Source: Bifidobacterium sp. ESL0800 (lineage in GTDB: Bacteria > Actinomycetota > Actinomycetes > Actinomycetales > Bifidobacteriaceae). From it: 64,000 nt of DNA. The stretch lies in the NCBI RefSeq assembly GCF_029395355.1, contig NZ_CP113913.1:744001-808000 (forward strand), read 5' to 3'. Below are positions 1-64,000 of the stretch, piece by piece. A program made the position numbers and the translations under genes. The notes under the pieces were generated by a model, which saw nothing but the letters and a program-made list of their open reading frames with translations, searched no databases and was not told where the DNA came from. Within the stretch, counting starts at the first letter, position 1, and every line of letters starts with the position of its first letter.

Positions 1-891
1 GCCGTCGATCATCCACAGCAGGCTGTTGAAGCTGACGAGGTTGCCCAGTGTCATGTATCCCTTGATCACGAGGAATCCGCCGATGCCCAGCGTGATGAGC
101 TGCAGCGAGAAGCCCAGTCCATCCAGCCACGGCATGAACTTGCGGTTGTTGTAGGCCGAGTCCATGTTCTTTTGCATGTAGTCGTCGTTGCGCTCGTCGA
201 ACTTGCTGGTCTCGTAATCCTCGCGGACGAAGGCCTTGACCACGCGGTTGCCCTCGATGTTCTCCTCGACCATCGAGTTGAGATCGGCCAGCGAGTTGCG
301 GATGGCGTAGAACAGCGGCGCGGCGCGCTTGGAGAGCGCGCGGGTGAGGATGAAGATGAACGGGGTGACGCAGGTAAGTGCCAGGGCCAGCCGCCAGTCG
401 ATGGTGTACATCACGCACAGTGCACCGAGGAACATGACCACGCAGTCGGTGGCCTGGTAGCTCACCCAGCTCAGGAAGTGGCGTATGGCCTCGGTGTCGG
501 ATGTCATACGGCTCATGATGTCGCCGTTGCGGGTGTGGTTGAAATAGGTGAAGTCCAGCTCGTGCAGCTTCTCGTATTCGTCACTCACGAGCCGGTAGAT
601 GGAATTCTGGCCGAAACGTTCCATCAGGATCTGGTAGATATAGCGGGAAACCACGCGCACCAGCGTCACCACGATCATGGCACCGCAAATGCGGGTGAGC
701 ATGTCGAAGTGCCTGGCCCCGATGACCTGGTCGACGATCAGGCCCGCCAACAGCGGCATGGTGACCGCCATGGCGTCGTTGATAAACAGCAGCACCACCG
801 ACACCGCCACGCGTGGCAGGTCCGGTTTGCAGTACTGCAAGATCCATTTGAGATTACCTGATGTCTGGTTGCGTTCAGGATCGACGTACAT
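1..891 (-). CDS. ABC exporter half-transporter, N-terminal membrane part (cut by window edge)
   Basis: The 297 visible residues are the transmembrane domain of a type I (MsbA/LmrA-like) ABC exporter. The ATPase domain should lie left of the window. Helices are visible around residues 20-50 and 55-80 and as a pair near 135-175. The second intracellular loop carries the family pattern NSMVEENIEGNRVVKAF, followed by a conserved charged stretch. The start ATG at 891 has GAGGG about 7 bases upstream. Such proteins work as homodimers or as heterodimers with an adjacent half-transporter, so a partner gene is likely beyond the edge. The substrate cannot be predicted. The family is secure from the loop motif and hydropathy, although no Walker motif is in view. 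Confidence 0.88.
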   Translation of the reverse strand, partial: MYVDPERNQTSGNLKWILQYCKPDLPRVAVSVVLLFINDAMAVTMPLLAGLIVDQVIGARHFDMLTRICGAMIVVTLVRVVSRYIYQILMERFGQNSIYRLVSDEYEKLHELDFTYFNHTRNGDIMSRMTSDTEAIRHFLSWVSYQATDCVVMFLGALCVMYTIDWRLALALTCVTPFIFILTRALSKRAAPLFYAIRNSLADLNSMVEENIEGNRVVKAFVREDYETSKFDERNDDYMQKNMDSAYNNRKFMPWLDGLGFSLQLITLGIGGFLVIKGYMTLGNLVSFNSLLWMIDG

Positions 892-1092
892 TGATGAACC
901 CTCGTATCATCTTCGATTTGTTGTTCTCTGTCTCTTACGGCTTGCCTTGCCGCCACTGCACGCGCAATCGTCTCGGTCCACAATAAACGGATCCAAATGA
1001 TTGTCCGACAGATAGAACATTAGCGCGTTCCATGCCTGATGCGCTGTCTTCCGCCGCCTGTTCGGCGTGTTGCCGGATTGAGCCATCATATA

Positions 1093-1140
1093 CGTCACCG
1101 CCTGAATCCCATACATGCTCATAGGACTCAGGCGGTGACG
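1093..1140 (-). terminator. Long inverted repeat between def and the ABC exporter gene
   Basis: Arms CGTCACCGCCTGA (1093-1105) and TCAGGCGGTGACG (1128-1140) are perfect complements. The pairing continues inward for three more base pairs after one mismatch, leaving a 14-base loop. It lies 49 bases after the def stop and about 200 bases before the exporter start. It is strong enough to be a terminator for the fadD-def transcript, but neither strand has a proper T run after it, so an operator or RNA-processing hairpin is possible. The rest of 892-1188 shows no gene. Confidence 0.5.
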
Positions 1141-1188
1141 CTAAAAGACGTTGATTGCATTGCATCATGCGATCAACGCAATGTGTCT

Positions 1189-1671
1189 CTATTGTATAGA
1201 ACGCATGCGGCGCATGGCTTCCCGGCGTTCTTCCTTTTCGAGACGGTCAAGATAGATGTGGCCGTCAAGGTGGTCGGTCTCATGCTGCAGCATGCGTCCC
1301 ATGATGCCGGTTCCTTCGACGACGATGGTCTTGCCGTCGAGGTCGATACCGCGCACGCGTGCATAGTCGGCGCGTCTGGTCTTGTACCAGAGCTTCGGCA
1401 CCGAAAGGCAGCCTTCGTCGCCGTACTGCTCTCCCCTGGTCTCTTCGATAACCGGGTTCAGGACGTAGCCGAGCTTGCCGTCGATGTTGTAGGAGAACGC
1501 ACGCAGGCTGATGCCGATCTGGTTGGCGGAGAGTCCTGCACGACCAGGGTCGTCGACCGTATCCAACAGGTCCTGCACCATATTGCGCACCGCGGGTGTG
1601 ATCGTTCGAATCGGCTCGCACGGGGTTCTCAACACCGGATCGGGAACCACCCTGATTTCTCGTAACGCCAA
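1189..1671 (-). CDS. def: Peptide deformylase
   Basis: This 160-residue metalloenzyme removes the formyl group from the N-terminal methionine of new proteins. All three family motifs are present: GLSANQ (46-51, a variant of GLAAxQ), EGCLS (86-90, Cys88 being a metal ligand) and HETDH (130-134, two metal-binding histidines and the catalytic glutamate). The start codon is TTG at 1671. No ATG fits, but AAGAGGAG sits seven bases upstream and decides the start. The C-terminal tail is basic and short. It follows the acyl-CoA ligase gene on the same strand by 34 bases and is probably co-transcribed with it. Bifidobacteria often carry more than one deformylase, so this may be a paralogue. Confidence 0.95.
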
Positions 1672-1705
1672 TGCACTGCTCCTCTTGATATCGGTGAACG
1701 GTTAT

Positions 1706-3751
1706 TTACTTCTGTGCCGGCGAATCGCGCTCCGGCGTTGCCGTCTTCGGCGATTGCTTCCAAGGGTCTTCACCCTCGCGTTCCATCTCGCGTTCGGCAA
1801 GGCGGGCTCCGGCTTTCTGCTTGGCCTGTTCATAGGCCTCGCGAACCTTTGGGGTCACCGCATCGGTGGCCTGCCGCACGGATTCCGCGGTCTTGTCGAT
1901 GAAGCCGTTCGTGGCTGACGGCGCCGGCTTGACTCGCGCCTTCGGAGTATAGACCTTCGTATTGATGAGATCGGCGTAGTGCTTCAGGACCTCGCCGCGC
2001 ACGACCTTCATGCTTGGCGTCAGCATACCGTTTTCCTGGGTGAACTGGTCCGGGACAATGGCGAACTTACGTACGGATTCCGCGCGGGAGACCGAGCTGT
2101 TGGCCTGGTCGATGTATTGCTGGATGAAGGCGCGCACCGCGTCGTTCTTGCAGATTTCAGATATCGGCATATTCTCATCCATGCCGTTGTTGGCCAGCCA
2201 CGAACGAACCATCTCCATATCCAACTCGATGAGAGCGGCAATGAAGGGCCGACCGTCGCCGATGACCACCGCGTGGGAGACGATCGGGCAGGTACCGATG
2301 GTGTCTTCCATCGGAGCGGGGCTGACGTTCTTGCCGCCGGCGGTGATGATGATGTCCTTCTTGCGGCCGGTGATGTAGACGAAGCCGTCATCGTCGATCT
2401 GGGCGATGTCGCCGGAATGGACCCAGCCGCCCGGCTCGGTGGCCTCGGCGGTGAGCTCGGGCTGCTTGTAATAGCCGAGGAAGACGTCCTCGCCGTTGAT
2501 CAGCAGCTCGTCGTCGTCAGCCAGCTTGACCGCGATGCCGCAGCCGGGGCGTCCGACGGCGCCGACCTTGTTGAAGTCCTGGAAGGCGACGATGCAGGGG
2601 GCGGCGGTTTCGGTCATGCCGTAGCCCTGGATGAAGGTGATGCCGTCCATGCCGTTGAAGAAGTGGGCCAGGTCGGCATTCATCGGCGCGCCGCCGCAGG
2701 CCAGATACTTGAGCTTCGGGCCCAGGGCGCTGCGCACCGAGGCTCCGACCGTCTTCATATAGAACTTGTGTTTGAGACGTTCGGCCACGGTATGACCACG
2801 GCCTTCCTGACCGTCCTTCGACCACTTGACAAAATGGTCGAACGCCATGCTGAACACACGACCCTGCAATCCGGCTCCGGCCTTCTGCGAGGCTGCGTTG
2901 TACACCTTTTCGAACACACGCGGCACACCCAGCAAATACGTCGGTTGGAAGGTGCGCAGGTCGGTCAAGAGATGCTTGGCGCTTGAGGTATAGCCCACCA
3001 CGCCGTGCGCTCCAATGGCTACATACTGGATATAACGGGCGAAGCAATGGGCCAGAGGCAGGAAGAGCAGCAGACGGCTGGGCTGGTAGAGCATGTCGTC
3101 GAGCACCGCCCAGCCGATGAAGGCCGTGGAAACGAAGTTGCGATGCGAAAGCATGACGCCCTTGGGCTTGCCGGTGGAACCGGAGGTGTAGACGATGGTC
3201 AGCATGTCGTCGGCCCGGACGCGCGAAATCGCTTCGTCAAGTGTCTCGTCGGAAACCGAAGTGCCGAAATCGGAGACCGCGTCGAGACCGCCGTCCTGAA
3301 GGTTGAACACATACTTCAGGCCGTCGCGCTCACGGCGCAGCTGCTCGAGCGTCTGGGCGTGTTCGGCGTCGCCGCCGAAAGCGACTATCGGATCGACATC
3401 CTCGACGATGCCTTGGGCCTGCTTCGGTGAGTCGGTCTCGTAGATCGGCACGCTCACCGCTCCGATAGCGGCGCAGGCGAAGTCAACTACTCCCCACTCG
3501 TAGCTGGTCGCCGCGTAAATGACGACCATGCTTCCGGCCTTGGCTCCCAGGCCGATAAGCCCTTTGGCGACCGAGCGCACGCGGCCGAGCATTTCTCCGG
3601 CCGTGACCGTATGCCACTGCTGGGTATCTTCATCCAACCATTCGGCTATATCCCCGTCGGGATCTTTCTCTGCTCGCTTTGACAGCAGGGAGTAAATGGT
3701 GTCCTTATCGGTGGTTTTGGTGACAGGATCCAAATAGAATTCTCGCAACAT
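1706..3751 (-). CDS. Long-chain fatty acid-CoA ligase (AMP-forming)
   Basis: This 681-residue adenylate-forming enzyme should activate fatty acids to acyl-CoA through an acyl-AMP intermediate. The P-loop-like signature YTSGSTGKPKG is at about residues 188-198. GYGMTET follows in the middle of the protein, and GRKKDIIITAGGKNVSP marks the C-terminal hinge and catalytic lysine region. Length and motifs match the actinobacterial FadD15 group. A charged tail of about 75 residues after the catalytic domain, rich in Lys, Ala and Glu, is not part of the fold. The ATG at 3751 is taken as the start. An in-frame TTG at 3781 would add ten residues, and neither start has a convincing ribosome site. def lies just downstream. 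Confidence 0.92.
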   Translation of the reverse strand: MLREFYLDPVTKTTDKDTIYSLLSKRAEKDPDGDIAEWLDEDTQQWHTVTAGEMLGRVRSVAKGLIGLGAKAGSMVVIYAATSYEWGVVDFACAAIGAVSVPIYETDSPKQAQGIVEDVDPIVAFGGDAEHAQTLEQLRRERDGLKYVFNLQDGGLDAVSDFGTSVSDETLDEAISRVRADDMLTIVYTSGSTGKPKGVMLSHRNFVSTAFIGWAVLDDMLYQPSRLLLFLPLAHCFARYIQYVAIGAHGVVGYTSSAKHLLTDLRTFQPTYLLGVPRVFEKVYNAASQKAGAGLQGRVFSMAFDHFVKWSKDGQEGRGHTVAERLKHKFYMKTVGASVRSALGPKLKYLACGGAPMNADLAHFFNGMDGITFIQGYGMTETAAPCIVAFQDFNKVGAVGRPGCGIAVKLADDDELLINGEDVFLGYYKQPELTAEATEPGGWVHSGDIAQIDDDGFVYITGRKKDIIITAGGKNVSPAPMEDTIGTCPIVSHAVVIGDGRPFIAALIELDMEMVRSWLANNGMDENMPISEICKNDAVRAFIQQYIDQANSSVSRAESVRKFAIVPDQFTQENGMLTPSMKVVRGEVLKHYADLINTKVYTPKARVKPAPSATNGFIDKTAESVRQATDAVTPKVREAYEQAKQKAGARLAEREMEREGEDPWKQSPKTATPERDSPAQK

Positions 3752-3831
3752 ATGCTCAACTATACGCGCTCGTTGCCCCAAAACTACGTTAGCGTAACTT
3801 TGACTTAGCCCGAACAGCCATCAACATACGC

Positions 3832-4332
3832 TCAGCCCAGGTCCGCAGTGGTGCAGATCCAGCGCGATCCGCTGCGTCTGAACACCAGCGTGACCCAGTA
3901 CGTCGATTGGCCGACCGACAGGCTTACGACGGTCTCCGTGATATCTGGGCTGACCAACGTCGTGTATACCAGCATGGGTATAGCCGGCAGGTAACACAAC
4001 TTGGCCTTGAGCTCCGGATGGGTGCGAAGATGGTTTTCCAACAGATACGACATTGTTTCGAGACGTTGGACACAGGCACCGCTCAGCGCTTGCTGAAGCC
4101 GTTGCGGAGGGGTTCGCCCTCTCACTACGTCCAGGCTCATGCACGCCAGTCTGCAGGATGCCAGGCTGAATTTTCTGCATTCGGCCTCGCTCAAGGTTCC
4201 GGGATAGCAGCGTGAGATGTGAAAAGGGACGGGTCTGTTCGACAGTTCTATTCGAATCGACCCGTCGTAGGCCGGCAATACGGAACGGTGAGTGACCGTC
4301 ATCTGTCGGGGTTGTGTTTGCATGGCCATCAT
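3832..4332 (-). CDS. Rv3235-like actinobacterial protein
   Basis: A 166-residue protein resembling the Rv3235 family of Actinobacteria, which has no established function. The N-terminus (about 1-60) is polar. The remainder carries a Cys/Arg-rich helical part followed by a C-terminal beta segment ending in WVTLVFRRSGSRWICTTADLG-like sequence, as in SecA-neighbourhood proteins of this type. The reading frame opens further upstream, but AAGGAGG lies five bases before the ATG at 4332 and fixes the start there. The gene stands alone between fadD and guaB3 on the minus strand. The upstream region is AT-rich and probably holds its promoter. The assignment is from overall pattern, not a catalytic motif. 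Confidence 0.65.
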   Translation of the reverse strand: MMAMQTQPRQMTVTHRSVLPAYDGSIRIELSNRPVPFHISRCYPGTLSEAECRKFSLASCRLACMSLDVVRGRTPPQRLQQALSGACVQRLETMSYLLENHLRTHPELKAKLCYLPAIPMLVYTTLVSPDITETVVSLSVGQSTYWVTLVFRRSGSRWICTTADLG

Positions 4333-4503
4333 TGAGCCTCCTTTTCGCTGTTCTCTTGTATCACCCAGAGCAACAGAAATGAAGGGCATTGTCAAGAAAG
4401 AAGAGGCAAATCTGGCAAAAATCAAGATTATTTCAAGATTTTTTCAAAACCTTGAATCGAATACGATAATATACGATATAAAATAATGGCCAATAAACAC
4501 AAA

Positions 4504-4529
4504 GGACTACCCGATTACTCAGGTAGCCC
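4504..4529 (-). terminator. Rho-independent terminator after guaB3
   Basis: Read on the minus strand, GGGCTACC pairs with GGTAGTCC (one G-T pair) around a 10-base loop, followed by TTTGTGTTT. It lies 33 bases after the guaB3 stop. Confidence 0.75.
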
Positions 4530-4561
4530 CTACAGCATTAAAAAGAGATTATTCCATCATT

Positions 4562-5686
4562 TCAGCCCAAATGCGAAAGCGTGACCGCGACGTCGCAATG
4601 CTGGAAGTTCTTCAGATCGACATAACCGGTGGAAGCCATGGCCCGGCGAAGGGCACCGATGAAGTTCACAGTTCCATCGGCGTTATGGCTGGGTCCGAAA
4701 AGAATCTGCTGCAACGGCGCAACCGTTCCGACCTTTGTCCGTTTCCCGCGGGGAAGGGACGGATGGCGAGCTTCGGCACCCCAATGTGTGCCTTTGCCCG
4801 GGGCCTCCTGCGCACGTGCCAAAGGCGCTCCGAGCATAACGGCATCCGCTCCCATCGCCAATGCCTTGACAAACGAACCGGAGGTGCCCATGCCGCCGTC
4901 GGCGATGATCTGCACATAGCGCCCGCCGGATTCATCCATATAGTCACGACGGGCCTCGGCCACATCGGCGATCGCGGTGGCCATAGGTGCATGCACCCCG
5001 ATGGTTGCACGTGTGGCGGAAACGGCTCCGCCACCGAAACCGACAAGCACACCGGCGGCACCGGTACGCATGAGATGAAGGGCGGCGGTATAGCTGGCCG
5101 CACCCCCGACGATGACCGGCACATCAAGGTCATAGATGAATTTCTTCAGGTTCAAAGGCTCGTGTTTCTGCGAAACATGCTCGGCCGAAACCGCAGTGCC
5201 ACGGATGACGAAGAGGTCGACCCCGGCGTCGACGACGGTCGAATAGAACTCCTGGGTGCGCTGGGGCGAAAGCGCACCGGCTACCGTCACACCGGCATCG
5301 CGAATCTCGTGGAGGCGCTTGGTGATCAGTTCCGGCTTGATCGGCTCCGCGTAGATCTCCTGCAGTCGGGCCGTTGCGCTGTCTTCGTCAAGCTGGCTGA
5401 TCTCATCGAGCAACGGCTGCGGATCATCGTAACGTGTCCACAATCCCTCAAGATCAAGCACCCCGAGAGCGCCGAGCTTGCCCATGGCAATCGCCGTGGC
5501 AGGGCTGGTCACCGAATCCATCGGAGCGGAAAGCACCGGCACGTCGAACTGGTAGGCATCGATCTGCCAAGCCGTCGAAACGTCCTGCGGATCGCGGGTC
5601 CTGCGTGAGGGAACGATGGCGATATCGTCCAAGGAGTAAGCCAAACGGCCTTTTTTGCCCAAACCGATTTCAATTTCCTGAGTCAT
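4562..5686 (-). CDS. guaB3: GuaB3 family IMP dehydrogenase-related protein
   Basis: A 374-residue TIM-barrel protein of the IMP dehydrogenase / GMP reductase superfamily. It lacks the CBS pair that interrupts true GuaB, so it is of GuaB3 length. It shows the N-terminal barrel strand with LSAPMDSVTSP and the later glycine-rich phosphate-binding stretches IADGGMGTSG and VGFGGGAVSATR. In canonical IMP dehydrogenase the last loop holds the catalytic cysteine; by my alignment that position is serine here, so IMP oxidation by the usual mechanism is doubtful. A role in guanine nucleotide interconversion is the family expectation. The start at 5686 has GGAAG upstream and agrees with the family's MTQEIEIGLG-type beginning; longer upstream frames are unsupported. 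Divergent from icd. Confidence 0.9.
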   Translation of the reverse strand: MTQEIEIGLGKKGRLAYSLDDIAIVPSRRTRDPQDVSTAWQIDAYQFDVPVLSAPMDSVTSPATAIAMGKLGALGVLDLEGLWTRYDDPQPLLDEISQLDEDSATARLQEIYAEPIKPELITKRLHEIRDAGVTVAGALSPQRTQEFYSTVVDAGVDLFVIRGTAVSAEHVSQKHEPLNLKKFIYDLDVPVIVGGAASYTAALHLMRTGAAGVLVGFGGGAVSATRATIGVHAPMATAIADVAEARRDYMDESGGRYVQIIADGGMGTSGSFVKALAMGADAVMLGAPLARAQEAPGKGTHWGAEARHPSLPRGKRTKVGTVAPLQQILFGPSHNADGTVNFIGALRRAMASTGYVDLKNFQHCDVAVTLSHLG

Positions 5687-5799
5687 GGCTTCCAGATTAC
5701 TTCCCCTACGTGACGAGCACCGACAATCGAGAATCCAACGTAAAAGAGCGTCTCGCCAGTCAGTCAAAGCAACACCTGTGACATATTTCGGCGTGATAA

Positions 5800-5815
5800 T
5801 GGCAACATATTGCCA
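5800..5815. promoter_or_regulatory. Perfect palindrome in the guaB3/icd divergent promoter region
   Basis: TGGCAACATATTGCCA has 6-bp perfect arms with a 4-base centre. It lies 21 bases before the icd start and 114 bases before the guaB3 start, a position suited to an operator acting on icd. No regulator is suggested by the neighbourhood. Confidence 0.4.
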
Positions 5816-5835
5816 CATTACAAGAAAGGGCGAGC

Positions 5836-7059
5836 ATGGAAAAGATCAAGGTCGAAGGCACCATCGCCGAACTCGACGGCGACGAGATGACGAGGGTGAT
5901 ATGGAAGGACATCAAGAACCGCCTTATTCTACCCTATCTTGACGTCGATCTCGACTATTACGACCTCGGCATCGAAAACCGCGACGCCACCGACGATCAG
6001 GTGACCATCGATGCGGCCAACGCCATCAACAAGCACCATGTCGGCGTCAAATGCGCCACCATCACCCCCGACGAGGCACGTGTCAAGGAATTCAACCTGA
6101 AAAAGATGTGGAAGTCGCCGAACGGGACCATCCGCAACATTCTCGGCGGCACGATCTTCCGCGAGCCCATCGTCATCGCCAACATCCCGCGTCTGGTCCC
6201 CGGCTGGAAGAAGCCCATCGTCGTGGCCCGCCACGCTTTCGGCGACCAATACAAGGCCACGGATTTCAAGGTCGGAAAACCGGGACGTCTGACGGTCACC
6301 TTCACGCCCGCCGACGGAAGCGAGCCCATCGAACACGTGGTCTACGACTATCCGGGTGCGGGCGTCGCCCAAGTGCAATACAACCTTGACGACTCCATCC
6401 GCGGCTTCGCGCGTGCCTGCTTCAATTACGGGCTCATGCGGCACTACCCGGTGTATCTGTCGACCAAAAACACGATTCTCAAAGCCTACGACGGCGCATT
6501 CAAGGACATTTTCGCCGCAGTCTATGAAACCGAATACAAGGACCGTTTCGAGGCTGAGGGCCTTTCTTACGAACACCGTCTGATCGACGATATGGTGGCC
6601 AGCACGATGAAATGGCACGGCGGCTATATCTGGGCCTGCAAGAACTACGACGGCGACGTGCAATCCGACTCCGTGGCGCAGGGCTTCGGCTCGCTCGGAC
6701 TGATGACATCGGTATTGATGACGCCGGACGGCAAGACCGTGGAGGCCGAGGCTGCACACGGCACCGTGACACGTCATTATCGTCGTTGGCTCAAAGGCGA
6801 AAAAACCTCAACCAACCCCATCGCCTCGATCTATGCATGGACCGGAGGGCTGAAGCAGCGTGCCAAGCTCGACGGGACACCCGAGGTGGGGCATTTCGCC
6901 GAAACCCTGGAGCAGGTCATCATCACGACCGTGGAAAGCGGGAAGATGACCAAGGACCTGGCCATGCTCATCGGCCCCGACCAGCCTTGGCTCGATACCG
7001 TCGGCTTCATGGATGCCTTGGATGAAGGGCTGAAGCGGGAACTGAGCGGATCGCGCTGA
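5836..7059 (+). CDS. icd: Isocitrate dehydrogenase (NADP+), eukaryote-like type
   Basis: A 407-residue cytosolic dehydrogenase converting isocitrate to 2-oxoglutarate with NADP. It belongs to the eukaryote-like homodimeric subfamily: the start has the typical [12 protein letters not shown] segment (12-23), followed by the substrate loop SPNGTIRN and the C-terminal block [12 protein letters not shown], which carries the cofactor-specificity histidine and arginine. The length is normal. AAGAAAGGG precedes the ATG at 5836. Bifidobacteria have an incomplete tricarboxylic acid cycle, so the product probably feeds glutamate synthesis. A strong terminator follows, so the gene is probably transcribed alone. 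Confidence 0.97.
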
Positions 7060-7075
7060 TCAACGCTCTGTTCGA

Positions 7076-7118
7076 CGCCGTCGCATGCTTGTTTGAACAA
7101 TCGGATGCGACGGCGCTT
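7076..7118 (+). terminator. Terminator after icd
   Basis: CGCCGTCGCAT (7076-7086) and ATGCGACGGCG (7105-7115) form a perfect 11-bp stem with an 18-base loop, followed by CTTTC. It begins 17 bases after the icd stop. Confidence 0.85.
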
Positions 7119-7180
7119 TCATATCGGCCCAAGACTACTATCGGTCTTGATTGATTCGAAGCTTTAACGAAGGATGACTC

Positions 7181-8815
7181 ATGAGCACGCGCGGCAAGCA
7201 TTCCTTGGCACGTTTCCTGGCTTTGGCCACGGCCACTGTTCTGACGATGACGTCGGCTGCCTGTGGCGAAGGGCATCAGGATGCAGGAACCACCTCGATC
7301 GACACCGACAAGGTCTCGACGAGTTCGGCTGCCGCCAAGAGCCACGTCATGATTTTCACGCCATCCGATGGAATTTCCATATCGTCTCACACACCGCTGA
7401 ACAAATGGGCCAAATTCGTGCCCACCATCACAAAATCGCTTACGGGTGCCGGCTTCCAATCGAAGAACATCAAAGTGAGAACGGATGGTAACCTGAGCAA
7501 GCAAAGTGACGACGTACAGGACTACGTGGTCAATCAGCTTTCCAGCGCGTCGGATGACACCAACCACCACACGATACTGATCGTTGCCCCTGCGACCTCT
7601 GCAAACAAAGGCAATGAACAGTATGGCGATTACGTCACCAATCCCACCGATGCGCCTAAGTACGATACACAAAAGCCGTCGGACGCCGCTCGTCGGACCA
7701 CCGACGGTGCGCTCGACAAGCCATCTGCCTCTTCGAGCGATAAACCGACTCAGACACAGAACGAAAACGACCAGGACAATACCGACAACAATGATGAGGT
7801 CACAGCCGGAAAGCGGCTGTCCAAAACCTTGAAACTCGCAAAAAAAGCGGGAGCTCGCACCGTTGTTCTTGCCAATCCGTTGGCCGGATTCACTCCGGAT
7901 ATTTTTGTCAGCATGTCGACTCCACGTCAGATCGGCATGCTGCAGGCGCAGCAACTCGTCTCGAAACTTGCTTTGGAAAAAACAACCAAGATGCATCCAA
8001 AATCGATTGAGGTCATGATTCCTGTAGCTGCTGACGCCGATTCGAATCTCAATGCCACTCAGGCGTTCTCCGAAGAGGCTTTTGCGGGCATATGGGAGGT
8101 GTTGCAACCCTACTTCAAAGATGGCAGGGCCATAAGCCCGTCAAAAAAACTGAGTGCAGCCACCACGCAGGCCGATTGGGAGTCGGTTTCGTTCAAGGCC
8201 TCAAGAACAGCCGAGGTAAAGACGGAACTGAACAACAGGCTCACAGCTTCATCCAAGGACGGCAAGCCGCTGCATGTCGACGGCATTGTGTCGATGAACG
8301 ATTTCGTCTCATCGGCAGCGGTAGACGAACTGACGTCACTGAAGTACACAGGCACGGCCGCCGACATCAATCCCGAGATCGAGGTCTCCGGCATAGTCGG
8401 GACTCTGACCGGCAAGCACAACCTCAATAAAATCGCCCCTCCAAAGCCAAAGGACAGTAAAGAGGGCGATGCCAGCGACGAAGGGCAGGCGCAAACGGAC
8501 AGTAACGGCGATATGGCCTGGCCGATCATCACGGGATACGGTGCCTACACCGATATGATGCCTGATGTGGTCAACGGCAAACAATGGATGACAGGTATGG
8601 AGAACATCCAGAAACTCACACGCGACATCGCTGGTGCCACCGCCACAATGGAAGCCGGGAAAAAGCTGACCGAACTGCCTTACGTCAAAACGGCAACCGT
8701 CGGCAATGCAACCATCAACATCATCCATGAAAAGCCGTTGGCTGTAAGCGCGAGCAATCTCAAGCATCTGCTGATCGAGCCCGGATATATCTCGTTGGCG
8801 GATGCAGGATTATAA
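7181..8815 (+). CDS. Lipoprotein resembling sugar-type periplasmic binding proteins (ChvE-like)
   Basis: A 544-residue secreted lipoprotein: basic start, hydrophobic core 10-26 and lipobox TSAAC with Cys28. The mature part resembles type 1 periplasmic binding proteins of the ChvE/xylose group, but divergently. Features shared with that group are a strand-helix run near 225-245 (RTVVLANPLAGF), a segment about DSNLNATQAFSEEAFAGIWEVLQPYF, a SMNDF hinge near 370 and a terminal WPIITGYGAYTDMM / YISLADAGL part. An Asp/Gln/Asn/Ser-rich insert at about 165-210 interrupts the first lobe. No permease or ATPase gene is nearby, so it may act in sensing, or be an orphan. GAAGGA precedes the ATG. Its stop overlaps the converging M23 gene by six bases. 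Confidence 0.7.
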   Translation: MSTRGKHSLARFLALATATVLTMTSAACGEGHQDAGTTSIDTDKVSTSSAAAKSHVMIFTPSDGISISSHTPLNKWAKFVPTITKSLTGAGFQSKNIKVRTDGNLSKQSDDVQDYVVNQLSSASDDTNHHTILIVAPATSANKGNEQYGDYVTNPTDAPKYDTQKPSDAARRTTDGALDKPSASSSDKPTQTQNENDQDNTDNNDEVTAGKRLSKTLKLAKKAGARTVVLANPLAGFTPDIFVSMSTPRQIGMLQAQQLVSKLALEKTTKMHPKSIEVMIPVAADADSNLNATQAFSEEAFAGIWEVLQPYFKDGRAISPSKKLSAATTQADWESVSFKASRTAEVKTELNNRLTASSKDGKPLHVDGIVSMNDFVSSAAVDELTSLKYTGTAADINPEIEVSGIVGTLTGKHNLNKIAPPKPKDSKEGDASDEGQAQTDSNGDMAWPIITGYGAYTDMMPDVVNGKQWMTGMENIQKLTRDIAGATATMEAGKKLTELPYVKTATVGNATINIIHEKPLAVSASNLKHLLIEPGYISLADAGL

Positions 8816-9547
8816 AACAGGTTTCAGTATTATTTTCCTCTTTGCCGCAAGAAGTTGAGGATCGCGGTATTCCTTTTTGGTTTTTCGCACTCCCCAATGC
8901 ACGCATATTCCCGTGCAATGGTCCGAAATTCCTTTGACGACACCAATCGGCAATCCCTTGACAACGGGTGTGCCTATTGGCAAAAGGGTCTGCGCCGGTT
9001 CAAGGGTAAGGGTCAGGCTTTTATGACGGATGCTCACCACCGATTTTCCCGCGACAATGCCGGCAAAACTGATGAAACCGTTTGCGGGGGCCAACAGAGG
9101 AGTATCCTCTATCGCCGCGATGTCGACGCCGCGATGGCCGGGACCCCACGCCTGCTTCGGCGCCTTGAACTTTCTGATCAGCACGTGCGGCACAACGGGC
9201 CAGCTCATGTCCGCCTTGCAGCCTTTGCCGCTCGGCACCGCAGCTTCCAACGATCCGATCGGCTCGACGAACCCCAAAGGATATCGGCTCGAGGAATCAA
9301 CGCTCTTGTCGTTTTCAGGGGAACGGCCTGATGTTGCGTCGGAAACCACATTAGTGGCGGCCATTGCTTCGTGCTCCGAGGCGCCGAAACCGATGAACAG
9401 CACGGCGAACACCACCAGTATGGTCATCGACCCCCAAATCAGACCGATCAGCTTTTCTCTGAGCTTCTCCCTTTCCCGCCGCAGCCTTTCTCGCCTGAGC
9501 TTCCTCCTCTTCCGCTCGTCCATGATCATGGCCATGCCTCTTTTCAT
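8810..9547 (-). CDS. Membrane-anchored M23 (LytM-type) peptidase-like protein
   Basis: Up to 245 residues. An extremely basic N-terminal stretch (about 10-33) precedes one membrane helix (34-56), then a linker and a LytM/M23 domain outside the cell. Zinc-site elements are visible: GHRGVD (His and Asp ligands) and CVHWGV near the end. The latter matches the Actinobacteria-type CxHWG form of the usual HxH motif, so only its second histidine is retained. Activity on peptidoglycan cross-bridges is the family role; a non-catalytic scaffold is possible. A start at 9529 has better ribosome-site spacing (AGAGG, 7 bases) than the ATG at 9547. The upstream region carries the DnaA-box motif cluster also found before comEA. 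Confidence 0.82.
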   Translation of the reverse strand: MKRGMAMIMDERKRRKLRRERLRREREKLREKLIGLIWGSMTILVVFAVLFIGFGASEHEAMAATNVVSDATSGRSPENDKSVDSSSRYPLGFVEPIGSLEAAVPSGKGCKADMSWPVVPHVLIRKFKAPKQAWGPGHRGVDIAAIEDTPLLAPANGFISFAGIVAGKSVVSIRHKSLTLTLEPAQTLLPIGTPVVKGLPIGVVKGISDHCTGICVHWGVRKTKKEYRDPQLLAAKRKIILKPVL

Positions 9548-9610
9548 CGTCGCTTCGTAGTCATCGTTCCTTTTCTTCCACTATGCCTCGCCTCTTTCAA
9601 ATAGAGGGTC

Positions 9611-9693
9611 AAAAACAGGTGATGTGGTCGAATGACCCCGGTTATCCACAACGCCCGGGCGTGTCGCAAAAGTTATGCACCGGATTTGCACAA
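9611..9693. promoter_or_regulatory. Shared upstream motif with DnaA-box-like sites, copy 1
   Basis: The core AAAAACAGGTGATGTGGTCG with AATGA following (9611-9635) is shared with the regions upstream of comEA and of the gene at 34182. It is followed by a perfect DnaA box TTATCCACA (9642-9650), a near-match TTATGCACC (9673-9681) and TTTGCACAA (9685-9693). It sits between the divergent M23 gene and tag. A TTGCAC ... TATAAA pair (spacing about 19) that could drive tag overlaps the last site. Confidence 0.55.
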
Positions 9694-9753
9694 CTGCCGA
9701 GGCTCAAGAGTATAAAAAGACGTAATCGACGAAAAGAAAGGGACGTTAAAGCT

Positions 9754-10389
9754 ATGGGTGTCGAAAAGCAGGCAGCGGAAACGGGCTCCGGGGATACCAA
9801 CGCCCAGACGACGATTCATCATGACGGTCTGCATCGTTGCTGGCCGGAATCCTACCTCAGTCTCAGCCATGACATGCTGGTCTATCACGACACCGAATGG
9901 GGCACGCCCTGCTATGATTCGCAGGCCCTGTTCGAACGTCTTGCACTCGAAGCCATGCAGGCCGGGCTTTCGTGGAACACCATCATCAACAAGCGCAAGG
10001 CCATTGATGCCGCCTTCCATGATTTCGACATCAAACGGGTCGCTCAGATGGAGCCCGAGATTCCCCGACTGATGAACGACGTGGCCATCATACGCAACCG
10101 ACGGAAAATAGAAGCCATCATTCATAACGCACAGGTTGCGCTGGATCTTGATATGCCGTTTTCCGAGTACATCTGGAGCTTCGCCCCTGACGGTCCGCGC
10201 GTGAACAGACCGAAGAGCCCCGAGGAGGTCCCTGCCGTAACGAAAGAATCCACTGATATGAGCAAGGCGATGAAAAAGGCCGGGTTCAAATTCGTCGGGC
10301 CGACCACCATATACGCCTACATGCAGTCGATGGGCATCGTCAACGACCATCTGCAAGGCTGCTTCAGATGCCCCGGAACAGGGAACTGA
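9754..10389 (+). CDS. tag: DNA-3-methyladenine glycosylase I
   Basis: A 211-residue base-excision repair enzyme removing 3-methyladenine from DNA. Family landmarks are the N-terminal RCWPES and YHDTEWG (tryptophan/base pocket), the helix LEAMQAGLSWNTIINKR in the helix-hairpin-helix fold, and the KFVGPTTIYAYMQSMGIVNDH block. A conserved Cys/His set (RCW, and GCFRCPG with the histidine of NDHLQGC) provides the zinc snap at the C-terminus. The ATG at 9754, preceded by AAAGGGACG, is preferred over an upstream frame of 57 codons without family similarity. It is divergent from the M23 gene and shares the DnaA-box-containing intergenic region. Confidence 0.95.
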   Translation: MGVEKQAAETGSGDTNAQTTIHHDGLHRCWPESYLSLSHDMLVYHDTEWGTPCYDSQALFERLALEAMQAGLSWNTIINKRKAIDAAFHDFDIKRVAQMEPEIPRLMNDVAIIRNRRKIEAIIHNAQVALDLDMPFSEYIWSFAPDGPRVNRPKSPEEVPAVTKESTDMSKAMKKAGFKFVGPTTIYAYMQSMGIVNDHLQGCFRCPGTGN

Positions 10390-10428
10390 TCTGGTTGCCG
10401 CCTTGCTGCACCGAAAGCTTGTGTATCA

Positions 10429-12417
10429 TCATTGTCCGCACAGACCCTGACGCAGCATGATGCCGTAGGCTTCGCGGCCACCGCCCTCGCCAGGTGTCAG
10501 GTGCGTGCCGTCGTCATAGAAGTACTCAGGATGGCCGTTGCTGACAGAATACCAGTCCAGCAAACCGACGTTCTTGTGTTTGGCGGCCACTGAACGCAGA
10601 ATCTGGTTGTTGGAATCCTGCCAGCCGGTAGGGGCACGGACAGTGGTGAGATAGAGAGGTTCGTCACCCACCGACGCGATCAGATTCTCCACTTGCTGCT
10701 CGTCGGCGATGCTGTCGTTGGTGCCGAGCGCCATGACAACGACGCTGCCGGCCTGGCCTTGCGCCTGATGCTGGTGGAAAAGGTCGGAGCCTGTAGAGAA
10801 ATGACGGCCGACCATATTGTCCTGCACGCTCGCCGGAATGTGCTCCTGGACGAAATCATGGGCACCCATTTCCACGGAATCGCTGATAATGAGAGGGTTC
10901 GCGCTGCACAAGCCGGTCGTAACGTCATACGTCCAGCCTTTGGTATCGAGGTTTTTGGGAACTTTGGCGGCTTTTGGTACCAGACGCGGAGGAAGGTTCA
11001 GCGACGGCTTGGGCACTGCCGACCGGCGCAGCGTCAGAAGGTCGCGATTGACCGGTGTGGCAATGCCAAGGCTGCGCTCGACGGAAAGATATTCCTGATG
11101 CAAAACCGTTGAACGTTTGGCGGCAATCTGGTTGAAATCAACCGGAAGCGCCGTGCATGCCACCACCGCGACGACACCGCATGTGGCGAGAATCTTGGTG
11201 ACCAGTCGCATCTCACGCAACGGCACCTTGTTCTCCGGAACCACTTTTCGAACTACTTCAGCTGCCTGATAGAAGGCCTCGCAGGCAGCCCAAAGCACCA
11301 TGAACTGAATGATCCATTCCCACCAGCGCAGCGGCTGCGTACGGACGGCAGGGTTCATGAACTCCAGCAACGGGTAATGGACCAGATACATCGAAAAGGA
11401 ACGTGACCCGATATAGCGCAGGACCCGCAAGCCCATGAGCGAACGGCAAAGATTGCCCGGAACCAGGACAATGGCGAGAAGCGAGGCGACGATCAGAGCC
11501 ACGGCTTGGAAACCGCCGCGGTAAAGCATGGCATCGTTCCCGCTACAAACGCAATACAAGATAATCAGCGCGGCAAGGAGACAGCACCCTGCTCCGGCGA
11601 GCAGAAGATTTGCAGGAGTCGCCCAACGCGGGGCACCTGATCGTTCCGTGTCCGTTGCGTCGGCTTTTTGGCCATGCTTTGTTTGCGCCTGTTCGACCAT
11701 GAACGCGAGCAAAGCTCCGATCATCAATTCCGAAAAGCGTGTGTCAAGACCGTAATAGACGCGTGACACGTCGGCACCGGGCGTATAGAGCAATACCATC
11801 TCAGCCGTAGAGGCGACGGCGAGCAGCAAGGTGATCAGGAATCGTGCGCGCAGCTTGAGATGGAGACGATGCATGAGCCAGAGCAGGGAAATCCAGACCA
11901 GATAGAACTGCATGGTGAGCGCGAGAAACCACAGGTGCGTAAGCGGCGATGGAAGTCCTGCGGCGCTGAAATAGGAAACCTTGCGGAAGATATAGACCCA
12001 ATTGCTGGCGTAGAAGGCGCTGGGCAACGCGTCGATATGCAGTTTTGGCAGCATGCCCGGAGACAGCAGATAAGCGGCCGGCACGACCAGGGCGATCAGG
12101 GATAGCAACGGGAAGGTCAGACGTTTGATTTTGCGCCAAATATAGCTGGCGTAGTGAAACCCTTGTGAGCTGGACATCCGTCGTTCTACGCTGCCGGTTA
12201 TCAGAAAACCTGAGATGACGAAGAAGATGGTGACACCCAGGAATCCGCCGTTGAGAAGGGAGGGACGGACATGATAGGCCACCACCCCGATAATCGCCAA
12301 AGCACGAAGGCCATCGATCGCGTTGTTGCGGGAAGGACGGGAAGCGTCCGGTACACGGGAGGAATCAGACACATTCATTTCAGCCGTTTTCGGGCCGTTC
12401 ACGGTGTGTCCCAACAT
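10429..12417 (-). CDS. OatA-like membrane acyltransferase with extracellular SGNH domain
   Basis: About 662 residues. The N-terminal half is an acyltransferase-3 domain with some ten helices (from about 30 to 400), beginning with AIDGLRALAIIGVVAYH; the histidine and arginine are characteristic. The C-terminal part (about 500-662) is an SGNH hydrolase fold: SDSVEMGAHDF block I, GTNDS block III, and the DGTHLTPGEGG catalytic Asp/His block V. This architecture O-acetylates peptidoglycan or surface polysaccharide. The ATG at 12417 follows a TTG; AAGAGG is close upstream. It is single, with tRNA-Asn upstream on the same strand and tag converging from the left. Target polymer unknown. Confidence 0.9.
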   Translation of the reverse strand: MLGHTVNGPKTAEMNVSDSSRVPDASRPSRNNAIDGLRALAIIGVVAYHVRPSLLNGGFLGVTIFFVISGFLITGSVERRMSSSQGFHYASYIWRKIKRLTFPLLSLIALVVPAAYLLSPGMLPKLHIDALPSAFYASNWVYIFRKVSYFSAAGLPSPLTHLWFLALTMQFYLVWISLLWLMHRLHLKLRARFLITLLLAVASTAEMVLLYTPGADVSRVYYGLDTRFSELMIGALLAFMVEQAQTKHGQKADATDTERSGAPRWATPANLLLAGAGCCLLAALIILYCVCSGNDAMLYRGGFQAVALIVASLLAIVLVPGNLCRSLMGLRVLRYIGSRSFSMYLVHYPLLEFMNPAVRTQPLRWWEWIIQFMVLWAACEAFYQAAEVVRKVVPENKVPLREMRLVTKILATCGVVAVVACTALPVDFNQIAAKRSTVLHQEYLSVERSLGIATPVNRDLLTLRRSAVPKPSLNLPPRLVPKAAKVPKNLDTKGWTYDVTTGLCSANPLIISDSVEMGAHDFVQEHIPASVQDNMVGRHFSTGSDLFHQHQAQGQAGSVVVMALGTNDSIADEQQVENLIASVGDEPLYLTTVRAPTGWQDSNNQILRSVAAKHKNVGLLDWYSVSNGHPEYFYDDGTHLTPGEGGGREAYGIMLRQGLCGQ

Positions 12418-12621
12418 CAACCTCTTCTTTGTTCCCCGTCAATTTGCGACCATCACATCTCCGGTCACAAGGCAGTACAGTAACAAAAGGCATAGATGCT
12501 TTGGCAGGATTGACACGCCGTTGCCTGTGTTGGCTCGCCCGACACGTTTCGACCGGCCCAAAGGCTTCCAGACTTGTAGCGAGGTCGCCTGCATCGATGA
12601 GGCGATCCGACCGTATACGAA

Positions 12622-12652
12622 AATTCTCGGAACCGTTAAGATTCCGAGAATT
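12622..12652 (-). terminator. Terminator after tRNA-Asn
   Basis: AATTCTCGGAA (12622-12632) and TTCCGAGAATT (12642-12652) give an 11-bp stem with a 9-base loop. On the minus strand a TTTTCG tract follows. It starts 7 bases after the tRNA. Confidence 0.8.
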
Positions 12653-12659
12653 CATTGAG

Positions 12660-12732
12660 CTCCCGCAGCTGGGCTTGAACCAGCGACATTCTGATTAACA
12701 GTCAGACGCTCTGCCAACTGAGCTATGCGGGA
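12660..12732 (-). tRNA. tRNA-Asn (anticodon GTT)
   Basis: A 73-base cloverleaf on the minus strand: acceptor TCCCGCA pairs with TGCGGGA, discriminator G, anticodon stem TCTGA/TCAGA enclosing CTGTTAA, and T-arm GGTTCAAGCC. CCA is not encoded. Confidence 0.97.
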
Positions 12733-12856
12733 ATGTCCCGTACGGAGCTTCAAGCACCGCACAAGAAATATATCTTATACAAGAATCGTCATCTCGCAAC
12801 CCCGATGGCGTGTCGCTTGATTTTTGCGGGATGTCGCGATTCCGACCGACGGCACG

Positions 12857-13900
12857 TCACACGCTGATGATGTTCATGGGCATGGCCGAGTCGATGGGGA
12901 AATCGGGAGCGGAGGGACGCACGCCGGCCTCGACGAGGTTGACGCCCAGCATCGCGACCATCGCGCCGTTGTCGGTGCACAGTTTGATCTGCGGGATACG
13001 GACTTCGACGCCATGCTCCTTACCCACCTCGAGCAGCTTGGCACGCAGTTGGGAATTGGCGGAGAAGCCGCCTCCGACGATCAGCGTCTTGGAACCGTAT
13101 TCCTCGCAGCCATGCATGGCCTTGTTGGCCAGAACTGTAGCCACGGAATCCGCCAGCGAGGCGCAGACGTCATCGACCGGAATTTGCTTGCCCGCCGCCT
13201 GCTGGGCCTCTACCCAACGAGCCACGGCCGTTTTGACGCCGGAAAAGCTGAAGTCATAGGGGTGCTCCTTGCCGGCCTTGCCCTTGGTGAGCCCCTGCGG
13301 CACCTTGATGGCGTGCGGGTCGCCCAACTGGCCGTGCCGGTCGATATGAGGGCCTCCCGGGTAGGGGAAGCCAAGCAGACGCGCGACCTTGTCGAAGCAC
13401 TCCCCCGCGGCGTCGTCCAGCGTGGTGCCGACCACATCCACATGACGGGCGACGTCTTCGACGTGCAGCAACGAGGTATGGCCGCCGGAGACGATAAGCG
13501 CCAACGTGTCTTTCGGGAACGGGCCGAACTGCAGCTGGGTGACGGCGATGTGGCCGATGACGTGGTTGATGCCGTAGATCGGCTTGTTGGCGGCCCACGC
13601 CAAGGCCTTGGCCCCGGAAACGCCTACGGCAAGGCAGCCGGCCAGGCCGGGACCCGCCGAAACCGCGATGGCGTCGACATCGGAAAGCTCCATATTCGCG
13701 TCGGCCAGTGCCTTTGAGACCACGGGTACGAAGGCTTCGGCGTGCGCGCGAGAGGCGATCTCGGGAATCACGCCGCCGTATCGTGCGTGTTCCTCCATCG
13801 AGGAGGCGACGACGTTGGAGACCAGCGTGCGTCCGCGCACGATGGCCGCCGCGGTCTCGTCACAGGTCGATTCGATGCCCAGTACTGTCGGTTCGCTCAT
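12857..13900 (-). CDS. tsaD: tRNA N6-adenosine threonylcarbamoyltransferase
   Basis: The 347-residue catalytic subunit that transfers the threonylcarbamoyl group to A37 of ANN-decoding tRNAs (t6A). It has the ASKHA ATPase fold: GIESTCDETA at the start, the metal-binding NHVIGH (about 110-115), SGGHTSLL and GGFSANSQLR near the end. Length is standard. Its ATG overlaps the rimI stop (ATGA), so translation is coupled. It is the last gene of the comEA-to-tsaD operon, which supplies three of the pathway's proteins (TsaE, TsaB, TsaD); the L-threonylcarbamoyl-AMP synthase gene is not in the window. Confidence 0.98.
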   Translation of the reverse strand: MSEPTVLGIESTCDETAAAIVRGRTLVSNVVASSMEEHARYGGVIPEIASRAHAEAFVPVVSKALADANMELSDVDAIAVSAGPGLAGCLAVGVSGAKALAWAANKPIYGINHVIGHIAVTQLQFGPFPKDTLALIVSGGHTSLLHVEDVARHVDVVGTTLDDAAGECFDKVARLLGFPYPGGPHIDRHGQLGDPHAIKVPQGLTKGKAGKEHPYDFSFSGVKTAVARWVEAQQAAGKQIPVDDVCASLADSVATVLANKAMHGCEEYGSKTLIVGGGFSANSQLRAKLLEVGKEHGVEVRIPQIKLCTDNGAMVAMLGVNLVEAGVRPSAPDFPIDSAMPMNIISV

Positions 13901-14496
13901 TGCATTTGCTCCATATTCTGTTTGACGCTGCCGAATCCCATGATATGCGTTTCGAGGTCCAACGCCATTTCGACGGCATCGATGTCTTCGGGCTGATAGT
14001 AATGCCGCAGCAGGCCGATATCGTTGAATCCACGGTTATGATACAGGCGTTTTGCCGGTTCGTTGTCTACCCGGACTTCCAGTTTGATTCGACGGACCTT
14101 GCAGGACCGCGCATAGTCGATCAGGCCGTCGAGCAGGTTGCCGGCTATGCCTTGTCGCTGGAAACGTTTGGCGACGCCGATGGTCATGATTTCGGCTTGG
14201 CCGTCGGCGTGCCACATGCCGGCGTACCCGCGCATAAGCGGATATGACGGAGATGGCCGTGGTGATTTTCGTCGGGCCGCGGTATCCTGCCCTGATCCTC
14301 CGGGGTCGGCGGCATCGGTGAAGTCCGTGGGATTGGCGGAATCCGTGATATCGGCAAGATAGATTCTGGAAGGGTCCGCCATCTCGCAACGCAGGGTATC
14401 CAGATTCCAAGCCTCGCTGCCGAAAAGTTCCGTCTCGAGCCTGGCCGCGGCTTCTAGCACCCGCTGCCGGTCAAGCGCACCGAATTCGACGATCAT
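13897..14496 (-). CDS. rimI: Ribosomal protein S18-alanine N-acetyltransferase (GNAT family)
   Basis: A 199-residue GNAT acetyltransferase. The acetyl-CoA binding motif is visible as RFQRQGIAGNLLDGLIDYA, and the later VRVDNEPAKRLYHNRGF is the common RimI signature. A Ser/Asp/Pro-rich insertion at about 55-85 lengthens it relative to the usual 150-160 residues. Position between tsaB and tsaD, with a four-base overlap to tsaD, is the standard actinobacterial arrangement and supports the name. The expected target is the N-terminal alanine of ribosomal protein S18; this specificity is inferred from context. Confidence 0.9.
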   Translation of the reverse strand: MIVEFGALDRQRVLEAAARLETELFGSEAWNLDTLRCEMADPSRIYLADITDSANPTDFTDAADPGGSGQDTAARRKSPRPSPSYPLMRGYAGMWHADGQAEIMTIGVAKRFQRQGIAGNLLDGLIDYARSCKVRRIKLEVRVDNEPAKRLYHNRGFNDIGLLRHYYQPEDIDAVEMALDLETHIMGFGSVKQNMEQMQ

Positions 14497-14503
14497 CTGC
14501 GTT

Positions 14504-15436
14504 TCAGGCCTTCGTGGCTCCGGCGTGGTTCAACACATGCTTCAACGGGTTGGGTACGGAGACGTCCGGACGGCGCAGATAGAGCGGTTCGACGGGCTTG
14601 ATCTTGTTTACGCCATCATTGTCTGCGATGGTGTCGGCATCACGCGACCCGGCAAGATTGATGCCATTGTTCCGTGCAGCGCAATCTGCGAAAATGCGCA
14701 GGCCTGCCGCCCCGGCATCCAAAACGGAATGGTCGATGATGTGTCCAAGCAATGCACCGAATCCTTGCCATGTTTCTGCATACTTGCAGGCTCCATGGCC
14801 AACGATGTCGATACGGTATTGATCCTGAGAGCCGGCCCGTTCAACAAGATTTTCAACAGCTTGCCTGATTCGTTCGACGATATGCTGGGGGTAATCGATA
14901 TCCATGTCGACAATCGGGGAAACGAACGGTTGCGGATTCCCGTTTCCCGGTTTTGCAACCGCCTTATCTGCAACAGAAGGCTCGCAACCATCACCATACA
15001 GGGCAAAGTACAGCTGCCTGCGACGGGCGTCGTTGACAGCCAAGGTCAGATGGTGAATGGCTTCAGAGCCGGTATCTTGCGTCAAATCATTGAGAAAATC
15101 GACATTGGCAAGTGCGGTATCACCTTGCCGTTTCAGCTTCGACATCCACGCCTGGGGCTCGAGGATGTCTTGACCGAGCAATGGTGCGCCGGTGGCGTAT
15201 GCGATGGCCTTCGCCGCCACGACACCGGCTCGGAGCCCGGTGAACGGCGCCGGTCCAACACCGACGACTATCCGGTCAAGGTCGCTGGGCGTGAGCCCGG
15301 CCTGGCCAACTGCTTTGCCGATATTGACCTGCAGCTTTTCGACGTGGGTACGAGAATCGGTCTCCACGATGGGTTCGTGCCCCAAGACTCCGACCGTCGA
15401 ACCGAATGAGGTGTCGATGACCAAGGTGTTCGCCAT
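14504..15436 (-). CDS. tsaB: tRNA threonylcarbamoyladenosine biosynthesis protein TsaB
   Basis: A 310-residue ASKHA-fold partner of TsaD. The family start LVIDTSFGSTVGV (about 4-16) and the core VVGVGPAPFTGLRAGVVAAKA (about 65-85) are clear. It is longer than most TsaB proteins (about 230 residues) because of a loosely conserved middle section (about 120-230) including DARRRQLYFALYGDG. The ATG at 15436 is preceded by TAGGAGCGG. An in-frame extension of 30 residues upstream has no support. It stabilises and activates TsaD in the t6A complex. Confidence 0.94.
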   Translation of the reverse strand: MANTLVIDTSFGSTVGVLGHEPIVETDSRTHVEKLQVNIGKAVGQAGLTPSDLDRIVVGVGPAPFTGLRAGVVAAKAIAYATGAPLLGQDILEPQAWMSKLKRQGDTALANVDFLNDLTQDTGSEAIHHLTLAVNDARRRQLYFALYGDGCEPSVADKAVAKPGNGNPQPFVSPIVDMDIDYPQHIVERIRQAVENLVERAGSQDQYRIDIVGHGACKYAETWQGFGALLGHIIDHSVLDAGAAGLRIFADCAARNNGINLAGSRDADTIADNDGVNKIKPVEPLYLRRPDVSVPNPLKHVLNHAGATKA

Positions 15437-15615
15437 ATTTGCCGCTCCTAGATTCCATACCATCCGGACTGCGAATGCTGACGACGGATGGCGATTCATG
15501 CCTTTGCTACTGTACAACGGCGACAAAACCGACGAAACTCGGCATGGTTATACGCTCCTCAGCCGGTGCCGATACATTTCGGTACGACCTACGAAACGGA
15601 TTCGTCGGCCTTCGC

Positions 15616-16212
15616 CTAGTGGCGTTCATCGAGTTGCTGGTTGAAATCCTTCCAGCGTGCGCCGACGGGAACGAAGGTCACCGTACGCATGCCGTCACCG
15701 CTCAGTTCTGCATCCGTCTCATCGATGTGCGCTGCAATGGCTGAACGGTCAATCGGACGGTCGATATGCACTTCGAGACGTTCGGGCGCGAAAGCGGAGG
15801 CCATCTGCTCGCCCCACTCCATCAGAATGACTGTATGCTCGCCCGGATCTTCAAGCTCCTCGTCAAGCCCCAACGATTCCAACTCGTCAAGCAGCCTGTC
15901 AACGGTGTCTTGTCCGGGCGCGAAATCGTTGCCTCCCAGCCGGTAGGCGTCGACATGCACCAGATGGGCGTGCGTGCCGTCGACGAACCTGCCATCGAGT
16001 TCCCTGGCGATGGTGAAGGTCGGGGAAACAATGGGTTCGTCGATATTGAGCCCCGCTCCAAAGCCCTGCGCAAAAGTGGTCTTGCCGGCACCCAATGGCC
16101 CTGAAAGCAGAAGAACGTCACCTCCGTGGACGTTTGCCGCCACTTTCTCTCCGAGATCCTGCATGTCGGTTTCGGTCGGTATTTCAAGGGTATACGAAGA
16201 TTCATTGCTCAT
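15616..16212 (-). CDS. tsaE: tRNA threonylcarbamoyladenosine biosynthesis ATPase TsaE
   Basis: A 198-residue P-loop ATPase. Walker A is GPLGAGKTTF (about 38-47), followed by SPTFTIARE and HVDAYRL, and the EWGEQ segment that is diagnostic of TsaE. The C-terminus (from about 140) runs some 40 residues past the usual core. The ATG at 16212 overlaps the holA stop (ATGA), so translation is coupled. TsaE drives turnover of the TsaB-TsaD complex. The gap to tsaB (about 180 bases) is the largest in this operon and has no visible terminator. Confidence 0.96.
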   Translation of the reverse strand: MSNESSYTLEIPTETDMQDLGEKVAANVHGGDVLLLSGPLGAGKTTFAQGFGAGLNIDEPIVSPTFTIARELDGRFVDGTHAHLVHVDAYRLGGNDFAPGQDTVDRLLDELESLGLDEELEDPGEHTVILMEWGEQMASAFAPERLEVHIDRPIDRSAIAAHIDETDAELSGDGMRTVTFVPVGARWKDFNQQLDERH

Positions 16213-17198
16213 ACGTTCATGCGTCCTTTGTGGCTGATCAGTTCGATGGAGCGTTCCAGCGCGTACATCGGGTCTCCCCCGTTGGTCTTGTTCTGTTCGT
16301 CGGCCCAAGCGAGTGTCCGGATGCATCTGGAGAGGCCGTCCGAGGTCCATCCGCTCAGCTGCCGTGTCGCGTTGCGCAACACCCAGGGGTTGGTTTTCGC
16401 CTCGGCCTGGGAGATGGCACCGGAACGCACCGCCGAAGCCTTGGCGAGCGTGCGCAGTTTCATCGCCAGAGCGCCCACCAAGGCGATGGGATCGGTGCCT
16501 TGGGCGACGGCGGAGCGCATGTCGATGATGGCTTTGGCATTGTTGCCCGCAAGCGCGGCATCGGCCACGGCGAATCCGGTGACTTCGGCGTTGCCGGTCA
16601 GATACCGATTGACCAGATCGAGGCCGATCGGGTCATCGTCGAAATCAAAGCAAAGCTGTTCGCACATGGCCGCCAGCTCACCGGTCTTCTCCCCTAGGAC
16701 GGCCACCAGCTGCTGGGCGGCTGCCGGATCGACGCGCCGTTTGCGGCGTTCGAAGCATTGGATGACGAAGTTCAGTTTGGCGTCGGCACGTTTGAGGTCG
16801 GGAATGCTTTTCTTTGCGGCCCCCGCTTTGGCGAGCCGGTCGATGACCCTTTTGCCCTTCTGGCCCCCATCATGCTGGGCGATCACCGTGGCCGTCGCTT
16901 CGGCAGGATCTTTGGCCATGGAGGCGCAATAGTCGACCATGGTGTCGGCCAGGGCGTCGTCGGCGTTCTGGATGTGACGGATGATGACGATGGAGCTTGC
17001 GCTGAGCAGGGACGGGCTCACAGCTTCGTCGAAGTCGTATTGGCCCGCCTCGCCGGCGTCGAGTTCGATGACCTCGGCTTCCGGGCCGTTCTTTGCGGCA
17101 GCGTCACGGCAATCGCGCACCTGCTGTTCGTTGAGAAACTCGTCTCCTCCGACAACCAGTACGAATCGGGTCTGTTGTGCAGTCCTTTTTCCAGCCAT
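16209..17198 (-). CDS. holA: DNA polymerase III subunit delta
   Basis: A 329-residue clamp-loader subunit that opens the sliding clamp. It resembles actinobacterial HolA: N-terminal FVLVVGGDEFLNEQQV, a central AAA-like region with LSASSIVIIRH, and a C-terminal helical collar with ALVGALAMKLRTLAKA. Start options are GTG at 17201 and ATG at 17198; GAGGG lies four bases before the ATG. It follows comEC on the same strand by about 110 bases and overlaps tsaE by four bases. The comEA-comEC-holA order is conserved widely in Gram-positive bacteria. Confidence 0.94.
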   Translation of the reverse strand: MAGKRTAQQTRFVLVVGGDEFLNEQQVRDCRDAAAKNGPEAEVIELDAGEAGQYDFDEAVSPSLLSASSIVIIRHIQNADDALADTMVDYCASMAKDPAEATATVIAQHDGGQKGKRVIDRLAKAGAAKKSIPDLKRADAKLNFVIQCFERRKRRVDPAAAQQLVAVLGEKTGELAAMCEQLCFDFDDDPIGLDLVNRYLTGNAEVTGFAVADAALAGNNAKAIIDMRSAVAQGTDPIALVGALAMKLRTLAKASAVRSGAISQAEAKTNPWVLRNATRQLSGWTSDGLSRCIRTLAWADEQNKTNGGDPMYALERSIELISHKGRMNV

Positions 17199-17313
17199 CA
17201 CACCCTCGATTCCTTTCGGTTACCTGATATGGCCACCATCGCGGCGGAACTCCTACGACTTTCTATGATATTCGATGCGGTGTCATCGGTGGACATGCGC
17301 CGTGTCTCTCGGT

Positions 17314-19155
17314 TCAACTCGGCTTGCCAACCTGTTCGAACATTTGTTCGGTTTCTTTGACCCATATCGCTCCTTTGCTTTTCACTCGCATGAGCAAACC
17401 GTCATCACTGGTTACCACGCCTTTCGGATTGCGCTTTTTCGTCATAATGGACAACGCCCTGAACAGCAGTACCGTGCCGACTTCGCAGACGACTACCATC
17501 AACGCCCCTCCAACCCCACCGGCCCAAGGCATGGTGGCGGTTGGCGCACCGCCGATGGTATCCGCGCACCATTGCATCACCGAAGTTCCGCAACTCGACA
17601 GCCACACCAACACAAACGCCAAATGAGGGGCCAACGGCGAAAAGACCAAACCCGCCAGGCCCGTCAGCGTGGAGAAATCGACAAACGGAGCCACCACCAG
17701 GTTCGCGGGAACCGACAGCAACGGCAATGTCGGTGTCATCATCACCTGTATCGGCAAGGTGAACAGCTGGGCGGCTAGGGTCACCGAAATGCCGTTTGCA
17801 AGGAATTTCGGCAAGAGTGTCGAAAGATGCTCCGATATCGGGCCGGCACACAGCACAATTCCCAGCACCGACGCACACGACAAGGCGAAACCATAGCTTC
17901 TCGCCATCGCGGGATCGGCCAGCAAGGTGAAGACGACTGTCCAGCACAGCGCACTGATCGCCTGCGGCCTTCTGCCGGCAAACAAGGCCAAAGAAGCGAA
18001 GACACCCATGATCAGCGCTCGCATCACCGAGTCGGAAGGGTACATGGCGCTCGCGAGCGCCACATAGGCCATCACCGTCAGTACCGCCACCATCTGGCGT
18101 GGCAAGAGGAACCGGGCGCAACCCGAGCGTATCAGACTGCCGATCAGCGCGAAATGACCGCCGGAAACGGCCATCAGATGCATGATGCCGGAATCCTTGA
18201 AATGCATCTCAAGCAGTGTCGCGAACGTGGCGTTGACCGGTTCGCGCCCGGTAACGCCCGCACCCATGAAATCCTGGCCCAAAAGGCCTATCGTCAATCC
18301 AGGAACAAGCACCCGTCCTTGCTCGGAAAGCCCTTCGGTCACCGAGAAGAACGAACGTTGCATGGAATCGATCAGACGAGCAACCGGCGGGGCACGTTCG
18401 AGCACCCGCATCTTGGCGTCATCGTCAGCGGTCAACCAGATTGGTCGCATGCCGTATCTCGCAGCTTCCACCCTACCGGATACCGTTACGGTTTCACCAT
18501 CCGACAGCCTCCCGCACAACGGTTTGTTCATGTACACAACGATACGAGAGTTGCTGGCCTGTCGAACATCATCGTGCATAAAGCCCGTCAGATGCGCGTT
18601 GGCCTGACAGTCCGCCTGCCATGAGCTTGCAGCGGTTATCGGCGAATCGAGGCGCACTCTTGCCTCGACCTCACTTTCGCCATTTCTGGCCAGGGTCATG
18701 ACAGGGTCATGATATGCCTTGATATCGGCACCCATCGAGGCGATCAAAGCCGTCAAAGCCGAACAAGCGAGGACCGCCGCCCACACTCTTTTATTGCCTC
18801 GCGATTCTCGCAATATCCGCGCTATTGCGCAATGGCGTCCTAACCATCGCCGGGACAAGACAAGCAGGGCAATCAGAGCAGCCATCAACGCAAGAAGCAT
18901 AACCATCGGGAGGACGATTCTCTCGTTTGATGAACCTATCAGCCAATCCGCAGCCAAGGCAAACGGCGAACCAGACGCACCTGAGCCGCCGGCAGCTTGC
19001 CCGTTGGAAGTCGAATCGCCTTGCTGCCCTGTGAGGCGGGCAAAGACCATGTGCGAAGCCAATACGACGGCCCATACGCACAACGCCACCGGAAGCATCC
19101 GCCAGTCCCTGCTGCCCTGTTCATAACCGCGAGAATCGTTCAGCCACTTGTTCAT
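17314..19155 (-). CDS. comEC: ComEC/Rec2 family DNA uptake channel
   Basis: A 613-residue polytopic membrane protein for passage of single-stranded DNA into the cell. After two or three N-terminal helices comes an OB-like extracellular part (about 140-235), then the Competence domain with the hallmark LMAVSGGHFALIG (about 330-342) and at least seven more helices. The C-terminus ends about 60 residues after the last helix, so the metallo-beta-lactamase-like nuclease domain of Bacillus ComEC is absent, as in many actinobacterial forms. Its ATG overlaps the comEA stop. No pilin or comF gene is in the window. Confidence 0.95.
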   Translation of the reverse strand: MNKWLNDSRGYEQGSRDWRMLPVALCVWAVVLASHMVFARLTGQQGDSTSNGQAAGGSGASGSPFALAADWLIGSSNERIVLPMVMLLALMAALIALLVLSRRWLGRHCAIARILRESRGNKRVWAAVLACSALTALIASMGADIKAYHDPVMTLARNGESEVEARVRLDSPITAASSWQADCQANAHLTGFMHDDVRQASNSRIVVYMNKPLCGRLSDGETVTVSGRVEAARYGMRPIWLTADDDAKMRVLERAPPVARLIDSMQRSFFSVTEGLSEQGRVLVPGLTIGLLGQDFMGAGVTGREPVNATFATLLEMHFKDSGIMHLMAVSGGHFALIGSLIRSGCARFLLPRQMVAVLTVMAYVALASAMYPSDSVMRALIMGVFASLALFAGRRPQAISALCWTVVFTLLADPAMARSYGFALSCASVLGIVLCAGPISEHLSTLLPKFLANGISVTLAAQLFTLPIQVMMTPTLPLLSVPANLVVAPFVDFSTLTGLAGLVFSPLAPHLAFVLVWLSSCGTSVMQWCADTIGGAPTATMPWAGGVGGALMVVVCEVGTVLLFRALSIMTKKRNPKGVVTSDDGLLMRVKSKGAIWVKETEQMFEQVGKPS

Positions 19156-20033
19156 ACCGTCACCTGCCCGCGTATCTTCTCCAGCGTCTTCTGCCCGATG
19201 CCCGAGACCTTGAGCAGCTGGTCGACACTGGTGAAACGGCCGATCGACGAACGGTAGTTGATGATCTTCTGGGCCATCACCGGGCCCACTCCCTTGATCT
19301 GCTGCAGCTGTGTGCTGTCGGCGGTATTGAGGTTGACGAGGTTGCTCTCATTGCCCGAGGATGCGTTCTGTCCGCTTCCGGTTTGTGCGGGCTGGCCTGC
19401 GTACGACGAGCCGGCGTCTGTACCGGAATCGCGCTCCTCTTGTTCAGAGGAAGCCGAAGAAGAACCGGAAGTCTTGCCCTTGTTCGAAGGATTTCCCCCA
19501 GGCTGGTCGGAATCTTTGGTTTTCAAACCGGCACCGGCTCGAGTGTTTACCAATGATGAAGCTTCGGCCTGTTGCTTGTTGTAATTGACGGCCTGTGTCA
19601 CCAGCATCGTCAGACTGGCGCACAACGCCACCACCAACACCAATATCACCGCGACCGCTTGCATGGGTTTGAACACCAGTCTAGGGACGGTTCTGCGTGC
19701 GGCGTCCGTTTGGAAAGATGTTTGCTCTGACGGCTCCTCGACAAAAGCATCCTGATGAGAATCACGATCGCCCGTCAAATCACGGACTTCGACGTTGGTG
19801 GAAGCGGCGCTGCCTTCCTTTTGGTTTTCCTGTGTATTTTCCGGTTCGATAAGCCATTGCTCGATTGGCGGCAAAGGAGGCAGACCGACGCTCAAGAGTT
19901 CCTGGCCCTCGTGGTTGCGCCTGTTGCTAGATGATTCGTCACGGGACATCGCGGTCGAGCGAAGCCGTGTCGCCACGGACCGGCCTTCGTCGTGTGTTGT
20001 GTCGCCGAAATGAATACCCATACCTTCAAGCAT
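19152..20033 (-). CDS. comEA: ComEA-like DNA-binding protein with helix-hairpin-helix pair
   Basis: A 293-residue membrane-anchored DNA receptor. About 105 polar residues precede one membrane helix (about 119-143). A Ser/Gly/Asp-rich external linker (about 155-225) follows, ending in a C-terminal double helix-hairpin-helix that binds double-stranded DNA: LNTADSTQLQQIKGVGPVMA and VDQLLKVSGIGQKTLEKI. The start is uncertain; ATGs at 20033, 20021 and 19949 have no strong ribosome site. It heads the comEA-comEC-holA-tsa operon. Just upstream lie the GTGGTCGGATGA motif and three DnaA-box-like sites, suggesting shared control with two other genes in the window. Confidence 0.92.
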   Translation of the reverse strand: MLEGMGIHFGDTTHDEGRSVATRLRSTAMSRDESSSNRRNHEGQELLSVGLPPLPPIEQWLIEPENTQENQKEGSAASTNVEVRDLTGDRDSHQDAFVEEPSEQTSFQTDAARRTVPRLVFKPMQAVAVILVLVVALCASLTMLVTQAVNYNKQQAEASSLVNTRAGAGLKTKDSDQPGGNPSNKGKTSGSSSASSEQEERDSGTDAGSSYAGQPAQTGSGQNASSGNESNLVNLNTADSTQLQQIKGVGPVMAQKIINYRSSIGRFTSVDQLLKVSGIGQKTLEKIRGQVTV

Positions 20034-20061
20034 GACTGACCGGCAGGCAAAAGTCGAGCCG

Positions 20062-20149
20062 AAACGGCCACTGTGGTCGGATGATAGGGGTTATCCACAT
20101 TTGAGGCGTGTCGGGCCTTCGACCGCCGAATCATCCACATTCATCCACA
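20062..20149. promoter_or_regulatory. Shared upstream motif with DnaA-box-like sites, copy 2 (comEA)
   Basis: The core GCCACTGTGGTCGGATGATA (about 20067-20086) matches copies at 9611 and 35198. A perfect DnaA box TTATCCACA (20091-20099) follows immediately, then two identical near-matches TCATCCACA (20131-20139 and 20141-20149). The cluster starts about 30 bases upstream of comEA. Confidence 0.55.
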
Positions 20150-20287
20150 ACTCTCAGACTGATGCGGAGGCACGGAAATCAAAAAGCAGGCGAAACCATT
20201 CAACGAATCAATAGCGTTATTCAGTCCCAAGATTCACGAATTTCCGTATATCATGTATGGCTGAATTCATGGGACCATGTCTGAATA

Positions 20288-20330
20288 CGCGAAAAGGACA
20301 CCGGGTCTAAATTCCGGTGTCCTTTTCGCG
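20288..20330 (-). terminator. Strong terminator after leuS
   Basis: A perfect 17-bp inverted repeat, CGCGAAAAGGACACCGG (20288-20304) and CCGGTGTCCTTTTCGCG (20314-20330), with a 9-base loop. The stem itself carries TCCTTTT. It lies 64 bases after the leuS stop and could work in both directions. Confidence 0.85.
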
Positions 20331-20393
20331 TCAATCGTCAGATACGGTTCGATGCCATTTCATACCATGACCGACGAGAGTATCGTTTATCGA

Positions 20394-23372
<2,979 letters not shown>

Positions 23373-23500
23373 AATTAGGAATTATCGCGGCTCAACTGGA
23401 CACATGCCGGCAAATTTCCGAAGGATGGTCGCCGACGATGGTGAACCGGGATGAATCCGGCAGTCGGGCCAGCGATTTCACGTATCATGCTGAAGAAGGT

Positions 23501-23640
23501 GCAGAGATAATCACAGAAAACGACCCGATAATGTGATTACCGTCGTATTACGACCATAAATGCGGAGATAATCACAGAAAACGGCCTGATTTCGTGATTA
23601 TCTCCGCAAGTTGCCCCACGATACAGAGATAATCACAGAA
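23501..23640. repeat. Palindromic repeat array A (three units)
   Basis: Units start at 23501, 23562 and 23623, a period of exactly 61 bases: 47-bp palindrome plus 14-bp spacer. The middle unit is the best, with arms GCGGAGATAATCAC (23562-23575) and GTGATTATCTCCGC (23594-23607) perfectly complementary around an 18-base centre. The first unit has a decayed right arm, and the third keeps only its left arm. It lies between leuS and a solute-binding protein gene. Related arrays are at 33894, 35335 and 63591. Confidence 0.9.
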
Positions 23641-23726
23641 GCAGCGGGAGTCGGCTATATCGGCAGAATTCCGGCCAGCGAAACGGCAAACCGGATAAGC
23701 CTTGTTCCATTGCGATATCGGGAAGC

Positions 23727-24659
23727 TCAGTGACGTGCCATTGCAGAGTTGAGAGTCGGGTCGGGTGTGTAGCCGATGTCGTGGCTCATGGCATCGGCGG
23801 CTTTCTGCCATGAGCCGTCCTTGACCATGTCGTGCAGAATGGTGTTGATTTTCCTGGTGAGCTCGCCGTCCGAGGGACGAATCATCACGGCGTGGCGAAC
23901 CGTTGCGACCCGTGCAATCGCTTTGGCCAAAGGCGCCGACGACGAAGCCCCCTCGCCCAAAACCATGACATCGTGCTCGACGACGCTGGAAGCAAGCCCG
24001 TGCAGGATGGCCGCGTCCGCAGCCACGGCGTTTGCTTCGCCAGCGAGCAAAGCGGTGAGGCATTGCGGATAGGTGTCGCGCTCCTGGATCCTTACGGCAG
24101 GAACAGCCGAAGCCAACTTGCCTCCGTCGGCCGTCCCTTTGACCGTGCAGATATCCTGGTTGTCCAATGAAGACATATCGGTGAAATCGTGCTCCAGCCG
24201 TGTAGGCACGAGCAGCCCCAGCGGATCGGTGAGATAAGGCTCTGACATCCCGAATTGCAGGCCTGAGCCGGCGGTGATAGCGGCCGGCATCGATGAGACG
24301 ATCATATCGGCCTTGGATTGATCCAGCGTCGTGACCGCAGATGAGACATTCACCGGTTTGAAAACGATCTGTTTGCGGGCGTAACCGAGCTTCTGGGCGA
24401 CGTAGTCAGCGACATCGATATCGAAACCGGAGTATTGGCCTTCGTGCTCCAAGCCGAGTCCTGGTTGGTCGCCGGAAACGGCTATGGCGATGGTCGGTCC
24501 TTCGGGAACATTGGCGGAAGGCGGTGTCTGGGTCGCCCCACAGGCGGAAGCCGAGCAGAGCAGACCGACCCCGCAAACCGTTGCAAGCGTCGCTTTGAGA
24601 TGCCGGCGTATGTCTCTTTTACCTGATGAAGAACAGGGCTTCAATCTTGAACGTCGCAT
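23727..24659 (-). CDS. Solute-binding lipoprotein of an amino-acid-type ABC transporter
   Basis: A 310-residue lipoprotein: about 20 basic residues, a hydrophobic core (22-36) and a lipobox ending at Cys40 (SASAC). The mature protein follows the type 2 binding fold of polar amino acid receptors (GluB/GlnH group): the opening TIAIAVSGDQPGLG, the segment YSGFDIDVADYVAQKLGY, the hinge ICTVKGTADGGKL and the end part ELTRKINTILHDMVKDGSW. No permease or ATPase gene is adjacent, so it must use a distant transporter or have another role. It begins seven bases after the corA stop and is probably co-transcribed with corA, an unusual pairing. Confidence 0.85.
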   Translation of the reverse strand: MRRSRLKPCSSSGKRDIRRHLKATLATVCGVGLLCSASACGATQTPPSANVPEGPTIAIAVSGDQPGLGLEHEGQYSGFDIDVADYVAQKLGYARKQIVFKPVNVSSAVTTLDQSKADMIVSSMPAAITAGSGLQFGMSEPYLTDPLGLLVPTRLEHDFTDMSSLDNQDICTVKGTADGGKLASAVPAVRIQERDTYPQCLTALLAGEANAVAADAAILHGLASSVVEHDVMVLGEGASSSAPLAKAIARVATVRHAVMIRPSDGELTRKINTILHDMVKDGSWQKAADAMSHDIGYTPDPTLNSAMARH

Positions 24660-24666
24660 CCAGAAC

Positions 24667-25635
24667 CTACTTGAAGAGCTTAGAGCGTGTCAGCCACCAC
24701 GCCACAAGCCCGGTGATGACCAACGAGATGGCCACGACGATGAAGAAGCCCCAATGCGTATTGGTGAAGGGCATGCCGAACATGCCGTCCTGGAAGTTCA
24801 TGCCGTACATCGAGAAGATCAGGGTCGGAACCGCCAGGACAATGGAGATGATGGTGAAGATCCTCATCACGTTGTTGAGGTTGTTGGAGACGATCGAGGC
24901 CGAGGCGTCGGTCATGTTCGCAAGGACGCCGCTGTAGATGTTGGCCATCTCGATGGCCTGTTTGTTTTCGGTGATGACGTCGTCGAGAAGGTCCTCGTCC
25001 TCCGGATACTGCTTGATGTGCGTGAGCGAGTTGAGTTTTTCGGTCACCCGCAGCTTCTCCATCACGATCTCGTTGGATTTGAGGCTGGTGGTGAAATAGA
25101 CCAAGGTCTTCGAAAGTTCAAGCAGCTGCAGGATCTCACGGTTCTGCATCGAGTGCTGGAGTTTCAGTTCGAGGTTGTCGGAGCTGCGGTCGATGATGCG
25201 CAGGTAGCGCAGGTACATGGTGGCGTTGCGATAAAGAATCTGCAATACGAACCGCGTCTTCATGTAGGTGTTGAAGCCGCGGATGGTGCCTTCCATGAAT
25301 GGGTGGAGCACCGGCGTGTCCTGCATGCATACGGTGATGATGGTGTGCGCGGCGACGATGATGGCCAGCGGGATGGTCTCGTAATGGTCACGTCCGTCCC
25401 GTTGCTCGACGGTCGGGATGTCGACGATGATCATGGTGTAGTCGTCTTCGGAATCGACGCGGGAACGCTCCTCGTCATCCAACGGGGCGCGCAGATCGGC
25501 AAGGTCGACGCCGGTGGACGAAGCGACGGTGGCCAGTTCGACGTCAGTTGGGTTCGACAGACAGATCCATGAGCCGTTTTCCAGCTTGTTGATCTGTTCG
25601 ACCTGTCCGTTGATCGTATTGAACATCCTCAACAT
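24667..25635 (-). CDS. corA: CorA family magnesium transport protein
   Basis: A 322-residue inner membrane channel for Mg2+ or related divalent cations. A long cytoplasmic part (1-255) with the stalk helix is followed by two C-terminal helices: the first ends in YGMN (the GMN selectivity motif), then a short acidic loop FQDGMFGMPF, and the second ends in the basic tail TRSKLFK. The ATG at 25635 is nine bases from AAAGGCGGG; a GTG at 25644 is an alternative. The solute-binding lipoprotein gene follows directly. Confidence 0.95.
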   Translation of the reverse strand: MLRMFNTINGQVEQINKLENGSWICLSNPTDVELATVASSTGVDLADLRAPLDDEERSRVDSEDDYTMIIVDIPTVEQRDGRDHYETIPLAIIVAAHTIITVCMQDTPVLHPFMEGTIRGFNTYMKTRFVLQILYRNATMYLRYLRIIDRSSDNLELKLQHSMQNREILQLLELSKTLVYFTTSLKSNEIVMEKLRVTEKLNSLTHIKQYPEDEDLLDDVITENKQAIEMANIYSGVLANMTDASASIVSNNLNNVMRIFTIISIVLAVPTLIFSMYGMNFQDGMFGMPFTNTHWGFFIVVAISLVITGLVAWWLTRSKLFK

Positions 25636-25983
25636 GTCTGCCACCCGCCTTTCGCGTCATTCGCTGTACGGATCTTGCAGGAGACGCCGGTAGGATTGTC
25701 GACCGTGCGTCCTGGCCACCGGAACGCCTGTCCTGAAACCAAAAGGAGTGGACGCCATTCCGGATTCCTGCTGTTAACCCAAAATTCAAGGATAACCCTT
25801 GAGCTGGAACTTCTCGGCCATAATTTGCGCATAGCGTTATGTATCCGACAAAAGATATATGCGGCTTGCGGCTTTGCCGGATACGTAACGCCTGATTCGG
25901 TTTGGCCGGTATTTCCGTTCAGACGGAGACGTGCCGGCAGAAGATGTTGTGCCAAACCATCTTCGCGCCCGTACATTGGCTTC
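25636..25983. other. Intergenic region upstream of corA
   Basis: About 350 bases with no convincing gene. It should hold the corA promoter and the 3' end of the phosphatase transcript. I looked for a magnesium-type leader structure and did not recognise one. Confidence 0.5.
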
Positions 25984-26823
25984 TCAGACGGTATCGGTGA
26001 CAGGCAGTGGTTTCATCAATTCCATACCTGGGTAGCGCAGTTCCTCGGGTCCGTTGGACCAATCGGCAATTGTCGATATCACCGGTCCGCAATTGAATTC
26101 CGCGAGCGTCCACTTGCAGCTTCCGTCAGGTTGGATGCGAGGCTTGAGTGTCGACCAGTAGGCATTGGGGATGTTGCCGAGTTCGTCGACCTCCGGATCC
26201 ATGCCGAGCAGCGTTTCGACGGTCGCGGCGATGAACGATCCGTGGCTGACAAGCATCAGCGTGGTCGCAGCCGTGTCTTGGGCGTTCTCATTGAGCAGTT
26301 CGAGTACGGCCTTGGCTCCTCTGGCTCCGACCTCGGTGCGCGTCTCGACACCATACTTGGTCTCGCCTCCCTCGTGAGCACGCCACGAACGGTAGGCTTC
26401 AGCGTCCATTTCTTTGATTTCGGGACGGGTCTTGCCTTCCCATTGCCCGAAACTGCGCTCCCTGAGACGCTTGTCGAGCGTGACCGGCAGACCGAGGATG
26501 TCGGCAAAAGCGTGCGCTGTCTGAGCGGCACGGAACAGATCGCTGGAAATCACTTTCATCTTCCGCTCACCTGCAGGGACCTTTTGGTATTCGCCGGTAT
26601 CGCTTTGTTCGGCCGCCTGCGGCCCCGGCTGTGGCAGCAGATCCGGGTTGGCGGCTATATTGCTGACTTTCGCCCAGTAATAGCGCTTGGCAAGTTCAAG
26701 TCCGGTCTGGTCGACCTGCCACTGGCCGATGATGTCGAGCGGGACATCGATTTGGCCTTGCAGGCGGTGGACGACATTATAGGCTGTCCTTCCGTGGCGC
26801 AACAAAATGACTTCGTCGATCAT
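25984..26823 (-). CDS. Histidine phosphatase family protein
   Basis: A 279-residue protein of the phosphoglycerate mutase-like superfamily. The catalytic motif LLRHGRTAYN (about 7-16) supplies the phospho-accepting histidine. A conserved arginine is in SSDLFRAAQTA, the acid is in RERSFGQWEG, and the second histidine is in LVSHGSF. An insertion at about 60-85 (NPDLLPQPGPQAAEQ) is not in the core family. It is paralogous to the protein at 36862, sharing the QGxIDVPLDxxGxWQVxQTG stretch. The substrate is unknown; broad phosphatase activity is more likely than glycolytic mutase activity. Confidence 0.88.
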   Translation of the reverse strand: MIDEVILLRHGRTAYNVVHRLQGQIDVPLDIIGQWQVDQTGLELAKRYYWAKVSNIAANPDLLPQPGPQAAEQSDTGEYQKVPAGERKMKVISSDLFRAAQTAHAFADILGLPVTLDKRLRERSFGQWEGKTRPEIKEMDAEAYRSWRAHEGGETKYGVETRTEVGARGAKAVLELLNENAQDTAATTLMLVSHGSFIAATVETLLGMDPEVDELGNIPNAYWSTLKPRIQPDGSCKWTLAEFNCGPVISTIADWSNGPEELRYPGMELMKPLPVTDTV

Positions 26824-27042
26824 ATTCTCTCCGTTTCCGGGTATCCCCTATAGTATGACGTACAGTTTTGTGTCATATCACTGGTTTTATTGTGCCGCAC
26901 CCCAACGATGAACGGAACGCCGAAACGTGTTGGAGCCGAATACACCAATCCTATGGTTACGCCGGTTACGTCAGTTAACTTGGCCCTGTTGGCCGCCAAC
27001 ATCATAGAAAGACCGACGACGATAACCATGTCATCGCTTCCG

Positions 27043-28131
27043 TCACTTGGCCAGCAGCATCCACACCGCCCACAGCGCGACGATGACCGCATACGGCCAG
27101 AAATGCGCCTTGCTGATGGCGATGAACTCGCGGATAAAGGCGGTCGGCCAGTAATAACCCTTGGTATGGCTGCCGATGCCGTCGGATTTGAGCCCCAGCT
27201 GCCGGGCGTATTCGCTGGCGCGGAAGACGTGATAGTCGCTGGTGACCACGGCCACGCGGTAGGGGCAGGACAGGCGGTTTTTCATACGTTCGAGGCGCTT
27301 GGACTTTGTCTCAGACGTCTGAGACACGACGGTGCCCTCGCCGGAACCGATACCGCTCACGCCATCACGCTGGTCCATGATCGCCTTGCAATTGCGCAGG
27401 TTTTCCAGGGTGGTAGTAGACCGGTCTTCTTTGATGATTGCTGTGGCCGGCACTCCCCGAACCTCTACCAGATACCGCTTCATGGCCTCGGCTTCGCTGA
27501 TTTCCTCATCGGCTCCCTGACCGCCCGAAACCACAAAGAGGCCGTGCCGATCCTGCCGGTTCCACAAATCGACGGCCTTGTCTATTCGCCCGCGCAGCAA
27601 CGGTGTGGGCTTCGTACCCTGCAATCCCGCCCCGAGAATGATGATGTAATCGTATTTTCGGCGTCTCGGAAGAATCCGGTAAATCGTGGAATACAGCAGC
27701 AGCGCCGCGAACGTGAAGAAGAACCAAAGGCCTTCCAAGGCGATCAGCAGGCCGACGCCTTTGCCCCACCGAGGCGCGTTGAAATAAAAGGTCAGCGGAT
27801 ACACCGCGACGCACACCATCATGACGATGGCGAACAACGCAGGCAGGATGGTGGAAAGCGAAAAACCTTCATGGCCTACGACAACGATGGTGTTGACAAG
27901 GAGAAACCCGACGACGACGACCGGCGTGAAAGCGACCACCAGCACAATCGGGATCAATGCCCAATCCCGCCAGAAATCGAGCATCATTGCACTCGAAAGG
28001 CACAGCAGGAACAGGGCGAGCCAAATCGCGTTGCGGAACCGTCGAGGCTCCCTTATCACCGAGAACAGCAGCAACACGGCGAACACCACGCTGGGTCCAT
28101 ACAGCAGGACCGTCTGCCATGAATCGGTCAT
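27043..28131 (-). CDS. YdcF/SanA family (DUF218) membrane protein
   Basis: A 362-residue protein with five N-terminal helices (within about 8-170) and a DUF218 domain. The domain shows DYIIILGAGLQGTKPTPLLRGRID, VVSGGQGADEEISEAEAMKRYL and VAVVTSDYHVFRASEYA. Relatives such as ElyC and SanA affect envelope biogenesis, but no reaction is established. A last helix (about 337-355) follows the domain. A charged insert of about 30 residues (SETKSKRLERMKNR) splits it. The ATG at 28131 is eight bases from AAAAGG; a GTG at 28140 is less likely. It stands alone on this strand. Confidence 0.9.
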   Translation of the reverse strand: MTDSWQTVLLYGPSVVFAVLLLFSVIREPRRFRNAIWLALFLLCLSSAMMLDFWRDWALIPIVLVVAFTPVVVVGFLLVNTIVVVGHEGFSLSTILPALFAIVMMVCVAVYPLTFYFNAPRWGKGVGLLIALEGLWFFFTFAALLLYSTIYRILPRRRKYDYIIILGAGLQGTKPTPLLRGRIDKAVDLWNRQDRHGLFVVSGGQGADEEISEAEAMKRYLVEVRGVPATAIIKEDRSTTTLENLRNCKAIMDQRDGVSGIGSGEGTVVSQTSETKSKRLERMKNRLSCPYRVAVVTSDYHVFRASEYARQLGLKSDGIGSHTKGYYWPTAFIREFIAISKAHFWPYAVIVALWAVWMLLAK

Positions 28132-28322
28132 GATGACCACCTTTTCTCGTCACTTGGTTGTTGACGGTTCGATTCCGCACCTAATATCACTACTCAGGAT
28201 ATGTACTCCAATGTGTACCTTAAGCATACGTTCTCTTGGCTAATTACGGGCCATACGGACAACAACCCAGAAAGAAACAAAAAACAGGGAACCGCCGGGT
28301 ACAACGCGAAAACGATATGAAA

Positions 28323-28352
28323 AAGGCTTCCGAGGAAAACCTCGAAAGCCTT
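28323..28352 (-). terminator. Terminator after tRNA-Ala
   Basis: On the minus strand AAGGCTTTCGAGG pairs with CCTCGGAAGCCTT (one mismatch) around a TTTT loop, followed by TTTCATAT. It starts five bases after the tRNA. Confidence 0.85.
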
Positions 28353-28357
28353 ACCTG

Positions 28358-28430
28358 TGGAGCTAGGGAGATTCGAACTCCCGACCCCCTCCATGCCATG
28401 GAGATGCGCTACCAGCTGCGCCATAGCCCC
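28358..28430 (-). tRNA. tRNA-Ala (anticodon GGC)
   Basis: A 73-base cloverleaf on the minus strand: acceptor GGGGCTA with TAGCTCC (one G-T pair), D-arm GCGCAGCTGGTAGCGC, anticodon stem CTCCA/TGGAG enclosing TGGCA, and T-arm TCGGGAGTTCGAATCTCCC. CCA is not encoded. Confidence 0.96.
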
Positions 28431-28705
28431 GTTCTTGTTTAAGTTATTGCTCCTTGCGAAGCCTTAGATACTTTACAACAAACTCGCTCAATCGCCAAAC
28501 CGGCGTGTCGTTACAAGCCAATCAACGGTATTCAAAACGAAGCGAAACAAGGCAAAGCAACGCTTTCCTCTTGATTATCTGTCTCAAACAAGACGATGAA
28601 ACAAGGGCTCAAACAGAAAAGCGACGCCTGAAACAGGAAGATATCAGACAAGATAAATCCAATGCCCGTACCCGCCTCCCCACTTCAATCGCTCAGTCGA
28701 GATAC

Positions 28706-29947
28706 TTACTTCTTTGCCCCGGAATTCGTGCCTGTTGTGCCGTTGCCCGTCTGAGAACCGGAAGTAGACCCAGAGCCATTGCCACCAGTACCGGTGCTGC
28801 CGGAAGTCGATCCGCCAGTGGAACCGGAGTCGGTAGATCCGCTGTTGTTGCCGTTGCTTGTACCGGTATTGGAAGAATCGCTGGAATTGTTGGAATCTGA
28901 ATCCGCTCCGTTGCCGGAGTTACCGGAATTTCCGTTGCCTGAATTATCGCCGTTTGCGTTTCCTGAACCGCCACCTGAACCATTGGAAGTCGACCCACTT
29001 GAAGTCCCGGAATCAGGGCTGGAACCGGAATTGCTTTGATCTGTTGTGCCGTTGTTCTTTTGTGAGTTGCCGTCGGTTTTCTGGTTGCTATCGCTTTCAG
29101 TGTTGCTTGGATCGTTGCGCTGTTGACGATTCTTCGTGGCCGAGTTCGTGACGATGTTGCGAACCACATCATCGGTACCCTGCCCTTTGGTTGCCAGTGA
29201 AATGATGCCTGCGGTAATGCCTACAGCGACCAATGCGCTGACGACGGCAACGACGATCGCCAATCGCTTATAACGTTTTTGCTTCGAAGAATCGAACACA
29301 CGAATATGGCCATCGTGTTGTCCGGGACCGCTTTTCAGCGTTTTGCCGGAACCGGCTCTCGACTGCTGTTGCCGGGCGACCGGCGGCATCAGCGAGGTCT
29401 TGCCGAAAGCCGATGGCGCCAAGACCTGAGTCCCTTCGACATTTCGATCGGCTTTGCCTGCAGCAGGAGTGGTTTCATCGCTTTCATGTTTGCCAACTTG
29501 GGTGGCAGTCAGCGTCTTGGTCGCATCGTGCTGATCAAAGCCAGCGTCCGTCTTTCTGGTGGACGCCAAAGCCGCCAGACTCGCCGATGTTCCGTCGTCG
29601 CGCAGCATCGGCGTGACGCGTGAACCATGAGCCGGAAGTTGCCGCAACTGACCGTGGTGTTGGACGTCGGAGCCTATTACCCGTGTTTGGTCGTCGGAAC
29701 CCGCACCAAGGGCGGCCTGTCTGCCGGTGTCATCGTCTTGAGGGGCGTTTTCCTGCAGTTTCCTGCTTGATTCCTTGAGCACATTCTGATAGATCTGCGA
29801 AGCCACAGCTGAAACGATGGAACCGACAGCCACACCGATCACGGAACCGGCTATGCCGATTTTCGCGGACAACAGGAACGAAGTGACCGCAGCAAGCGCA
29901 CCGGCTATGATCTGCGAGACCGAAATTCCCTTGAAAAAATTCTTCAT
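28706..29947 (-). CDS. Membrane protein with long Ser/Gly/Asn/Thr-rich C-terminal tail
   Basis: I do not recognise a family. The 413 residues divide into: a hydrophobic, glycine-rich N-terminal segment (about 10-45) of one long or two short helices; a polar, Gln/Asp-rich middle (45-225) presumably in the cytoplasm; one membrane helix (about 232-255, IVVAVVSALVAVGITAGIISL); and a tail of about 140 residues that is almost wholly Ser, Gly, Asn, Thr and Asp, probably disordered and outside the cell. The end GAKK is basic. The ATG at 29947 is preceded by TTAGGTATC. The tail resembles cell-wall-spanning linkers of Gram-positive surface proteins, but no sorting signal is visible. Confidence 0.8.
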   Translation of the reverse strand: MKNFFKGISVSQIIAGALAAVTSFLLSAKIGIAGSVIGVAVGSIVSAVASQIYQNVLKESSRKLQENAPQDDDTGRQAALGAGSDDQTRVIGSDVQHHGQLRQLPAHGSRVTPMLRDDGTSASLAALASTRKTDAGFDQHDATKTLTATQVGKHESDETTPAAGKADRNVEGTQVLAPSAFGKTSLMPPVARQQQSRAGSGKTLKSGPGQHDGHIRVFDSSKQKRYKRLAIVVAVVSALVAVGITAGIISLATKGQGTDDVVRNIVTNSATKNRQQRNDPSNTESDSNQKTDGNSQKNNGTTDQSNSGSSPDSGTSSGSTSNGSGGGSGNANGDNSGNGNSGNSGNGADSDSNNSSDSSNTGTSNGNNSGSTDSGSTGGSTSGSTGTGGNGSGSTSGSQTGNGTTGTNSGAKK

Positions 29948-30125
29948 GATACCTAAGCCTATCGAACGAAATTGGAAAAAGCTGAAAATACGCAAAACCT
30001 TGCCGAACGCTTACAGGAAACGAACGCCGGTTGCACAGCAATTTCATCGGCATTGTCAAGAAATACCAAAATATCGGCAGAGACAAGGTTTTCCTGCTAG
30101 ATTAGCCTTCAACGGAAAGGTACAG

Positions 30126-30935
30126 ATGCAACAACACGGACAGCATACCACGCAATATTCGGTGTCGGAGCTGCACAAAAGCCGCCGTCATTGGCCGGCA
30201 GCATTGGTCGCGATATTGCTCGTGGCCGCTCTGGTCGCCGCAGGAAGCTTTCTCTACCTAAAGTTCCGGAAACCGAATTCGGCGGGTCTTGGCGCCAATG
30301 TCACCAGCGCGCCTAAAACTTCCCCCTCGTTGCCGGGCCGATCCGCGCAAAAACTCAAAAGTTCCGTTGATTACAACCACAACGGCATCGATGATTACAG
30401 CGACTTCGTGCAAGGCGCACGCAAGGACGCGAATGTCCATCCCACCTATGACGACAGCTACGTGCAGGGCGGCTACCCGGCGGACAATCGCGGAGCCTGC
30501 ACCGATACCATCTGGCGCGCGTTCAAGAACGCCGGATACAGCCTCAAGGACATGGTTGACGCCGACATTGCCGCACATCCGGCCGATTACCGCAACGCCG
30601 CCTCCAACTTCGACACCAATATCGATTTCCGCCGAACCGCCGTGCTGGACGTGTTCTTCAAAAAATACGGACAGGCCCTCACTACCGATACAGCCCAAAC
30701 CGACCAATGGCAGCAGGGAGATCTCGTTTTCTTCGCCAACCAAAAGCACAATGGTCATATCGGCATGGTCTCCGACCGGCGCGATGAAAAATCAATCCCC
30801 TACCTCATCCATAACATGGGGCAGAAGGATCGCGAGAACGACTACCTCAACCAGCCGAACCATATGCCCATTCTTGCACATTACCGTTTTGACGCTTCGA
30901 AAATACCGGCTGACGTGCTGAAACCCTGGCACTGA
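30126..30935 (+). CDS. DUF1287 domain secreted or membrane-anchored protein
   Basis: A 269-residue protein with a signal anchor (about 23-47) and an extracellular DUF1287 domain. It shows the family blocks YDDSYVQGGYPADNRGACTD (with a conserved Cys), IWRAFKNAGYSLKDMVDAD, and GDLVFFANQKHNGHIGMVSD (with a conserved His). The Cys-His layout resembles NlpC/P60-like cysteine hydrolases, so cell-wall hydrolysis is plausible but unproven. GGAAAGGTACAG precedes the ATG at 30126, and an upstream-extended frame is not supported. It is divergent from the Ser/Gly-rich membrane protein gene. Confidence 0.85.
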   Translation: MQQHGQHTTQYSVSELHKSRRHWPAALVAILLVAALVAAGSFLYLKFRKPNSAGLGANVTSAPKTSPSLPGRSAQKLKSSVDYNHNGIDDYSDFVQGARKDANVHPTYDDSYVQGGYPADNRGACTDTIWRAFKNAGYSLKDMVDADIAAHPADYRNAASNFDTNIDFRRTAVLDVFFKKYGQALTTDTAQTDQWQQGDLVFFANQKHNGHIGMVSDRRDEKSIPYLIHNMGQKDRENDYLNQPNHMPILAHYRFDASKIPADVLKPWH

Positions 30936-31093
30936 GCCTTAGTCGGCAAAGCCATTATTACGTATCGCAGATGATAGTATTACCGATTCTCGAATCAGGG
31001 GTTTTGACCGGAATCAAAATAATCGGCTCTTCGGCATTACTCGAATGACGATTGCAAACAGACTATTATCGAGAACCTCTTAACCCGTGACCC

Positions 31094-32104
31094 CTACTTT
31101 TTACGACAATCGTGCACCCAATCCTCCACCCGTCGCAACAGATTGACGAAGACCGAGCGATGCAGGATAGACATGAGCACAGCCAGGAAGATCAGCGCGA
31201 AACCGACCAACGTCGTCAACCTCAGCGTCGTCGACCAGAAGAGTATCGAGAACAATTCGGAAAACAGGCTCTCCGTGCACATCACCACGGAGGCCGACGA
31301 TGCGGAGACGTGCGCCAGGCCGATGTTCTGCATGATCTGCGCCAAGGTCGTCGCCCCGATGAACAGGTAAAGGAAACTCACGATGATTTTCGGTTCCAGC
31401 CAGGAAGCATTCGGAGCCGGTTCGGTGAAAATCGCACCGATCAGGAACAGGACGCAGGCGACGGCGAATTGGACGAAGGTGACCGCGATCGCGTTGTATT
31501 TCTTGGAATAGATGCCGAGATATGTCAGATTGAACGAGAAGACGACGGCACAGGCGATGGTCATCCAATCCCCCAAGGTGAGGGCAAGCGAAAAGCCGCC
31601 CGGTTTCAGCGAGACGAAGCCGACGCCGATCAGACAGATGACTCCGGCGATGATGTTGATGTTGTGTGGCCTGTTTTTTGTGGCCAGCCAAGCGGCGAAA
31701 GGCGTCAGCACACAATAGGAAGCCGTCAGGAAAGCGCTTCTGCCGGGATCGATCGTCAGCAGCCCTTTGGTCTGCAGGACCATCGTCCCCCAGTAGGTGA
31801 CCCCGACCACGAGCGCAGGAACCTGCATCGACTTGTTGAGCGCGGGAATGATATGCTTGCCGAAAATAAGCAGCATGATCAGGCACGCCCCGCCGGTGCG
31901 CATGGCCATGAGCCATTGCGGGGTAATCGCCGTCATCGCGATCTTGGAGACCAGATAGCTGCCGCCCCACAGCGCGGCGCAACACAGCAGCATGAGTCTG
32001 GCGAGATTCGGCGGGAAATTGCGGGAAAGACGGCTGCGCAGGCCTTGGAAGCCGCGGCGGTCGGTGCCCTTCGACGAAAGGTAGGTCGCAAACGTATGCG
32101 CCAT
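31094..32104 (-). CDS. EamA/DMT family transporter
   Basis: A 336-residue inner membrane protein with a basic N-terminus of about 30 residues and then ten helices in two homologous EamA repeats (about 33-175 and 180-320). Repeat landmarks are LCCAALWGGSYLVSKIA and, at the end of the second repeat, SLFSELFSILFWSTTLRLTTLVGFALI. Members export metabolites such as amino acids or act as permeases; the substrate cannot be read from the sequence. GAGGGAGAAGG precedes the ATG. The gene is monocistronic. Confidence 0.9.
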   Translation of the reverse strand: MAHTFATYLSSKGTDRRGFQGLRSRLSRNFPPNLARLMLLCCAALWGGSYLVSKIAMTAITPQWLMAMRTGGACLIMLLIFGKHIIPALNKSMQVPALVVGVTYWGTMVLQTKGLLTIDPGRSAFLTASYCVLTPFAAWLATKNRPHNINIIAGVICLIGVGFVSLKPGGFSLALTLGDWMTIACAVVFSFNLTYLGIYSKKYNAIAVTFVQFAVACVLFLIGAIFTEPAPNASWLEPKIIVSFLYLFIGATTLAQIMQNIGLAHVSASSASVVMCTESLFSELFSILFWSTTLRLTTLVGFALIFLAVLMSILHRSVFVNLLRRVEDWVHDCRKK

Positions 32105-32595
32105 GGCCTTCTCCCTCTTGTCCTTCTCTGATTTGTTCGCTTAAGACAGCAGCGAACGAATCAGGTCTTCTCTCTCAACTCTGCCGCGTCCTTCAAGGCT
32201 TCTAGCGACCCGTACGAGCTTATTGCCCTTCGTCTCCGAAATCTGCAGGTAGGGCTGTTCAAGCCGTTTCTACAGACACGCAAACCTTGTTTGCCGCTAT
32301 TCAAAATAGACATATTCTTCTCGCGACACGCCTAGAAATACGGGGAAATTACGGTTATGGAAACATTTCACGCGTTGGTTACATTTTTCTGTCTCAGTTT
32401 GAGATTTCAGATATTGAAAACGGGAGTGAAGATGAGAGCCGCAACATATTTTCGCCGCATTACCGGTTTGCGACATCTGCATTTTCGGCATTGTTATGCT
32501 CGGTGAGCAATGTCACACGTTTATTCTAGTGAAAGAGTGCCTGACGACGTAGAATAAAAGCGTATGTAGAGCAGTTCGAACGAAAGGACAGCATT
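32105..32595. other. Long intergenic region, no gene seen
   Basis: About 490 bases between divergent genes, AT-rich in its right half (about 32290-32520). Short open frames here lack ribosome sites and similarity to anything I recognise. It must hold the promoters of the EamA gene and the PNPOx-fold gene. Confidence 0.5.
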
Positions 32596-33000
32596 ATGGC
32601 TACGCTTACCCCGGAAATGAAGGAATTCATCAACAACAACCTCGCGTGGATCGCGACCGTCAGCAAGGACGGCCAGCTCGATCTCGGCCCGAAGATGTCG
32701 ATGTACGTGCTCGACGACAACCACCTCGCCTATCACGAGCGCACCGCCGGCCAGCACTACAAGAACCTTGAGGACGGCAGCCCGCTGGTGATCTGCTTCG
32801 CCAACCTCGAAAGCAAGAAGGGCTACCGCTTCCGCGGCAACGTGACCCTGCACTCCGACGATGCGATCTACGACGAGCAGGTCAAGGTCGCCGAGGAAAA
32901 GGGCACCAAGAAGCCCGCCACCATCCCGGTGCTCGAGATCACCGAGATCCAGGATCTCTCCGCCGGCGCCAAGGCCGGCACCACCATCAGCAAGGACTGA
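32596..33000 (+). CDS. Pyridoxamine 5'-phosphate oxidase-fold (split-barrel flavin) protein
   Basis: A 134-residue single-domain protein of the PNPOx-like split barrel. The opening MKEFINNNLAWIATVSKDGQLDLGPKMS is the typical flavin-site beta hairpin, and HYKNLEDGSPLVICFANLESKKGYRFRGNV follows as the second half of the barrel. Relatives bind FMN or F420 and reduce small molecules; the partner is not known. AAAGGACAG precedes the ATG. Codon use is strongly biased (almost only C- or G-ending codons), which suggests high expression. A strong terminator follows. Confidence 0.9.
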   Translation: MATLTPEMKEFINNNLAWIATVSKDGQLDLGPKMSMYVLDDNHLAYHERTAGQHYKNLEDGSPLVICFANLESKKGYRFRGNVTLHSDDAIYDEQVKVAEEKGTKKPATIPVLEITEIQDLSAGAKAGTTISKD

Positions 33001-33048
33001 ACTTGCTGAGAACGGCTTGGGCGCTTGATTCCCGGCCGCGAACAGTGT

Positions 33049-33084
33049 GAGGACCTCCGTGATTCGTATGGAGGTCCTCTTTTT
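33049..33084 (+). terminator. Terminator after the PNPOx-fold gene
   Basis: GAGGACCTCC (33049-33058) pairs perfectly with GGAGGTCCTC (33070-33079), followed by TTTTT. Confidence 0.92.
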
Positions 33085-33154
33085 GTATGCCTGCCTTGCC
33101 TGGTATGCGCCAAAGGGCTAAAGCAGTCAGGGCTGAGTGGACGAAGGAGTGGGA

Positions 33155-33853
33155 ATGTGCCGCAGATTTTCGCTTGACCTTGATTGGGCCTCCGTTGCTT
33201 CGGATTTCGGTGTCGACGATGAAGACGTCGACACTTATGCACTGCCGGCTCGAACGTTTCGCGTCGAACCGAAGCAGACCATCGGGGTCCTCGCGGCAGG
33301 CGAGGATGGTCGACGGCATCTTTCGGGCGGCTATTGGTCGCTGGTACCTTCTTACAGCGACAAGCGGGAGCTCGCCTATCCGACCTATAACGCACGTATG
33401 GAGACAGCCGCGCAAAAGCCGACATTCAAAGACGCGATGCGAAGCCGCCGTGCCATCATCCCAGCTTCCGGGTATTTCGAATTCAAAGGCAGGCGTCCGT
33501 TTTATTTTCATGCTCAAGGCGACGCCATGCTCGCCATGGCCGGCCTGTTTTCGTGGTGGCGCGACAACGCGGATTCCCCATGGACGCTCACCGCTACGAT
33601 CCTGACCTGTGATGCCGTCGGAGAGGCGGCGAAAATCCACAACCGCATGCCGTTGCTCGTTTCGCGTGATATGACCGGACAATGGCTTGATCGCCACGTC
33701 GATGGATCTGGAATCATTGACGATATTCATACGGCGAGCCTATCTATGTCCGAAAACCTTGATTGTTATGAGGTCGCCGAACCGGCACCGGAAGAAGACG
33801 GACCTCGGTGCATCCGCCCGAAGGCAAAGCGCGTGTGCCTGAGTCTTTTCTGA
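33155..33853 (+). CDS. SRAP domain protein (YedK/HMCES-like abasic-site shield)
   Basis: A 232-residue SOS-response-associated peptidase family protein, which crosslinks to abasic sites in single-stranded DNA to protect them. The key residues are present: Cys2 (the nucleophile exposed after removal of Met1), Asn79 in NARMET, Glu109 in SGYFEF and His162 in IHNRMP. The need for Cys at position 2 fixes the start at 33155, where GAAGGAG lies five bases upstream; an ATG 18 bases earlier would mask it. Residues 60-66 (YWSLVPS) vary from the usual WGLVP. It borders the palindrome-flanked accessory island. Confidence 0.95.
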   Translation: MCRRFSLDLDWASVASDFGVDDEDVDTYALPARTFRVEPKQTIGVLAAGEDGRRHLSGGYWSLVPSYSDKRELAYPTYNARMETAAQKPTFKDAMRSRRAIIPASGYFEFKGRRPFYFHAQGDAMLAMAGLFSWWRDNADSPWTLTATILTCDAVGEAAKIHNRMPLLVSRDMTGQWLDRHVDGSGIIDDIHTASLSMSENLDCYEVAEPAPEEDGPRCIRPKAKRVCLSLF

Positions 33854-33893
33854 GCCTCAACCAGGAATGCCACAATGCAAACAAACGGACTAG

Positions 33894-34105
33894 TTACAGA
33901 ATTAATCACAGTTTTGGCCTCATTTTTGTGATTAATTCTGTAAAATCGCTCATGATGCAGAGAACATCACATTTTTAGTGCATTTTCTGTGATTAGCGTC
34001 GTACACCGAAGATGCTAATCACACTTTTACCCCATTATCATGATTATCTCTGTACGTCGAAGACGCTAATCACACTTTCGATTCGAAGTTTATTCCACGA
34101 TTTTC
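33894..34105. repeat. Palindromic repeat array B (three units and a decayed fourth)
   Basis: Unit 1 (33894-33943) has perfect 17-bp arms TTACAGAATTAATCACA / TGTGATTAATTCTGTAA. Unit 2 (33957-34003) and unit 3 (about 34009-34054) keep the TAATCAC...GTGATTA core with more mismatches; a fourth at about 34060 is decayed. The spacing of the TCAC landmark is 61, 52 and 51 bases, so spacers are 14 and then about 5 bases. It lies between the SRAP gene and the 3' end of the AbiEi/nuclease-like gene. Confidence 0.85.
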
Positions 34106-34181
34106 CTGAATTTATGCTGCTTTAACATCGTAAAAGTGGCCCAACAAATCAGATAACCAATGTGACCAGGTATGGCGTTGA

Positions 34182-35159
34182 TTATCTGCTCCAAAACATC
34201 GTTCTGTCAGCGATGCGGGGAACACCAGCCTCAATCAGCTTTTTCGTCACCGTATCACGTTGCAATATATCTTTGTAGTCGAAACGCACTATTTGCGAAA
34301 CGCCGGAATTCAGCAAATCCTGCTCGCGTTGCTTCTCGGCATGAACAACCTGACGAATGCTCTGTCCGCCCGTCATAGTGGCGTCGGTGTATTTGTTCAT
34401 ACCGTCATATTCAACAACGACAGCTTTCCCGTTTGCGAGCCGGTACAATCCATCAACCCTATATCTTCGACCATCCTGCATCCGGAATTCCTGTTGCAGT
34501 TCAGGGGCCGGGAAACCTTCTTCGATGATGATTGCGCGGCACAGCGACTCTCCCCCATTTTCGCTTCTTGAGTCTGCATAGCGCAGCAGCACACCAATTC
34601 TGGCTTCAACAGCTGGCACAGCCTTCGAGGTCTGCATCAACGCTGACTTCGTTGTCAGCCGTTTTCTCAATGCTGAATCGATTATCGGCAGCACCTCGTG
34701 GAATTCGAATCTTGCCGCACAATCAAGCAAAGCCTGAGTAACCGAGGTCATGGACCGGTCTTTGTCAAAGAGCGTCTCGTTCGGTGTGACGTGAACGTAT
34801 CGTGTTTTGCTTGTTTTGGCAACACCAATTGCTTTTGTAGACGCCAGAAATATCGTTTGTTGCTCGTTTAGCCAGAAAGGATACTCGATTCCGTAGAGCG
34901 CAATCACGCTCAGACCTGCAAAAATCAATTCCGGACGCCAGATATGCAGTCCTCGTATTATCCATACATACTGCTGTTGCACGCTAAGATTCCGCCAAAT
35001 GTCTTGCAATGCGTACAAACCACGCCTTGCCCTGATCACCTGTCCCGATCGGGTAAGCCTGTAAAGAATTTCCTGGTCAGCGTGGCTTGCAACGTACAGA
35101 CATCGTCCATGGCTCGCTGCCTCATGCAGTTCGTCTTCGATACGTTTGTTGATCTTCAT
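34182..35159 (-). CDS. AbiEi-like wHTH protein fused to a DUF559-like PD-(D/E)XK domain
   Basis: A 325-residue two-part protein. Residues about 1-150 resemble the AbiEi antitoxin: a winged helix (ILYRLTRSGQVIRARRGLYA) followed by a helical part (WIIRGLHIWRPELIFAGLSVIALYG). Residues about 200-325 resemble DUF559/Vsr-like nucleases: Glu204 (GGESLCR), Asp236 (YRVDG), Glu250 and Asp252 (VVVEYDG), then REQDLLNSGVSQIVRF. No AbiEii toxin gene is adjacent, so a classical type IV toxin-antitoxin pair is unlikely. The gene stands alone, is more AT-rich than its neighbours, and is bracketed by palindrome arrays B and C. Its upstream region carries the motif also found before comEA. Nuclease activity is predicted, not shown. 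Confidence 0.8.
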   Translation of the reverse strand: MKINKRIEDELHEAASHGRCLYVASHADQEILYRLTRSGQVIRARRGLYALQDIWRNLSVQQQYVWIIRGLHIWRPELIFAGLSVIALYGIEYPFWLNEQQTIFLASTKAIGVAKTSKTRYVHVTPNETLFDKDRSMTSVTQALLDCAARFEFHEVLPIIDSALRKRLTTKSALMQTSKAVPAVEARIGVLLRYADSRSENGGESLCRAIIIEEGFPAPELQQEFRMQDGRRYRVDGLYRLANGKAVVVEYDGMNKYTDATMTGGQSIRQVVHAEKQREQDLLNSGVSQIVRFDYKDILQRDTVTKKLIEAGVPRIADRTMFWSR

Positions 35160-35197
35160 ATCACAAACTCTAATGAATTTGCTCCGATTTGCGGGGC

Positions 35198-35288
35198 AAA
35201 AACAGGTACTGTGGTCGAATGATAGCCAGTGCGGAAAATCTCGGGCGTTTCGTGCATAACTTTTCGGTTATACACATCGCTATCCACA
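35198..35288. promoter_or_regulatory. Shared upstream motif with DnaA-box-like sites, copy 3
   Basis: The core AAAAACAGGTACTGTGGTCG continuing into AATGATAG (35198-35225) is nearly identical to copies 1 and 2. A 9-mer TTATGCACG on the minus strand (35251-35259), TTATACACA (35268-35276) and CTATCCACA (35280-35288) follow. It starts 39 bases upstream of the AbiEi/nuclease-like gene; array C begins about 45 bases further on. Confidence 0.55.
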
Positions 35289-35334
35289 CGTCGATTACGA
35301 ATTCCGAGATAATCTCCGCGCTTTTTGATGAGAT

Positions 35335-35464
35335 ACAGAGATAATCACAGAAAAAGGCCCAATTATGTGATTATCTCTGCAGACCAAAACAAATGCATTG
35401 ACAATCACAGAAACAGAACGGATTTCGTGATTATCTCCGCAAGCCTACTGAGATAATCACAGGA
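35335..35464. repeat. Palindromic repeat array C (two full units, one half unit)
   Basis: Unit 1 (35335-35381) has arms AGAGATAATCACA / TGTGATTATCTCT. Unit 2 (35396-35441) has a worn left arm (GACAATCACAG) and an intact right arm GTGATTATCTCCGC. Unit 3 (from 35447) keeps only its left arm. Spacers are 14 and 5 bases. Fragments of a further unit (CGAGATAATCTCCGCG, 35305-35320) precede it. Confidence 0.88.
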
Positions 35465-35503
35465 TACAAACCGCATCGCCCATCCGAGTCTATCTATCAT
35501 GCA

Positions 35504-36796
35504 TCATGTGTGGTGTTCGACGTGCAGCAATGGCGCGCCGCCGACACCCTCGTAGATATCCGCATGTGGGGTGGCGTCGAGATTCAAATCGACGTGAAGT
35601 TTGGCGCTGCCATCCCTGGCTGTGACATCGTAGGCGTAATGCCTGTTTTCAAGCAACGTCGGCTCTGTAGCGGCGTCGATCAGCCAGGGCCGGGCGCTTC
35701 TGATCGAGGTAAGCCGGCCAATGAGCGTATACATCCACTTGCCGTCGTCAGACAGGTCTTCCGGAGTCTCGGGGTATTCCGGGCGAACCTTGTCGTCGCC
35801 GCCGACACCATCGGTTTTCTCTGCCAGCATCGCCCGTTCGTCGCCGTAATAAATCGACGGGGTGCCGCCCACGGTAAACAGGATCACGGCCGCCAGAGCG
35901 AGTTTCCCTTCGTCCTGAATCTGGCTGGCGATCCTGGTGACGTCATGGTTGCCGATGAAGGTCTGCGGTATGAAGGTCTCAAGGAAGCCATCGTGACGTT
36001 TCAGACACCAGTCGAGCTCGAAGAAATTACCGTCTTTGAGGCTGCTCCATATCGCTTTCCACAGTTCGTACTGGGTGACGGTGTCGATGGTGGAATCACG
36101 CACGAACTGCGGGTAATCGCCTTGTATGGCCTCGCCCATGAACCAGGCGTCGGGAATCTCACGGCGCACGCGCGGCAGGACTTTCGCCCAGAACCGCGTC
36201 GGCACCGTCATGGCCGCGTCAAGACGCCAGGCGTCGACGCCGCGTCGCATCCAGTAGGTCATCACGTCGGTCACCAGATCGGCGACGCGGGGCGCATCGT
36301 GGTTGAACGCCGGCAAGATGGCATGACCTTCGAATTTTGCATAATCAAGCGTCCCGTCTTGCGTCACGGAGAAGCTGAACATGTCATCGCTGTCGTGTCC
36401 GACGGATTTGCCTGCTTCCATCTCGTCTTGCGCTTCTTTGAGCTCGCGTTGGAACTCCGGGAAATCCCTGCCGACGTGGTTGAAAACACCGTCGAGCATC
36501 AGCGCGATGCCGCGTTGGTGACAGGCGGTGACCAGCCGATCGAAAGCCATGTCATCGCCGAGCCGAGGGTCGATCCGGTAAAAATCGATGGTATCGTAGC
36601 CGTGCGTGTCGGAGTCGAAAATCGGCCCGAGCAAAAGCCCGTTGCAGCCCATGCCTTTCATGTAGTCCAGCCAGTTGACCAGACGATCGAGCCTAGGCGT
36701 TATTTCACGTTCGGCATCGGACTGCGGACGCACCGGAGCACCGCAGAAGCCCAAAGGATAAACCTGCCACCAGATGCGTTTGCTGCAATCATTCAT
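35504..36796 (-). CDS. GH13 alpha-amylase family glycosidase
   Basis: A 430-residue cytoplasmic enzyme (no signal peptide) with the GH13 barrel. Numbering from the ATG at 36796: DGVFNHVG (about 102-109), the nucleophile Asp193 in GVDAWRLDAA, the acid/base Glu222 in WFMGEAI, and Asp285 in FIGNHDVTR. The start IWWQVYPLGFCGAP and the short C-terminal beta part are typical of small maltodextrin-acting or transferring members. Exact specificity (alpha-glucosidase, neopullulanase-like or transferase) cannot be read. GAGG lies seven bases before the ATG. It fits bifidobacterial oligosaccharide use. It follows array C. Confidence 0.92.
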   Translation of the reverse strand: MNDCSKRIWWQVYPLGFCGAPVRPQSDAEREITPRLDRLVNWLDYMKGMGCNGLLLGPIFDSDTHGYDTIDFYRIDPRLGDDMAFDRLVTACHQRGIALMLDGVFNHVGRDFPEFQRELKEAQDEMEAGKSVGHDSDDMFSFSVTQDGTLDYAKFEGHAILPAFNHDAPRVADLVTDVMTYWMRRGVDAWRLDAAMTVPTRFWAKVLPRVRREIPDAWFMGEAIQGDYPQFVRDSTIDTVTQYELWKAIWSSLKDGNFFELDWCLKRHDGFLETFIPQTFIGNHDVTRIASQIQDEGKLALAAVILFTVGGTPSIYYGDERAMLAEKTDGVGGDDKVRPEYPETPEDLSDDGKWMYTLIGRLTSIRSARPWLIDAATEPTLLENRHYAYDVTARDGSAKLHVDLNLDATPHADIYEGVGGAPLLHVEHHT

Positions 36797-36861
36797 ACGG
36801 GCACCTCGAATCATTACTGCGATATGAATTGTTCTTTTCTATCATACGCAATACTATCGGT

Positions 36862-37587
36862 TTAGAGCTGAGGATTCTCCCATTGCTCGGTATCGGCGAT
36901 GGCCGGGCCGTGGTTGTAATCGGAAAGCGCCCAGCGCAGCAGCTGACCGGCGATGGCGATGGGGATGAGCCTGGCCCAGTGCGCGTTGCGCATCGAGAAG
37001 ACCGCCGAATTGGCATCCGTGTCATTGTCTGCGTTGAGCAGGGTTCGCACCGTGTCGGCGATGCAGGCGCCATGCGAAAAGACGTAGAGATCCGTATCCG
37101 GCTCGGCCTTGCCTGCCCATTCGGCGATGGCCTGCGAGGCTCGAAGACCAACATGCTTGTCCGGTTCGACATCGTGCTTGAGCTCGCCGCCCTCGCCGTG
37201 GAGCCACGAGACGAAATCATCCGGATACTTTTCCATGATCTCGCGGGTCGCATGGCCTTCCCAATCGCCATAATGGCGTTCGCGCACACGCGGGTCCGGG
37301 TGAACCTCCTCGCCGATGAGATCGGCGAAAGCGTGGGCGGTGGCCATGGCCCGGCCCAAGTCGGAGGCGACGATCAGACGGTGTCGTGCCTGATCCTTCT
37401 CACCGTCGACATACAGCTCTTTCAATGCCTTTCCGGTCTGATGGACCTGCCAATCGCCTACTTCGTCAAGAGGGATGTCAATGGTGCCCTGAACGCGTCC
37501 GGTAGCATTGTAGGAGGTACGTCCGTGCCGTACCAAGGTCAATGAACGGACGTGGACATTGGGATCGAATAGAGTGCTGAAATCCAT
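36862..37587 (-). CDS. Histidine phosphatase family protein (second paralogue)
   Basis: A 241-residue phosphoglycerate mutase-like protein: LVRHGRTSYN (catalytic His about 21), ASDLGRAMATAHAFADLIG, RERHYGDWEGH and VFSHGAC with the second catalytic histidine. It is paralogous to the protein at 25984. It follows rsfS on the same strand by about 80 bases, the actinobacterial nadD-rsfS-phosphatase arrangement; relatives in that position are proposed phosphatases of phosphoglycerate-type substrates. AGGAGTTCAACG precedes the ATG. The substrate is unknown. Confidence 0.9.
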   Translation of the reverse strand: MDFSTLFDPNVHVRSLTLVRHGRTSYNATGRVQGTIDIPLDEVGDWQVHQTGKALKELYVDGEKDQARHRLIVASDLGRAMATAHAFADLIGEEVHPDPRVRERHYGDWEGHATREIMEKYPDDFVSWLHGEGGELKHDVEPDKHVGLRASQAIAEWAGKAEPDTDLYVFSHGACIADTVRTLLNADNDTDANSAVFSMRNAHWARLIPIAIAGQLLRWALSDYNHGPAIADTEQWENPQL

Positions 37588-37670
37588 CGTTGAACTCCTA
37601 ACAGACGGACGGAGTGGTTGAAATCTTAATCCGGATCGGCAAACAAACGGCTGAAGTATTGGCCGACGTC

Positions 37671-38087
37671 TCAGCCGCGTTCATCGCCGGTTCGGCCGTC
37701 GGCAGTCTCGTCATCGCCTGCTTTTGGCAGCTTGAGGTCGATGGCCGGGCAGTCCTGCCAGAGCCGTTCGAGGTCGTAGTATTGACGCTCTTCCTCATGC
37801 ATGATGTGGATGACGAAATCACCGTAGTCGAGCAGCACCCAGCGGGCCTCGTCAAGACCTTCGCGGTTTCGGGGCTCGAGTTTTCCGCCTTTGGTGTACA
37901 GTTCTTTTTCAACCTCTTCGGCCACGGCCAGGACCTGGCGCTCGCTGGAGGCCGTGGCGATGAGCATCGCGTCGGTGATGGCGATGGGGCCGGTGACGTC
38001 GAAGGCGACGATATCGGTGGCCTTCACCCTGTCGGCCGCCGCGGCGGCCAGACGCAGGGCATCAATCGAACTTTGCAGTGCTGCCAT
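37671..38087 (-). CDS. rsfS: Ribosomal silencing factor RsfS
   Basis: A 138-residue RsfS/Iojap-family protein that binds ribosomal protein L14 and blocks joining of subunits in starvation. The family region runs from about 24 to 115: DIVAFDVTGPIAITDAMLIATASSERQV, and WVLLDYGDFVIHIMHEEERQYYDLERLW, the latter nearly invariant. The tail is acidic. GGGAGCG precedes the ATG. It sits five bases after glmU and before the histidine phosphatase. Confidence 0.95.
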   Translation of the reverse strand: MAALQSSIDALRLAAAAADRVKATDIVAFDVTGPIAITDAMLIATASSERQVLAVAEEVEKELYTKGGKLEPRNREGLDEARWVLLDYGDFVIHIMHEEERQYYDLERLWQDCPAIDLKLPKAGDDETADGRTGDERG

Positions 38088-38091
38088 TAAA

Positions 38092-39474
38092 TTAACGCTC
38101 CCATTCGGGCTTCCAGCCCTCTACTACGTGTTGTGTGTTTTCCGAATATACCATTGAATCGTCCGGCACCGCGTGGCGGATGACCGAACCTGCCCCGGTG
38201 GTGACATTGTCGCCGACCTCGACGGGTGCGACGAAAAGATTGCCTGCACCGACGTGGACGTTCGAGCCGATGTGGGTGCGGTTCTTGTGCACGCCGTCGT
38301 AATTGGCGGTGATGGAGCCGCCGCCGACGTTGGAGTTCTCCCCCAGCTCGGCGTCGCCCATGTAGCTTAAGTGCGGCACCTTGGTACCGGCGCCGATATG
38401 CGCCTTCTTCATCTCGACGAACGCACCGGCCTTCGTGCCTTCTTCAAGCACGTTGCCCGGCCGCAAGTAGGTCCACGGGCCGATGTTGGCGTTGGCGCCG
38501 ATATGCGTTTCCTGCACGCGACTGCGCTCGACGGTCGCACCCGTGTCGATCTGTGCGTCGATAAGCGTGGTGTAAGGTCCGACGACGGCATCTTCGGCGA
38601 CGGTGGTGTGCCCTTTCAGGAAGGATCCCGGCAGCACGGTGACGTCACGCGCCAGCTGGACGTCGTCTTCGATCCATGTGGTTTCCGGGTCGAGAATCGT
38701 GACGCCTTCGCGCATCCAAGCCTCGCAGATGCGCAGGTTGTGCTTACGGGAAAGGTGGGCCAGCTGTACGCGGTCGTTGACCCCTTCGACGCTCAGGGAG
38801 TCCGCCGCCGCGAGAGCGCCGACCTTGCCGTTCTTGCGGGCGCTTTCGAGGGCGTCGGTCAGGTAGAATTCGCCTTGCGCGTTCTTCGAGTCGAGACCCT
38901 GCACCGCTCTTGCAAGCACAGCCGCGTCGAAGACATAGACGGAGGTGTTGATCTCGTGGACCGCCAGCTCGCTGCTGTTGGCGTCCTTCTGCTCGACGAT
39001 ACGCAGCACGCTGCCATCGCTGTCGCGAATGATGCGGCCGTATCCCGTAGGGTCGTCAAGCTTGGCGGTGAGCACGGTGGCATCATTGCCGCTGGCCTTG
39101 TGGAACGCGAGCAAGGCATCGAGCGTTGCAGAGTCGAGCAAGGGCATATCACTGGCGGCGATGAGCACGGGGCCGGCGAGCTCGCCGTCGGCATCAAGCT
39201 GGTTCATGGCGCATTGCACGGCGCGTCCGGTGCCGGGGATGTCGTCCTGCCTGACGATTTCGACGTGCTCGTTGTAACCTTGAGCAGCCTTGGCCACGCG
39301 ATCGGCCTGATAGTGCACGACCACGGCGAGCGTGGCGGGATCGAGCGCGGAAACCGAGGCCATCACCCGTTCAAGGAAGGTCTTGCCGGCGAGTTCATGA
39401 AGCACTTTCGGCTTGGTCGAACGCATGCGCGTGCCTTCACCGGCCGCGAGAATAATTGCCGCACTCAATGCCAT
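38092..39474 (-). CDS. glmU: Bifunctional UDP-GlcNAc pyrophosphorylase / glucosamine-1-phosphate acetyltransferase
   Basis: A 460-residue two-domain enzyme making UDP-N-acetylglucosamine for cell-wall synthesis. The N-terminal nucleotidyltransferase begins ILAAGEGTRMRSTKPK (about 7-22). The C-terminal left-handed beta-helix (from about 255) shows hexapeptide repeats and the acetyl-CoA site NYDGVHKNRTHIGSNVHVGAG. The ATG at 39474 is five bases from GGAG; the frame extends 12 codons further without support. It follows tRNA-Gln and is closely linked to rsfS. Confidence 0.97.
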   Translation of the reverse strand: MALSAAIILAAGEGTRMRSTKPKVLHELAGKTFLERVMASVSALDPATLAVVVHYQADRVAKAAQGYNEHVEIVRQDDIPGTGRAVQCAMNQLDADGELAGPVLIAASDMPLLDSATLDALLAFHKASGNDATVLTAKLDDPTGYGRIIRDSDGSVLRIVEQKDANSSELAVHEINTSVYVFDAAVLARAVQGLDSKNAQGEFYLTDALESARKNGKVGALAAADSLSVEGVNDRVQLAHLSRKHNLRICEAWMREGVTILDPETTWIEDDVQLARDVTVLPGSFLKGHTTVAEDAVVGPYTTLIDAQIDTGATVERSRVQETHIGANANIGPWTYLRPGNVLEEGTKAGAFVEMKKAHIGAGTKVPHLSYMGDAELGENSNVGGGSITANYDGVHKNRTHIGSNVHVGAGNLFVAPVEVGDNVTTGAGSVIRHAVPDDSMVYSENTQHVVEGWKPEWER

Positions 39475-39571
39475 ATCCACTCCAATTCCGGTGCCTCGAA
39501 AACGAAACACTCACCTAAATATGCAAAACGGCTGGCATCCGATACACGGAAATCCAGCCGACTTGAACAAG

Positions 39572-39642
39572 TTCCTCCACCTGGATTCGAACCAAGACTA
39601 AGGGTTCCAAAGACCCGTGTGCTGCCTTTACACCATGGAGGA
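39572..39642 (-). tRNA. tRNA-Gln (anticodon TTG)
   Basis: A 71-base cloverleaf on the minus strand: acceptor TCCTCCA/TGGAGGA, D-arm GGTGTAAAGGCAGC, anticodon stem GGGTC/GAACC-type enclosing TTTGGA with TTG, and T-arm TTGGTTCGAATCCAGG. CCA is not encoded. Confidence 0.95.
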
Positions 39643-39775
39643 ATGGAACGGCCCTAAGACCGAACCGACTTTCTATTATGCTGGTTGCCGCTGACAACCC
39701 GACACGCTCGACAGACAAGACACCGAAAACGGTCGTCGGCGACCAATCGAACTCACGGGTTCCGACGATGCCGGA

Positions 39776-40798
39776 TCAAGCGAAGAGGAAGCCCTGGCCG
39801 TGATGCTCGGGATAGGTGTCGAAGAGCTTGGCGACCGAACCGTCCTCGAAGACGGCCTTGATGGCGCTGGCGAGCAACGGGGCGATGGAAAGGACCGTCA
39901 GCCCGTCCCAACGCTTGGATTCGTCGATCGGCACGGTGTCGGTCAGCACGACCTCACGCGCACCGCAGTTCTTCAGGCGCTCGACGGCCGGGTCGGAGAG
40001 CACGCCGTGCGTGGCCACTACGGTCACCGACTTGGCGCCGGCCTGCTTGAGGACGTCGCAGGCGCCGACGATGGTGCCGCCGGTGTCGATCAGATCGTCG
40101 ACCAGCACACAATCCTTGCCGACCACGTCGCCGACCACCCGGTTGGAAGTGGCGTGGTTCGGACGGTTGATATCGCGGGTTTTGTGCACAAAGGCGAGCG
40201 GGCCGCCGCCCAAGCGCTGCGCCCACTGCTCGGCCACACGGATACGGCCGGCATCCGGGGAAACGACGGCGACATTGTCGAGATTGCCTTCAAAACGGTC
40301 ACGAATGTAATCGACGAGCACCGGCATGGCAATGAGATGATCGACCGGACCGTCAAAGAAACCCTGGGACTGTGCGGCGTGCAGGTCCACGCTCATCACA
40401 CGGTCGGCGCCAGCGGTACGCAGCAGATCGAAAACGAGACGGCATGAGATGGGCTCGCGGCCGAGGTGTTTCTTGTCCTGACGGGAATAGCCCAAAAGCG
40501 GGCACACGGCGGTGATGGAACGGGCCGAGGCGCGCTTCAACGCGTCGATCATGATGAGCTGTTCCATGATGGCCTTGTTGACGTCACCCGCATGACTCTG
40601 CAATACAAATACATCCGCGCCACGCACCGATTCGGTGTAACGCACATACATCTCGCCGTTGGCGAAATCGTACGCCGTGGTCTCCAAAACGTCGATGCCA
40701 AGCTGGTTGGCGACGTCCGCCGCCAGCTGGGGATGGGCCCTGCCGGTGACGAGAATGAGATTCTTACTGGGCTTTCCTTCTAGGATTGCGCTCACCAT
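39776..40798 (-). CDS. prs: Ribose-phosphate pyrophosphokinase
   Basis: A 340-residue cytosolic enzyme making PRPP for nucleotides, NAD, histidine and tryptophan. Class I features: the N-terminal LILVTGRAHPQLAADVANQLG, the catalytic flexible loop near KHLGREPISCRLVFDLL, VMSVDLHAAQSQGFF, and the PRPP-binding VLVDDLIDTGGTIVGA (about 220-235). ATG at 40798 and GTG at 40795 are both possible starts; GGAG spacing favours the GTG, family practice the ATG. A longer frame (46 codons) has no support. It lies downstream of a small membrane protein gene. Confidence 0.96.
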   Translation of the reverse strand: MVSAILEGKPSKNLILVTGRAHPQLAADVANQLGIDVLETTAYDFANGEMYVRYTESVRGADVFVLQSHAGDVNKAIMEQLIMIDALKRASARSITAVCPLLGYSRQDKKHLGREPISCRLVFDLLRTAGADRVMSVDLHAAQSQGFFDGPVDHLIAMPVLVDYIRDRFEGNLDNVAVVSPDAGRIRVAEQWAQRLGGGPLAFVHKTRDINRPNHATSNRVVGDVVGKDCVLVDDLIDTGGTIVGACDVLKQAGAKSVTVVATHGVLSDPAVERLKNCGAREVVLTDTVPIDESKRWDGLTVLSIAPLLASAIKAVFEDGSVAKLFDTYPEHHGQGFLFA

Positions 40799-40844
40799 GT
40801 CTCCAAACGTTATCGTCTGTATGAACCAAAGCCATATTAGCCGC

Positions 40845-41093
40845 TCAACGAGACGGGGACACACGCACCTCGTCCGCGTCTCTTCGACCGCAACCATATG
40901 GCTGCTGAGCGGATTTGGAAACCGTCCGAAACTCATTAAGCACGACCATGACGCACAAAACGTTCAATGCGAAAAACACCGAATCGACATACCAATAACG
41001 CTGCAGCCATCCCCCGCCGAAAGACGATACCGCTTGCAGCAAGACGATTGCGGACAGACACACCTGGACGATACGAAGCCGGGTCTTTTTCAT
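40845..41093 (-). CDS. Small two-helix membrane protein
   Basis: An 82-residue protein of no family I recognise. It has a basic start (MKKTRLR), helix 1 (about 8-25), a short aromatic loop (GGGWLQRYWYVD), helix 2 (about 36-53) and a basic, hydrophilic C-terminus. The ideal ribosome site GGAGG seven bases before the ATG argues that it is a real gene although short. It lies between nadD and prs on the same strand, with about 90 bases to nadD and 46 to prs. Confidence 0.75.
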   Translation of the reverse strand: MKKTRLRIVQVCLSAIVLLQAVSSFGGGWLQRYWYVDSVFFALNVLCVMVVLNEFRTVSKSAQQPYGCGRRDADEVRVSPSR

Positions 41094-41180
41094 CGTTATG
41101 CCTCCATTGGCAGTGTTAGTTAAATCTCACTTATCAATACAAACGTACCATGCCAAGGTGCTAATGGACAAACAGCGCAA

Positions 41181-41984
41181 TCAGTCCTTGGCATACAACC
41201 CATGTTTGGCAATGTATTGCACCACGCCATCAGGGACGAGATACCAGACGGGTTCGCCCGACGCGGCGCGGTGACGGACGTCGGTCGAGGAGATCGCCAG
41301 CGCTGGGATTTCCAAGGTGTCGACCTCGACCTGCGAGCGCATGTGTTCGGGGCTCTGGTAGCCGGGACGGGTGACCGCGACGAAGCGTGCCAGACCGAAC
41401 ATGTTCCGCGCTTCCTTCCATTTGAGGATTTCGGCGACGGCGTCGGCGCCGGTGATGAAGAAGAGTTCGGCGTCGGGGTTCAACTCGTGAATGTCGCGTA
41501 GCGTATCGATGGTGTAGGTGACACCAGGGCGGTCGATGTCGACGCGGGAGACGGTGAATTTGGGGTTGGAGGCCGTGGCGATGACGGTCATCAGATAGCG
41601 GTCTTCGGCGTTGGTCACGTCCTTGTCGAGCTTGAACGCGGGTCGGCCCGTCGGCACGAAAATCACCTCATCGAGGTCATAGACCCATGCCACCTCGCTT
41701 GCCGCCACCAAATGGCCGTTGTGGATCGGGTCGAAGGTGCCGCCCATGATGCCGATGCGTCGATGCCCGTTGCCGTGGCGATGTCCCTGTTGTCCGGTTG
41801 TTGCGGCATCGATAGAGTCGGGACCGGTTTGCTGGGAAAGACCGGACATCTTGCGTGCCGGTTCGTGATGCTGTGAAATCTTGGCGTTGGACGCTGACGG
41901 CATGGCACCCACGTGCGCAGACTTGGAAGATTCGCCGCTGCCGGCGGCTGTATACTGGCCAATCGAGGTCTCGGCGTCGCTCAT
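41181..41984 (-). CDS. nadD: Nicotinate-nucleotide adenylyltransferase
   Basis: A 267-residue enzyme of NAD synthesis that joins ATP with nicotinate mononucleotide. The nucleotidyltransferase motif is [16 protein letters not shown] (about 75-90), followed by [10 protein letters not shown], and the ISSTDVRHR motif (about 235) near the C-terminus. The first 70 residues are a Ser/Gln/His-rich, probably disordered extension. The start ATG overlaps the stop of the upstream gene (ATGA), indicating coupled translation. Its distance from rsfS is larger than in many Actinobacteria, with prs and glmU in between. Confidence 0.95.
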
Positions 41985-42742
41985 GCCTTGCCGTTGCCCT
42001 TGTTCTTGGCGTTTTTCTCGTTCTGGGATTGCTCCGTTACGGTCTCTTCGCGTTTCTCGTCGGCCTGTTCCGTCTGTTCCTCGATCTTTTCGGCGGTGGC
42101 ATGTTGGCTGGTGTCGATTTTGCCCATGTCCTCGTCGTATTCGTCCTGCACCACACGACGGATCTCGGCGAACGTCGGAATCGGGAAATCGGGCTGGTAC
42201 AGGCGGCGCACGGAGGCGACGCACTCGCTGGCACGGATCAGCAGGTCGGTCATGGCGTCGATGCCGCCTTGCGCCTCCTGCCTGCTGAACTCGGCAATGT
42301 AGCGTTCCATGGCGGCAAGGCGTTCGGCTACGGTCTTTTGGCCGTCTTCATCAAGGTCGACGACGTCGTCCGCATCCATTTCAGGCCACCCGACAAGCGC
42401 CGCATCCGCATATTCCAAAGAGGCTCGTTGGTCGGCGGTTGCGATGCCGTCCTCCACCTGCACCAGAAAAACGTAACGCACGATGGCAAGCCGTTCCGAA
42501 GCGATCTTCAGGCCGATACGGGGATTGCTCATATCGATTCCGCGATCTTTGGCCAACTGGTAGTCGGCCTGCCCCTTTTCCTGCGCACCTTGCTCGCCTT
42601 CCGGTATTTTCTGCCCGTCCGTTGTGGCGGTAGCGGTCGCCGGCTGGTTGTCGGGATTCTGGCTGGCGGAAATATTGCCTTCCAGATTGTTGTCAGCGCC
42701 CTTGATACCGGCGTCGTCGTTGCTCTGTTCAGCGTCGTTCAT
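41981..42742 (-). CDS. Acidic conserved hypothetical protein between proA and nadD
   Basis: A 253-residue soluble protein I cannot assign. A disordered N-terminal part (about 1-60, rich in Asn, Asp, Gln, Ala) precedes a helical core (about 60-200) with [38 protein letters not shown] and [18 protein letters not shown] charged Glu/Lys tail (about 205-253) follows and is probably coiled. No catalytic motif is seen. The ATG at 42742 is six bases from GAAGGA; an earlier ATG at 42763 overlaps the proA stop. It is coupled to nadD by a four-base overlap. Confidence 0.8.
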
Positions 42743-42762
42743 ATCATGTCCTTCGCTTGTCA

Positions 42763-44079
42763 TCAGGCCCGCACCTGGCCGGTGCCGTAGCCGATCCATT
42801 TGGTCGTGGTCATTTCCGCAAGCCCCATCGGTCCGCGGGCGTGCAGCTTCTGCGTCGAAATACCCAATTCAGCTCCAAAACCGAACATACCGCCATCCGT
42901 GAACCTTGAGGAGGCGTTGGCCATGACCACCGCCGAATCGATACGCTTGGTGAAGCGTTCGATGGCGCTGTAATCCTCGGACATGATGCACTCGGTGTGG
43001 CCGGTGGAATGCGCGTTGATATGCTCGATGGCCTCGTCAAGCGTTCCCACGACCTTGACCCCCATTTTCAACGCCAGATATTCCGTATCCCAGTCCTCGC
43101 CCGTGGCATGCACCAGGTTCACGTTTCCGATGCCGCCTTGTTCGATGATCTCATATGCCTCATCATCTGCGTGAAGTTCCACTCCAGCATCCGCGAGCGC
43201 GCGTGCCGCCAATGGCAAAAACTCCTTGGCCACGTCACGGTGGACGATAAGCTTTTCCGCGGCGTTGCAGACACCGACCCGCTGCGTCTTGGCGTTGAGG
43301 ATGACGGGGATGGCCTTGGCAAAGTCCGCGGCTTTGTCGACATAGATGTGGACGTTTCCGGCCCCGGTTTCGATGACCGGCACCTTGGAATTGCGCACGA
43401 CGGCCTGGATGAGACCCGCTCCCCCGCGCGGCACCAGCACGTCGATATGGCCGCGCGCCTCCATCATCGCCGTGGCGCCCATACGCCCGAACCGGTCGAC
43501 CGAGGCCACCAGCGCCGGATCAAAGCCTTGCTCCTGCAAGACCTTTTGGATGATGGCAAGTGTGGCTTCGTTGGTATGCCGCGCCTCATGACCGCCGCGC
43601 AACAGGACGGCGTTGCCGGATTTGAGACACAGCGAGGCCACGTCGACAGTGACGTTGGGCCGGGCCTCGTAGATCATGCCGAACACGCCGATCGGTACAC
43701 GCACCTCGTTCAGGCGCAAGCCGTTGGGCAGCGTCGAGCCGCGCACGACCTGACCAATCGGGTCGGGAAGGGTGGCCACATGGCGGACGCAGTCGGCCGC
43801 CGCCTTCACACGAGTTTCGTCGAAGTGCAGACGGTCAAGCTTTCCGGCACTCATACCTTCCTGCCTGGCGGCACGCATATCGACATCATTGGCTTGAGCG
43901 ATGGTCTTGCTCGCCGCTTCAAGTTCGTCCGCCATCGCGTCCAGCAAAGCGTTCTTCATTTCGCTGTTGGCTTCGGCGAGCACCCGCTGCGCCTGCGTTG
44001 CGGCGTCGGCCATGGCGCAGACCTGACGGAACACCTCCGAATCCAAAACCGTCGAATCCTGACGACCGCTTGCAAGCAT
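42763..44079 (-). CDS. proA: Glutamate-5-semialdehyde dehydrogenase (gamma-glutamyl phosphate reductase)
   Basis: A 438-residue NADPH-dependent enzyme of proline synthesis, in the aldehyde dehydrogenase superfamily. It shows the ProA signatures [24 protein letters not shown], the catalytic region [19 protein letters not shown] with the nucleophilic cysteine, and [29 protein letters not shown] at the end. The ATG at 44079 has GAGGGAGAG upstream; a longer open frame is unsupported. proB is not in the window. It is divergent from thrC. Confidence 0.97.
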
Positions 44080-44308
44080 GTTGCTCTCCCTCAAATTCAA
44101 AACGTGTTTCACTGCGATCGGGCATCCGCCGTGACTTTGAAAAGCCGGCACGCGCCTTCTCTGTTGCCAACGATTGTAAGCCTTGCCGCGTCCAAAACGG
44201 AGCTGCCATGGCCGATTCGGACACCTTCGGTATTCGGGGTTGCGTTCAGTTAGACTGATGGACACAGCGAAATTACGTGACCGCCCAAAGCAAACGAGGC
44301 AAGTTGTG

Positions 44309-45829
44309 ATGAATACCACTTTCCATAGCACCAGAAGCGCTTCCGAACACCTGACCAGCCGTCAGGCCATCCGTCAGGGTCTCGCCGGCGACGGCGGTCT
44401 GTTTGTCAGCGATGACCTCGGTAGTCGGCAAATCGACGTAGCGACGTTGGTCGGTAAGCCATACCAGGACATGGCCCGCACTGTGCTGGGGGTACTGCTG
44501 CCCGATTTCTCGGCCTCTGAACTTGACGAATGCGTGCAGGCGGCTTACGGCCCGCAATGGCTCGATGGTGCCATCACTCCGCTCAAACCGTTGGGCGACG
44601 ATTACATCCTCGAACTGTTCAACGGGCCGACCAGCGCTTTCAAGGACGTGGCTCTGCAGATCCTGCCGCAGTTTATGGCACGCACCGCCTCGGGCGTATC
44701 CGACGGACACGGGGAACCCTCCGATCAGCATACCGCGGCAGAGAAGGTCATGGTGCTCACCGCCACTTCCGGCGACACCGGCAAGGCGGCGCTCGCCGGC
44801 TTTGCCGATACCCCCGGCACGGGCATCACGGTCTTCTACCCTTCAGGCAAGGTCAGCGAGATCCAGCGTTTGCAGATGACCACCCAGAGCGGTTCGAACG
44901 TCAACGTCTGCGCCGTGCGCGGCAATTTCGACGATGCGCAGACCGCGGTCAAACGCATTTTCGGCGACGAGGATCTGGCCGCAACACTGCGGAATGACAA
45001 TAACGTCTCGCTCTCCTCCGCCAACTCCATCAACGTCGGCCGGCTCGTGCCGCAGGTCGTCTATTACTTCTCCGCCTACGCGCAGCTGGTCGAACGCGGG
45101 GCCATCAAGGTCGGCGACAAAGTCGAGTTCGTGGTGCCGACCGGCAATTTCGGCGACATCCTCGCCGGCTATTACGCCAAGATGCTGGGGCTTCCGGTCG
45201 GACGCCTCACCGTCGCCAGCGACCGCAACAACGTGCTCTTCGATTTCCTCATGACCGGCACCTACAACCGCGAGCGCCCGTTCTACCAAACCACTTCGCC
45301 GTCCATGGATATTCTAGTTTCCTCGAACCTCGAACGGATGCTCTACTACATGTCCGACGGCGACATGCGCCTCATCCAGTCGTGCATGACCGACCTGAAG
45401 GATTGGGGCGCCTTCGAAATCCCCACGCCGCTGCTGCGTCGCATCCGCAAGCTCTTCGCCTGCGGGTGGGCCGACGAGACGCAGGTGAGCCAGGCGATCG
45501 CCGACTGCTGGAAGCGCAACCGCTACGTCATCGACCCGCACACGGCCTGCGGCTACTACCTGCTTGAGCAGATGCCTCGCGAAAAGGACATGCCGCGTGT
45601 GCTGCTGAGCACCGCCAGCCCCTACAAGTTCCCGCGAGTGGTCGGCCGTGCGCTCGGCCTCGACACCACGGGCACCGATTTCGCGTGCATGGATCGCCTC
45701 GCGCAGGCAAGCGGTACCACGGCGCCTAGGAATCTGCGTGATCTGGAACACGCCGCCGAACGCTTTACCGACGTCATCGACATCGACGCGATGCCCGGCT
45801 ACGTCCGCGACGTCTCGATGCGCCTTTAA
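44309..45829 (+). CDS. thrC: Threonine synthase
   Basis: A 506-residue PLP enzyme converting O-phosphohomoserine to threonine. The cofactor lysine is in [11 protein letters not shown] (about residue 104), the phosphate-binding glycine loop in [14 protein letters not shown], and [16 protein letters not shown] follows. The length and these motifs match the longer threonine synthase class (yeast/E. coli type). The ATG at 44309 follows GAGGCAAGTTGTG. It converges on the ABC-2 exporter operon; no terminator is obvious in between. Confidence 0.96.
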
Positions 45830-45914
45830 CTACCGCCGCCTCGACACCGGCGATCGAACGTTTCCGACATACGCCATCCGTGTGGATCGACCGGGTCTCG
45901 GCCGCACGCCACAC

Positions 45915-46598
45915 TCACGGTTTCCGATGTGCGACCATCAGTTGGGAGAACCAGCAGGAAAGCGCGAACACGGCCATGGCCACCACCATGCCGATGATGG
46001 CCGGCCATGGCATCGGCAACCCCGGCAAGCTCCATCTGAAATTGACAAAGGTCTCCCACACGGATTCCGGTATGCCTATCGAAAGAGACATCGACACAGC
46101 AAACACGATGAGCAACGGCACCAACGCGACAATCTTTGCGTTGGCCGGGAAATAGTAGCACAATGGCAGCACCACGGCGTTGAAGCACAGGGAGAACATC
46201 AACAGGGCCAGACTCAGAGAGATCACACTGCCGGGGTAATCCGGCAGATACATGATGGCGCCGCAGACCGATTGGACGACGAACGTCAGAAGCATCACCG
46301 CGAGCACAAGGACGTAGCGACCGACCACTTGGCCTCCGTGTACGTGGCGCGACGTCGTCTCCGCCGCTTTGCCACGCAAACGTCGCTCATGACCGAAGAC
46401 CACCACACCGGTCATCGACGAGCTGAAGAATACGAGAACGAACACGAACAGGGGCAGCAGATAGTTGCCGATCACCCGCGCAAGCGTCGCGAGCACCACC
46501 GCCAACGTCAAGAATACCGGGCATGAGACGGCTTTCTTGATTTGCGTCAGGCGCCACCAATCGAGACGAAACGCCTTGACTACCTGTCCCAGATCCAT
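45915..46598 (-). CDS. ABC-2 type exporter permease, second of two
   Basis: A 227-residue membrane protein with six helices spread over about 28-225 and a short cytoplasmic start (MDLGQVVKAFRLDWWRLTQIKK). It is clearly homologous to the permease encoded just upstream: both have FRLD/FRID near the start, VGRYVL and GLPMPWPAIIGMVVAMAVF-type endings. Together they should form the channel of a transporter driven by the ATPase at 47329. AAGGAG lies eight bases before the ATG. The substrate is unknown; related YtrA-linked exporters respond to cell-wall-active compounds. Confidence 0.88.
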   Translation of the reverse strand: MDLGQVVKAFRLDWWRLTQIKKAVSCPVFLTLAVVLATLARVIGNYLLPLFVFVLVFFSSSMTGVVVFGHERRLRGKAAETTSRHVHGGQVVGRYVLVLAVMLLTFVVQSVCGAIMYLPDYPGSVISLSLALLMFSLCFNAVVLPLCYYFPANAKIVALVPLLIVFAVSMSLSIGIPESVWETFVNFRWSLPGLPMPWPAIIGMVVAMAVFALSCWFSQLMVAHRKP

Positions 46599-46600
46599 GT

Positions 46601-47320
46601 TCACAACTCCTTACGCTCGTAGATGTGCATCGACAACCGGCAGGACAGAATGTACATTACCACGGCCACGATCAGGCCGATGATGGCCACCCACGGGATC
46701 GGTCCAAGTTTGGCGCCGGTGACGAAGGTTATCACCTGGCTCAACACCGCATCCGGCACGGTGAGTGCGACGACCGCCATCAGCGCTCCGATGACGAACA
46801 GCAGGATGAGCGCATAGCCCATCGCCTTCGTCGCGGGGAAGCGATAGCCGATCGGCAGGTACAGACTGGCAAGGATGGGGGCCACAATCAGCACCAGCAG
46901 CGTCAGGCCAACGGCGACATTCATCCTTTGCGGCGTATACATGATCAATCCGCAGACAGCCTGCAGCACAACGGCGATGGCAACGGCAATCAGCGTTAGA
47001 ACGTATCGTCCGACCACCTGATTGGCCCGCGTGGCAGGCAAAAGCCCATTGAGTTTCCCGCTTCCCGTCTGGTCCTCATAGCTGAAGACTATCATGCCGG
47101 TCATGGCCGATACAAAGACGAGCATCCCGGTGACGGCCCCGCTCATGGGATCCATCACCTCTTCGTTGCCCATTATTCTGGCTATGATCGCGAATATCAG
47201 CGGCAAAGACACCAACAGCCACACGCTGCCGCCAACGCCGTTGACGCTTTTCCTGTTGCCCCACGCCAGGACCTTGTATATGTCGATGCGGAAGGCTTTG
47301 CCGATTTGTTTGGAATCCAT
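46601..47320 (-). CDS. ABC-2 type exporter permease, first of two
   Basis: A 239-residue membrane protein with six helices, beginning MDSKQIGKAFRIDIYKVLAW. Characteristic segments are SAMTGMIVFSYEDQTGSGKLNGLLPATR, a cytoplasmic loop conserved in this permease type, and IPWVAIIGLIVAVVMYILSCRLS at the end. It is paralogous to the next gene, from which it is separated by two bases. The ATG at 47320 is preceded by GAGGAG at 11 bases; a GTG at 47332 that overlaps the ATPase stop is an alternative. Confidence 0.88.
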   Translation of the reverse strand: MDSKQIGKAFRIDIYKVLAWGNRKSVNGVGGSVWLLVSLPLIFAIIARIMGNEEVMDPMSGAVTGMLVFVSAMTGMIVFSYEDQTGSGKLNGLLPATRANQVVGRYVLTLIAVAIAVVLQAVCGLIMYTPQRMNVAVGLTLLVLIVAPILASLYLPIGYRFPATKAMGYALILLFVIGALMAVVALTVPDAVLSQVITFVTGAKLGPIPWVAIIGLIVAVVMYILSCRLSMHIYERKEL

Positions 47321-47328
47321 GATTTCGT

Positions 47329-48288
47329 TCACTCCTCGTTCATGCTCGCTGACGTTGGTGCCTTGGCCGTATTGGTCAGGCGGATGATGTCGTCGATGGA
47401 CACCGGTTCGCTGATGAATGCAGAGGTTTGACCGACGATGCTGTCGGCGACCTGACGATGGACCAGTGCCTCGAAACCGGTGCCGAAGCAACGCAGTCCT
47501 ACGGCATTCGGCTCGATGTCTGCAATCTGGTCGAGACCGCCTTTGACGATGCGGAAGGAATCCTCGAACTCGTCCTTCGGACCGGTGTAATAGAGCTGCC
47601 CCTGCGTGATGTAGGTGATGAAGTCGGCGGCTCGTTCGAGGTCGGAGGTGATGTGGGTGCTGAACAGCACACTGTGTTGCCCGTCCTCCACATACCCTTG
47701 CAGGATGTCCATCAGCTCGTCCCGTGCCAGTACGTCGAGACCGCTGGTCGGCTCGTCCAGAATCAGCAGTTTCGCGTCGTGACTGAGAGCGGCCGCGATC
47801 ATCAGCTTCATCTGCATGCCGCGCGAGAGATCCTTGACGATCTTCTCCATTCCGAGTCCGAAGCGATCGGCATAATAGTCGAACCTTGTCTGATCCCAGT
47901 TGTCATACATTATCGCCATGACCCGTCCGGCCATCTTCACACTCCAGTAGGCTGAGAAATAGCTGGAATCGAACACCACACCAAGCCGCTCTTTGACCTT
48001 GACCTCGTCGGCGATGCTGTCGCGCCCCAACACGCTGATCGAACCGGAGTCGCGATGGACCATGTTGAGGATGAGCTTGATGAGCGTCGATTTGCCGGCG
48101 CCGTTCGGTCCGATCAACCCCATGATGTAGCCCATGGGCAGATCGAAGGTCACCGGGCCGAGGGTGAAGTTGGAGCCGTAACGTTTCGTCACGTCAGTGA
48201 CGCTCAGTGCCATTGACTCGGCACTGCTGACAGCGGAGACACTGCGTGTATCCGGTTTGGCCGTCATAGGTGATGACTGTGTCATCAT
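47329..48288 (-). CDS. ABC transporter ATP-binding protein
   Basis: A 319-residue ATPase for the ABC-2 exporter encoded by the next two genes. Walker A is GPNGAGKST (about 62-70), the signature is the variant LSRGMQMK, Walker B with the catalytic Glu is LLILDEPTSGLD, and the switch histidine is in STHIT. A C-terminal part of about 90 residues beyond the ATPase core may be regulatory. AGGAATACG precedes the ATG at 48288. It is second in the gntR-ATPase-permease-permease operon. Confidence 0.94.
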   Translation of the reverse strand: MMTQSSPMTAKPDTRSVSAVSSAESMALSVTDVTKRYGSNFTLGPVTFDLPMGYIMGLIGPNGAGKSTLIKLILNMVHRDSGSISVLGRDSIADEVKVKERLGVVFDSSYFSAYWSVKMAGRVMAIMYDNWDQTRFDYYADRFGLGMEKIVKDLSRGMQMKLMIAAALSHDAKLLILDEPTSGLDVLARDELMDILQGYVEDGQHSVLFSTHITSDLERAADFITYITQGQLYYTGPKDEFEDSFRIVKGGLDQIADIEPNAVGLRCFGTGFEALVHRQVADSIVGQTSAFISEPVSIDDIIRLTNTAKAPTSASMNEE

Positions 48289-48432
48289 CGTATTCCTTTC
48301 CTGTTCACCGATGAACCGATAAGAATCGTATAAGAAGTGGCGCAAATCCTTGTCAACAGATGAACGAAAAGCAACCAACGAGCACTGCCCGAGGCTCCTG
48401 AATATCGTACGTTCACCGGTTTGACAGAAGAT

Positions 48433-48810
48433 TCACTTGGCTTTCTTATACTCAGTCTCGAGCATATCCATCAGGTCAATGAGCGGGATATCAGCCGCTT
48501 TGGCGGCCGCTCCCACCTGACGCAAGGCGTTGCGCACCTGGCCGATGAGCTTCTTCTTCATCCGTTCATCACCCTTGTCGGCGACAAACGAACCCTTGCC
48601 CTGCACGTTGACCACGATGCCCTCATCCGCCAGCTCGTTATAGGCGCGGGTGACGGTGAGCACGGAGATTCGCAGTTCACGGGCCAGCTTGCGCAGGCTC
48701 GGCAGCGCATCTCCGCCTTTGAGCTCACCGTTCAGCACGGCCTCGCGTATCTGACGTTTGATTTGCTCGTAGATCGGTTCTCCGGACACGGATGAGATGA
48801 TCAGTTTCAT
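48433..48810 (-). CDS. GntR family (YtrA subfamily) transcriptional regulator
   Basis: A 125-residue repressor: an N-terminal winged helix of GntR type (PIYEQIKRQIREAVLNGELKGG, then LPSLRKLARELRISVLTVTRAYNELADEGI) and only a short C-terminal dimer helix, as in YtrA. Proteins of this kind sit first in operons of ABC-2 exporters and repress them. AAAGGGGC precedes the ATG. The promoter and inverted TATAACAGT sites directly upstream fit self-repression. Confidence 0.95.
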   Translation of the reverse strand: MKLIISSVSGEPIYEQIKRQIREAVLNGELKGGDALPSLRKLARELRISVLTVTRAYNELADEGIVVNVQGKGSFVADKGDERMKKKLIGQVRNALRQVGAAAKAADIPLIDLMDMLETEYKKAK

Positions 48811-48863
48811 CTATGCCCCTTTCTGTTTGCGTTTATCAAACAGCATGCATATCTTTTAATAAG

Positions 48864-48930
48864 ACTGTTATACTGTTCAGCTATACTATATAACAGTTAT
48901 GCTAACTGTGCAAGTCGTAACTATAACAGT
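48864..48930 (-). promoter_or_regulatory. Promoter and operator sites of the gntR-ABC operon
   Basis: On the minus strand TTGCAC (48908-48913) and TATAGT (48885-48890) are separated by exactly 17 bases, a good sigma-70-type promoter. The 9-mer TATAACAGT occurs at 48889-48897 and 48922-48930, and in inverted orientation (ACTGTTATA) at 48864-48872. The sites bracket the -10 and lie above the -35, as expected for GntR repression. Confidence 0.8.
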
Positions 48931-49583
48931 TGCCGAGGGGCGTCATCGAAGTCATTGATGACGCCATCGGCAATCCTGGCGATCTCATCTCTGTCAATGG
49001 CTGAATACGAGTCCTCCATGGCCCAGACGCCCATGCCAGCTTTCTTCGCCGTACGCACTGCCGTGAGCAGATCCTCGAAAACGGTGCAATGTTCCGGCCG
49101 CACGCCAAGACGCGACGCGGCCAGCAGATAGACCTCCGGGCTGCTCTTGCTGGCGGCTTTCGTATCCTCAACGCTGACGACCGTCTCAAAATACGAATCG
49201 ATGCCGACGTGGCGCATCGCAATCTCACGGACCTTGGGCGACAGCGACGTCGCCACCGCAAGCCTGGCTCCGCTGGCTTTGAGATCATCCAGATACTCGA
49301 CGGCATGAGGCTTGGCCTGCACCGTCGTGCCGTATGCCTCGAGCACCATCTCGTCCCAATGTCGCGACAGCTCATTCGGAGTGTCGTCAAGCCCGTAGCG
49401 CTCGATGGTGTAGCGCGCCACCTCGTCCGGTTTCATCGCGCAGACGTCGCTCATATAATCATCGGTTAGCGTCAACCCGCGTTCTGCGAAGAAATCGACA
49501 TCGACCTGATGCCACACGTCCATGGAGTCGAGCAGGGTGCCGTCCAAATCAAAGATGGCCGCTTTGCCTTCGTTGGTTCTCAT
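48921..49583 (-). CDS. HAD family sugar-phosphatase-like hydrolase
   Basis: A 220-residue phosphatase of the beta-phosphoglucomutase-like HAD subgroup. Motif I FDLDGTLLDSMD (nucleophile Asp at about 11), motif II VATSLS, motif III Lys in the SKSSPEVYLLAA segment, and motif IV VFEDLLTAVRTAKKAGM are in order, with a four-helix cap between I and II. The substrate is unknown. Its ATG overlaps the recN stop (ATGA), so the two are translationally coupled. The operator site of the gntR operon overlaps its last codons. Confidence 0.9.
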   Translation of the reverse strand: MRTNEGKAAIFDLDGTLLDSMDVWHQVDVDFFAERGLTLTDDYMSDVCAMKPDEVARYTIERYGLDDTPNELSRHWDEMVLEAYGTTVQAKPHAVEYLDDLKASGARLAVATSLSPKVREIAMRHVGIDSYFETVVSVEDTKAASKSSPEVYLLAASRLGVRPEHCTVFEDLLTAVRTAKKAGMGVWAMEDSYSAIDRDEIARIADGVINDFDDAPRQLL

Positions 49584-51409
49584 ATTCTGCTTTCGTCCAG
49601 GAGCTCTTTGGCGTGGTCTAGAGACGTGGCGGATTCGCTGCCGGAGAGCATTCTCGCGATTTCGTGGATGCGGGCGTCGCCGGTGACCTCGTTGACGGTC
49701 GTCTCTACAGTTGCCTTCGAACCGGCATTTCTGGCTTTGACTCCGGACTTGCCCTTGCTCACTACGAATTGGGCATCGGCCCATGAGGCGACCTGCGCCA
49801 AATGCGTGACGACGATGACCTGTGAGGTCTTGGAGAGCTTGGCCAAGCGTTTGCCCAATTCGACCGCTGCTTTGCCTCCTACTCCGGCGTCGACCTCGTC
49901 AAAGATGAAAGTCATGTCGGATTGGTCAGCGCCACGTTTTTCGGCTACGGACAGTTCCAACGCGAGCATGAGTCGGCTCAGTTCGCCTCCGGACGCACTT
50001 TTCCCCATCGGCAGTTGCGGCGAGCCCGGGAACGGCGTGAACAGAAATTCGATGTCATCGATGCCGTTCACTTCCAATGGCCAAGTCGAGACACAGGAAG
50101 AAGCATCGTCTTTTGCGTTTTTCTTCGACGCAGAGTTGCCTTTTCCCGCTGAATCACGCCGCGTCACTCGTATCTCGAGCCCGGAACCGGCCATGGCCAA
50201 AGCGGAAAGCTCTTTGGTGACGGTATTGGCCAAAGCCGCTGCCGCGAGCTTTCTCTTTTTGCTCAAGGCCTCGGCTGCTTTCATAGCCTTTTCGAAGGCC
50301 TGTTGGCGCTCTGCCTTGAGCTCATCGACCTTTTCAGGAGAGGCGTCCAGATCTTCCACTTCGAACGCAGCCTTGTCTCGCCAAGCGATGACATCCTCGA
50401 GCGTCGGCCCCCAGCGACGGGTCAGCTCGTCGAGCTCGTGAATACGTGAATTGATGAAGTCCAATCCTTCCGCGTCCTCGTCACTGTCCACTTCGTTGGA
50501 AAGTGAAAACACGATATCGGAAAGATCGTTGTTCAGTGACTCCAGGCGGTCGGCAGCCTCACCAAACGACCCGCCGACATGGATGGTGCGCAATGCCTGG
50601 ATGGCATGGGTGATGGCATCGGAAGCGCCCTGTGCGTCGCTGTCCGAATCCACTTGTGAAGCGTCCAACGCGGAAAGCGCCGACCCCACACCTTGGGCGA
50701 TCTCCGCTGCATTCTCGACTCGCGAGCGCTTTTCCTTGAGTTCCTCGTCCTCACCAGGCTTGGGATCGACTTTGTTGATCTGCTCGATGGATTCTCGCAG
50801 ATAATCTGCCCGCGCACGGGCTGACGCCTCCTGATCGGTGACATAGTGCAGACGTCGGTCAATAGCCTGCAATTGTTCCCATGCTTGCCGATAGGCATCG
50901 AGCTCCGCTTTGTCGTCGGCGGCCATATCAAGAAATTCCCGTTGCCGCGCCGGCGACGCCAGACGCATCTGATCGGCCTGTCCGTGAATGGTGACCAGTT
51001 GCGAGGCGATGTTGCCAAGCACGTTTCTGGGAACACTGTGCCCGCACAATACGGCTCTGGAACGCCCGGAAGCAGGAACCGTACGCGAAAGGAAAAGCTC
51101 TTGCCGGCCGATTTCGTCGGGATCCGGATCCGTCTTCTCACTGTCTGTATCCAGCACTCCGGCGTCCTGCGCAAGACGTGTTGCTTCGCCGTTCTCGTCG
51201 ACATCGAAAATTCCTTGGGCCCAAGCCGAATCCGCACCGGCGGATACGCGTGCCACGCTGGCCGTCGCCCCAGAGATGAGGCGAATCGCGCTCAACAGCA
51301 TGGATTTGCCCGCACCGGTTTCGCCGGTAATGGCAGTCATGCCCTTGCTCGGAGTTAGCAAGGCAGAACGAATGGGCCCGAGATTGCTCACTTCCAGTTC
51401 TTCAAGCAT
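49580..51409 (-). CDS. recN: DNA repair protein RecN
   Basis: A 609-residue SMC-like ATPase of double-strand break repair. Walker A is GETGAGKSML (about 29-38), coiled-coil arms run from about 150 to 370, and the C-terminal ATPase half has the signature ASGGELSRLMLALEL and Walker B TFIFDEVDAGVGG. AAAGGTAAAAAGCG precedes the ATG. It lies six bases after nadK. The nadK-recN order next to tlyA is standard for Actinobacteria. Confidence 0.97.
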   Translation of the reverse strand: MLEELEVSNLGPIRSALLTPSKGMTAITGETGAGKSMLLSAIRLISGATASVARVSAGADSAWAQGIFDVDENGEATRLAQDAGVLDTDSEKTDPDPDEIGRQELFLSRTVPASGRSRAVLCGHSVPRNVLGNIASQLVTIHGQADQMRLASPARQREFLDMAADDKAELDAYRQAWEQLQAIDRRLHYVTDQEASARARADYLRESIEQINKVDPKPGEDEELKEKRSRVENAAEIAQGVGSALSALDASQVDSDSDAQGASDAITHAIQALRTIHVGGSFGEAADRLESLNNDLSDIVFSLSNEVDSDEDAEGLDFINSRIHELDELTRRWGPTLEDVIAWRDKAAFEVEDLDASPEKVDELKAERQQAFEKAMKAAEALSKKRKLAAAALANTVTKELSALAMAGSGLEIRVTRRDSAGKGNSASKKNAKDDASSCVSTWPLEVNGIDDIEFLFTPFPGSPQLPMGKSASGGELSRLMLALELSVAEKRGADQSDMTFIFDEVDAGVGGKAAVELGKRLAKLSKTSQVIVVTHLAQVASWADAQFVVSKGKSGVKARNAGSKATVETTVNEVTGDARIHEIARMLSGSESATSLDHAKELLDESRI

Positions 51410-51415
51410 CGCTTT

Positions 51416-52561
51416 TTACCTTTCAGACACATCATTTTTCCCGGGCAGGCCTCGACCGCCGCCATCGGCGGTCACATCCCGTTTATTTCCCTCAGCGGTT
51501 TCATCGGTTTCTTCGTCGCCACGTTCGGAATGCAAAAAGCCGGTAGAAAGAGCCCCGATCTCATCATCCGTTTGTCCCGTCCGGACTCCGTTCCACTCCC
51601 CTTGTTGCCCAGCCGCCAAAGGATGACCTACCTTCGCCCTGTTTTCGCTGGCGATGATGCCCTCCCGCTTGCGCTCCTCGAGCCGCGAACGCTGGCGAAG
51701 GCTTACGCTGGGAAGATTGAACTTGGTGACGAGACGATTGGTGAACGGCACGCCTGAAAGGCTGGCGAGTCTGACGGTAAGCGCAGAAAGATGCACTGTG
51801 GTCCGTGTCCCGTATCCGAGTCTCATTTTCCTTCGTCCGTCGCAGCAGATCCAGCCCTCGGTCAGGGAATCATCGATCAGATCGACGCTGAAACGCGAAT
51901 GCTCCCCGATCACCATAGGGCGTGTGAACAGCGCGTGCGCGGCCAACGGTATCAGCTGCAAGGCTTTGACGTCCGGCCAGATTATCGGCCCGCCCGCAGA
52001 GAACGCATAGGCCGTCGAACCGGTCGGCGTCGAGATGATCACGCCATCGCAGCTGAACGAGCTGGCTTCCACCCCGTCGACACCGACGGAGAGCTCGATC
52101 ATATGGTCACGATCGGCCTGTTGGATGGTGATGTCATTCAACGCCCAGTCGTTCAGGGTTTTCCTGCCATCCGGAGAAACCACGGAAACGCTCGCCAGAT
52201 TGCGTTCATCAATCGAATAGTCCCGGTCGGCCACCCGGGCGATCGCCTCGCTCAATTGGAAGCTCTCGAATTCCGCAAGGAACCCGACGTGCCCCAGATT
52301 GATACCAAGAATAGGAACTTCAGTATTGTGGACCAGCTCTGCAGCCCCCAGAATCGTGCCATCCCCGCCGAGCACGACGACGATCTCCGTATCGCTGCCA
52401 ACGATGGGAGACGACTCACCGAATTTCGGCGGATCGAGGCTGTCGACGATACGAACACAGAATCCGGCACGTTCCAGCTGATCAACCGCCTCACGCACGA
52501 CAAGACTGGTCTCGCGAAGACGGGCATGTGTGACCACGACTGCATGTCGTTTACCGACCAT
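51416..52561 (-). CDS. nadK: NAD kinase with long C-terminal extension
   Basis: A 381-residue enzyme making NADP. Core motifs are VLGGDGTILGAAE (about 66-78), GINLGHVGFLAE and STPTGSTAYAFSAGGPI. The catalytic core ends by about 290; the remaining 90 residues are charged (Arg, Glu, Gly, Asp) and probably disordered, longer than in typical actinobacterial NadK. AGAGGCAGG precedes the ATG at 52561. It is upstream of recN in the same operon. The meaning of the tail is unknown. Confidence 0.95.
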   Translation of the reverse strand: MVGKRHAVVVTHARLRETSLVVREAVDQLERAGFCVRIVDSLDPPKFGESSPIVGSDTEIVVVLGGDGTILGAAELVHNTEVPILGINLGHVGFLAEFESFQLSEAIARVADRDYSIDERNLASVSVVSPDGRKTLNDWALNDITIQQADRDHMIELSVGVDGVEASSFSCDGVIISTPTGSTAYAFSAGGPIIWPDVKALQLIPLAAHALFTRPMVIGEHSRFSVDLIDDSLTEGWICCDGRRKMRLGYGTRTTVHLSALTVRLASLSGVPFTNRLVTKFNLPSVSLRQRSRLEERKREGIIASENRAKVGHPLAAGQQGEWNGVRTGQTDDEIGALSTGFLHSERGDEETDETAEGNKRDVTADGGGRGLPGKNDVSER

Positions 52562-52884
52562 CGTCCTGCCTCTTTCACACTTGAGAGTCCGGAAACGAAA
52601 TCTGTTTCCACTCACATCCTAACCGAACCGTATCTACAAAAGAGCTTACTCCAAGGCAAACCGACAAGAAGCGACTTCGCCTAACATCATGCCCGGAAAC
52701 GTCGATCTGGCATGGTTATTCGACAGAAAAATCAGCATTCCAAACAGAAATCATCAATTTGTAATATCAAGAAATCTTGAATGTTGCTTGATTTCCTGTT
52801 ATTGGTTTTATTTTTTCCTAAAGTTCCGGTAATACGGAGAAATAGTATCCAAACAGTATTCGAGAAGAGCCGAAAGGGACAACC
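52562..52884. other. AT-rich intergenic region between nadK and the bactofilin-like gene
   Basis: About 320 bases, markedly AT-rich from 52735 to 52860. No gene is supported: the open frame on the minus strand overlaps the start of the plus-strand gene and has no ribosome site. It contains the promoters of the two divergent genes. Confidence 0.5.
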
Positions 52885-53574
52885 ATGAACCTCAATACCT
52901 TCGGCGGAACCATTCAGGACGGCGACTACGATGTCCTCATCACCCACGGCAACACCATAATGCGCGAAAACGTGACGTTCGATACGCTTGTTGTGAGAGG
53001 GATTCTGCACACATCACTGTGCCGAGGGCGCAGAATCATGATGGATGGCGGCATATTGAGCTGTTCAGGCAAGATCGTTTCGGACCGCCTTTCAGGACAC
53101 GGCAGTATACGCGCCAAACAGCATATCTCTTCACGCCGCATTGGTTTTATCGGCGAGATAAGCACCGATGCGAACATCGTCGTCAAAGAAACCCTTCAAA
53201 TCGACGGTTCCATCGATGCCAGATCGTTTAAAGCCACGAACGCAAGGATAGCGGGGCATACAGCCATCAAGGATTTCGCCGAAACGAACAGGCTCGAGAT
53301 ACGACCGATACAGTCGACGATGTTCGAACGATTCGGAATGGGCAAGTATCTCGAACCCAACAGCATTCAACGTATTGTCGCCACTAGCGTGGCGCTAAGC
53401 AATACGGTCTGCCGGAATATCGATGCCGGATACGTGGCATTGTCGAGCCATTCTCAGGTTGAGAAAGTCATCTATGACAACGATCTAAGACTCGACAAGA
53501 CTTCCAGAGCAACTCTCATCGAACATCGGTGGAATGAAAATGACCATGACGAGCTTCAGCGCAAGGTGGCATAA
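52885..53574 (+). CDS. Bactofilin-like / polymer-forming cytoskeletal repeat protein
   Basis: A 229-residue protein that looks like a short right-handed beta-helix. Successive strands with a period of about 17-20 residues can be followed from residue 5 to 150: GGTIQDGDYDVLITHGNT, VTFDTLVVRGILHT, MMDGGILSCSGKIVSD, and IVVKETLQIDGSIDARSF. The GxIxGxI-type pattern resembles bactofilins (DUF583), which polymerise without nucleotide. The last 80 residues are helical and basic. CGAAAGGGAC precedes the ATG. Its end overlaps the converging tlyA gene by 19 bases. Assignment is by fold pattern only. Confidence 0.65.
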   Translation: MNLNTFGGTIQDGDYDVLITHGNTIMRENVTFDTLVVRGILHTSLCRGRRIMMDGGILSCSGKIVSDRLSGHGSIRAKQHISSRRIGFIGEISTDANIVVKETLQIDGSIDARSFKATNARIAGHTAIKDFAETNRLEIRPIQSTMFERFGMGKYLEPNSIQRIVATSVALSNTVCRNIDAGYVALSSHSQVEKVIYDNDLRLDKTSRATLIEHRWNENDHDELQRKVA

Positions 53575-54302
53575 AGCAGGTATTCCCGATTGCCGTGCGT
53601 CCCCTGTATCGGCGAGGGGCAGGTGGCCACCACATCGAGCCCGTTGGCTTTGGCGCAATCACAAACGGTTTTCAGAGCCGCACGACGCAGCTCCTCGTCT
53701 TCCACCACGCCATTCTTTCCAAGATGCCCTTTGCCCACCTCGAACTGCGGCTTGACCAGGAGCACGATATCGGCTTGTCTCGCAGCGATTTTGGCAATCA
53801 CCGGGATCACATAGGTCAGTGAGATGAAGGATACGTCGGAAACGATGAACGCCGGAGGGTACGGCAGATCTTCCGGCTCGACGTCCCTGATGTTGACACC
53901 GCTCATTTCGATGATGCGCGGATCGCGGGAAATACGCGGGACCAACTGGCCATGGCCTACGTCAAGTGCAATGACCGAGGAGGCGCCATGCCGAAGCAGG
54001 ACGTCACAGAACCCGCCTGTGGACGCGCCGATATCTAGGCAACGCAAGCCTGCTGGCGAAGGCAAGCCCAAATCGCCGAACCGTTCAAAAGCTCCAAGCA
54101 ATTTGTACGCCCCTCGAGAGGCGTAGTCGTCTCCGGTATCGACCGAAACCTGGGCTCCATTTTTTACCTGCACAGACGGTTTGTCGGCAAGCCGACCGTC
54201 GACTGTTACTTTTCCAGAACGGATGAGACGCTGGGCCTGGGTACGGCTATGAACCAGACCCTCAGAGGCCATATACGCGTCCAATCGCATGTTTGCCGTC
54301 AT
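53556..54302 (-). CDS. tlyA: TlyA family rRNA 2'-O-methyltransferase
   Basis: A 248-residue methyltransferase acting on ribosomal RNA; in mycobacteria TlyA modifies both subunits at the capreomycin site. An S4 RNA-binding domain (about 5-65, RLDAYMASEGLVHSRTQAQRLI) precedes an FtsJ-type domain with the SAM site CLDIGASTGGFCDVLL (about 89-104), DVGHGQL, and the catalytic Lys in LLVKPQFEVGKG. The ATG at 54302 overlaps the upstream stop. It belongs to the HAD-small gene-tlyA run. Confidence 0.95.
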   Translation of the reverse strand: MTANMRLDAYMASEGLVHSRTQAQRLIRSGKVTVDGRLADKPSVQVKNGAQVSVDTGDDYASRGAYKLLGAFERFGDLGLPSPAGLRCLDIGASTGGFCDVLLRHGASSVIALDVGHGQLVPRISRDPRIIEMSGVNIRDVEPEDLPYPPAFIVSDVSFISLTYVIPVIAKIAARQADIVLLVKPQFEVGKGHLGKNGVVEDEELRRAALKTVCDCAKANGLDVVATCPSPIQGTHGNREYLLYATLR

Positions 54303-54502
54303 CCTTGCTGTTGACTGTTCAATTTCGTGTTCAGCGTCGCCAATACGCCACGGAATGCCTCGATTTTCTGCTCGTCGTCCATCTGGGCCAAGCCGTCAAG
54401 CTCGTCGTAACGTTCACGCAAATCCTCAAAAGAGGTCTCGGACTGGAATTGTGCTTGCCCACCGTTGCCGAACGGCGAACCGTCTTCGTTTCGAACAGCC
54501 AT
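54299..54502 (-). CDS. Small conserved hypothetical protein before tlyA
   Basis: A 67-residue acidic protein of unknown role: a Gly/Asn-rich start followed by a predicted helix pair (SFEDLRERYDELDGLAQM and EQKIEAFRGVLATLNTKL). AGGAGC lies seven bases before the ATG, and the stop overlaps the tlyA start (ATGA), so it is a translated part of the operon. Small genes in this position are common in Actinobacteria. Confidence 0.8.
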   Translation of the reverse strand: MAVRNEDGSPFGNGGQAQFQSETSFEDLRERYDELDGLAQMDDEQKIEAFRGVLATLNTKLNSQQQG

Positions 54503-54510
54503 GAATGCTC

Positions 54511-55539
54511 CTACAACCTGAAATCAGGAAGCCGCAATGTTGCAGCATCAATGTTTTCGTCGTCGGCCAGATTCCAAAGCAGGCTGCACGTGGCGCGCAA
54601 CGCATTGATATCGTTGCAATCGCTGACTTGAACTTCATTGCCGTCAAGACTTACCGAAGCGGCTTCGCACTTCCATTCGTGCTTCGAGACCTCGACCGGT
54701 GCCGGCATGGCCTCATGCAACTCGCGCAAGTCACGGCAAATGAAGGTCGGGCGCAAATGGGGCTCGGCCAACATCAGCTGCACAGGATCGGCGACACCAG
54801 TCAGTACGACCAATGAATCATATCCGCCTCGGTTGCCGGCTTCGATATCCGTATCGAGTCGGTCACCGATGGCCAGGCATTGGTTTTTGGGCACCAATGT
54901 AGCACCGTCGTGCGAAGCCAGAAGCCTCGCCTCGTCATACATTGCTGATTCGGGTTTGCCGGCCGAAGCCACGGGCTCGACACCCGTGGCGGTGATGACG
55001 GCCCTGACCATCGACCCGGAACCGGGAGCGATCCCCAGTTCGCGTGGAATCGTCAGATCACGATTGGTGACGAAATATTTCGCACCACGTTCGACGGCGA
55101 AAGCCGCATTGGCCAGCTCGTTCCACGTAACCTCGGGATACCAACCCTGGATCACGGCGACCGGGTTGTCCTCGACACGATCGACGACGGTGAGGCCCTG
55201 CTTCTTCAATTCCTCACGCAAATGGCCGGCACCGACCATGAACACTTTGGCCCCAGCCGGCACGGCACGCGCCACCATTCTGGCAGCGACAACCGAAGAG
55301 GTGATGACCTGCCAAGGCTCAACCTTAAGACCGAAACCTCGAAGCTGCTGAGCCACGGTCTGCTGATAACGCGAGGAATTGTTGGTGGTGTACTCCACCG
55401 TCATGCCGGCCCGCTGCGCTTTGGTGATCGACTCGCTGGCGTAATCCACCGGGTTCTTGCCACGGTAGACCACGCCGTCAAGATCCAGCAATGCCAGCTT
55501 ATAGGCTTGTTCGATCGGTTGTTCGGTTGCTTTGAGCAC
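54511..55539 (-). CDS. HAD-IIA family hydrolase (NagD-like)
   Basis: A 342-residue phosphatase of the NagD/pyridoxal-phosphatase-like HAD-IIA group. Motif I LLDLDGVVYRGK (about 17-28), motif II YTTNNSSR, and motif III/IV GKPESAMYDEARLL and CLAIGDRLDTDIEAGNRGG are clear, with the C2B cap between. A C-terminal part of about 70 residues is not in the core. The start is GTG at 55539; GAGGAG lies 11 bases upstream. It begins eight bases after the Arg/Gly-rich TPR-like gene in the same operon. Confidence 0.9.
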   Translation of the reverse strand: MLKATEQPIEQAYKLALLDLDGVVYRGKNPVDYASESITKAQRAGMTVEYTTNNSSRYQQTVAQQLRGFGLKVEPWQVITSSVVAARMVARAVPAGAKVFMVGAGHLREELKKQGLTVVDRVEDNPVAVIQGWYPEVTWNELANAAFAVERGAKYFVTNRDLTIPRELGIAPGSGSMVRAVITATGVEPVASAGKPESAMYDEARLLASHDGATLVPKNQCLAIGDRLDTDIEAGNRGGYDSLVVLTGVADPVQLMLAEPHLRPTFICRDLRELHEAMPAPVEVSKHEWKCEAASVSLDGNEVQVSDCNDINALRATCSLLWNLADDENIDAATLRLPDFRL

Positions 55540-55547
55540 GCTCGGTG

Positions 55548-57728
55548 TTACTCCTCTTCGTCGGATTCGTCTTTTTCGTCCGCGTCTTCCTGCTCTACAG
55601 CCGGATCGTCGGAACTGTCGGCACCTTCGGTGATTTCCTCGGCGGGCAACTCGTTTTCGTCGTCGTCTGCTTCGCCTTGGGTTTCAGGATCGTCGTCCTC
55701 TTCGTCCTCACCTTGCGTCTCTTGACCGGCCTCGACATCGACGGAATCGACGGGCTCGCCGGATTCGTCGACGATTTGCGTGCTGTCGGCGTTCTCCTTG
55801 GCCGTAGCCGCGGCACTGACCTTGGCTTCCGGGGTTTCCGGATCCAGCGCGGACTGGGACTGATCGTCGAGTGCAGCATCCGTATCAAGCTGCGTGCCGA
55901 CGGCTTCTTCGGATTCGGAATCCTCTTCGTCTGAATCTTCATCCGAATGATCTTCATCCGAATCACCAGAATCCTCGGAATCGCGCCGGTAATCCTCATC
56001 GTCCTCATACGGATCGACGGGCGCGAACTGTGCATCGTCTTCCGTGATGCCGAGTTCTTCCATCATGTCGTCCGGCAGACGCTCGAGGTCATAATCGATG
56101 ACGACTTCCTCGGCATCGATATCGTCCTCGTCCATGTCGGCATACTTGTTTTCAAGCTGCTCGATGGTGGTGTCGAGATCAGCCGCCTCATCTCCACGGC
56201 CGGCTTCCTCGAGGAAGTACTGCTCGGCCTGCAGCGCACGCATACGGTAGGCACCGGGGAGTCCCTTGGTGTCGGCCAGCTTGCTGACCACGTCGACGGC
56301 CTTGTCCCACAGTCCCAAATCGCCCAACGCTCCGGCGTAGACCAAAAACATCTCGGCCTTTGACTCGCCGGTAAGGGCTTTGGCGTCATCGGACATGGCC
56401 ATTTCGATGGCACGCTTCGGGTTGCCCAAGCCGCGTTCGCAATCGGCGATGAACGGCAGATAGTCGGTGTAGCCGTTCATACGATGGGCCGTGCGGAATT
56501 CCTTCAACGCGGTCTTGTAATCGCCTTGACGATAGGCGATGAACGCCAGTGTCTCGCGCGAGAAATCGATACGGGAGGCCTGGTGAGCCACCCATTCGGC
56601 ATGGTCGCGCGCGGCCTTCGGATCGTCCGCCTCAAGCGAATAGGCGGCGAGGATGTGCAGACCGATGTTCTCGGCGTGCTCCTTGGAAAGTCCCCTCAGA
56701 CGTTCCTTCTCATCCTTGGAAAGCATCGACCATTCCATGCCCTTGGGCATGCGCGGCTCGCCCGGACGACGGTCGGTATACGGGTTCTGCGAGGGGAACG
56801 AGGTGGTGCCGTCGGAATTGCGGCGCATGCCCTTGTGCATGTAGTCGTCGCGTCCGTCGTTATGGAACCCGCTACGCCGGTCATCGCGACGGTTGTCGTA
56901 GCCCCGATATCCATTGCGGTCGCCGCCACGCCGGTCGTCACGGTGGAAATCACGACGATCATTGCCACGGGAGTTGTAGCCACCCCTGCTCTCGTCATTG
57001 CGATGGAAGTCGCGCCGTTCGCCGTCACGATGGTCGTTGCCGCGGTATCCGCCGCGCCTATCGTCATCATGGCCACGGTAGCCGCCGCGACGGTCGTCGT
57101 TGCGGCGGAAGTCCCTGCGATCGTCTCCGCCACGATATCCTCCACGACGGTCGTCATGCCGGAATCCACCCTTGTGGAAGTCCCTGTGGTCGCCGTCTTT
57201 ATGGAAATCTCGCCTGTCGTCGCGATGGAAGTCACGACGGTCGTTGCCGCCGCGGTACCCTCCATGTTCACCGTCACGATGGAAGTCGCGGTGTCCGCCG
57301 CCATTGCCGCGGTATCCGCCGCGCCTATCATCGTCGTGGCCGCGATAACCGCCGGAACGATAGCCTCCACGGTGATCGTCGTTGCGATGGAAGTCCCTGC
57401 GGTCGTCTCCACCGCGGTACCCGCCACGCCTGTCATCGTCGCGACGGAAGTCACGGCGATCTGAATCACCGTGCCCGCGGTATCCGCCGCTGCGACCGCC
57501 ATCACGACGGTCGTCACGATGGAAGTCGCGGTGTCCGCCGCCATTGCCGCGGTATCCGCCGCGCCTATCGTCATCGTGACCACGGTAACCGCCGTGACCA
57601 CCCTTGTGGAAGCCTCCGCCGTGGTTGTTGCCACGGAATCCGCCGTGGCCCCGATAGCCACCACCTGAACGGGACGAACCGTGACCGTATGAATTGCCGT
57701 CGCGGTTGCCGCGCTGTTCTTCTGCCAT
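55548..57728 (-). CDS. TPR-like protein with giant Arg/Gly/Asp/His repeat N-terminus
   Basis: A 726-residue protein in three parts. Residues about 1-320 are a low-complexity tract of imperfect repeats built from GGYRGHDDDRRGGYRG, RRDFHRDDRR and related units: almost only Arg, Gly, Asp, His, Tyr and Phe. Residues about 330-520 form a helical repeat domain (WSMLSKDEKERLRGLSKEHAENI, then YRQGDYKTALKEFRTAHRMNGY), like tetratricopeptide repeats. Residues about 520-726 are extremely acidic (Glu, Asp, Ser). The basic/aromatic and acidic ends look intrinsically disordered and could drive RNA binding or condensate formation; this is inference. AAAGGTAC precedes the ATG. Bifidobacteria have tetratricopeptide proteins at this locus, but the repeat tract is exceptional. 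Confidence 0.85.
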   Translation of the reverse strand: MAEEQRGNRDGNSYGHGSSRSGGGYRGHGGFRGNNHGGGFHKGGHGGYRGHDDDRRGGYRGNGGGHRDFHRDDRRDGGRSGGYRGHGDSDRRDFRRDDDRRGGYRGGDDRRDFHRNDDHRGGYRSGGYRGHDDDRRGGYRGNGGGHRDFHRDGEHGGYRGGNDRRDFHRDDRRDFHKDGDHRDFHKGGFRHDDRRGGYRGGDDRRDFRRNDDRRGGYRGHDDDRRGGYRGNDHRDGERRDFHRNDESRGGYNSRGNDRRDFHRDDRRGGDRNGYRGYDNRRDDRRSGFHNDGRDDYMHKGMRRNSDGTTSFPSQNPYTDRRPGEPRMPKGMEWSMLSKDEKERLRGLSKEHAENIGLHILAAYSLEADDPKAARDHAEWVAHQASRIDFSRETLAFIAYRQGDYKTALKEFRTAHRMNGYTDYLPFIADCERGLGNPKRAIEMAMSDDAKALTGESKAEMFLVYAGALGDLGLWDKAVDVVSKLADTKGLPGAYRMRALQAEQYFLEEAGRGDEAADLDTTIEQLENKYADMDEDDIDAEEVVIDYDLERLPDDMMEELGITEDDAQFAPVDPYEDDEDYRRDSEDSGDSDEDHSDEDSDEEDSESEEAVGTQLDTDAALDDQSQSALDPETPEAKVSAAATAKENADSTQIVDESGEPVDSVDVEAGQETQGEDEEDDDPETQGEADDDENELPAEEITEGADSSDDPAVEQEDADEKDESDEEE

Positions 57729-57835
57729 ATGCTTGTACCTTTTGTTTGGGTTTAGCTTTCCCGTGTTCGTGAATGAACGAGAAATCCTAAATATTTTTTC
57801 TAATAGATTCTAATCGGCTTGATTAAAGCTTGCTG

Positions 57836-59158
57836 TCAGCCAAGTTCCACGGCGCCGACAGCCTTTTTGCCGCGACGAATCAGCGCAAAGTGATCGGCAA
57901 GGAAATCATTGCCGGTCAGTTCCTGATTCTGGTTTTCGACACGCACGTTGTTGATGTAGACACCACCGGATTTGATGGTCTTTCTTGCCTCGGAAATGGA
58001 CTTGAACAGACCTGCGGAAACGGCGGCCTGAGCCACACGTTCACCGATGACGGCCTTGGCGAAGACCTTCTCGCCTTCCTCGTTTTCGATCTTGAGCCCG
58101 TCGATGGAGGATTCAAGCATGTCGGAGCTGATAGTCCTCAAGTCGCCGCCGCGCCCGAAAAGCGCGGAAGCAGCGTCGATCGCCTCTTGCGTGGTCTTCT
58201 CGCCATGCACGAAACTGGTGACTTCCCATGCCAATGCCTTTTGCGCCTCGCGGGCACCGGGGTTGACCTCGGCCTCGTGGGCGAGCCGCTCGATCTCGGC
58301 CTTGGGCAGGAAAGTGAACGCTTTCAGCAGCTTCTCCATCTCACCGTCGGGCTGGTTGAACCAGAACTGGTAGAACTTGTAGGGGCTCAACATCGTGGGG
58401 TCAAGCCAGACGGCGTTGCCTTCGGACTTGCCGAACTTCTTGCCCTGGCTGTCGGTGATGATGGGGCTGGTGAACACGTTGACGTTCTCGCCGCGCACCT
58501 TGCGGATCAGATCGAGACCGCTGGTGAGGTTGCCCCACTGGTCGGAGCCGCCGAGCTGCAGCGTGCAGTGGTATTCGTCGAAAAGATGCAGGAAATCGTT
58601 GCCCTGCAGAACCTGGTAACTGAACTCCGTGAACGAGATGCCCTCGTCGGACTTGAGGCGACGTGCCACCGTGTCTTTGGCGAGCATCGTGCCCATACGG
58701 AAGTTCTTGCCGACATCGCGCAGGAAATCGATAACCGACATGTTGGCGGTCCAGTCGTAGTTGGAGACGAAACGCACAGGATTGTCACCTTCGGTTACCA
58801 GAATCGTGCCGATCTGCTTCTTGAGCCTGCGGGCCCAGCCTTCGACGACGTCTTTGGGGTTGAGCGTACGTTCGCCGCTTTGACGCGGATCGCCGATCAG
58901 ACCGGTGGCGCCACCGACCACCGCGATGGGATGATGGCCGGCTTCCTGGAGGTGCCGCATATTGATCAGCTGTACCAGATTGCCGATATGCAGCGAGGCC
59001 GCGGTGGGGTCGAAACCGCAATAATAGGTAATCGGCCCGCCGTTCAACGCTTTGGCGAGCTGATCGCGGTCCGTGGACTGTGAAATCAGCCCGCGCCAGT
59101 TCAATTCATCGAAGAGAGAGTCAAATCCCGCTTCCTTGAAATTGGTGACGTGAGCCAT
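57836..59158 (-). CDS. tyrS: Tyrosine-tRNA ligase
   Basis: A 440-residue class I synthetase. The HIGH-type motif appears as [12 protein letters not shown] (about 56-67), the tyrosine site as [30 protein letters not shown], and the KMSKS motif as [14 protein letters not shown]. The C-terminal S4 domain (from about 370) carries [25 protein letters not shown] precedes the ATG. It is transcribed toward the repeat-protein gene with about 110 AT-rich bases between. Confidence 0.98.
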
Positions 59159-59515
59159 AACCGTATTCCCCTATTCTTTTGTGTCAAAACAACCAGAGCC
59201 GAACGACTCCTGAACCAATCTATTTTCGCAGGTGATGGCGACAGTATCGTTTACTGCGACGATTATTGCGCCACGCGCCTTTTCGATAACGAATCACACC
59301 ATGAGGCCGTGGAACCATTTGCGCGTCATTGCCGCCCTGACCTTGCACAACATCGTGAATTACGATACGGGGAAGCATGCATCCACGGAACCGACAATCG
59401 ACCAACGCGCACAAACGGTTGAGCGTGTCTTAAAGGCACAAGCCAAAACGTTGTCTTCCGACCTCGATTCATCAGCATTGGAGTCGGTCGCATCATCGAT
59501 TCGTCGTCTGCCGGT
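59159..59515. other. Intergenic region upstream of tyrS
   Basis: About 360 bases without a supported gene. A plus-strand frame through it has no ribosome site and no recognisable similarity. It is a plausible place for a tyrS leader, but I recognise no T-box sequence. Confidence 0.45.
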
Positions 59516-60253
59516 TCAACAATCCTTGAGAACGGTGCTGAGCTTGGCAACCACGCCTTCGGTCATGTAACGGTAGCCTTGGGCGCTTGGGTGAAAATGA
59601 TCGGGTGAGAAAAAGTCGGGCGCGTCGGCGTGTACGTTCTCATGGATCATGTCGACGTAGGTGGCGTGGTGCGCGGCACAGACTTGTTTGCTTACCGCGG
59701 CCTGTTCGTCCATCTCGCGCAGAATCGCCCGGCGCAGGGCACGCCCCAGCGAAGGCTCGTGCTGCATCTGACCCGGGCTCAGCACGACGATGTGTTCGCT
59801 CAACGGTTTGGCTTCGTCTAACACGGCACCGAGATCGTCACGCCATTCGTCGAGCGTACGATTGGCCATGATGTCGTTGGAACCGGCGCAGATCAGCAGG
59901 ATGTCGAACTTCTTGCCTGCCTTGAGAACTTCAGCAAGCTGTCGGTAACGGACGCGTCGCATGGTGGCACCGAGCTTGCCGTGCGCTTCCCACGCCACGT
60001 CACGCTGAAGCTCGTCGGCGAATCCTTGCGCGATATCGGGCGTGAGGCCCTCCTGCTGGTCCTGCGTGCCGCAGCCTGCGATCATCGAATCGCCTATCGC
60101 GCATATGATCAGCGGTGTGGCATCGCCGGAAGCCTTTCGGTCCACCGTTTTGACACCGAACGGTTCGCCGCCGGGAGCCTCGGCCAGATGAATCGTATGC
60201 TTCGCCCACAATGCCTCGAGGGTCGCTATCGGAGTCCCGATACCCAATGTCAT
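59516..60253 (-). CDS. SGNH/GDSL family hydrolase
   Basis: A 245-residue esterase-like protein without a signal peptide. Block I is AIGDSMIAGCG (nucleophile Ser about 56), block III CAGSNDIM, and block V DFFSPDHFHPSAQGY with the catalytic Asp and His. The oxyanion glycine is in HGKLGATMRRV. The first 45 residues are outside the core. AAAGGTACC precedes the ATG. The natural ester is unknown; carbohydrate or lipid deacylation is usual. It sits between argH and tyrS. Confidence 0.9.
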   Translation of the reverse strand: MTLGIGTPIATLEALWAKHTIHLAEAPGGEPFGVKTVDRKASGDATPLIICAIGDSMIAGCGTQDQQEGLTPDIAQGFADELQRDVAWEAHGKLGATMRRVRYRQLAEVLKAGKKFDILLICAGSNDIMANRTLDEWRDDLGAVLDEAKPLSEHIVVLSPGQMQHEPSLGRALRRAILREMDEQAAVSKQVCAAHHATYVDMIHENVHADAPDFFSPDHFHPSAQGYRYMTEGVVAKLSTVLKDC

Positions 60254-60332
60254 GCTGTCGGTACCTTTCTTGTATTAGGCTTTCAGCTTGTCATCGTACT
60301 CGAGGCAATGTCAAAAATACCAACGTCTATCA

Positions 60333-61814
60333 CTATGCGCACGGTGTTACGTACGCAGGTCCGTCGCTGACGGAATCGGCGAATGTCTGGGCTTTTGCGG
60401 CGATTCGCTTGGCTTCGGCAATCTGTTCGCGCACGCGCACGGGAGCGGTGCCGCCCTTGCCGTTGCGCTGGTCGACGGAACCTTCGACCGAGAGGACGCT
60501 ACGGACTTGCGGGGCACAATCGGCAGGCAGGAAATCCTTGAATACCGTGACGAAATCATCGTCGCTCAAATCCCACAGCTCCACGCCCCGGCCTTCGGCC
60601 AACTGGACGCAGGCGCCTGAAAGCTCGTGGGCGTGACGGAATGGAACACCCTGCTTGACCAGCCATTCGGCGATGTCGGTGGCCAGGGCGAAACCGGTGG
60701 GCGCCTGGGCTTTGAGTCGGTCGAGGTCGAAGACCATCGTGCGCACCATGCCGGCGAAAGCGGGCAGCAGGGTTTCGAGCGTGTCGACCTGGTCGAACAC
60801 GGCTTCCTTGTCTTCCTGCAGATCGCGGGCATAGGCCGTCGGCAGGCCTTTGAGCGTGGCCATCAGGCCGGTCATATCGCCGATGAGCCGGCCGGACTTG
60901 CCACGGGCGAGCTCGGCGATGTCCGGGTTCTTCTTCTGCGGCATGATCGAGGAACCGGTGGAATAGGCGTCGTCGAGGCGCACGAAGGCGAACTCCTGCG
61001 TGTTCCAGATGATGATTTCCTCGCTGAGCCTGCTCAGATCCACCCCGATCATGGCGGCGATAAACGAGAACTCAGCCACCAAATCGCGGCTTGCGGTGCC
61101 GTCGATGGAGTTCGCAGTCACCCGCGAGAAGCCCAGCTCGTGGGCCACGGCCTCTGGGTCGAGACCAAGCGTATTACCGGCTAAAGCGCCTGAACCGTAC
61201 GGGCTTGCGTCCATGCGCTTGTCCCAATCGGCGAGCCTGTCGACGTCGCGCAGCAGCGGCCAGACATGGGCCATCAGCTGATGCGCCAGCAGCACCGGCT
61301 GTGCGTGCTGCATATGCGTGCGGCCCGGCATCACCGCGTCCCCGGCCTTCTCGGCCTGGCCAATCAACGCATCGACCACGCCGAGTGCCAAGCCCGCCAC
61401 CGAACGTGCGTGCCGACGCAGCCACATACGGATAAGACAGGCGATCTGGTCATTGCGCGAACGCCCGGCACGCAGTTTGCCGCCGAGCTCGTCTCCCGCA
61501 ATCTCGAGCAGCCCGCGTTCCAGCGCCGTGGCCTCATCCTCGTCGTCCTCGACAGGCGCAAACTCCCCCGAATCCACAAGCTGTTGCAACGTATTGAGTG
61601 CATCTTCCATACGCTTCAATTCGTCGGCGCTGAGCAATCCTGCCTTGCCGAGCGCCCGGGCATGGGCTCTGGACCCGGCGATATCGTCATCGGCCAGCCG
61701 CCAATCGAACTGCGTCGACTTGGAAAGTCGAGCCAGCTCCGGCGAAGGCCCGGACTTAAACCGTCCGCCCCACAGCGCCAGATGCCCGTCCCCTTTTTTC
61801 TTCTGCTCCGTCAT
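60333..61814 (-). CDS. argH: Argininosuccinate lyase
   Basis: A 493-residue enzyme for the last step of arginine synthesis (argininosuccinate to arginine and fumarate). The superfamily signature [15 protein letters not shown] (about 305) carries the catalytic serine loop. The start [20 protein letters not shown] and the [14 protein letters not shown]-like segment ([16 protein letters not shown]) with the general-acid histidine are as expected. GAAGGG is nine bases before the ATG at 61814. It follows argG on the same strand, with an unusual double palindromic element in the 400-base gap. Confidence 0.97.
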
Positions 61815-61870
61815 CCTTTGATTCCCTTCATTGTGCAACCAACAACTTTTAAATTAATTCGGACTGTGGC

Positions 61871-62036
61871 GGAAGGTCTGGGATATGCAATGTTCGACAC
61901 GCTCCGGGCTGTGCCGCTAAATGGTAAGTCCAGTGGACTCACCATATGCACAGTGAGCGCGACATCCGAGCGCGAAGGCAAAATCTGTGATTTTGCAGGC
62001 CAAGTCTTTACGGTCGAACATTGCATATCCCATACC
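61871..62036. repeat. Palindromic element between argG and argH, copy 1
   Basis: Terminal arms GGGATATGCAATGTTCGAC (61880-61898) and GTCGAACATTGCATATCCC (62013-62031) are a perfect 19-bp inverted repeat, extending to 23 of 24 matches. The 114-base interior has its own hairpin (GGTAAGTCC / GGACTCACC, one mismatch). No coding sequence is apparent. Confidence 0.85.
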
Positions 62037-62083
62037 CTCATTTGTTCCATGCAAAACAATTAAACATAAGTCAACAGAGGCTC

Positions 62084-62162
62084 GGAGATATGCGATGTTC
62101 GGGCGTAAGACACGGCCGAGCGGCCAAGGAGCGTCCCGAACATTGTATATCCCCAGACCTCC
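62084..62162. repeat. Palindromic element between argG and argH, copy 2 (inverted)
   Basis: Arms at 62084-62103 and 62135-62154 pair at 17 of 20 positions (the rest are G-T type), enclosing 31 bases with GGCCGAGCGGCC. Read in reverse it matches the left end of copy 1 closely (AGGTCTGGG, ATATRCAATGTTCG, then ACGCTCC), so the two are inverted copies of one element and copy 1 has a longer centre. Confidence 0.8.
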
Positions 62163-62221
62163 CCACAGTTAGAAACCTTTAAATAAGGATTCTCCAACAG
62201 TAATTAATAGTCCATTCAATC

Positions 62222-63460
62222 CTATTCGACGGAGTTGTCCGGGACTTCGATGCCGTTGCCGAATTTGACGTCGCGGGCGGCGGCCACCTTGTCGGGCAGG
62301 CCGTAAATCGAGATGAATCCGTTGGAGGCGTTCTGGTCGTAGGTGTCGCCGGAATCGTAGGTGGCGAGCTTGTAGTCGTAGAGCGAGGAGTCGCTGCGAC
62401 GGCCCGTGACCACGGCGCGTCCGCCGTGCATGACCATGCGGATCTCGCCGGAGACGTAGCGTTGCGTATCCTCGATGAAGGCGTTGAGAGAACGCACGGC
62501 AGGCGAGAACCATTGGGCGTCGTAAACCAGTTCGGCCCAGCGCTTGTCGATGTCGCGCTTGATGCGGTGCTGCTCGCGCTCCAGGCAGCAGTTCTCGAGT
62601 TCCTCGTGGGCGGCAATCAGGGCGACAGCACCCGGTGCTTCGTAGAGTTCGCGGGACTTGATGCCGACCAAACGGTCTTCGATGATGTCGATGCGGCCAA
62701 TGCCCTGGGCTCCGGCGCGGCTGTTCATCTGCTCGATGGCCTCAAGCGGGGTGACATCCTTGCCGTCGATGGCGACGGGCACGCCCTGCTCGAACTTGAT
62801 GACGACCTCATCCTCGACCGGCGGGAAGGCCGGATCGTCGGTGTAGGTATAGCAGTCCTTGGTCGGTCCGTTCCACGGATCTTCGAGGAAGCCGGTCTCG
62901 ATGGCCCGGCCCCAGACGTTCTGGTCGATGGAATACGGGCTCTTCTCGGTCTGCGTGATCGGCAGCTTGTGGTCCTTGGCGAATTGGATCTCGACGTCAC
63001 GGGTCAGCGAGAGGTCACGGATCGGGCTGATGGCCTTGAGGTTCGGGTCGATTGAGGCGATGGAGACCTCGAAACGTACCTGATCGTTGCCTTTGCCGGT
63101 GCAGCCGTGCGAGATGGTGTCGGCGCCGAACTGGTGGGCGGCACGCACGAGATGCTTGGAGATCAGCGGGCGCGAAATGGCGGAAACCAGTGGATAGACG
63201 CCTTCGTACTTGGCGTTGGCCTTCAGCGCCAGCATGCAGTATTCCTTGGCGAATTCCTCGCGGGCATCGACTACATACGCTTCTACGGCGCCGCAGGCCA
63301 GCGCGCGTTGGCGAATGGTCTCCAGGCTTTCTCCGCCCTGACCGACATCGAGGGAAACGGCGACGACATCCTTGCCGGTGCGTTCCTTCAAATACGGAAT
63401 GGCCACGGAAGTGTCAAGCCCTCCGGAGTATGCGAGTACGATGCGGTTTTTATCGCTCAT
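62222..63460 (-). CDS. argG: Argininosuccinate synthase
   Basis: A 412-residue ATP-dependent ligase joining citrulline and aspartate. The N-type ATP pyrophosphatase P-loop is [12 protein letters not shown] (about 9-20), followed by [15 protein letters not shown] and the citrulline/aspartate site near [21 protein letters not shown]. Length is normal for the class. AAAGGGCTGTC precedes the ATG. It lies between argR and argH in the bifidobacterial arginine cluster. Array D separates it from argR, so a separate promoter is likely in 63461-63590. Confidence 0.98.
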
Positions 63461-63590
63461 GACAGCCCTTTCTTCGAAGCGTTATACGTCAATATATACA
63501 CTACTTCGTATAAATATGCAATCTTGCTAATGGAATGTCCATAATTTGGACTGCCGTCATCGAACCTCCCACATAACGACGAGCATCCGG

Positions 63591-63768
63591 CACCCAATTT
63601 TCGTGATTACCTCTGCATTGAGCTGCTTCATGCCGAGATAATCACACTTTCCCACCGATTTTCGTGATTAACTCCGCAGCCGACAGCCTCGCACAGAGAT
63701 AATCACACTTTTCAGCGCTTTTCTGTGATTTACTCTGCACTCACCAGCCTCATACAGAGATAATCACA
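63591..63768. repeat. Palindromic repeat array D (two full units, two half units)
   Basis: Two full units at 63632-63678 and 63693-63739, a right half before them (to 63617) and a left half after (from 63754). Period is exactly 61 bases (47-bp unit plus 14-bp spacer: TTGAGCTGCTTCAT, GCCGACAGCCTCGC, CTCACCAGCCTCAT). The core is GAGATAATCACACTTT...CGTGATTA. It lies between the argR stop and the argG start. Confidence 0.9.
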
Positions 63769-63802
63769 ATCTTATGCAGTCCAGTCAACTCACGAAACTG
63801 AA

Positions 63803-64000
63803 TCAGTCACGCGGACGTTGCCCGTGCGAAACGATGTCGAGAATCCATTGCTTCCGCGCCACGGCTGCATCGTCGTCACTGCAGACCAACAGCACCGTAT
63901 CGTCTCCGGCAACCGTACCCAGAATCCCATCGATTGGCTGCTTGTCGATGACACTGGCCATGTATTGCGCAGCTCCCGAAGGAGTGTGAACGATGACAAG
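63803..64000 (-). CDS. argR: Arginine repressor, C-terminal part (cut by window edge)
   Basis: Only the last 65 residues are inside the window. They are the oligomerisation and arginine-binding domain of ArgR: an opening [18 protein letters not shown] segment, then the family hallmark [16 protein letters not shown] (the two aspartates bind arginine), and a final helix [10 protein letters not shown]. The frame is open to the right edge. The winged-helix DNA-binding half lies beyond. It is expected to repress the arginine cluster of which argG and argH are part. Confidence 0.95.

What the first reader, a model, noticed from the sequence alone, without database searches (positions are those of the whole stretch)
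9611..35288. A motif with DnaA-box clusters precedes M23, comEA and the nuclease-like gene
Three intergenic sites (9611-9693, 20062-20149, 35198-35288) share a core close to CAGGTACTGTGGTCGAATGA and each is followed on the far side by two or three 9-mers near TTATNCACA, including two perfect TTATCCACA boxes. All three are within about 80 bases upstream of a minus-strand gene and in the same orientation: a peptidoglycan-hydrolase-like protein, comEA (head of the DNA-uptake operon) and the AbiEi/nuclease-like protein. A wall hydrolase plus DNA uptake would make sense as a competence-type regulon, with DnaA linking it to replication state. Function is inferred.
Basis: partly seen in the sequence, partly recalled or inferred. 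Interest (0 to 1): 0.72.

Follow-up and report, generated by a model that had tools for sequence, protein, structure and literature searches.

The report
DnaA-box competence regulon in bifidobacteria
The three look-alike promoters in this stretch belong to a set of about twenty in the genome, conserved across bifidobacteria, that appears to switch on the DNA-uptake machinery together with toxin-antitoxin pairs and nucleases from one fixed promoter design built next to binding sites for the replication starter DnaA.

Summary
The core is found at 21 promoters in the 2.25 Mb Bifidobacterium genome, upstream of comEA-comEC-holA, yraN-comM-dprA, comFC, recA-recX, an ssb gene, tadZ-tadA, a DUF4244 pilin-like gene, cpaB, an M23 peptidase, four AbiEi-like nucleases, an MTES_1575 nuclease and several toxin-antitoxin genes. 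Of the genome's 62 exact TTATNCACA boxes, 26 lie within 150 bp upstream of these 21 cores (0.14% of the genome, p about 1e-57). Many others cluster near dnaA or at dnaB. The promoters share one geometry: DnaA box, core at -60..-51, -10 at -12..-7, start codon at +1 in about 60% (leaderless). The regulon recurs across Bifidobacterium and in other Bifidobacteriaceae genera, with genome-specific operator letters shared by the sites of a genome. This points to one trans-acting activator, not yet identified, plus DnaA. I found no published competence regulon for Actinomycetota; a 2026 paper calls the control unknown. DnaA binding and DNA uptake are inferred, not shown.

The parts
9623..9632 (-). 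Core operator TTCGACCACA of the M23 peptidase promoter
   Evidence: Exact match; member of 21 genome-wide sites
9642..9650 (+). Perfect DnaA box TTATCCACA at the standard spacing (18/19 bp upstream of the core)
9658..9666 (-). CGACACGCC element (reads GGCGTGTCG on +)
9673..9692 (+). Two degenerate DnaA boxes (TTATGCACC 9673-9681; TTTGCACA 9685-9692)
9580..9585 (-). Putative -10 hexamer CATAGT of the M23 promoter
   Evidence: Position relative to the core as in the other sites
8810..9547 (-). M23-family peptidase gene (245 aa)
   Evidence: PF01551, E 1e-8
20072..20081 (-). Core operator TCCGACCACA of the comEA promoter
20091..20099 (+). Perfect DnaA box TTATCCACA at the standard spacing
20105..20113 (-). 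CGACACGCC element
20131..20149 (+). Two near-perfect DnaA boxes TCATCCACA (20131-20139, 20141-20149), the first 40 bp from the proximal box
20029..20034 (-). Putative -10 hexamer CATGCT of comEA
19152..20021 (-). comEA (HHH motif); ATG at 20021 lies 63 bp from the motif start, so a leaderless start is likely (the longest ORF begins at 20033)
   Evidence: PF12836, E 1.6e-23
17314..19155 (-). comEC, second gene of the operon
   Evidence: PF03772, E 1.4e-37
16209..17201 (-). holA (DNA polymerase III delta), third gene of the operon
   Evidence: PF21694
35210..35219 (-). Core operator TTCGACCACA of the AbiEi-like nuclease promoter
35244..35252 (-). CGAAACGCC, variant of the CGACACGCC element
35251..35259 (-). 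Near-perfect DnaA box TTATGCACG
35268..35276 (+). Perfect DnaA box TTATACACA
35280..35288 (+). Near-perfect DnaA box CTATCCACA
35167..35172 (-). Putative -10 hexamer TAGAGT, 7 bp before the ATG at 35159 (leaderless)
34182..35159 (-). AbiEi_4-type winged helix fused to a PD-(D/E)XK-like nuclease domain (325 aa)
   Evidence: PF13338, E 3.6e-5, just under its cut-off; invariant E204, D236, ExDG 250-253 shared with an MTES_1575 protein; AlphaFold model pLDDT 85.8, weak matches to nuclease folds

Best explanation
The three sites are promoters of one competence (DNA-uptake) regulon of about 21 transcription units, conserved across the Bifidobacteriaceae. Each promoter has a fixed plan: one or more DnaA boxes, usually with an ACACGCC element; a core operator ending in CCACA at -60..-51; a conserved CCCGTTT stretch and a weak -35; a sigma-70-type -10 at -12..-7; and in most cases a start codon that is itself the transcription start (leaderless). 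I propose that an unidentified activator binds the core and contacts RNA polymerase at the -35 side, and that DnaA bound just upstream helps it, so that uptake, single-strand protection and recombination genes are switched on together according to replication state. Shown: the motif, its positions, its gene set, its conservation and the box enrichment. Inferred: leaderless transcription (from the logo), a dedicated activator (from concerted operator change), DnaA occupancy and its positive sign, and that the cells take up DNA.
For: Genome-wide: 60 against 11 control matches; 20 model hits with E < 1e-7. Targets include comEA-comEC-holA, yraN-comM-dprA, comFC, recA-recX, ssb, tadZ-tadA, a DUF4244 pilin-like gene and cpaB. 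DnaA boxes: 26 of 62 exact boxes within 150 bp upstream of the 21 cores, 0.09 expected; 81 of 89 sites over six genomes against 0 boxes in 801 control windows, 58 boxes starting 18/19 bp upstream of the core and a second cluster near 58. Promoter geometry: ATG at 62-64 from the motif start in 61 of 101 sites; -10 signal T(-12), A/T(-11), A(-8), T(-7); no Shine-Dalgarno. Concerted, genome-specific letters at -5, -3 and -1 of the core (0 of 2000 permutations reach the observed value). Conservation: 45 of 61 genomes of the genus have hits, and three genomes of other genera carry it at ssb, comFC, yraN, cpaB or AbiEi genes. 63 of 66 AbiEi-like genes in named Bifidobacterium species have CCACA at exactly -54..-56.
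Against: No regulator was identified: the only DnaA-domain-IV protein found is DnaA itself, and no classical transcription factor gene is among the targets read. recA and yraN-comM-dprA lack an exact DnaA box, so DnaA cannot be strictly required. About half of the targets are toxin-antitoxin genes, nucleases or genes of unknown function rather than uptake genes. A prepilin peptidase was not found with PF01478, so one pilus part could not be tested. No expression, binding or transformation data were available.
Confidence: 0.85

Rival explanations
1. DnaA alone is the regulator: the core is a low-affinity half DnaA box (nnnnnCCACA, the part read by the DnaA helix-turn-helix) that is filled cooperatively from the strong box 18-19 bp upstream, and bound DnaA contacts RNA polymerase at the -35.
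For: CCACA is the one part of the core kept in nearly all AbiEi-like promoters; the core is a full or near-full DnaA box in some species (TTTATCCACA in B. apri and B. thermophilum, AGTATCCACA in B. cebidarum and B. saguini). No DnaA paralogue was found that could read it separately. Boxes sit at fixed spacing from the core.
Against: TTCGACCACA is held almost invariant over 21 sites and recurs in several genera, which a weak DnaA box would not need. Genome-specific concerted letters flanking the core suggest a partner whose specificity drifts. recA and yraN keep the core without an exact strong box.
Confidence: 0.27
2. The DnaA boxes are a titration or repression device: DnaA bound upstream buffers free DnaA or holds the genes off, and competence opens when DnaA is drawn away.
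For: The boxes are a large share (26 of 62) of all exact boxes; DnaA is known as a repressor as well as an activator (PMC8203912).
Against: The boxes lie upstream of the core at about -70 to -120, not over the -35/-10 where a blocking repressor would sit. Fixed spacing to the core suggests cooperation with a neighbour; titration needs no fixed spacing.
Confidence: 0.2
3. The element is a dispersed intergenic repeat (REP/MITE-like) that happens to sit near genes.
For: About 20 copies with an extended similarity of 50-100 bp.
Against: Apart from two chance hits to the short pattern inside genes (L003, L017), the sites are upstream of a gene in the same orientation and mostly at a fixed distance to the ATG; orthologous genes keep it across genera while the flanks diverge; genome-specific letters sit at operator positions.
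Confidence: 0.02
4. It is a general DNA-damage or SOS-type regulon (recA, recX, ssb) into which uptake genes were drawn, rather than a competence regulon.
For: recA-recX and ssb are members; a DnaA link would fit replication stress.
Against: The strongest sites are tad, cpaB, comEA and toxin-antitoxin genes; recA is among the weakest of the clear members. The alignment consensus does not contain the actinobacterial LexA palindrome TCGAACN4GTTCGA (recalled from memory, not scanned for separately).
Confidence: 0.1

Closest known systems
Competence regulons of Bacillota (ComK boxes in B. subtilis; sigma-X/ComX cin-boxes in streptococci)
   Same: One cis signal in front of comE-, comF-, dprA-, ssb-, recA- and pilus-type genes; a wall hydrolase in the set, as the fratricin-type lysins of streptococci (from established knowledge).
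   Different: Different cis element; a sigma-70-type -10 with leaderless starts instead of an alternative sigma; DnaA boxes built into the promoter; Tad pilus instead of the ComG pseudopilus; many toxin-antitoxin pairs and nucleases.
Micrococcus luteus competence (comEA-comEC, two tad loci)
   Same: Actinobacterial uptake with ComEA, ComEC and a Tad/Flp pilus (PMC12849477; PMC4322843 and PMC8467076, listed).
   Different: There the regulator and signal are reported as not identified; neither M. luteus paper read mentions DnaA. Whether M. luteus has a related element was not tested here.
DnaA as a transcription factor (B. subtilis sda, vpr, ywlC, ywcI and others; E. coli dnaA)
   Same: DnaA boxes at intergenic promoters, linking gene expression to replication.
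   Different: [quoted passage not shown] Here a whole regulon carries the boxes at a fixed spacing to a second operator.
Haemophilus influenzae toxTA (competence-regulated toxin-antitoxin pair; recalled, not tested)
   Same: A toxin-antitoxin operon under competence control.
   Different: In the Bifidobacteriaceae several unrelated families (HigB, HicA, DUF4160, MazEF, YefM-YoeB) carry the same promoter element.
AbiE type IV toxin-antitoxin (AbiEi antitoxin)
   Same: The N-terminal winged helix of the window protein matches AbiEi_4.
   Different: No AbiEii toxin gene found beside it; a nuclease-like C-terminal domain instead.

Membership tests
Competence (DNA-uptake) regulon | One shared cis signal at most of the uptake and processing genes (comEA/comEC, comF, dprA, ssb, recA, pilus) | tested here: met
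Competence (DNA-uptake) regulon | The signal is conserved at the orthologous genes in relatives | tested here: met
Competence (DNA-uptake) regulon | Co-induction of the genes and measurable DNA uptake | not testable with these tools
   Needs RNA-seq and transformation assays
Competence (DNA-uptake) regulon | A known master regulator (ComK, sigma-X, Sxy/CRP, TfoX) | not tested
   No search for these proteins was run; the operator does not resemble their sites as recalled
DnaA-controlled promoters | Clusters of TTATNCACA boxes beyond chance at the promoters | tested here: met
DnaA-controlled promoters | DnaA occupancy and a DnaA-dependent change of transcription | not testable with these tools
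   Needs ChIP-seq or footprinting and DnaA depletion
DnaA-controlled promoters | Every member has a box | tested here: not met
   recA and yraN-comM-dprA have no exact box within 150 bp
Leaderless sigma-70-type promoter | -10 hexamer ending 6-7 bp before ATG, no Shine-Dalgarno | tested here: met
   Logo of 61 of 101 sites; about 40% of sites have a longer leader instead. No 5'-end data
AbiE type IV toxin-antitoxin (window protein 34182-35159) | AbiEi winged-helix domain | tested here: inconclusive
   PF13338 at 24.2 bits, cut-off 25; weak PADLOC AbiEi hits
AbiE type IV toxin-antitoxin (window protein 34182-35159) | Adjacent AbiEii nucleotidyltransferase toxin | tested here: not met
   The neighbours scanned are an alpha-amylase (35504-36814), an ORF without Pfam match (32987-33730) and an EamA transporter
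Dispersed repeat / mobile element | Copies independent of gene starts and orientation | tested here: not met

The most novel reading that the evidence does not exclude
In a whole bacterial family, the replication initiator DnaA is itself a direct activator of natural competence, through strong boxes and a built-in weak half-box next to RNA polymerase. It thereby couples DNA uptake to replication state and co-fires toxin-antitoxin modules, AbiEi-type nucleases and type VII secretion-like genes as a competence arsenal.
Probability: 0.3. Interest if true: 0.92.

Novelty: new variant of a known kind. Interest (0 to 1): 0.8.

Why it matters
Control of competence in Actinomycetota is described as unknown in a January 2026 paper (PMC12849477). 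This gives a concrete cis signal, a target list and a testable partner (DnaA) for a medically and industrially important genus that is hard to transform. If the regulon can be switched on, bifidobacteria may become naturally transformable. It also assigns several orphan families (AbiEi/MTES-type nucleases, stray toxin-antitoxin pairs, a membrane FIVAR protein) to competence, and adds a possible link between DnaA and gene uptake.

Tried and rejected
A distant blastn of the third site in plasmids found nothing. A collection scan with comEA alone found no relatives. A DnaA paralogue as reader of the core was looked for and not found. PF01478 prepilin peptidase gave only a MATE-like transporter. 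The transcription factor that reads the core could not be named: no classical regulator gene carries the motif among the sites read. The two coding hits L003 and L017 were discarded as chance. The dnaB hits (L051, L280) share DnaA boxes and ACACGC(C) but lack the core and were not counted as members. The weak L052 site (unknown 308-aa ORF, followed by a gene for a sigma-70 factor) has a perfect core and two DnaA boxes and was kept with lower confidence. The CGACACGCC element alone is only slightly enriched (44 against 32 for the reversed control), so it is informative only in context. PDB fold matches of the AbiEi model are all above E 0.02 and only suggest a nuclease fold.

Full report
CHECK OF THE OBSERVATION. 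The best shared string is TGTGGTCGAATGA (exact at 9623 and 35210, one mismatch at 20072). Read on the gene strand it is TCATTCGACCACA. Perfect DnaA boxes lie at 9642-9650, 20091-20099 and 35268-35276, with degenerate ones beyond. Within the window alone neither the 13-mer nor near-boxes exceed chance. The evidence comes from the genome.

GENOME-WIDE TEST. The window is bases 744001-808000 of a 2.25 Mb genome. TGTGGTCGAATGA with up to two mismatches occurs 60 times, the reversed control 11 times; 19 places have at most one mismatch. Two of these (L003, L017) lie inside genes. The other 17 are upstream of a gene, all in the same orientation, and share a longer element whose gene-strand consensus is CGACACGCC...AATGTGGATAACCCCnATCATTCGACCACAGTACCCGTTTTnGCTTG. 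A sequence-only model from these 17 finds 22 places, 20 of them with E below 1e-7. The 21 sites accepted are these 20 plus one weak site (L052) with a perfect core and two DnaA boxes. A further weak hit lies at dnaB and has boxes and CGACACGC but no core.

TARGETS. comEA-comEC-holA; yraN (UPF0102)-comM-dprA; comFC; recA-recX; an ssb gene; tadZ-tadA and following genes; a DUF4244 pilin-like gene; cpaB (SAF domain); M23 peptidase; four AbiEi-like proteins; an MTES_1575/DUF559 nuclease; a HigB-like (Gp49) gene; HicA; a small HicB/HTH-like gene; a unit with DUF4160; a BrnT-like small gene (no convincing Pfam match, named by eye); a membrane FIVAR protein; and a gene of unknown function ahead of one for a sigma-70 factor.

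DnaA BOXES. The genome holds only 62 exact TTATNCACA. 26 lie within 150 bp upstream of the 21 cores, 0.09 expected, p about 1e-57; 19 of 21 sites have at least one, the exceptions being recA and yraN. Many of the rest cluster around dnaA (1887-1906 kb) and at dnaB. The pattern that found most of the sites did not contain the box, so this is an independent test. Over six genomes 81 of 89 sites have an exact box within 120 bp, against none in 801 control windows of the same loci. Box starts pile up 18/19 bp upstream of the core (58 cases), with a second group near 58 bp.

PROMOTER ANATOMY. Over 101 distinct sites ATG is strongly over-represented 62-64 bp from the start of TCATTCG (61 sites). Aligned on that ATG, a -10 appears at -12..-7 (T, A/T, n, n, A, T), the core sits at -60..-51, and CCCGTTT follows at about -47..-41. 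There is a weak T-rich -35 signal and no Shine-Dalgarno. This is the signature of leaderless promoters. Members without an ATG there (ssb, recA, M23, HigB and others) appear to keep a -10-like hexamer at the same distance from the core and have a longer leader (read by eye). ACACGCC stands either 23 or 13 bp from the core, a difference of one helical turn (read by eye).

CONSERVATION AND CONCERTED CHANGE. 45 of 61 Bifidobacterium genomes have model hits, up to 23 each; at a stricter cut-off 59 of 189 genomes of the family, in 4 of 16 genera. Genomes without hits still have comEA, some with a recognisably diverged element such as TGTGGATAACTTCATAAGCTAGAACCACATACCCCGTTTCAGCTGGAC. The same gene families carry the element in G025, G033, G057, G038 and G046 and, in three genomes of other genera, at ssb, comFC, yraN, cpaB, AbiEi-like and MTES genes. 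Bases flanking the core differ between genomes but agree within a genome: position -1 is mostly A in G000 and G057, G in G025 and G033, C in G038; for positions -5, -3 and -1 none of 2000 label permutations reaches the observed dependence on genome. That is expected if one protein reads all sites and its preference drifts. For AbiEi-like genes from named Bifidobacterium species, 63 of 66 have CCACA exactly at -54..-56 of the ATG.

WIDER ARSENAL. In relatives the same promoter element precedes MazEF and YefM-YoeB pairs, a WXG100 protein, an FtsK/EccC-like ATPase, and two-gene units of a small protein plus a lipase-like protein. The window's AbiEi-like protein has a winged helix and a C-terminal domain sharing E204, D236 and ExDG with the MTES_1575 nuclease of the same regulon. 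Its model is confident (pLDDT 85.8) and its best, weak fold matches include PD-(D/E)XK nucleases. It lacks the AbiEii partner, so it is not filed as AbiE.

MECHANISM. Most likely a dedicated activator sits on the core next to the -35, with DnaA immediately upstream as a helper. An alternative that I cannot exclude is that DnaA also reads the core as a weak half-box, since CCACA is its most conserved part and some species have a full box there. A blocking role for DnaA is less likely because the boxes lie upstream of the core.

LITERATURE. No paper in the library holds DnaA boxes, competence genes and natural transformation together. The DnaA transcription review does not mention competence. 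M. luteus work states that the regulatory cascade is unidentified. Papers in subscription journals and preprints could not be searched.

LIMITS.

Noticed in passing
window 23504-23638, 35306-35462, 63615-63769: Palindromic repeats (GAGATAATCACA ... TGTGATTATCTC), several copies with about 61 bp period in three intergenic places; look like a dispersed palindromic repeat family or an operator array (TRF finds nothing).
   Followed up: partly
L191 and L196 (G046), L136 (G025), L140 (G025), L016: Unrelated toxin-antitoxin modules (MazEF, YefM-YoeB, HigB, HicA, DUF4160) carry the competence promoter in different genomes, as if repeatedly wired to it.
   Followed up: partly
L176, L177, L286 (FtsK/EccC-like); L183, L184 (WXG100); L135, L150, L172, L197 (small protein plus lipase-like protein): Type VII secretion-like genes and possible effectors under the same promoter in relatives, suggesting competence-linked secretion or killing.
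   Followed up: partly
L051/L094 (own dnaB), L280 (G146 dnaB): The replicative helicase gene dnaB has DnaA boxes plus the ACACGC(C) element but no core, so ACACGCC may be a DnaA-associated element beyond competence.
   Followed up: no
G009, G014, G022, G030, G045 (1.5-1.7 Mb genomes): Small-genome members show at most one weak motif hit, and the four tested keep comEA; regulon possibly lost or rewired.
   Followed up: no
G000 1032612 (L052, L093): A weak regulon site with two DnaA boxes precedes an unknown 308-aa gene just upstream of a gene for a sigma-70 factor.
   Followed up: partly
window 20277-20750: 157-aa ORF between comEA and leuS on the opposite strand has no Pfam match; probably not a gene.
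   Followed up: no

Follow-up and report, generated by a model that had tools for sequence, protein, structure and literature searches.

Phased intergenic repeat arrays of Bifidobacterium as probable binding sites of an AbiEi-like/PD-(D/E)XK-type fusion protein

What holds a palindromic repeat in near-constant register at four separate intergenic positions was the question raised by a 64,000-nucleotide stretch of Bifidobacterium sp. ESL0800 (bases 744001-808000 of its genome, G000; hereafter the window). The first-pass annotation had placed arrays of a 47-bp palindromic unit at 23501, 33894, 35335 and 63591, and had suggested that a defined process generated or maintained them. Array DNA was present at all four positions (arrays A to D, Table 1). 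Matches to GAGATAATCAC with at most one mismatch numbered 17 in the window (0.68 expected), and exact matches numbered 57 in the 2.25-Mb single-contig genome, with none for the reversed-pattern control. Searching with a sequence model derived from 52 units gave a genome total of approximately 24 arrays and 60 units, showing that the four arrays were not the only copies. The unit was resolved as TRCR-GAGATAATCAC-18 bp-GTGATTATCTC-YGYA, in which two 15-bp arms flank an 18-bp loop, and was thus palindromic as proposed, with a length of 48 bp instead of 47 bp. Units followed one another mostly at a step of 61 bp, in some cases at 60 bp or 52-53 bp, leaving an outer spacer of 13 or 4 bp. The strict 61-bp step claimed for arrays A and D held in both, with the other steps found genome-wide; the two discrete spacer classes also stood, at slightly smaller values than the 14 and about 5 bp first given, and in neither the genome nor the genus searches did spacer length vary freely. 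Array B was degenerate, array C contained one 60-bp step, and a single half-site was frequent at the start or end of an array.

Table 1. Window coordinates of the arrays and of the likely cognate gene, with the half-site types found in Bifidobacterium genomes
Feature	Position	Strand	Composition or half-site	Step (bp)	Context
Array A	23500..23640		units 23500-23547, 23561-23608; terminal half-site 23622-23640	61	
Array B	33895..34081		units 33895-33942, 33956-34003; degenerate half-sites with short spacer		downstream of putative nuclease gene
Array C	35302..35464		half-site; units 35334-35381, 35394-35441; half-site past short spacer	60	upstream of putative nuclease gene
Array D	63599..63771		half-site; units 63631-63678, 63692-63739; half-site	61	adjoins argininosuccinate synthase, away from putative nuclease gene
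Likely cognate gene, 325 aa	34182-35159	-			between arrays B and C
AbiEi-antitoxin-like DNA-binding part	residues 1-196				likely cognate gene
PD-(D/E)XK-nuclease-like part	residues 199-314				likely cognate gene
Type I half-site			GAGATAATCAC	61	G000 and relatives
Type II half-site			GCGACSAAAAGCAC	61	G083, G085, G088-G093
G037 half-site			TCCGCCGGAATATCAC	62-63	
G102 half-site			CTAGTA-N5-GTCACGCAAA	62	

All arrays examined were intergenic, as had been stated for the window, and most lay 3' of genes. None of 22 arrays fell in a gap between divergent genes, where about 24% were expected (P approximately 0.002, using rough gene calls). The longest type I array (L043, near 1493k in G000) comprised six units, and units and spacers recurred in it as near-copies, which suggests local tandem duplication. 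An apparent array-free gap near the replication origin disappeared once the sequence model had placed arrays at 1.82 and 2.19 Mb, and a plasmid origin was dropped when a plasmid collection gave no match.

Alignment of 53 units pointed to the kind of signal involved. CAC/GTG was fixed, positions 18, 19, 30 and 31 were occupied only by A or T (with few exceptions), and further positions were restricted to purine or to pyrimidine; the foot of the palindrome had the consensus TRCR/YGYA, and not GTAG (or CGTC). The two arms showed no co-variation (648 matches, compared to 643.8 +/- 6.0 in shuffled data). Since A and T were interchangeable at fixed positions without any co-variation between arms, the arrays look, from their sequence, like a double-stranded protein site and not a hairpin, and a hairpin or RNA function was rejected, the only Rfam matches in the window being tRNAs. 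Orthologous arrays from three related species had accumulated 0.034 substitutions per site in TCAC/GTGA and 0.084 in the A/T tracts, relative to 0.26-0.32 in the loop, 0.19 in the spacers and 0.16 in the flanks. Purifying selection thus acts on the half-sites and leaves loop and spacer to drift, and few changes in the half-sites with many in the loop again indicate a double-stranded protein site under such selection. The suggestion of a repeat family kept by a defined process was supported by this constraint. The A/T tracts also displayed a polarity within the unit (AA-AA 20, TT-TT 20, AA-TT 6, TT-AA 0), which was constant along most arrays (window A-D and L031-L048); inspection by eye revealed no link between this polarity and gene direction.

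Searches with the core pattern, for which control matches were zero, uncovered arrays with differing arms in additional Bifidobacterium species (Table 1), confirming the family outside the genome of origin; the remaining 15 genera of the Bifidobacteriaceae yielded none (species counts represent one genome per species). Array loci were largely held in common with G000: 17 of 18 in G084, 8 of 8 in G093 (a strong array-bearing relative, which we take to be a honey-bee gut isolate) and 8 of 8, of type I, in G083. Because nearly all loci are shared the arrays must be old, and with loci this stable between species, recent spreading of type I was not seen. A comparison of adjacent genes brought out nothing beyond shared housekeeping loci. 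Three gaps (3' of asd, at 1632k and at 933k) were occupied by type I in G000 and by type II in other species. The type I array 3' of asd (L040 about 2100-2260, near 1363.4k in G000) adjoins relics of the GCGATGAAAATCAG type, the half-site type that flanks a G000 paralogue of the likely cognate gene at 101221. Two further species, G033 (L115-L117) and G029 (L118-L120), matched the core pattern through dense palindromes (CCCGCACGTAAG..CTTACGTGCGGG) and were excluded as array carriers, these palindromes being freely spaced (57-169 bp in G033); they look like an ordinary REP family of the genus, and a RAYT gene was present in G033, with none in G029 at the threshold used. A second palindrome, GGTCACGCGATGGA..TCCATCGCGTGACC, was found beside the arrays of G037 (L056, L066).

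A likely cognate gene, absent from the first-pass annotation, lies within the window itself, between arrays B and C. The AlphaFold2 model of its product had a mean pLDDT of 91.4, and in this model residues 2-196 take the AbiEi fold, a wHTH joined to a C-terminal antitoxin domain, the best structural match being the AbiEi antitoxin of S. agalactiae (6y8q; Z 8.1 over 174 residues), with 1zel (Rv2827c) in the same fold list (Z 5.8). For residues 199-314 the model gives a PD-(D/E)XK core fold that carries the catalytic acidic residues and lysine, from which nuclease activity is inferred; the match was to the endonuclease-like 3hrl (Z 7.9, 88 residues, 2.8 A), and TnsA (Z about 5), Bax1 and restriction enzymes appeared lower in the list. 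Taken alone, structural Z-scores near 8 are modest evidence. Assignment to AbiEi rests also on a PADLOC AbiEi match (E about 2e-4), on Pfam AbiEi_4 (24.2 bits, just below the cut-off of 25, with detection in 11 of 57 family members at E 0.01) and on the operator geometry described below, and the nuclease assignment also on E204, D236, E250, D252 and K256, which were invariant in 57 sequences. Pfam searches of neighbouring genes in the window identified SRAP, PNPOx, alpha-amylase and histidine phosphatase, and no AbiEii nucleotidyltransferase toxin. The SRAP (SOS-response-associated peptidase) gene, at 33137-33853, adjoins array B. At the same locus G083 has a single array, in line with array C, and is missing the AbiEi-nuclease gene; SRAP and this array are separated there by a different ORF, so that a clean solo form was not shown.

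The association between gene and repeats extended well beyond the window. Homologues were found in 94 of 112 species, and flanks were sampled for 60 of several hundred matches, from approximately 30 species (best matches plus chosen species, hence non-random). At least four copies of a private 12-mer half-site, in both orientations, occurred within 600 bp of 56 of the 60 genes, and at least five copies at 48, compared to 16 of 300 random windows that included REP loci, or 5 of 300 control windows for bee-clade genomes and G023 loci. Half-sites stood on both sides of the gene in 53 of the 60 homologues; the one-side and both-side counts allowed one mismatch to the 12-mer, and are no proof of 61-bp arrays at every gene. 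The densest array seen, L269 (G087:2053307), had 23 flank copies of TTGCATTTGTGA at an AbiEi-nuclease homologue. Each gene or close ortholog set had its own half-site, and several paralogues with private half-sites were present per genome. In seven species (G000, G084, G093, G091, G092, G037 and G102) the gene-flank half-site was identical in type to the scattered arrays, which had been identified independently of the gene, and the flanks of the second G000 copy (at 101221) carried CGATGAAAATCA, the type of the asd relics.

Half-site specificity followed the protein. From a background of 0.29, half-site similarity climbed with protein identity, reaching 0.42 for pairs at 50-60%, 0.66 for pairs at 60-70% and 0.91 where identity exceeded 90%, and its correlation with protein similarity was supported by Mantel tests (0/2000 for all pairs, 30/2000 for pairs below 65% identity); below about 45% identity no correlation was detectable. 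G088 held 12 type II units and no homologue at E 1e-10. In G083 the core of the type I arrays was conserved although no type I gene was detected in that genome, so arrays can outlast the gene or outgrow it. A search of 395 genomes of the class, representing 138 genera, detected homologues at E 1e-30 in 17 of these genera, and no clear arrays were seen in homologue flanks from other actinobacterial genera.

Successive same-strand half-sites, measured at 54 of these genes, were separated by 21, 30, 51-52, 60-64, 72-74, 81-83 or 102-105 bp, with few values between. The best grid for these distances was 10.35 bp (R 0.82), and after removal of distances of 49-65 bp R was still 0.68 (95 distances), relative to at most 0.32 in 300 uniform simulations. 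Distances on a 10.35-bp grid place all half-sites on the same side of the helix. For Rv2827c, binding to four 23-bp inverted repeats has been described, with gaps of 4 and 13 bp and a 63-bp step (PMC7319586). If half-sites here are likewise counted as 23 bp long, the intervening gaps measure 2 and 13 bp, giving 61 bp, or 2 and 4 bp, giving 52 bp (48 + 4), and the tandem inverted repeats of approximately 23 bp at the gene match the published AbiEi operator spacing (PMC7319586). Gene neighbourhood and published geometry are two independent lines that lead to the same protein family.

Taken as a whole, the arrays are probably helically phased, double-stranded binding sites of the AbiEi-like/PD-(D/E)XK-type fusion protein encoded at 34182-35159, binding itself being inferred, and the defined process postulated at the outset is likely to be binding of this AbiEi-like nuclease on one helix face. 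A single subunit would occupy each half-site (TRCRGAGATAATCAC and then R-N-WWW, about 20-23 bp), and with half-sites alternating in orientation on one face, subunits would touch along the array. Such cooperative binding on one DNA face we consider likely, in the absence of any binding data. Binding to the flanking arrays may regulate the gene itself, a plausible inference by analogy with other AbiEi proteins. That the gene, together with its arrays, is a largely self-maintaining unit whose arrays were seeded elsewhere, as REPs are by RAYT, can be proposed only tentatively, at somewhat short of an even chance, no movement having been shown. The route of spreading is a guess, and the least certain step: the nuclease might cut, and recombinational repair might then copy the array, with no cutting shown.

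The alternative that survives best, though we think it unlikely, attributes the arrays to the host: an AbiEi-like protein, or another of the same specificity, would bend DNA, insulate or control transcription at approximately 24 fixed loci, as a regulon or as chromosome-organising sites, and nothing would spread. The conservation of array loci across four species, the constrained half-sites and the three type I loci of G000 that carry type II in other species are in keeping with this, and since the G083 cores are conserved with no type I gene detected in that genome, a host function stays possible. Host sites would, on the other hand, hardly account for the lack of arrays in divergent promoter gaps (0 of 22) or for several paralogues with private half-sites per genome, and a pure regulator has no need of invariant nuclease residues. 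Less probable again is a role in defence, with the nuclease held inactive on the chromosomal arrays and freed against phage or plasmid DNA, the system being a descendant of AbiE abortive infection; the AbiEi-like part, the invariant nuclease residues and the several variable paralogues per genome would suit such a role, whereas Pfam revealed no AbiEii toxin in the neighbouring window genes tested.

Spread of ordinary REP/BIME elements by a RAYT transposase would produce repeats that are, like these, intergenic, palindromic, clustered, alternating in orientation and mostly 3' of genes, and a RAYT gene is itself flanked by two inverted repeat copies (PMC2817692). The resemblance to REP/REPIN and BIME with RAYT extends to a gene flanked by its own repeats, to scattered intergenic copies and to several gene-repeat pairs per genus. 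This explanation is nevertheless hardly tenable. The Y1 transposase (PF01797) was present in 7 other species and absent from G000, G083, G084 and G093, which refutes RAYT as the spreading enzyme in these four; in place of a Y1/HuH tyrosine transposase, the enzyme here combines AbiEi with a PD-(D/E)XK-like nuclease, and the repeats form a phased array of double-stranded sites with neither stem co-variation nor a GTAG foot. True REP-like palindromes of the genus (G033, with RAYT) were spaced freely at 57 to 169 bp, in agreement with the first-pass view that ordinary REPs seldom reach the regularity of the present arrays. CRISPR- or TIGR-like guide arrays, with loops and spacers as guides, would explain constant-length variable stretches between conserved repeats and are otherwise considered very unlikely on sequence grounds, given that orthologous loops and spacers change by point substitution, at a rate at least that of the flanks, and not by replacement, that the inner stretch retains A/T tracts and that the associated gene encodes an AbiEi-nuclease.

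Returning to the AbiEi-nuclease as the likely binding protein, its predicted fold in residues 2-196 is shared with AbiEi antitoxins of type IV toxin-antitoxin systems (S. agalactiae AbiEi, M. tuberculosis Rv2827c), from which it differs by the fused nuclease and by the lack of an AbiEii toxin among the window neighbours tested. Like AbiEi operators, its probable sites are inverted repeats of approximately 23 bp, separated by gaps that measure 2-4 bp and 13 bp (PMC7319586); unlike those operators, they flank the gene at both ends and recur at about 24 further loci. A PD-(D/E)XK nuclease together with arrays of repeated sites also recalls homing endonucleases and Tn7, with its TnsA and TnsB-site arrays. 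The ends of Tn7 carry arrays of repeated sites for the TnsB protein. In contrast to these elements, no transposase was recognised beside the gene, and neither target duplication nor an empty site was shown. The literature search was limited, and suggests that the gene-plus-repeat system is undescribed; a paper outside it may cover part.

At its broadest, the finding could represent a genus-wide element in which an antitoxin-like/nuclease fusion makes, maintains and scatters its own phased arrays, with many pairs of private specificity per genome that change with the protein, a possibility we take seriously without quite expecting it to hold. If true, bacterial intergenic repeats usually classed as REP would have a protein and a site code, and an unrelated protein, in which an AbiEi antitoxin is fused to a nuclease, would have given rise to the REP-like gene-plus-repeat layout. 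The dozens of natural protein/DNA-site pairs could then allow a specificity code to be derived, and the role of solitary AbiEi-nuclease genes would become testable.
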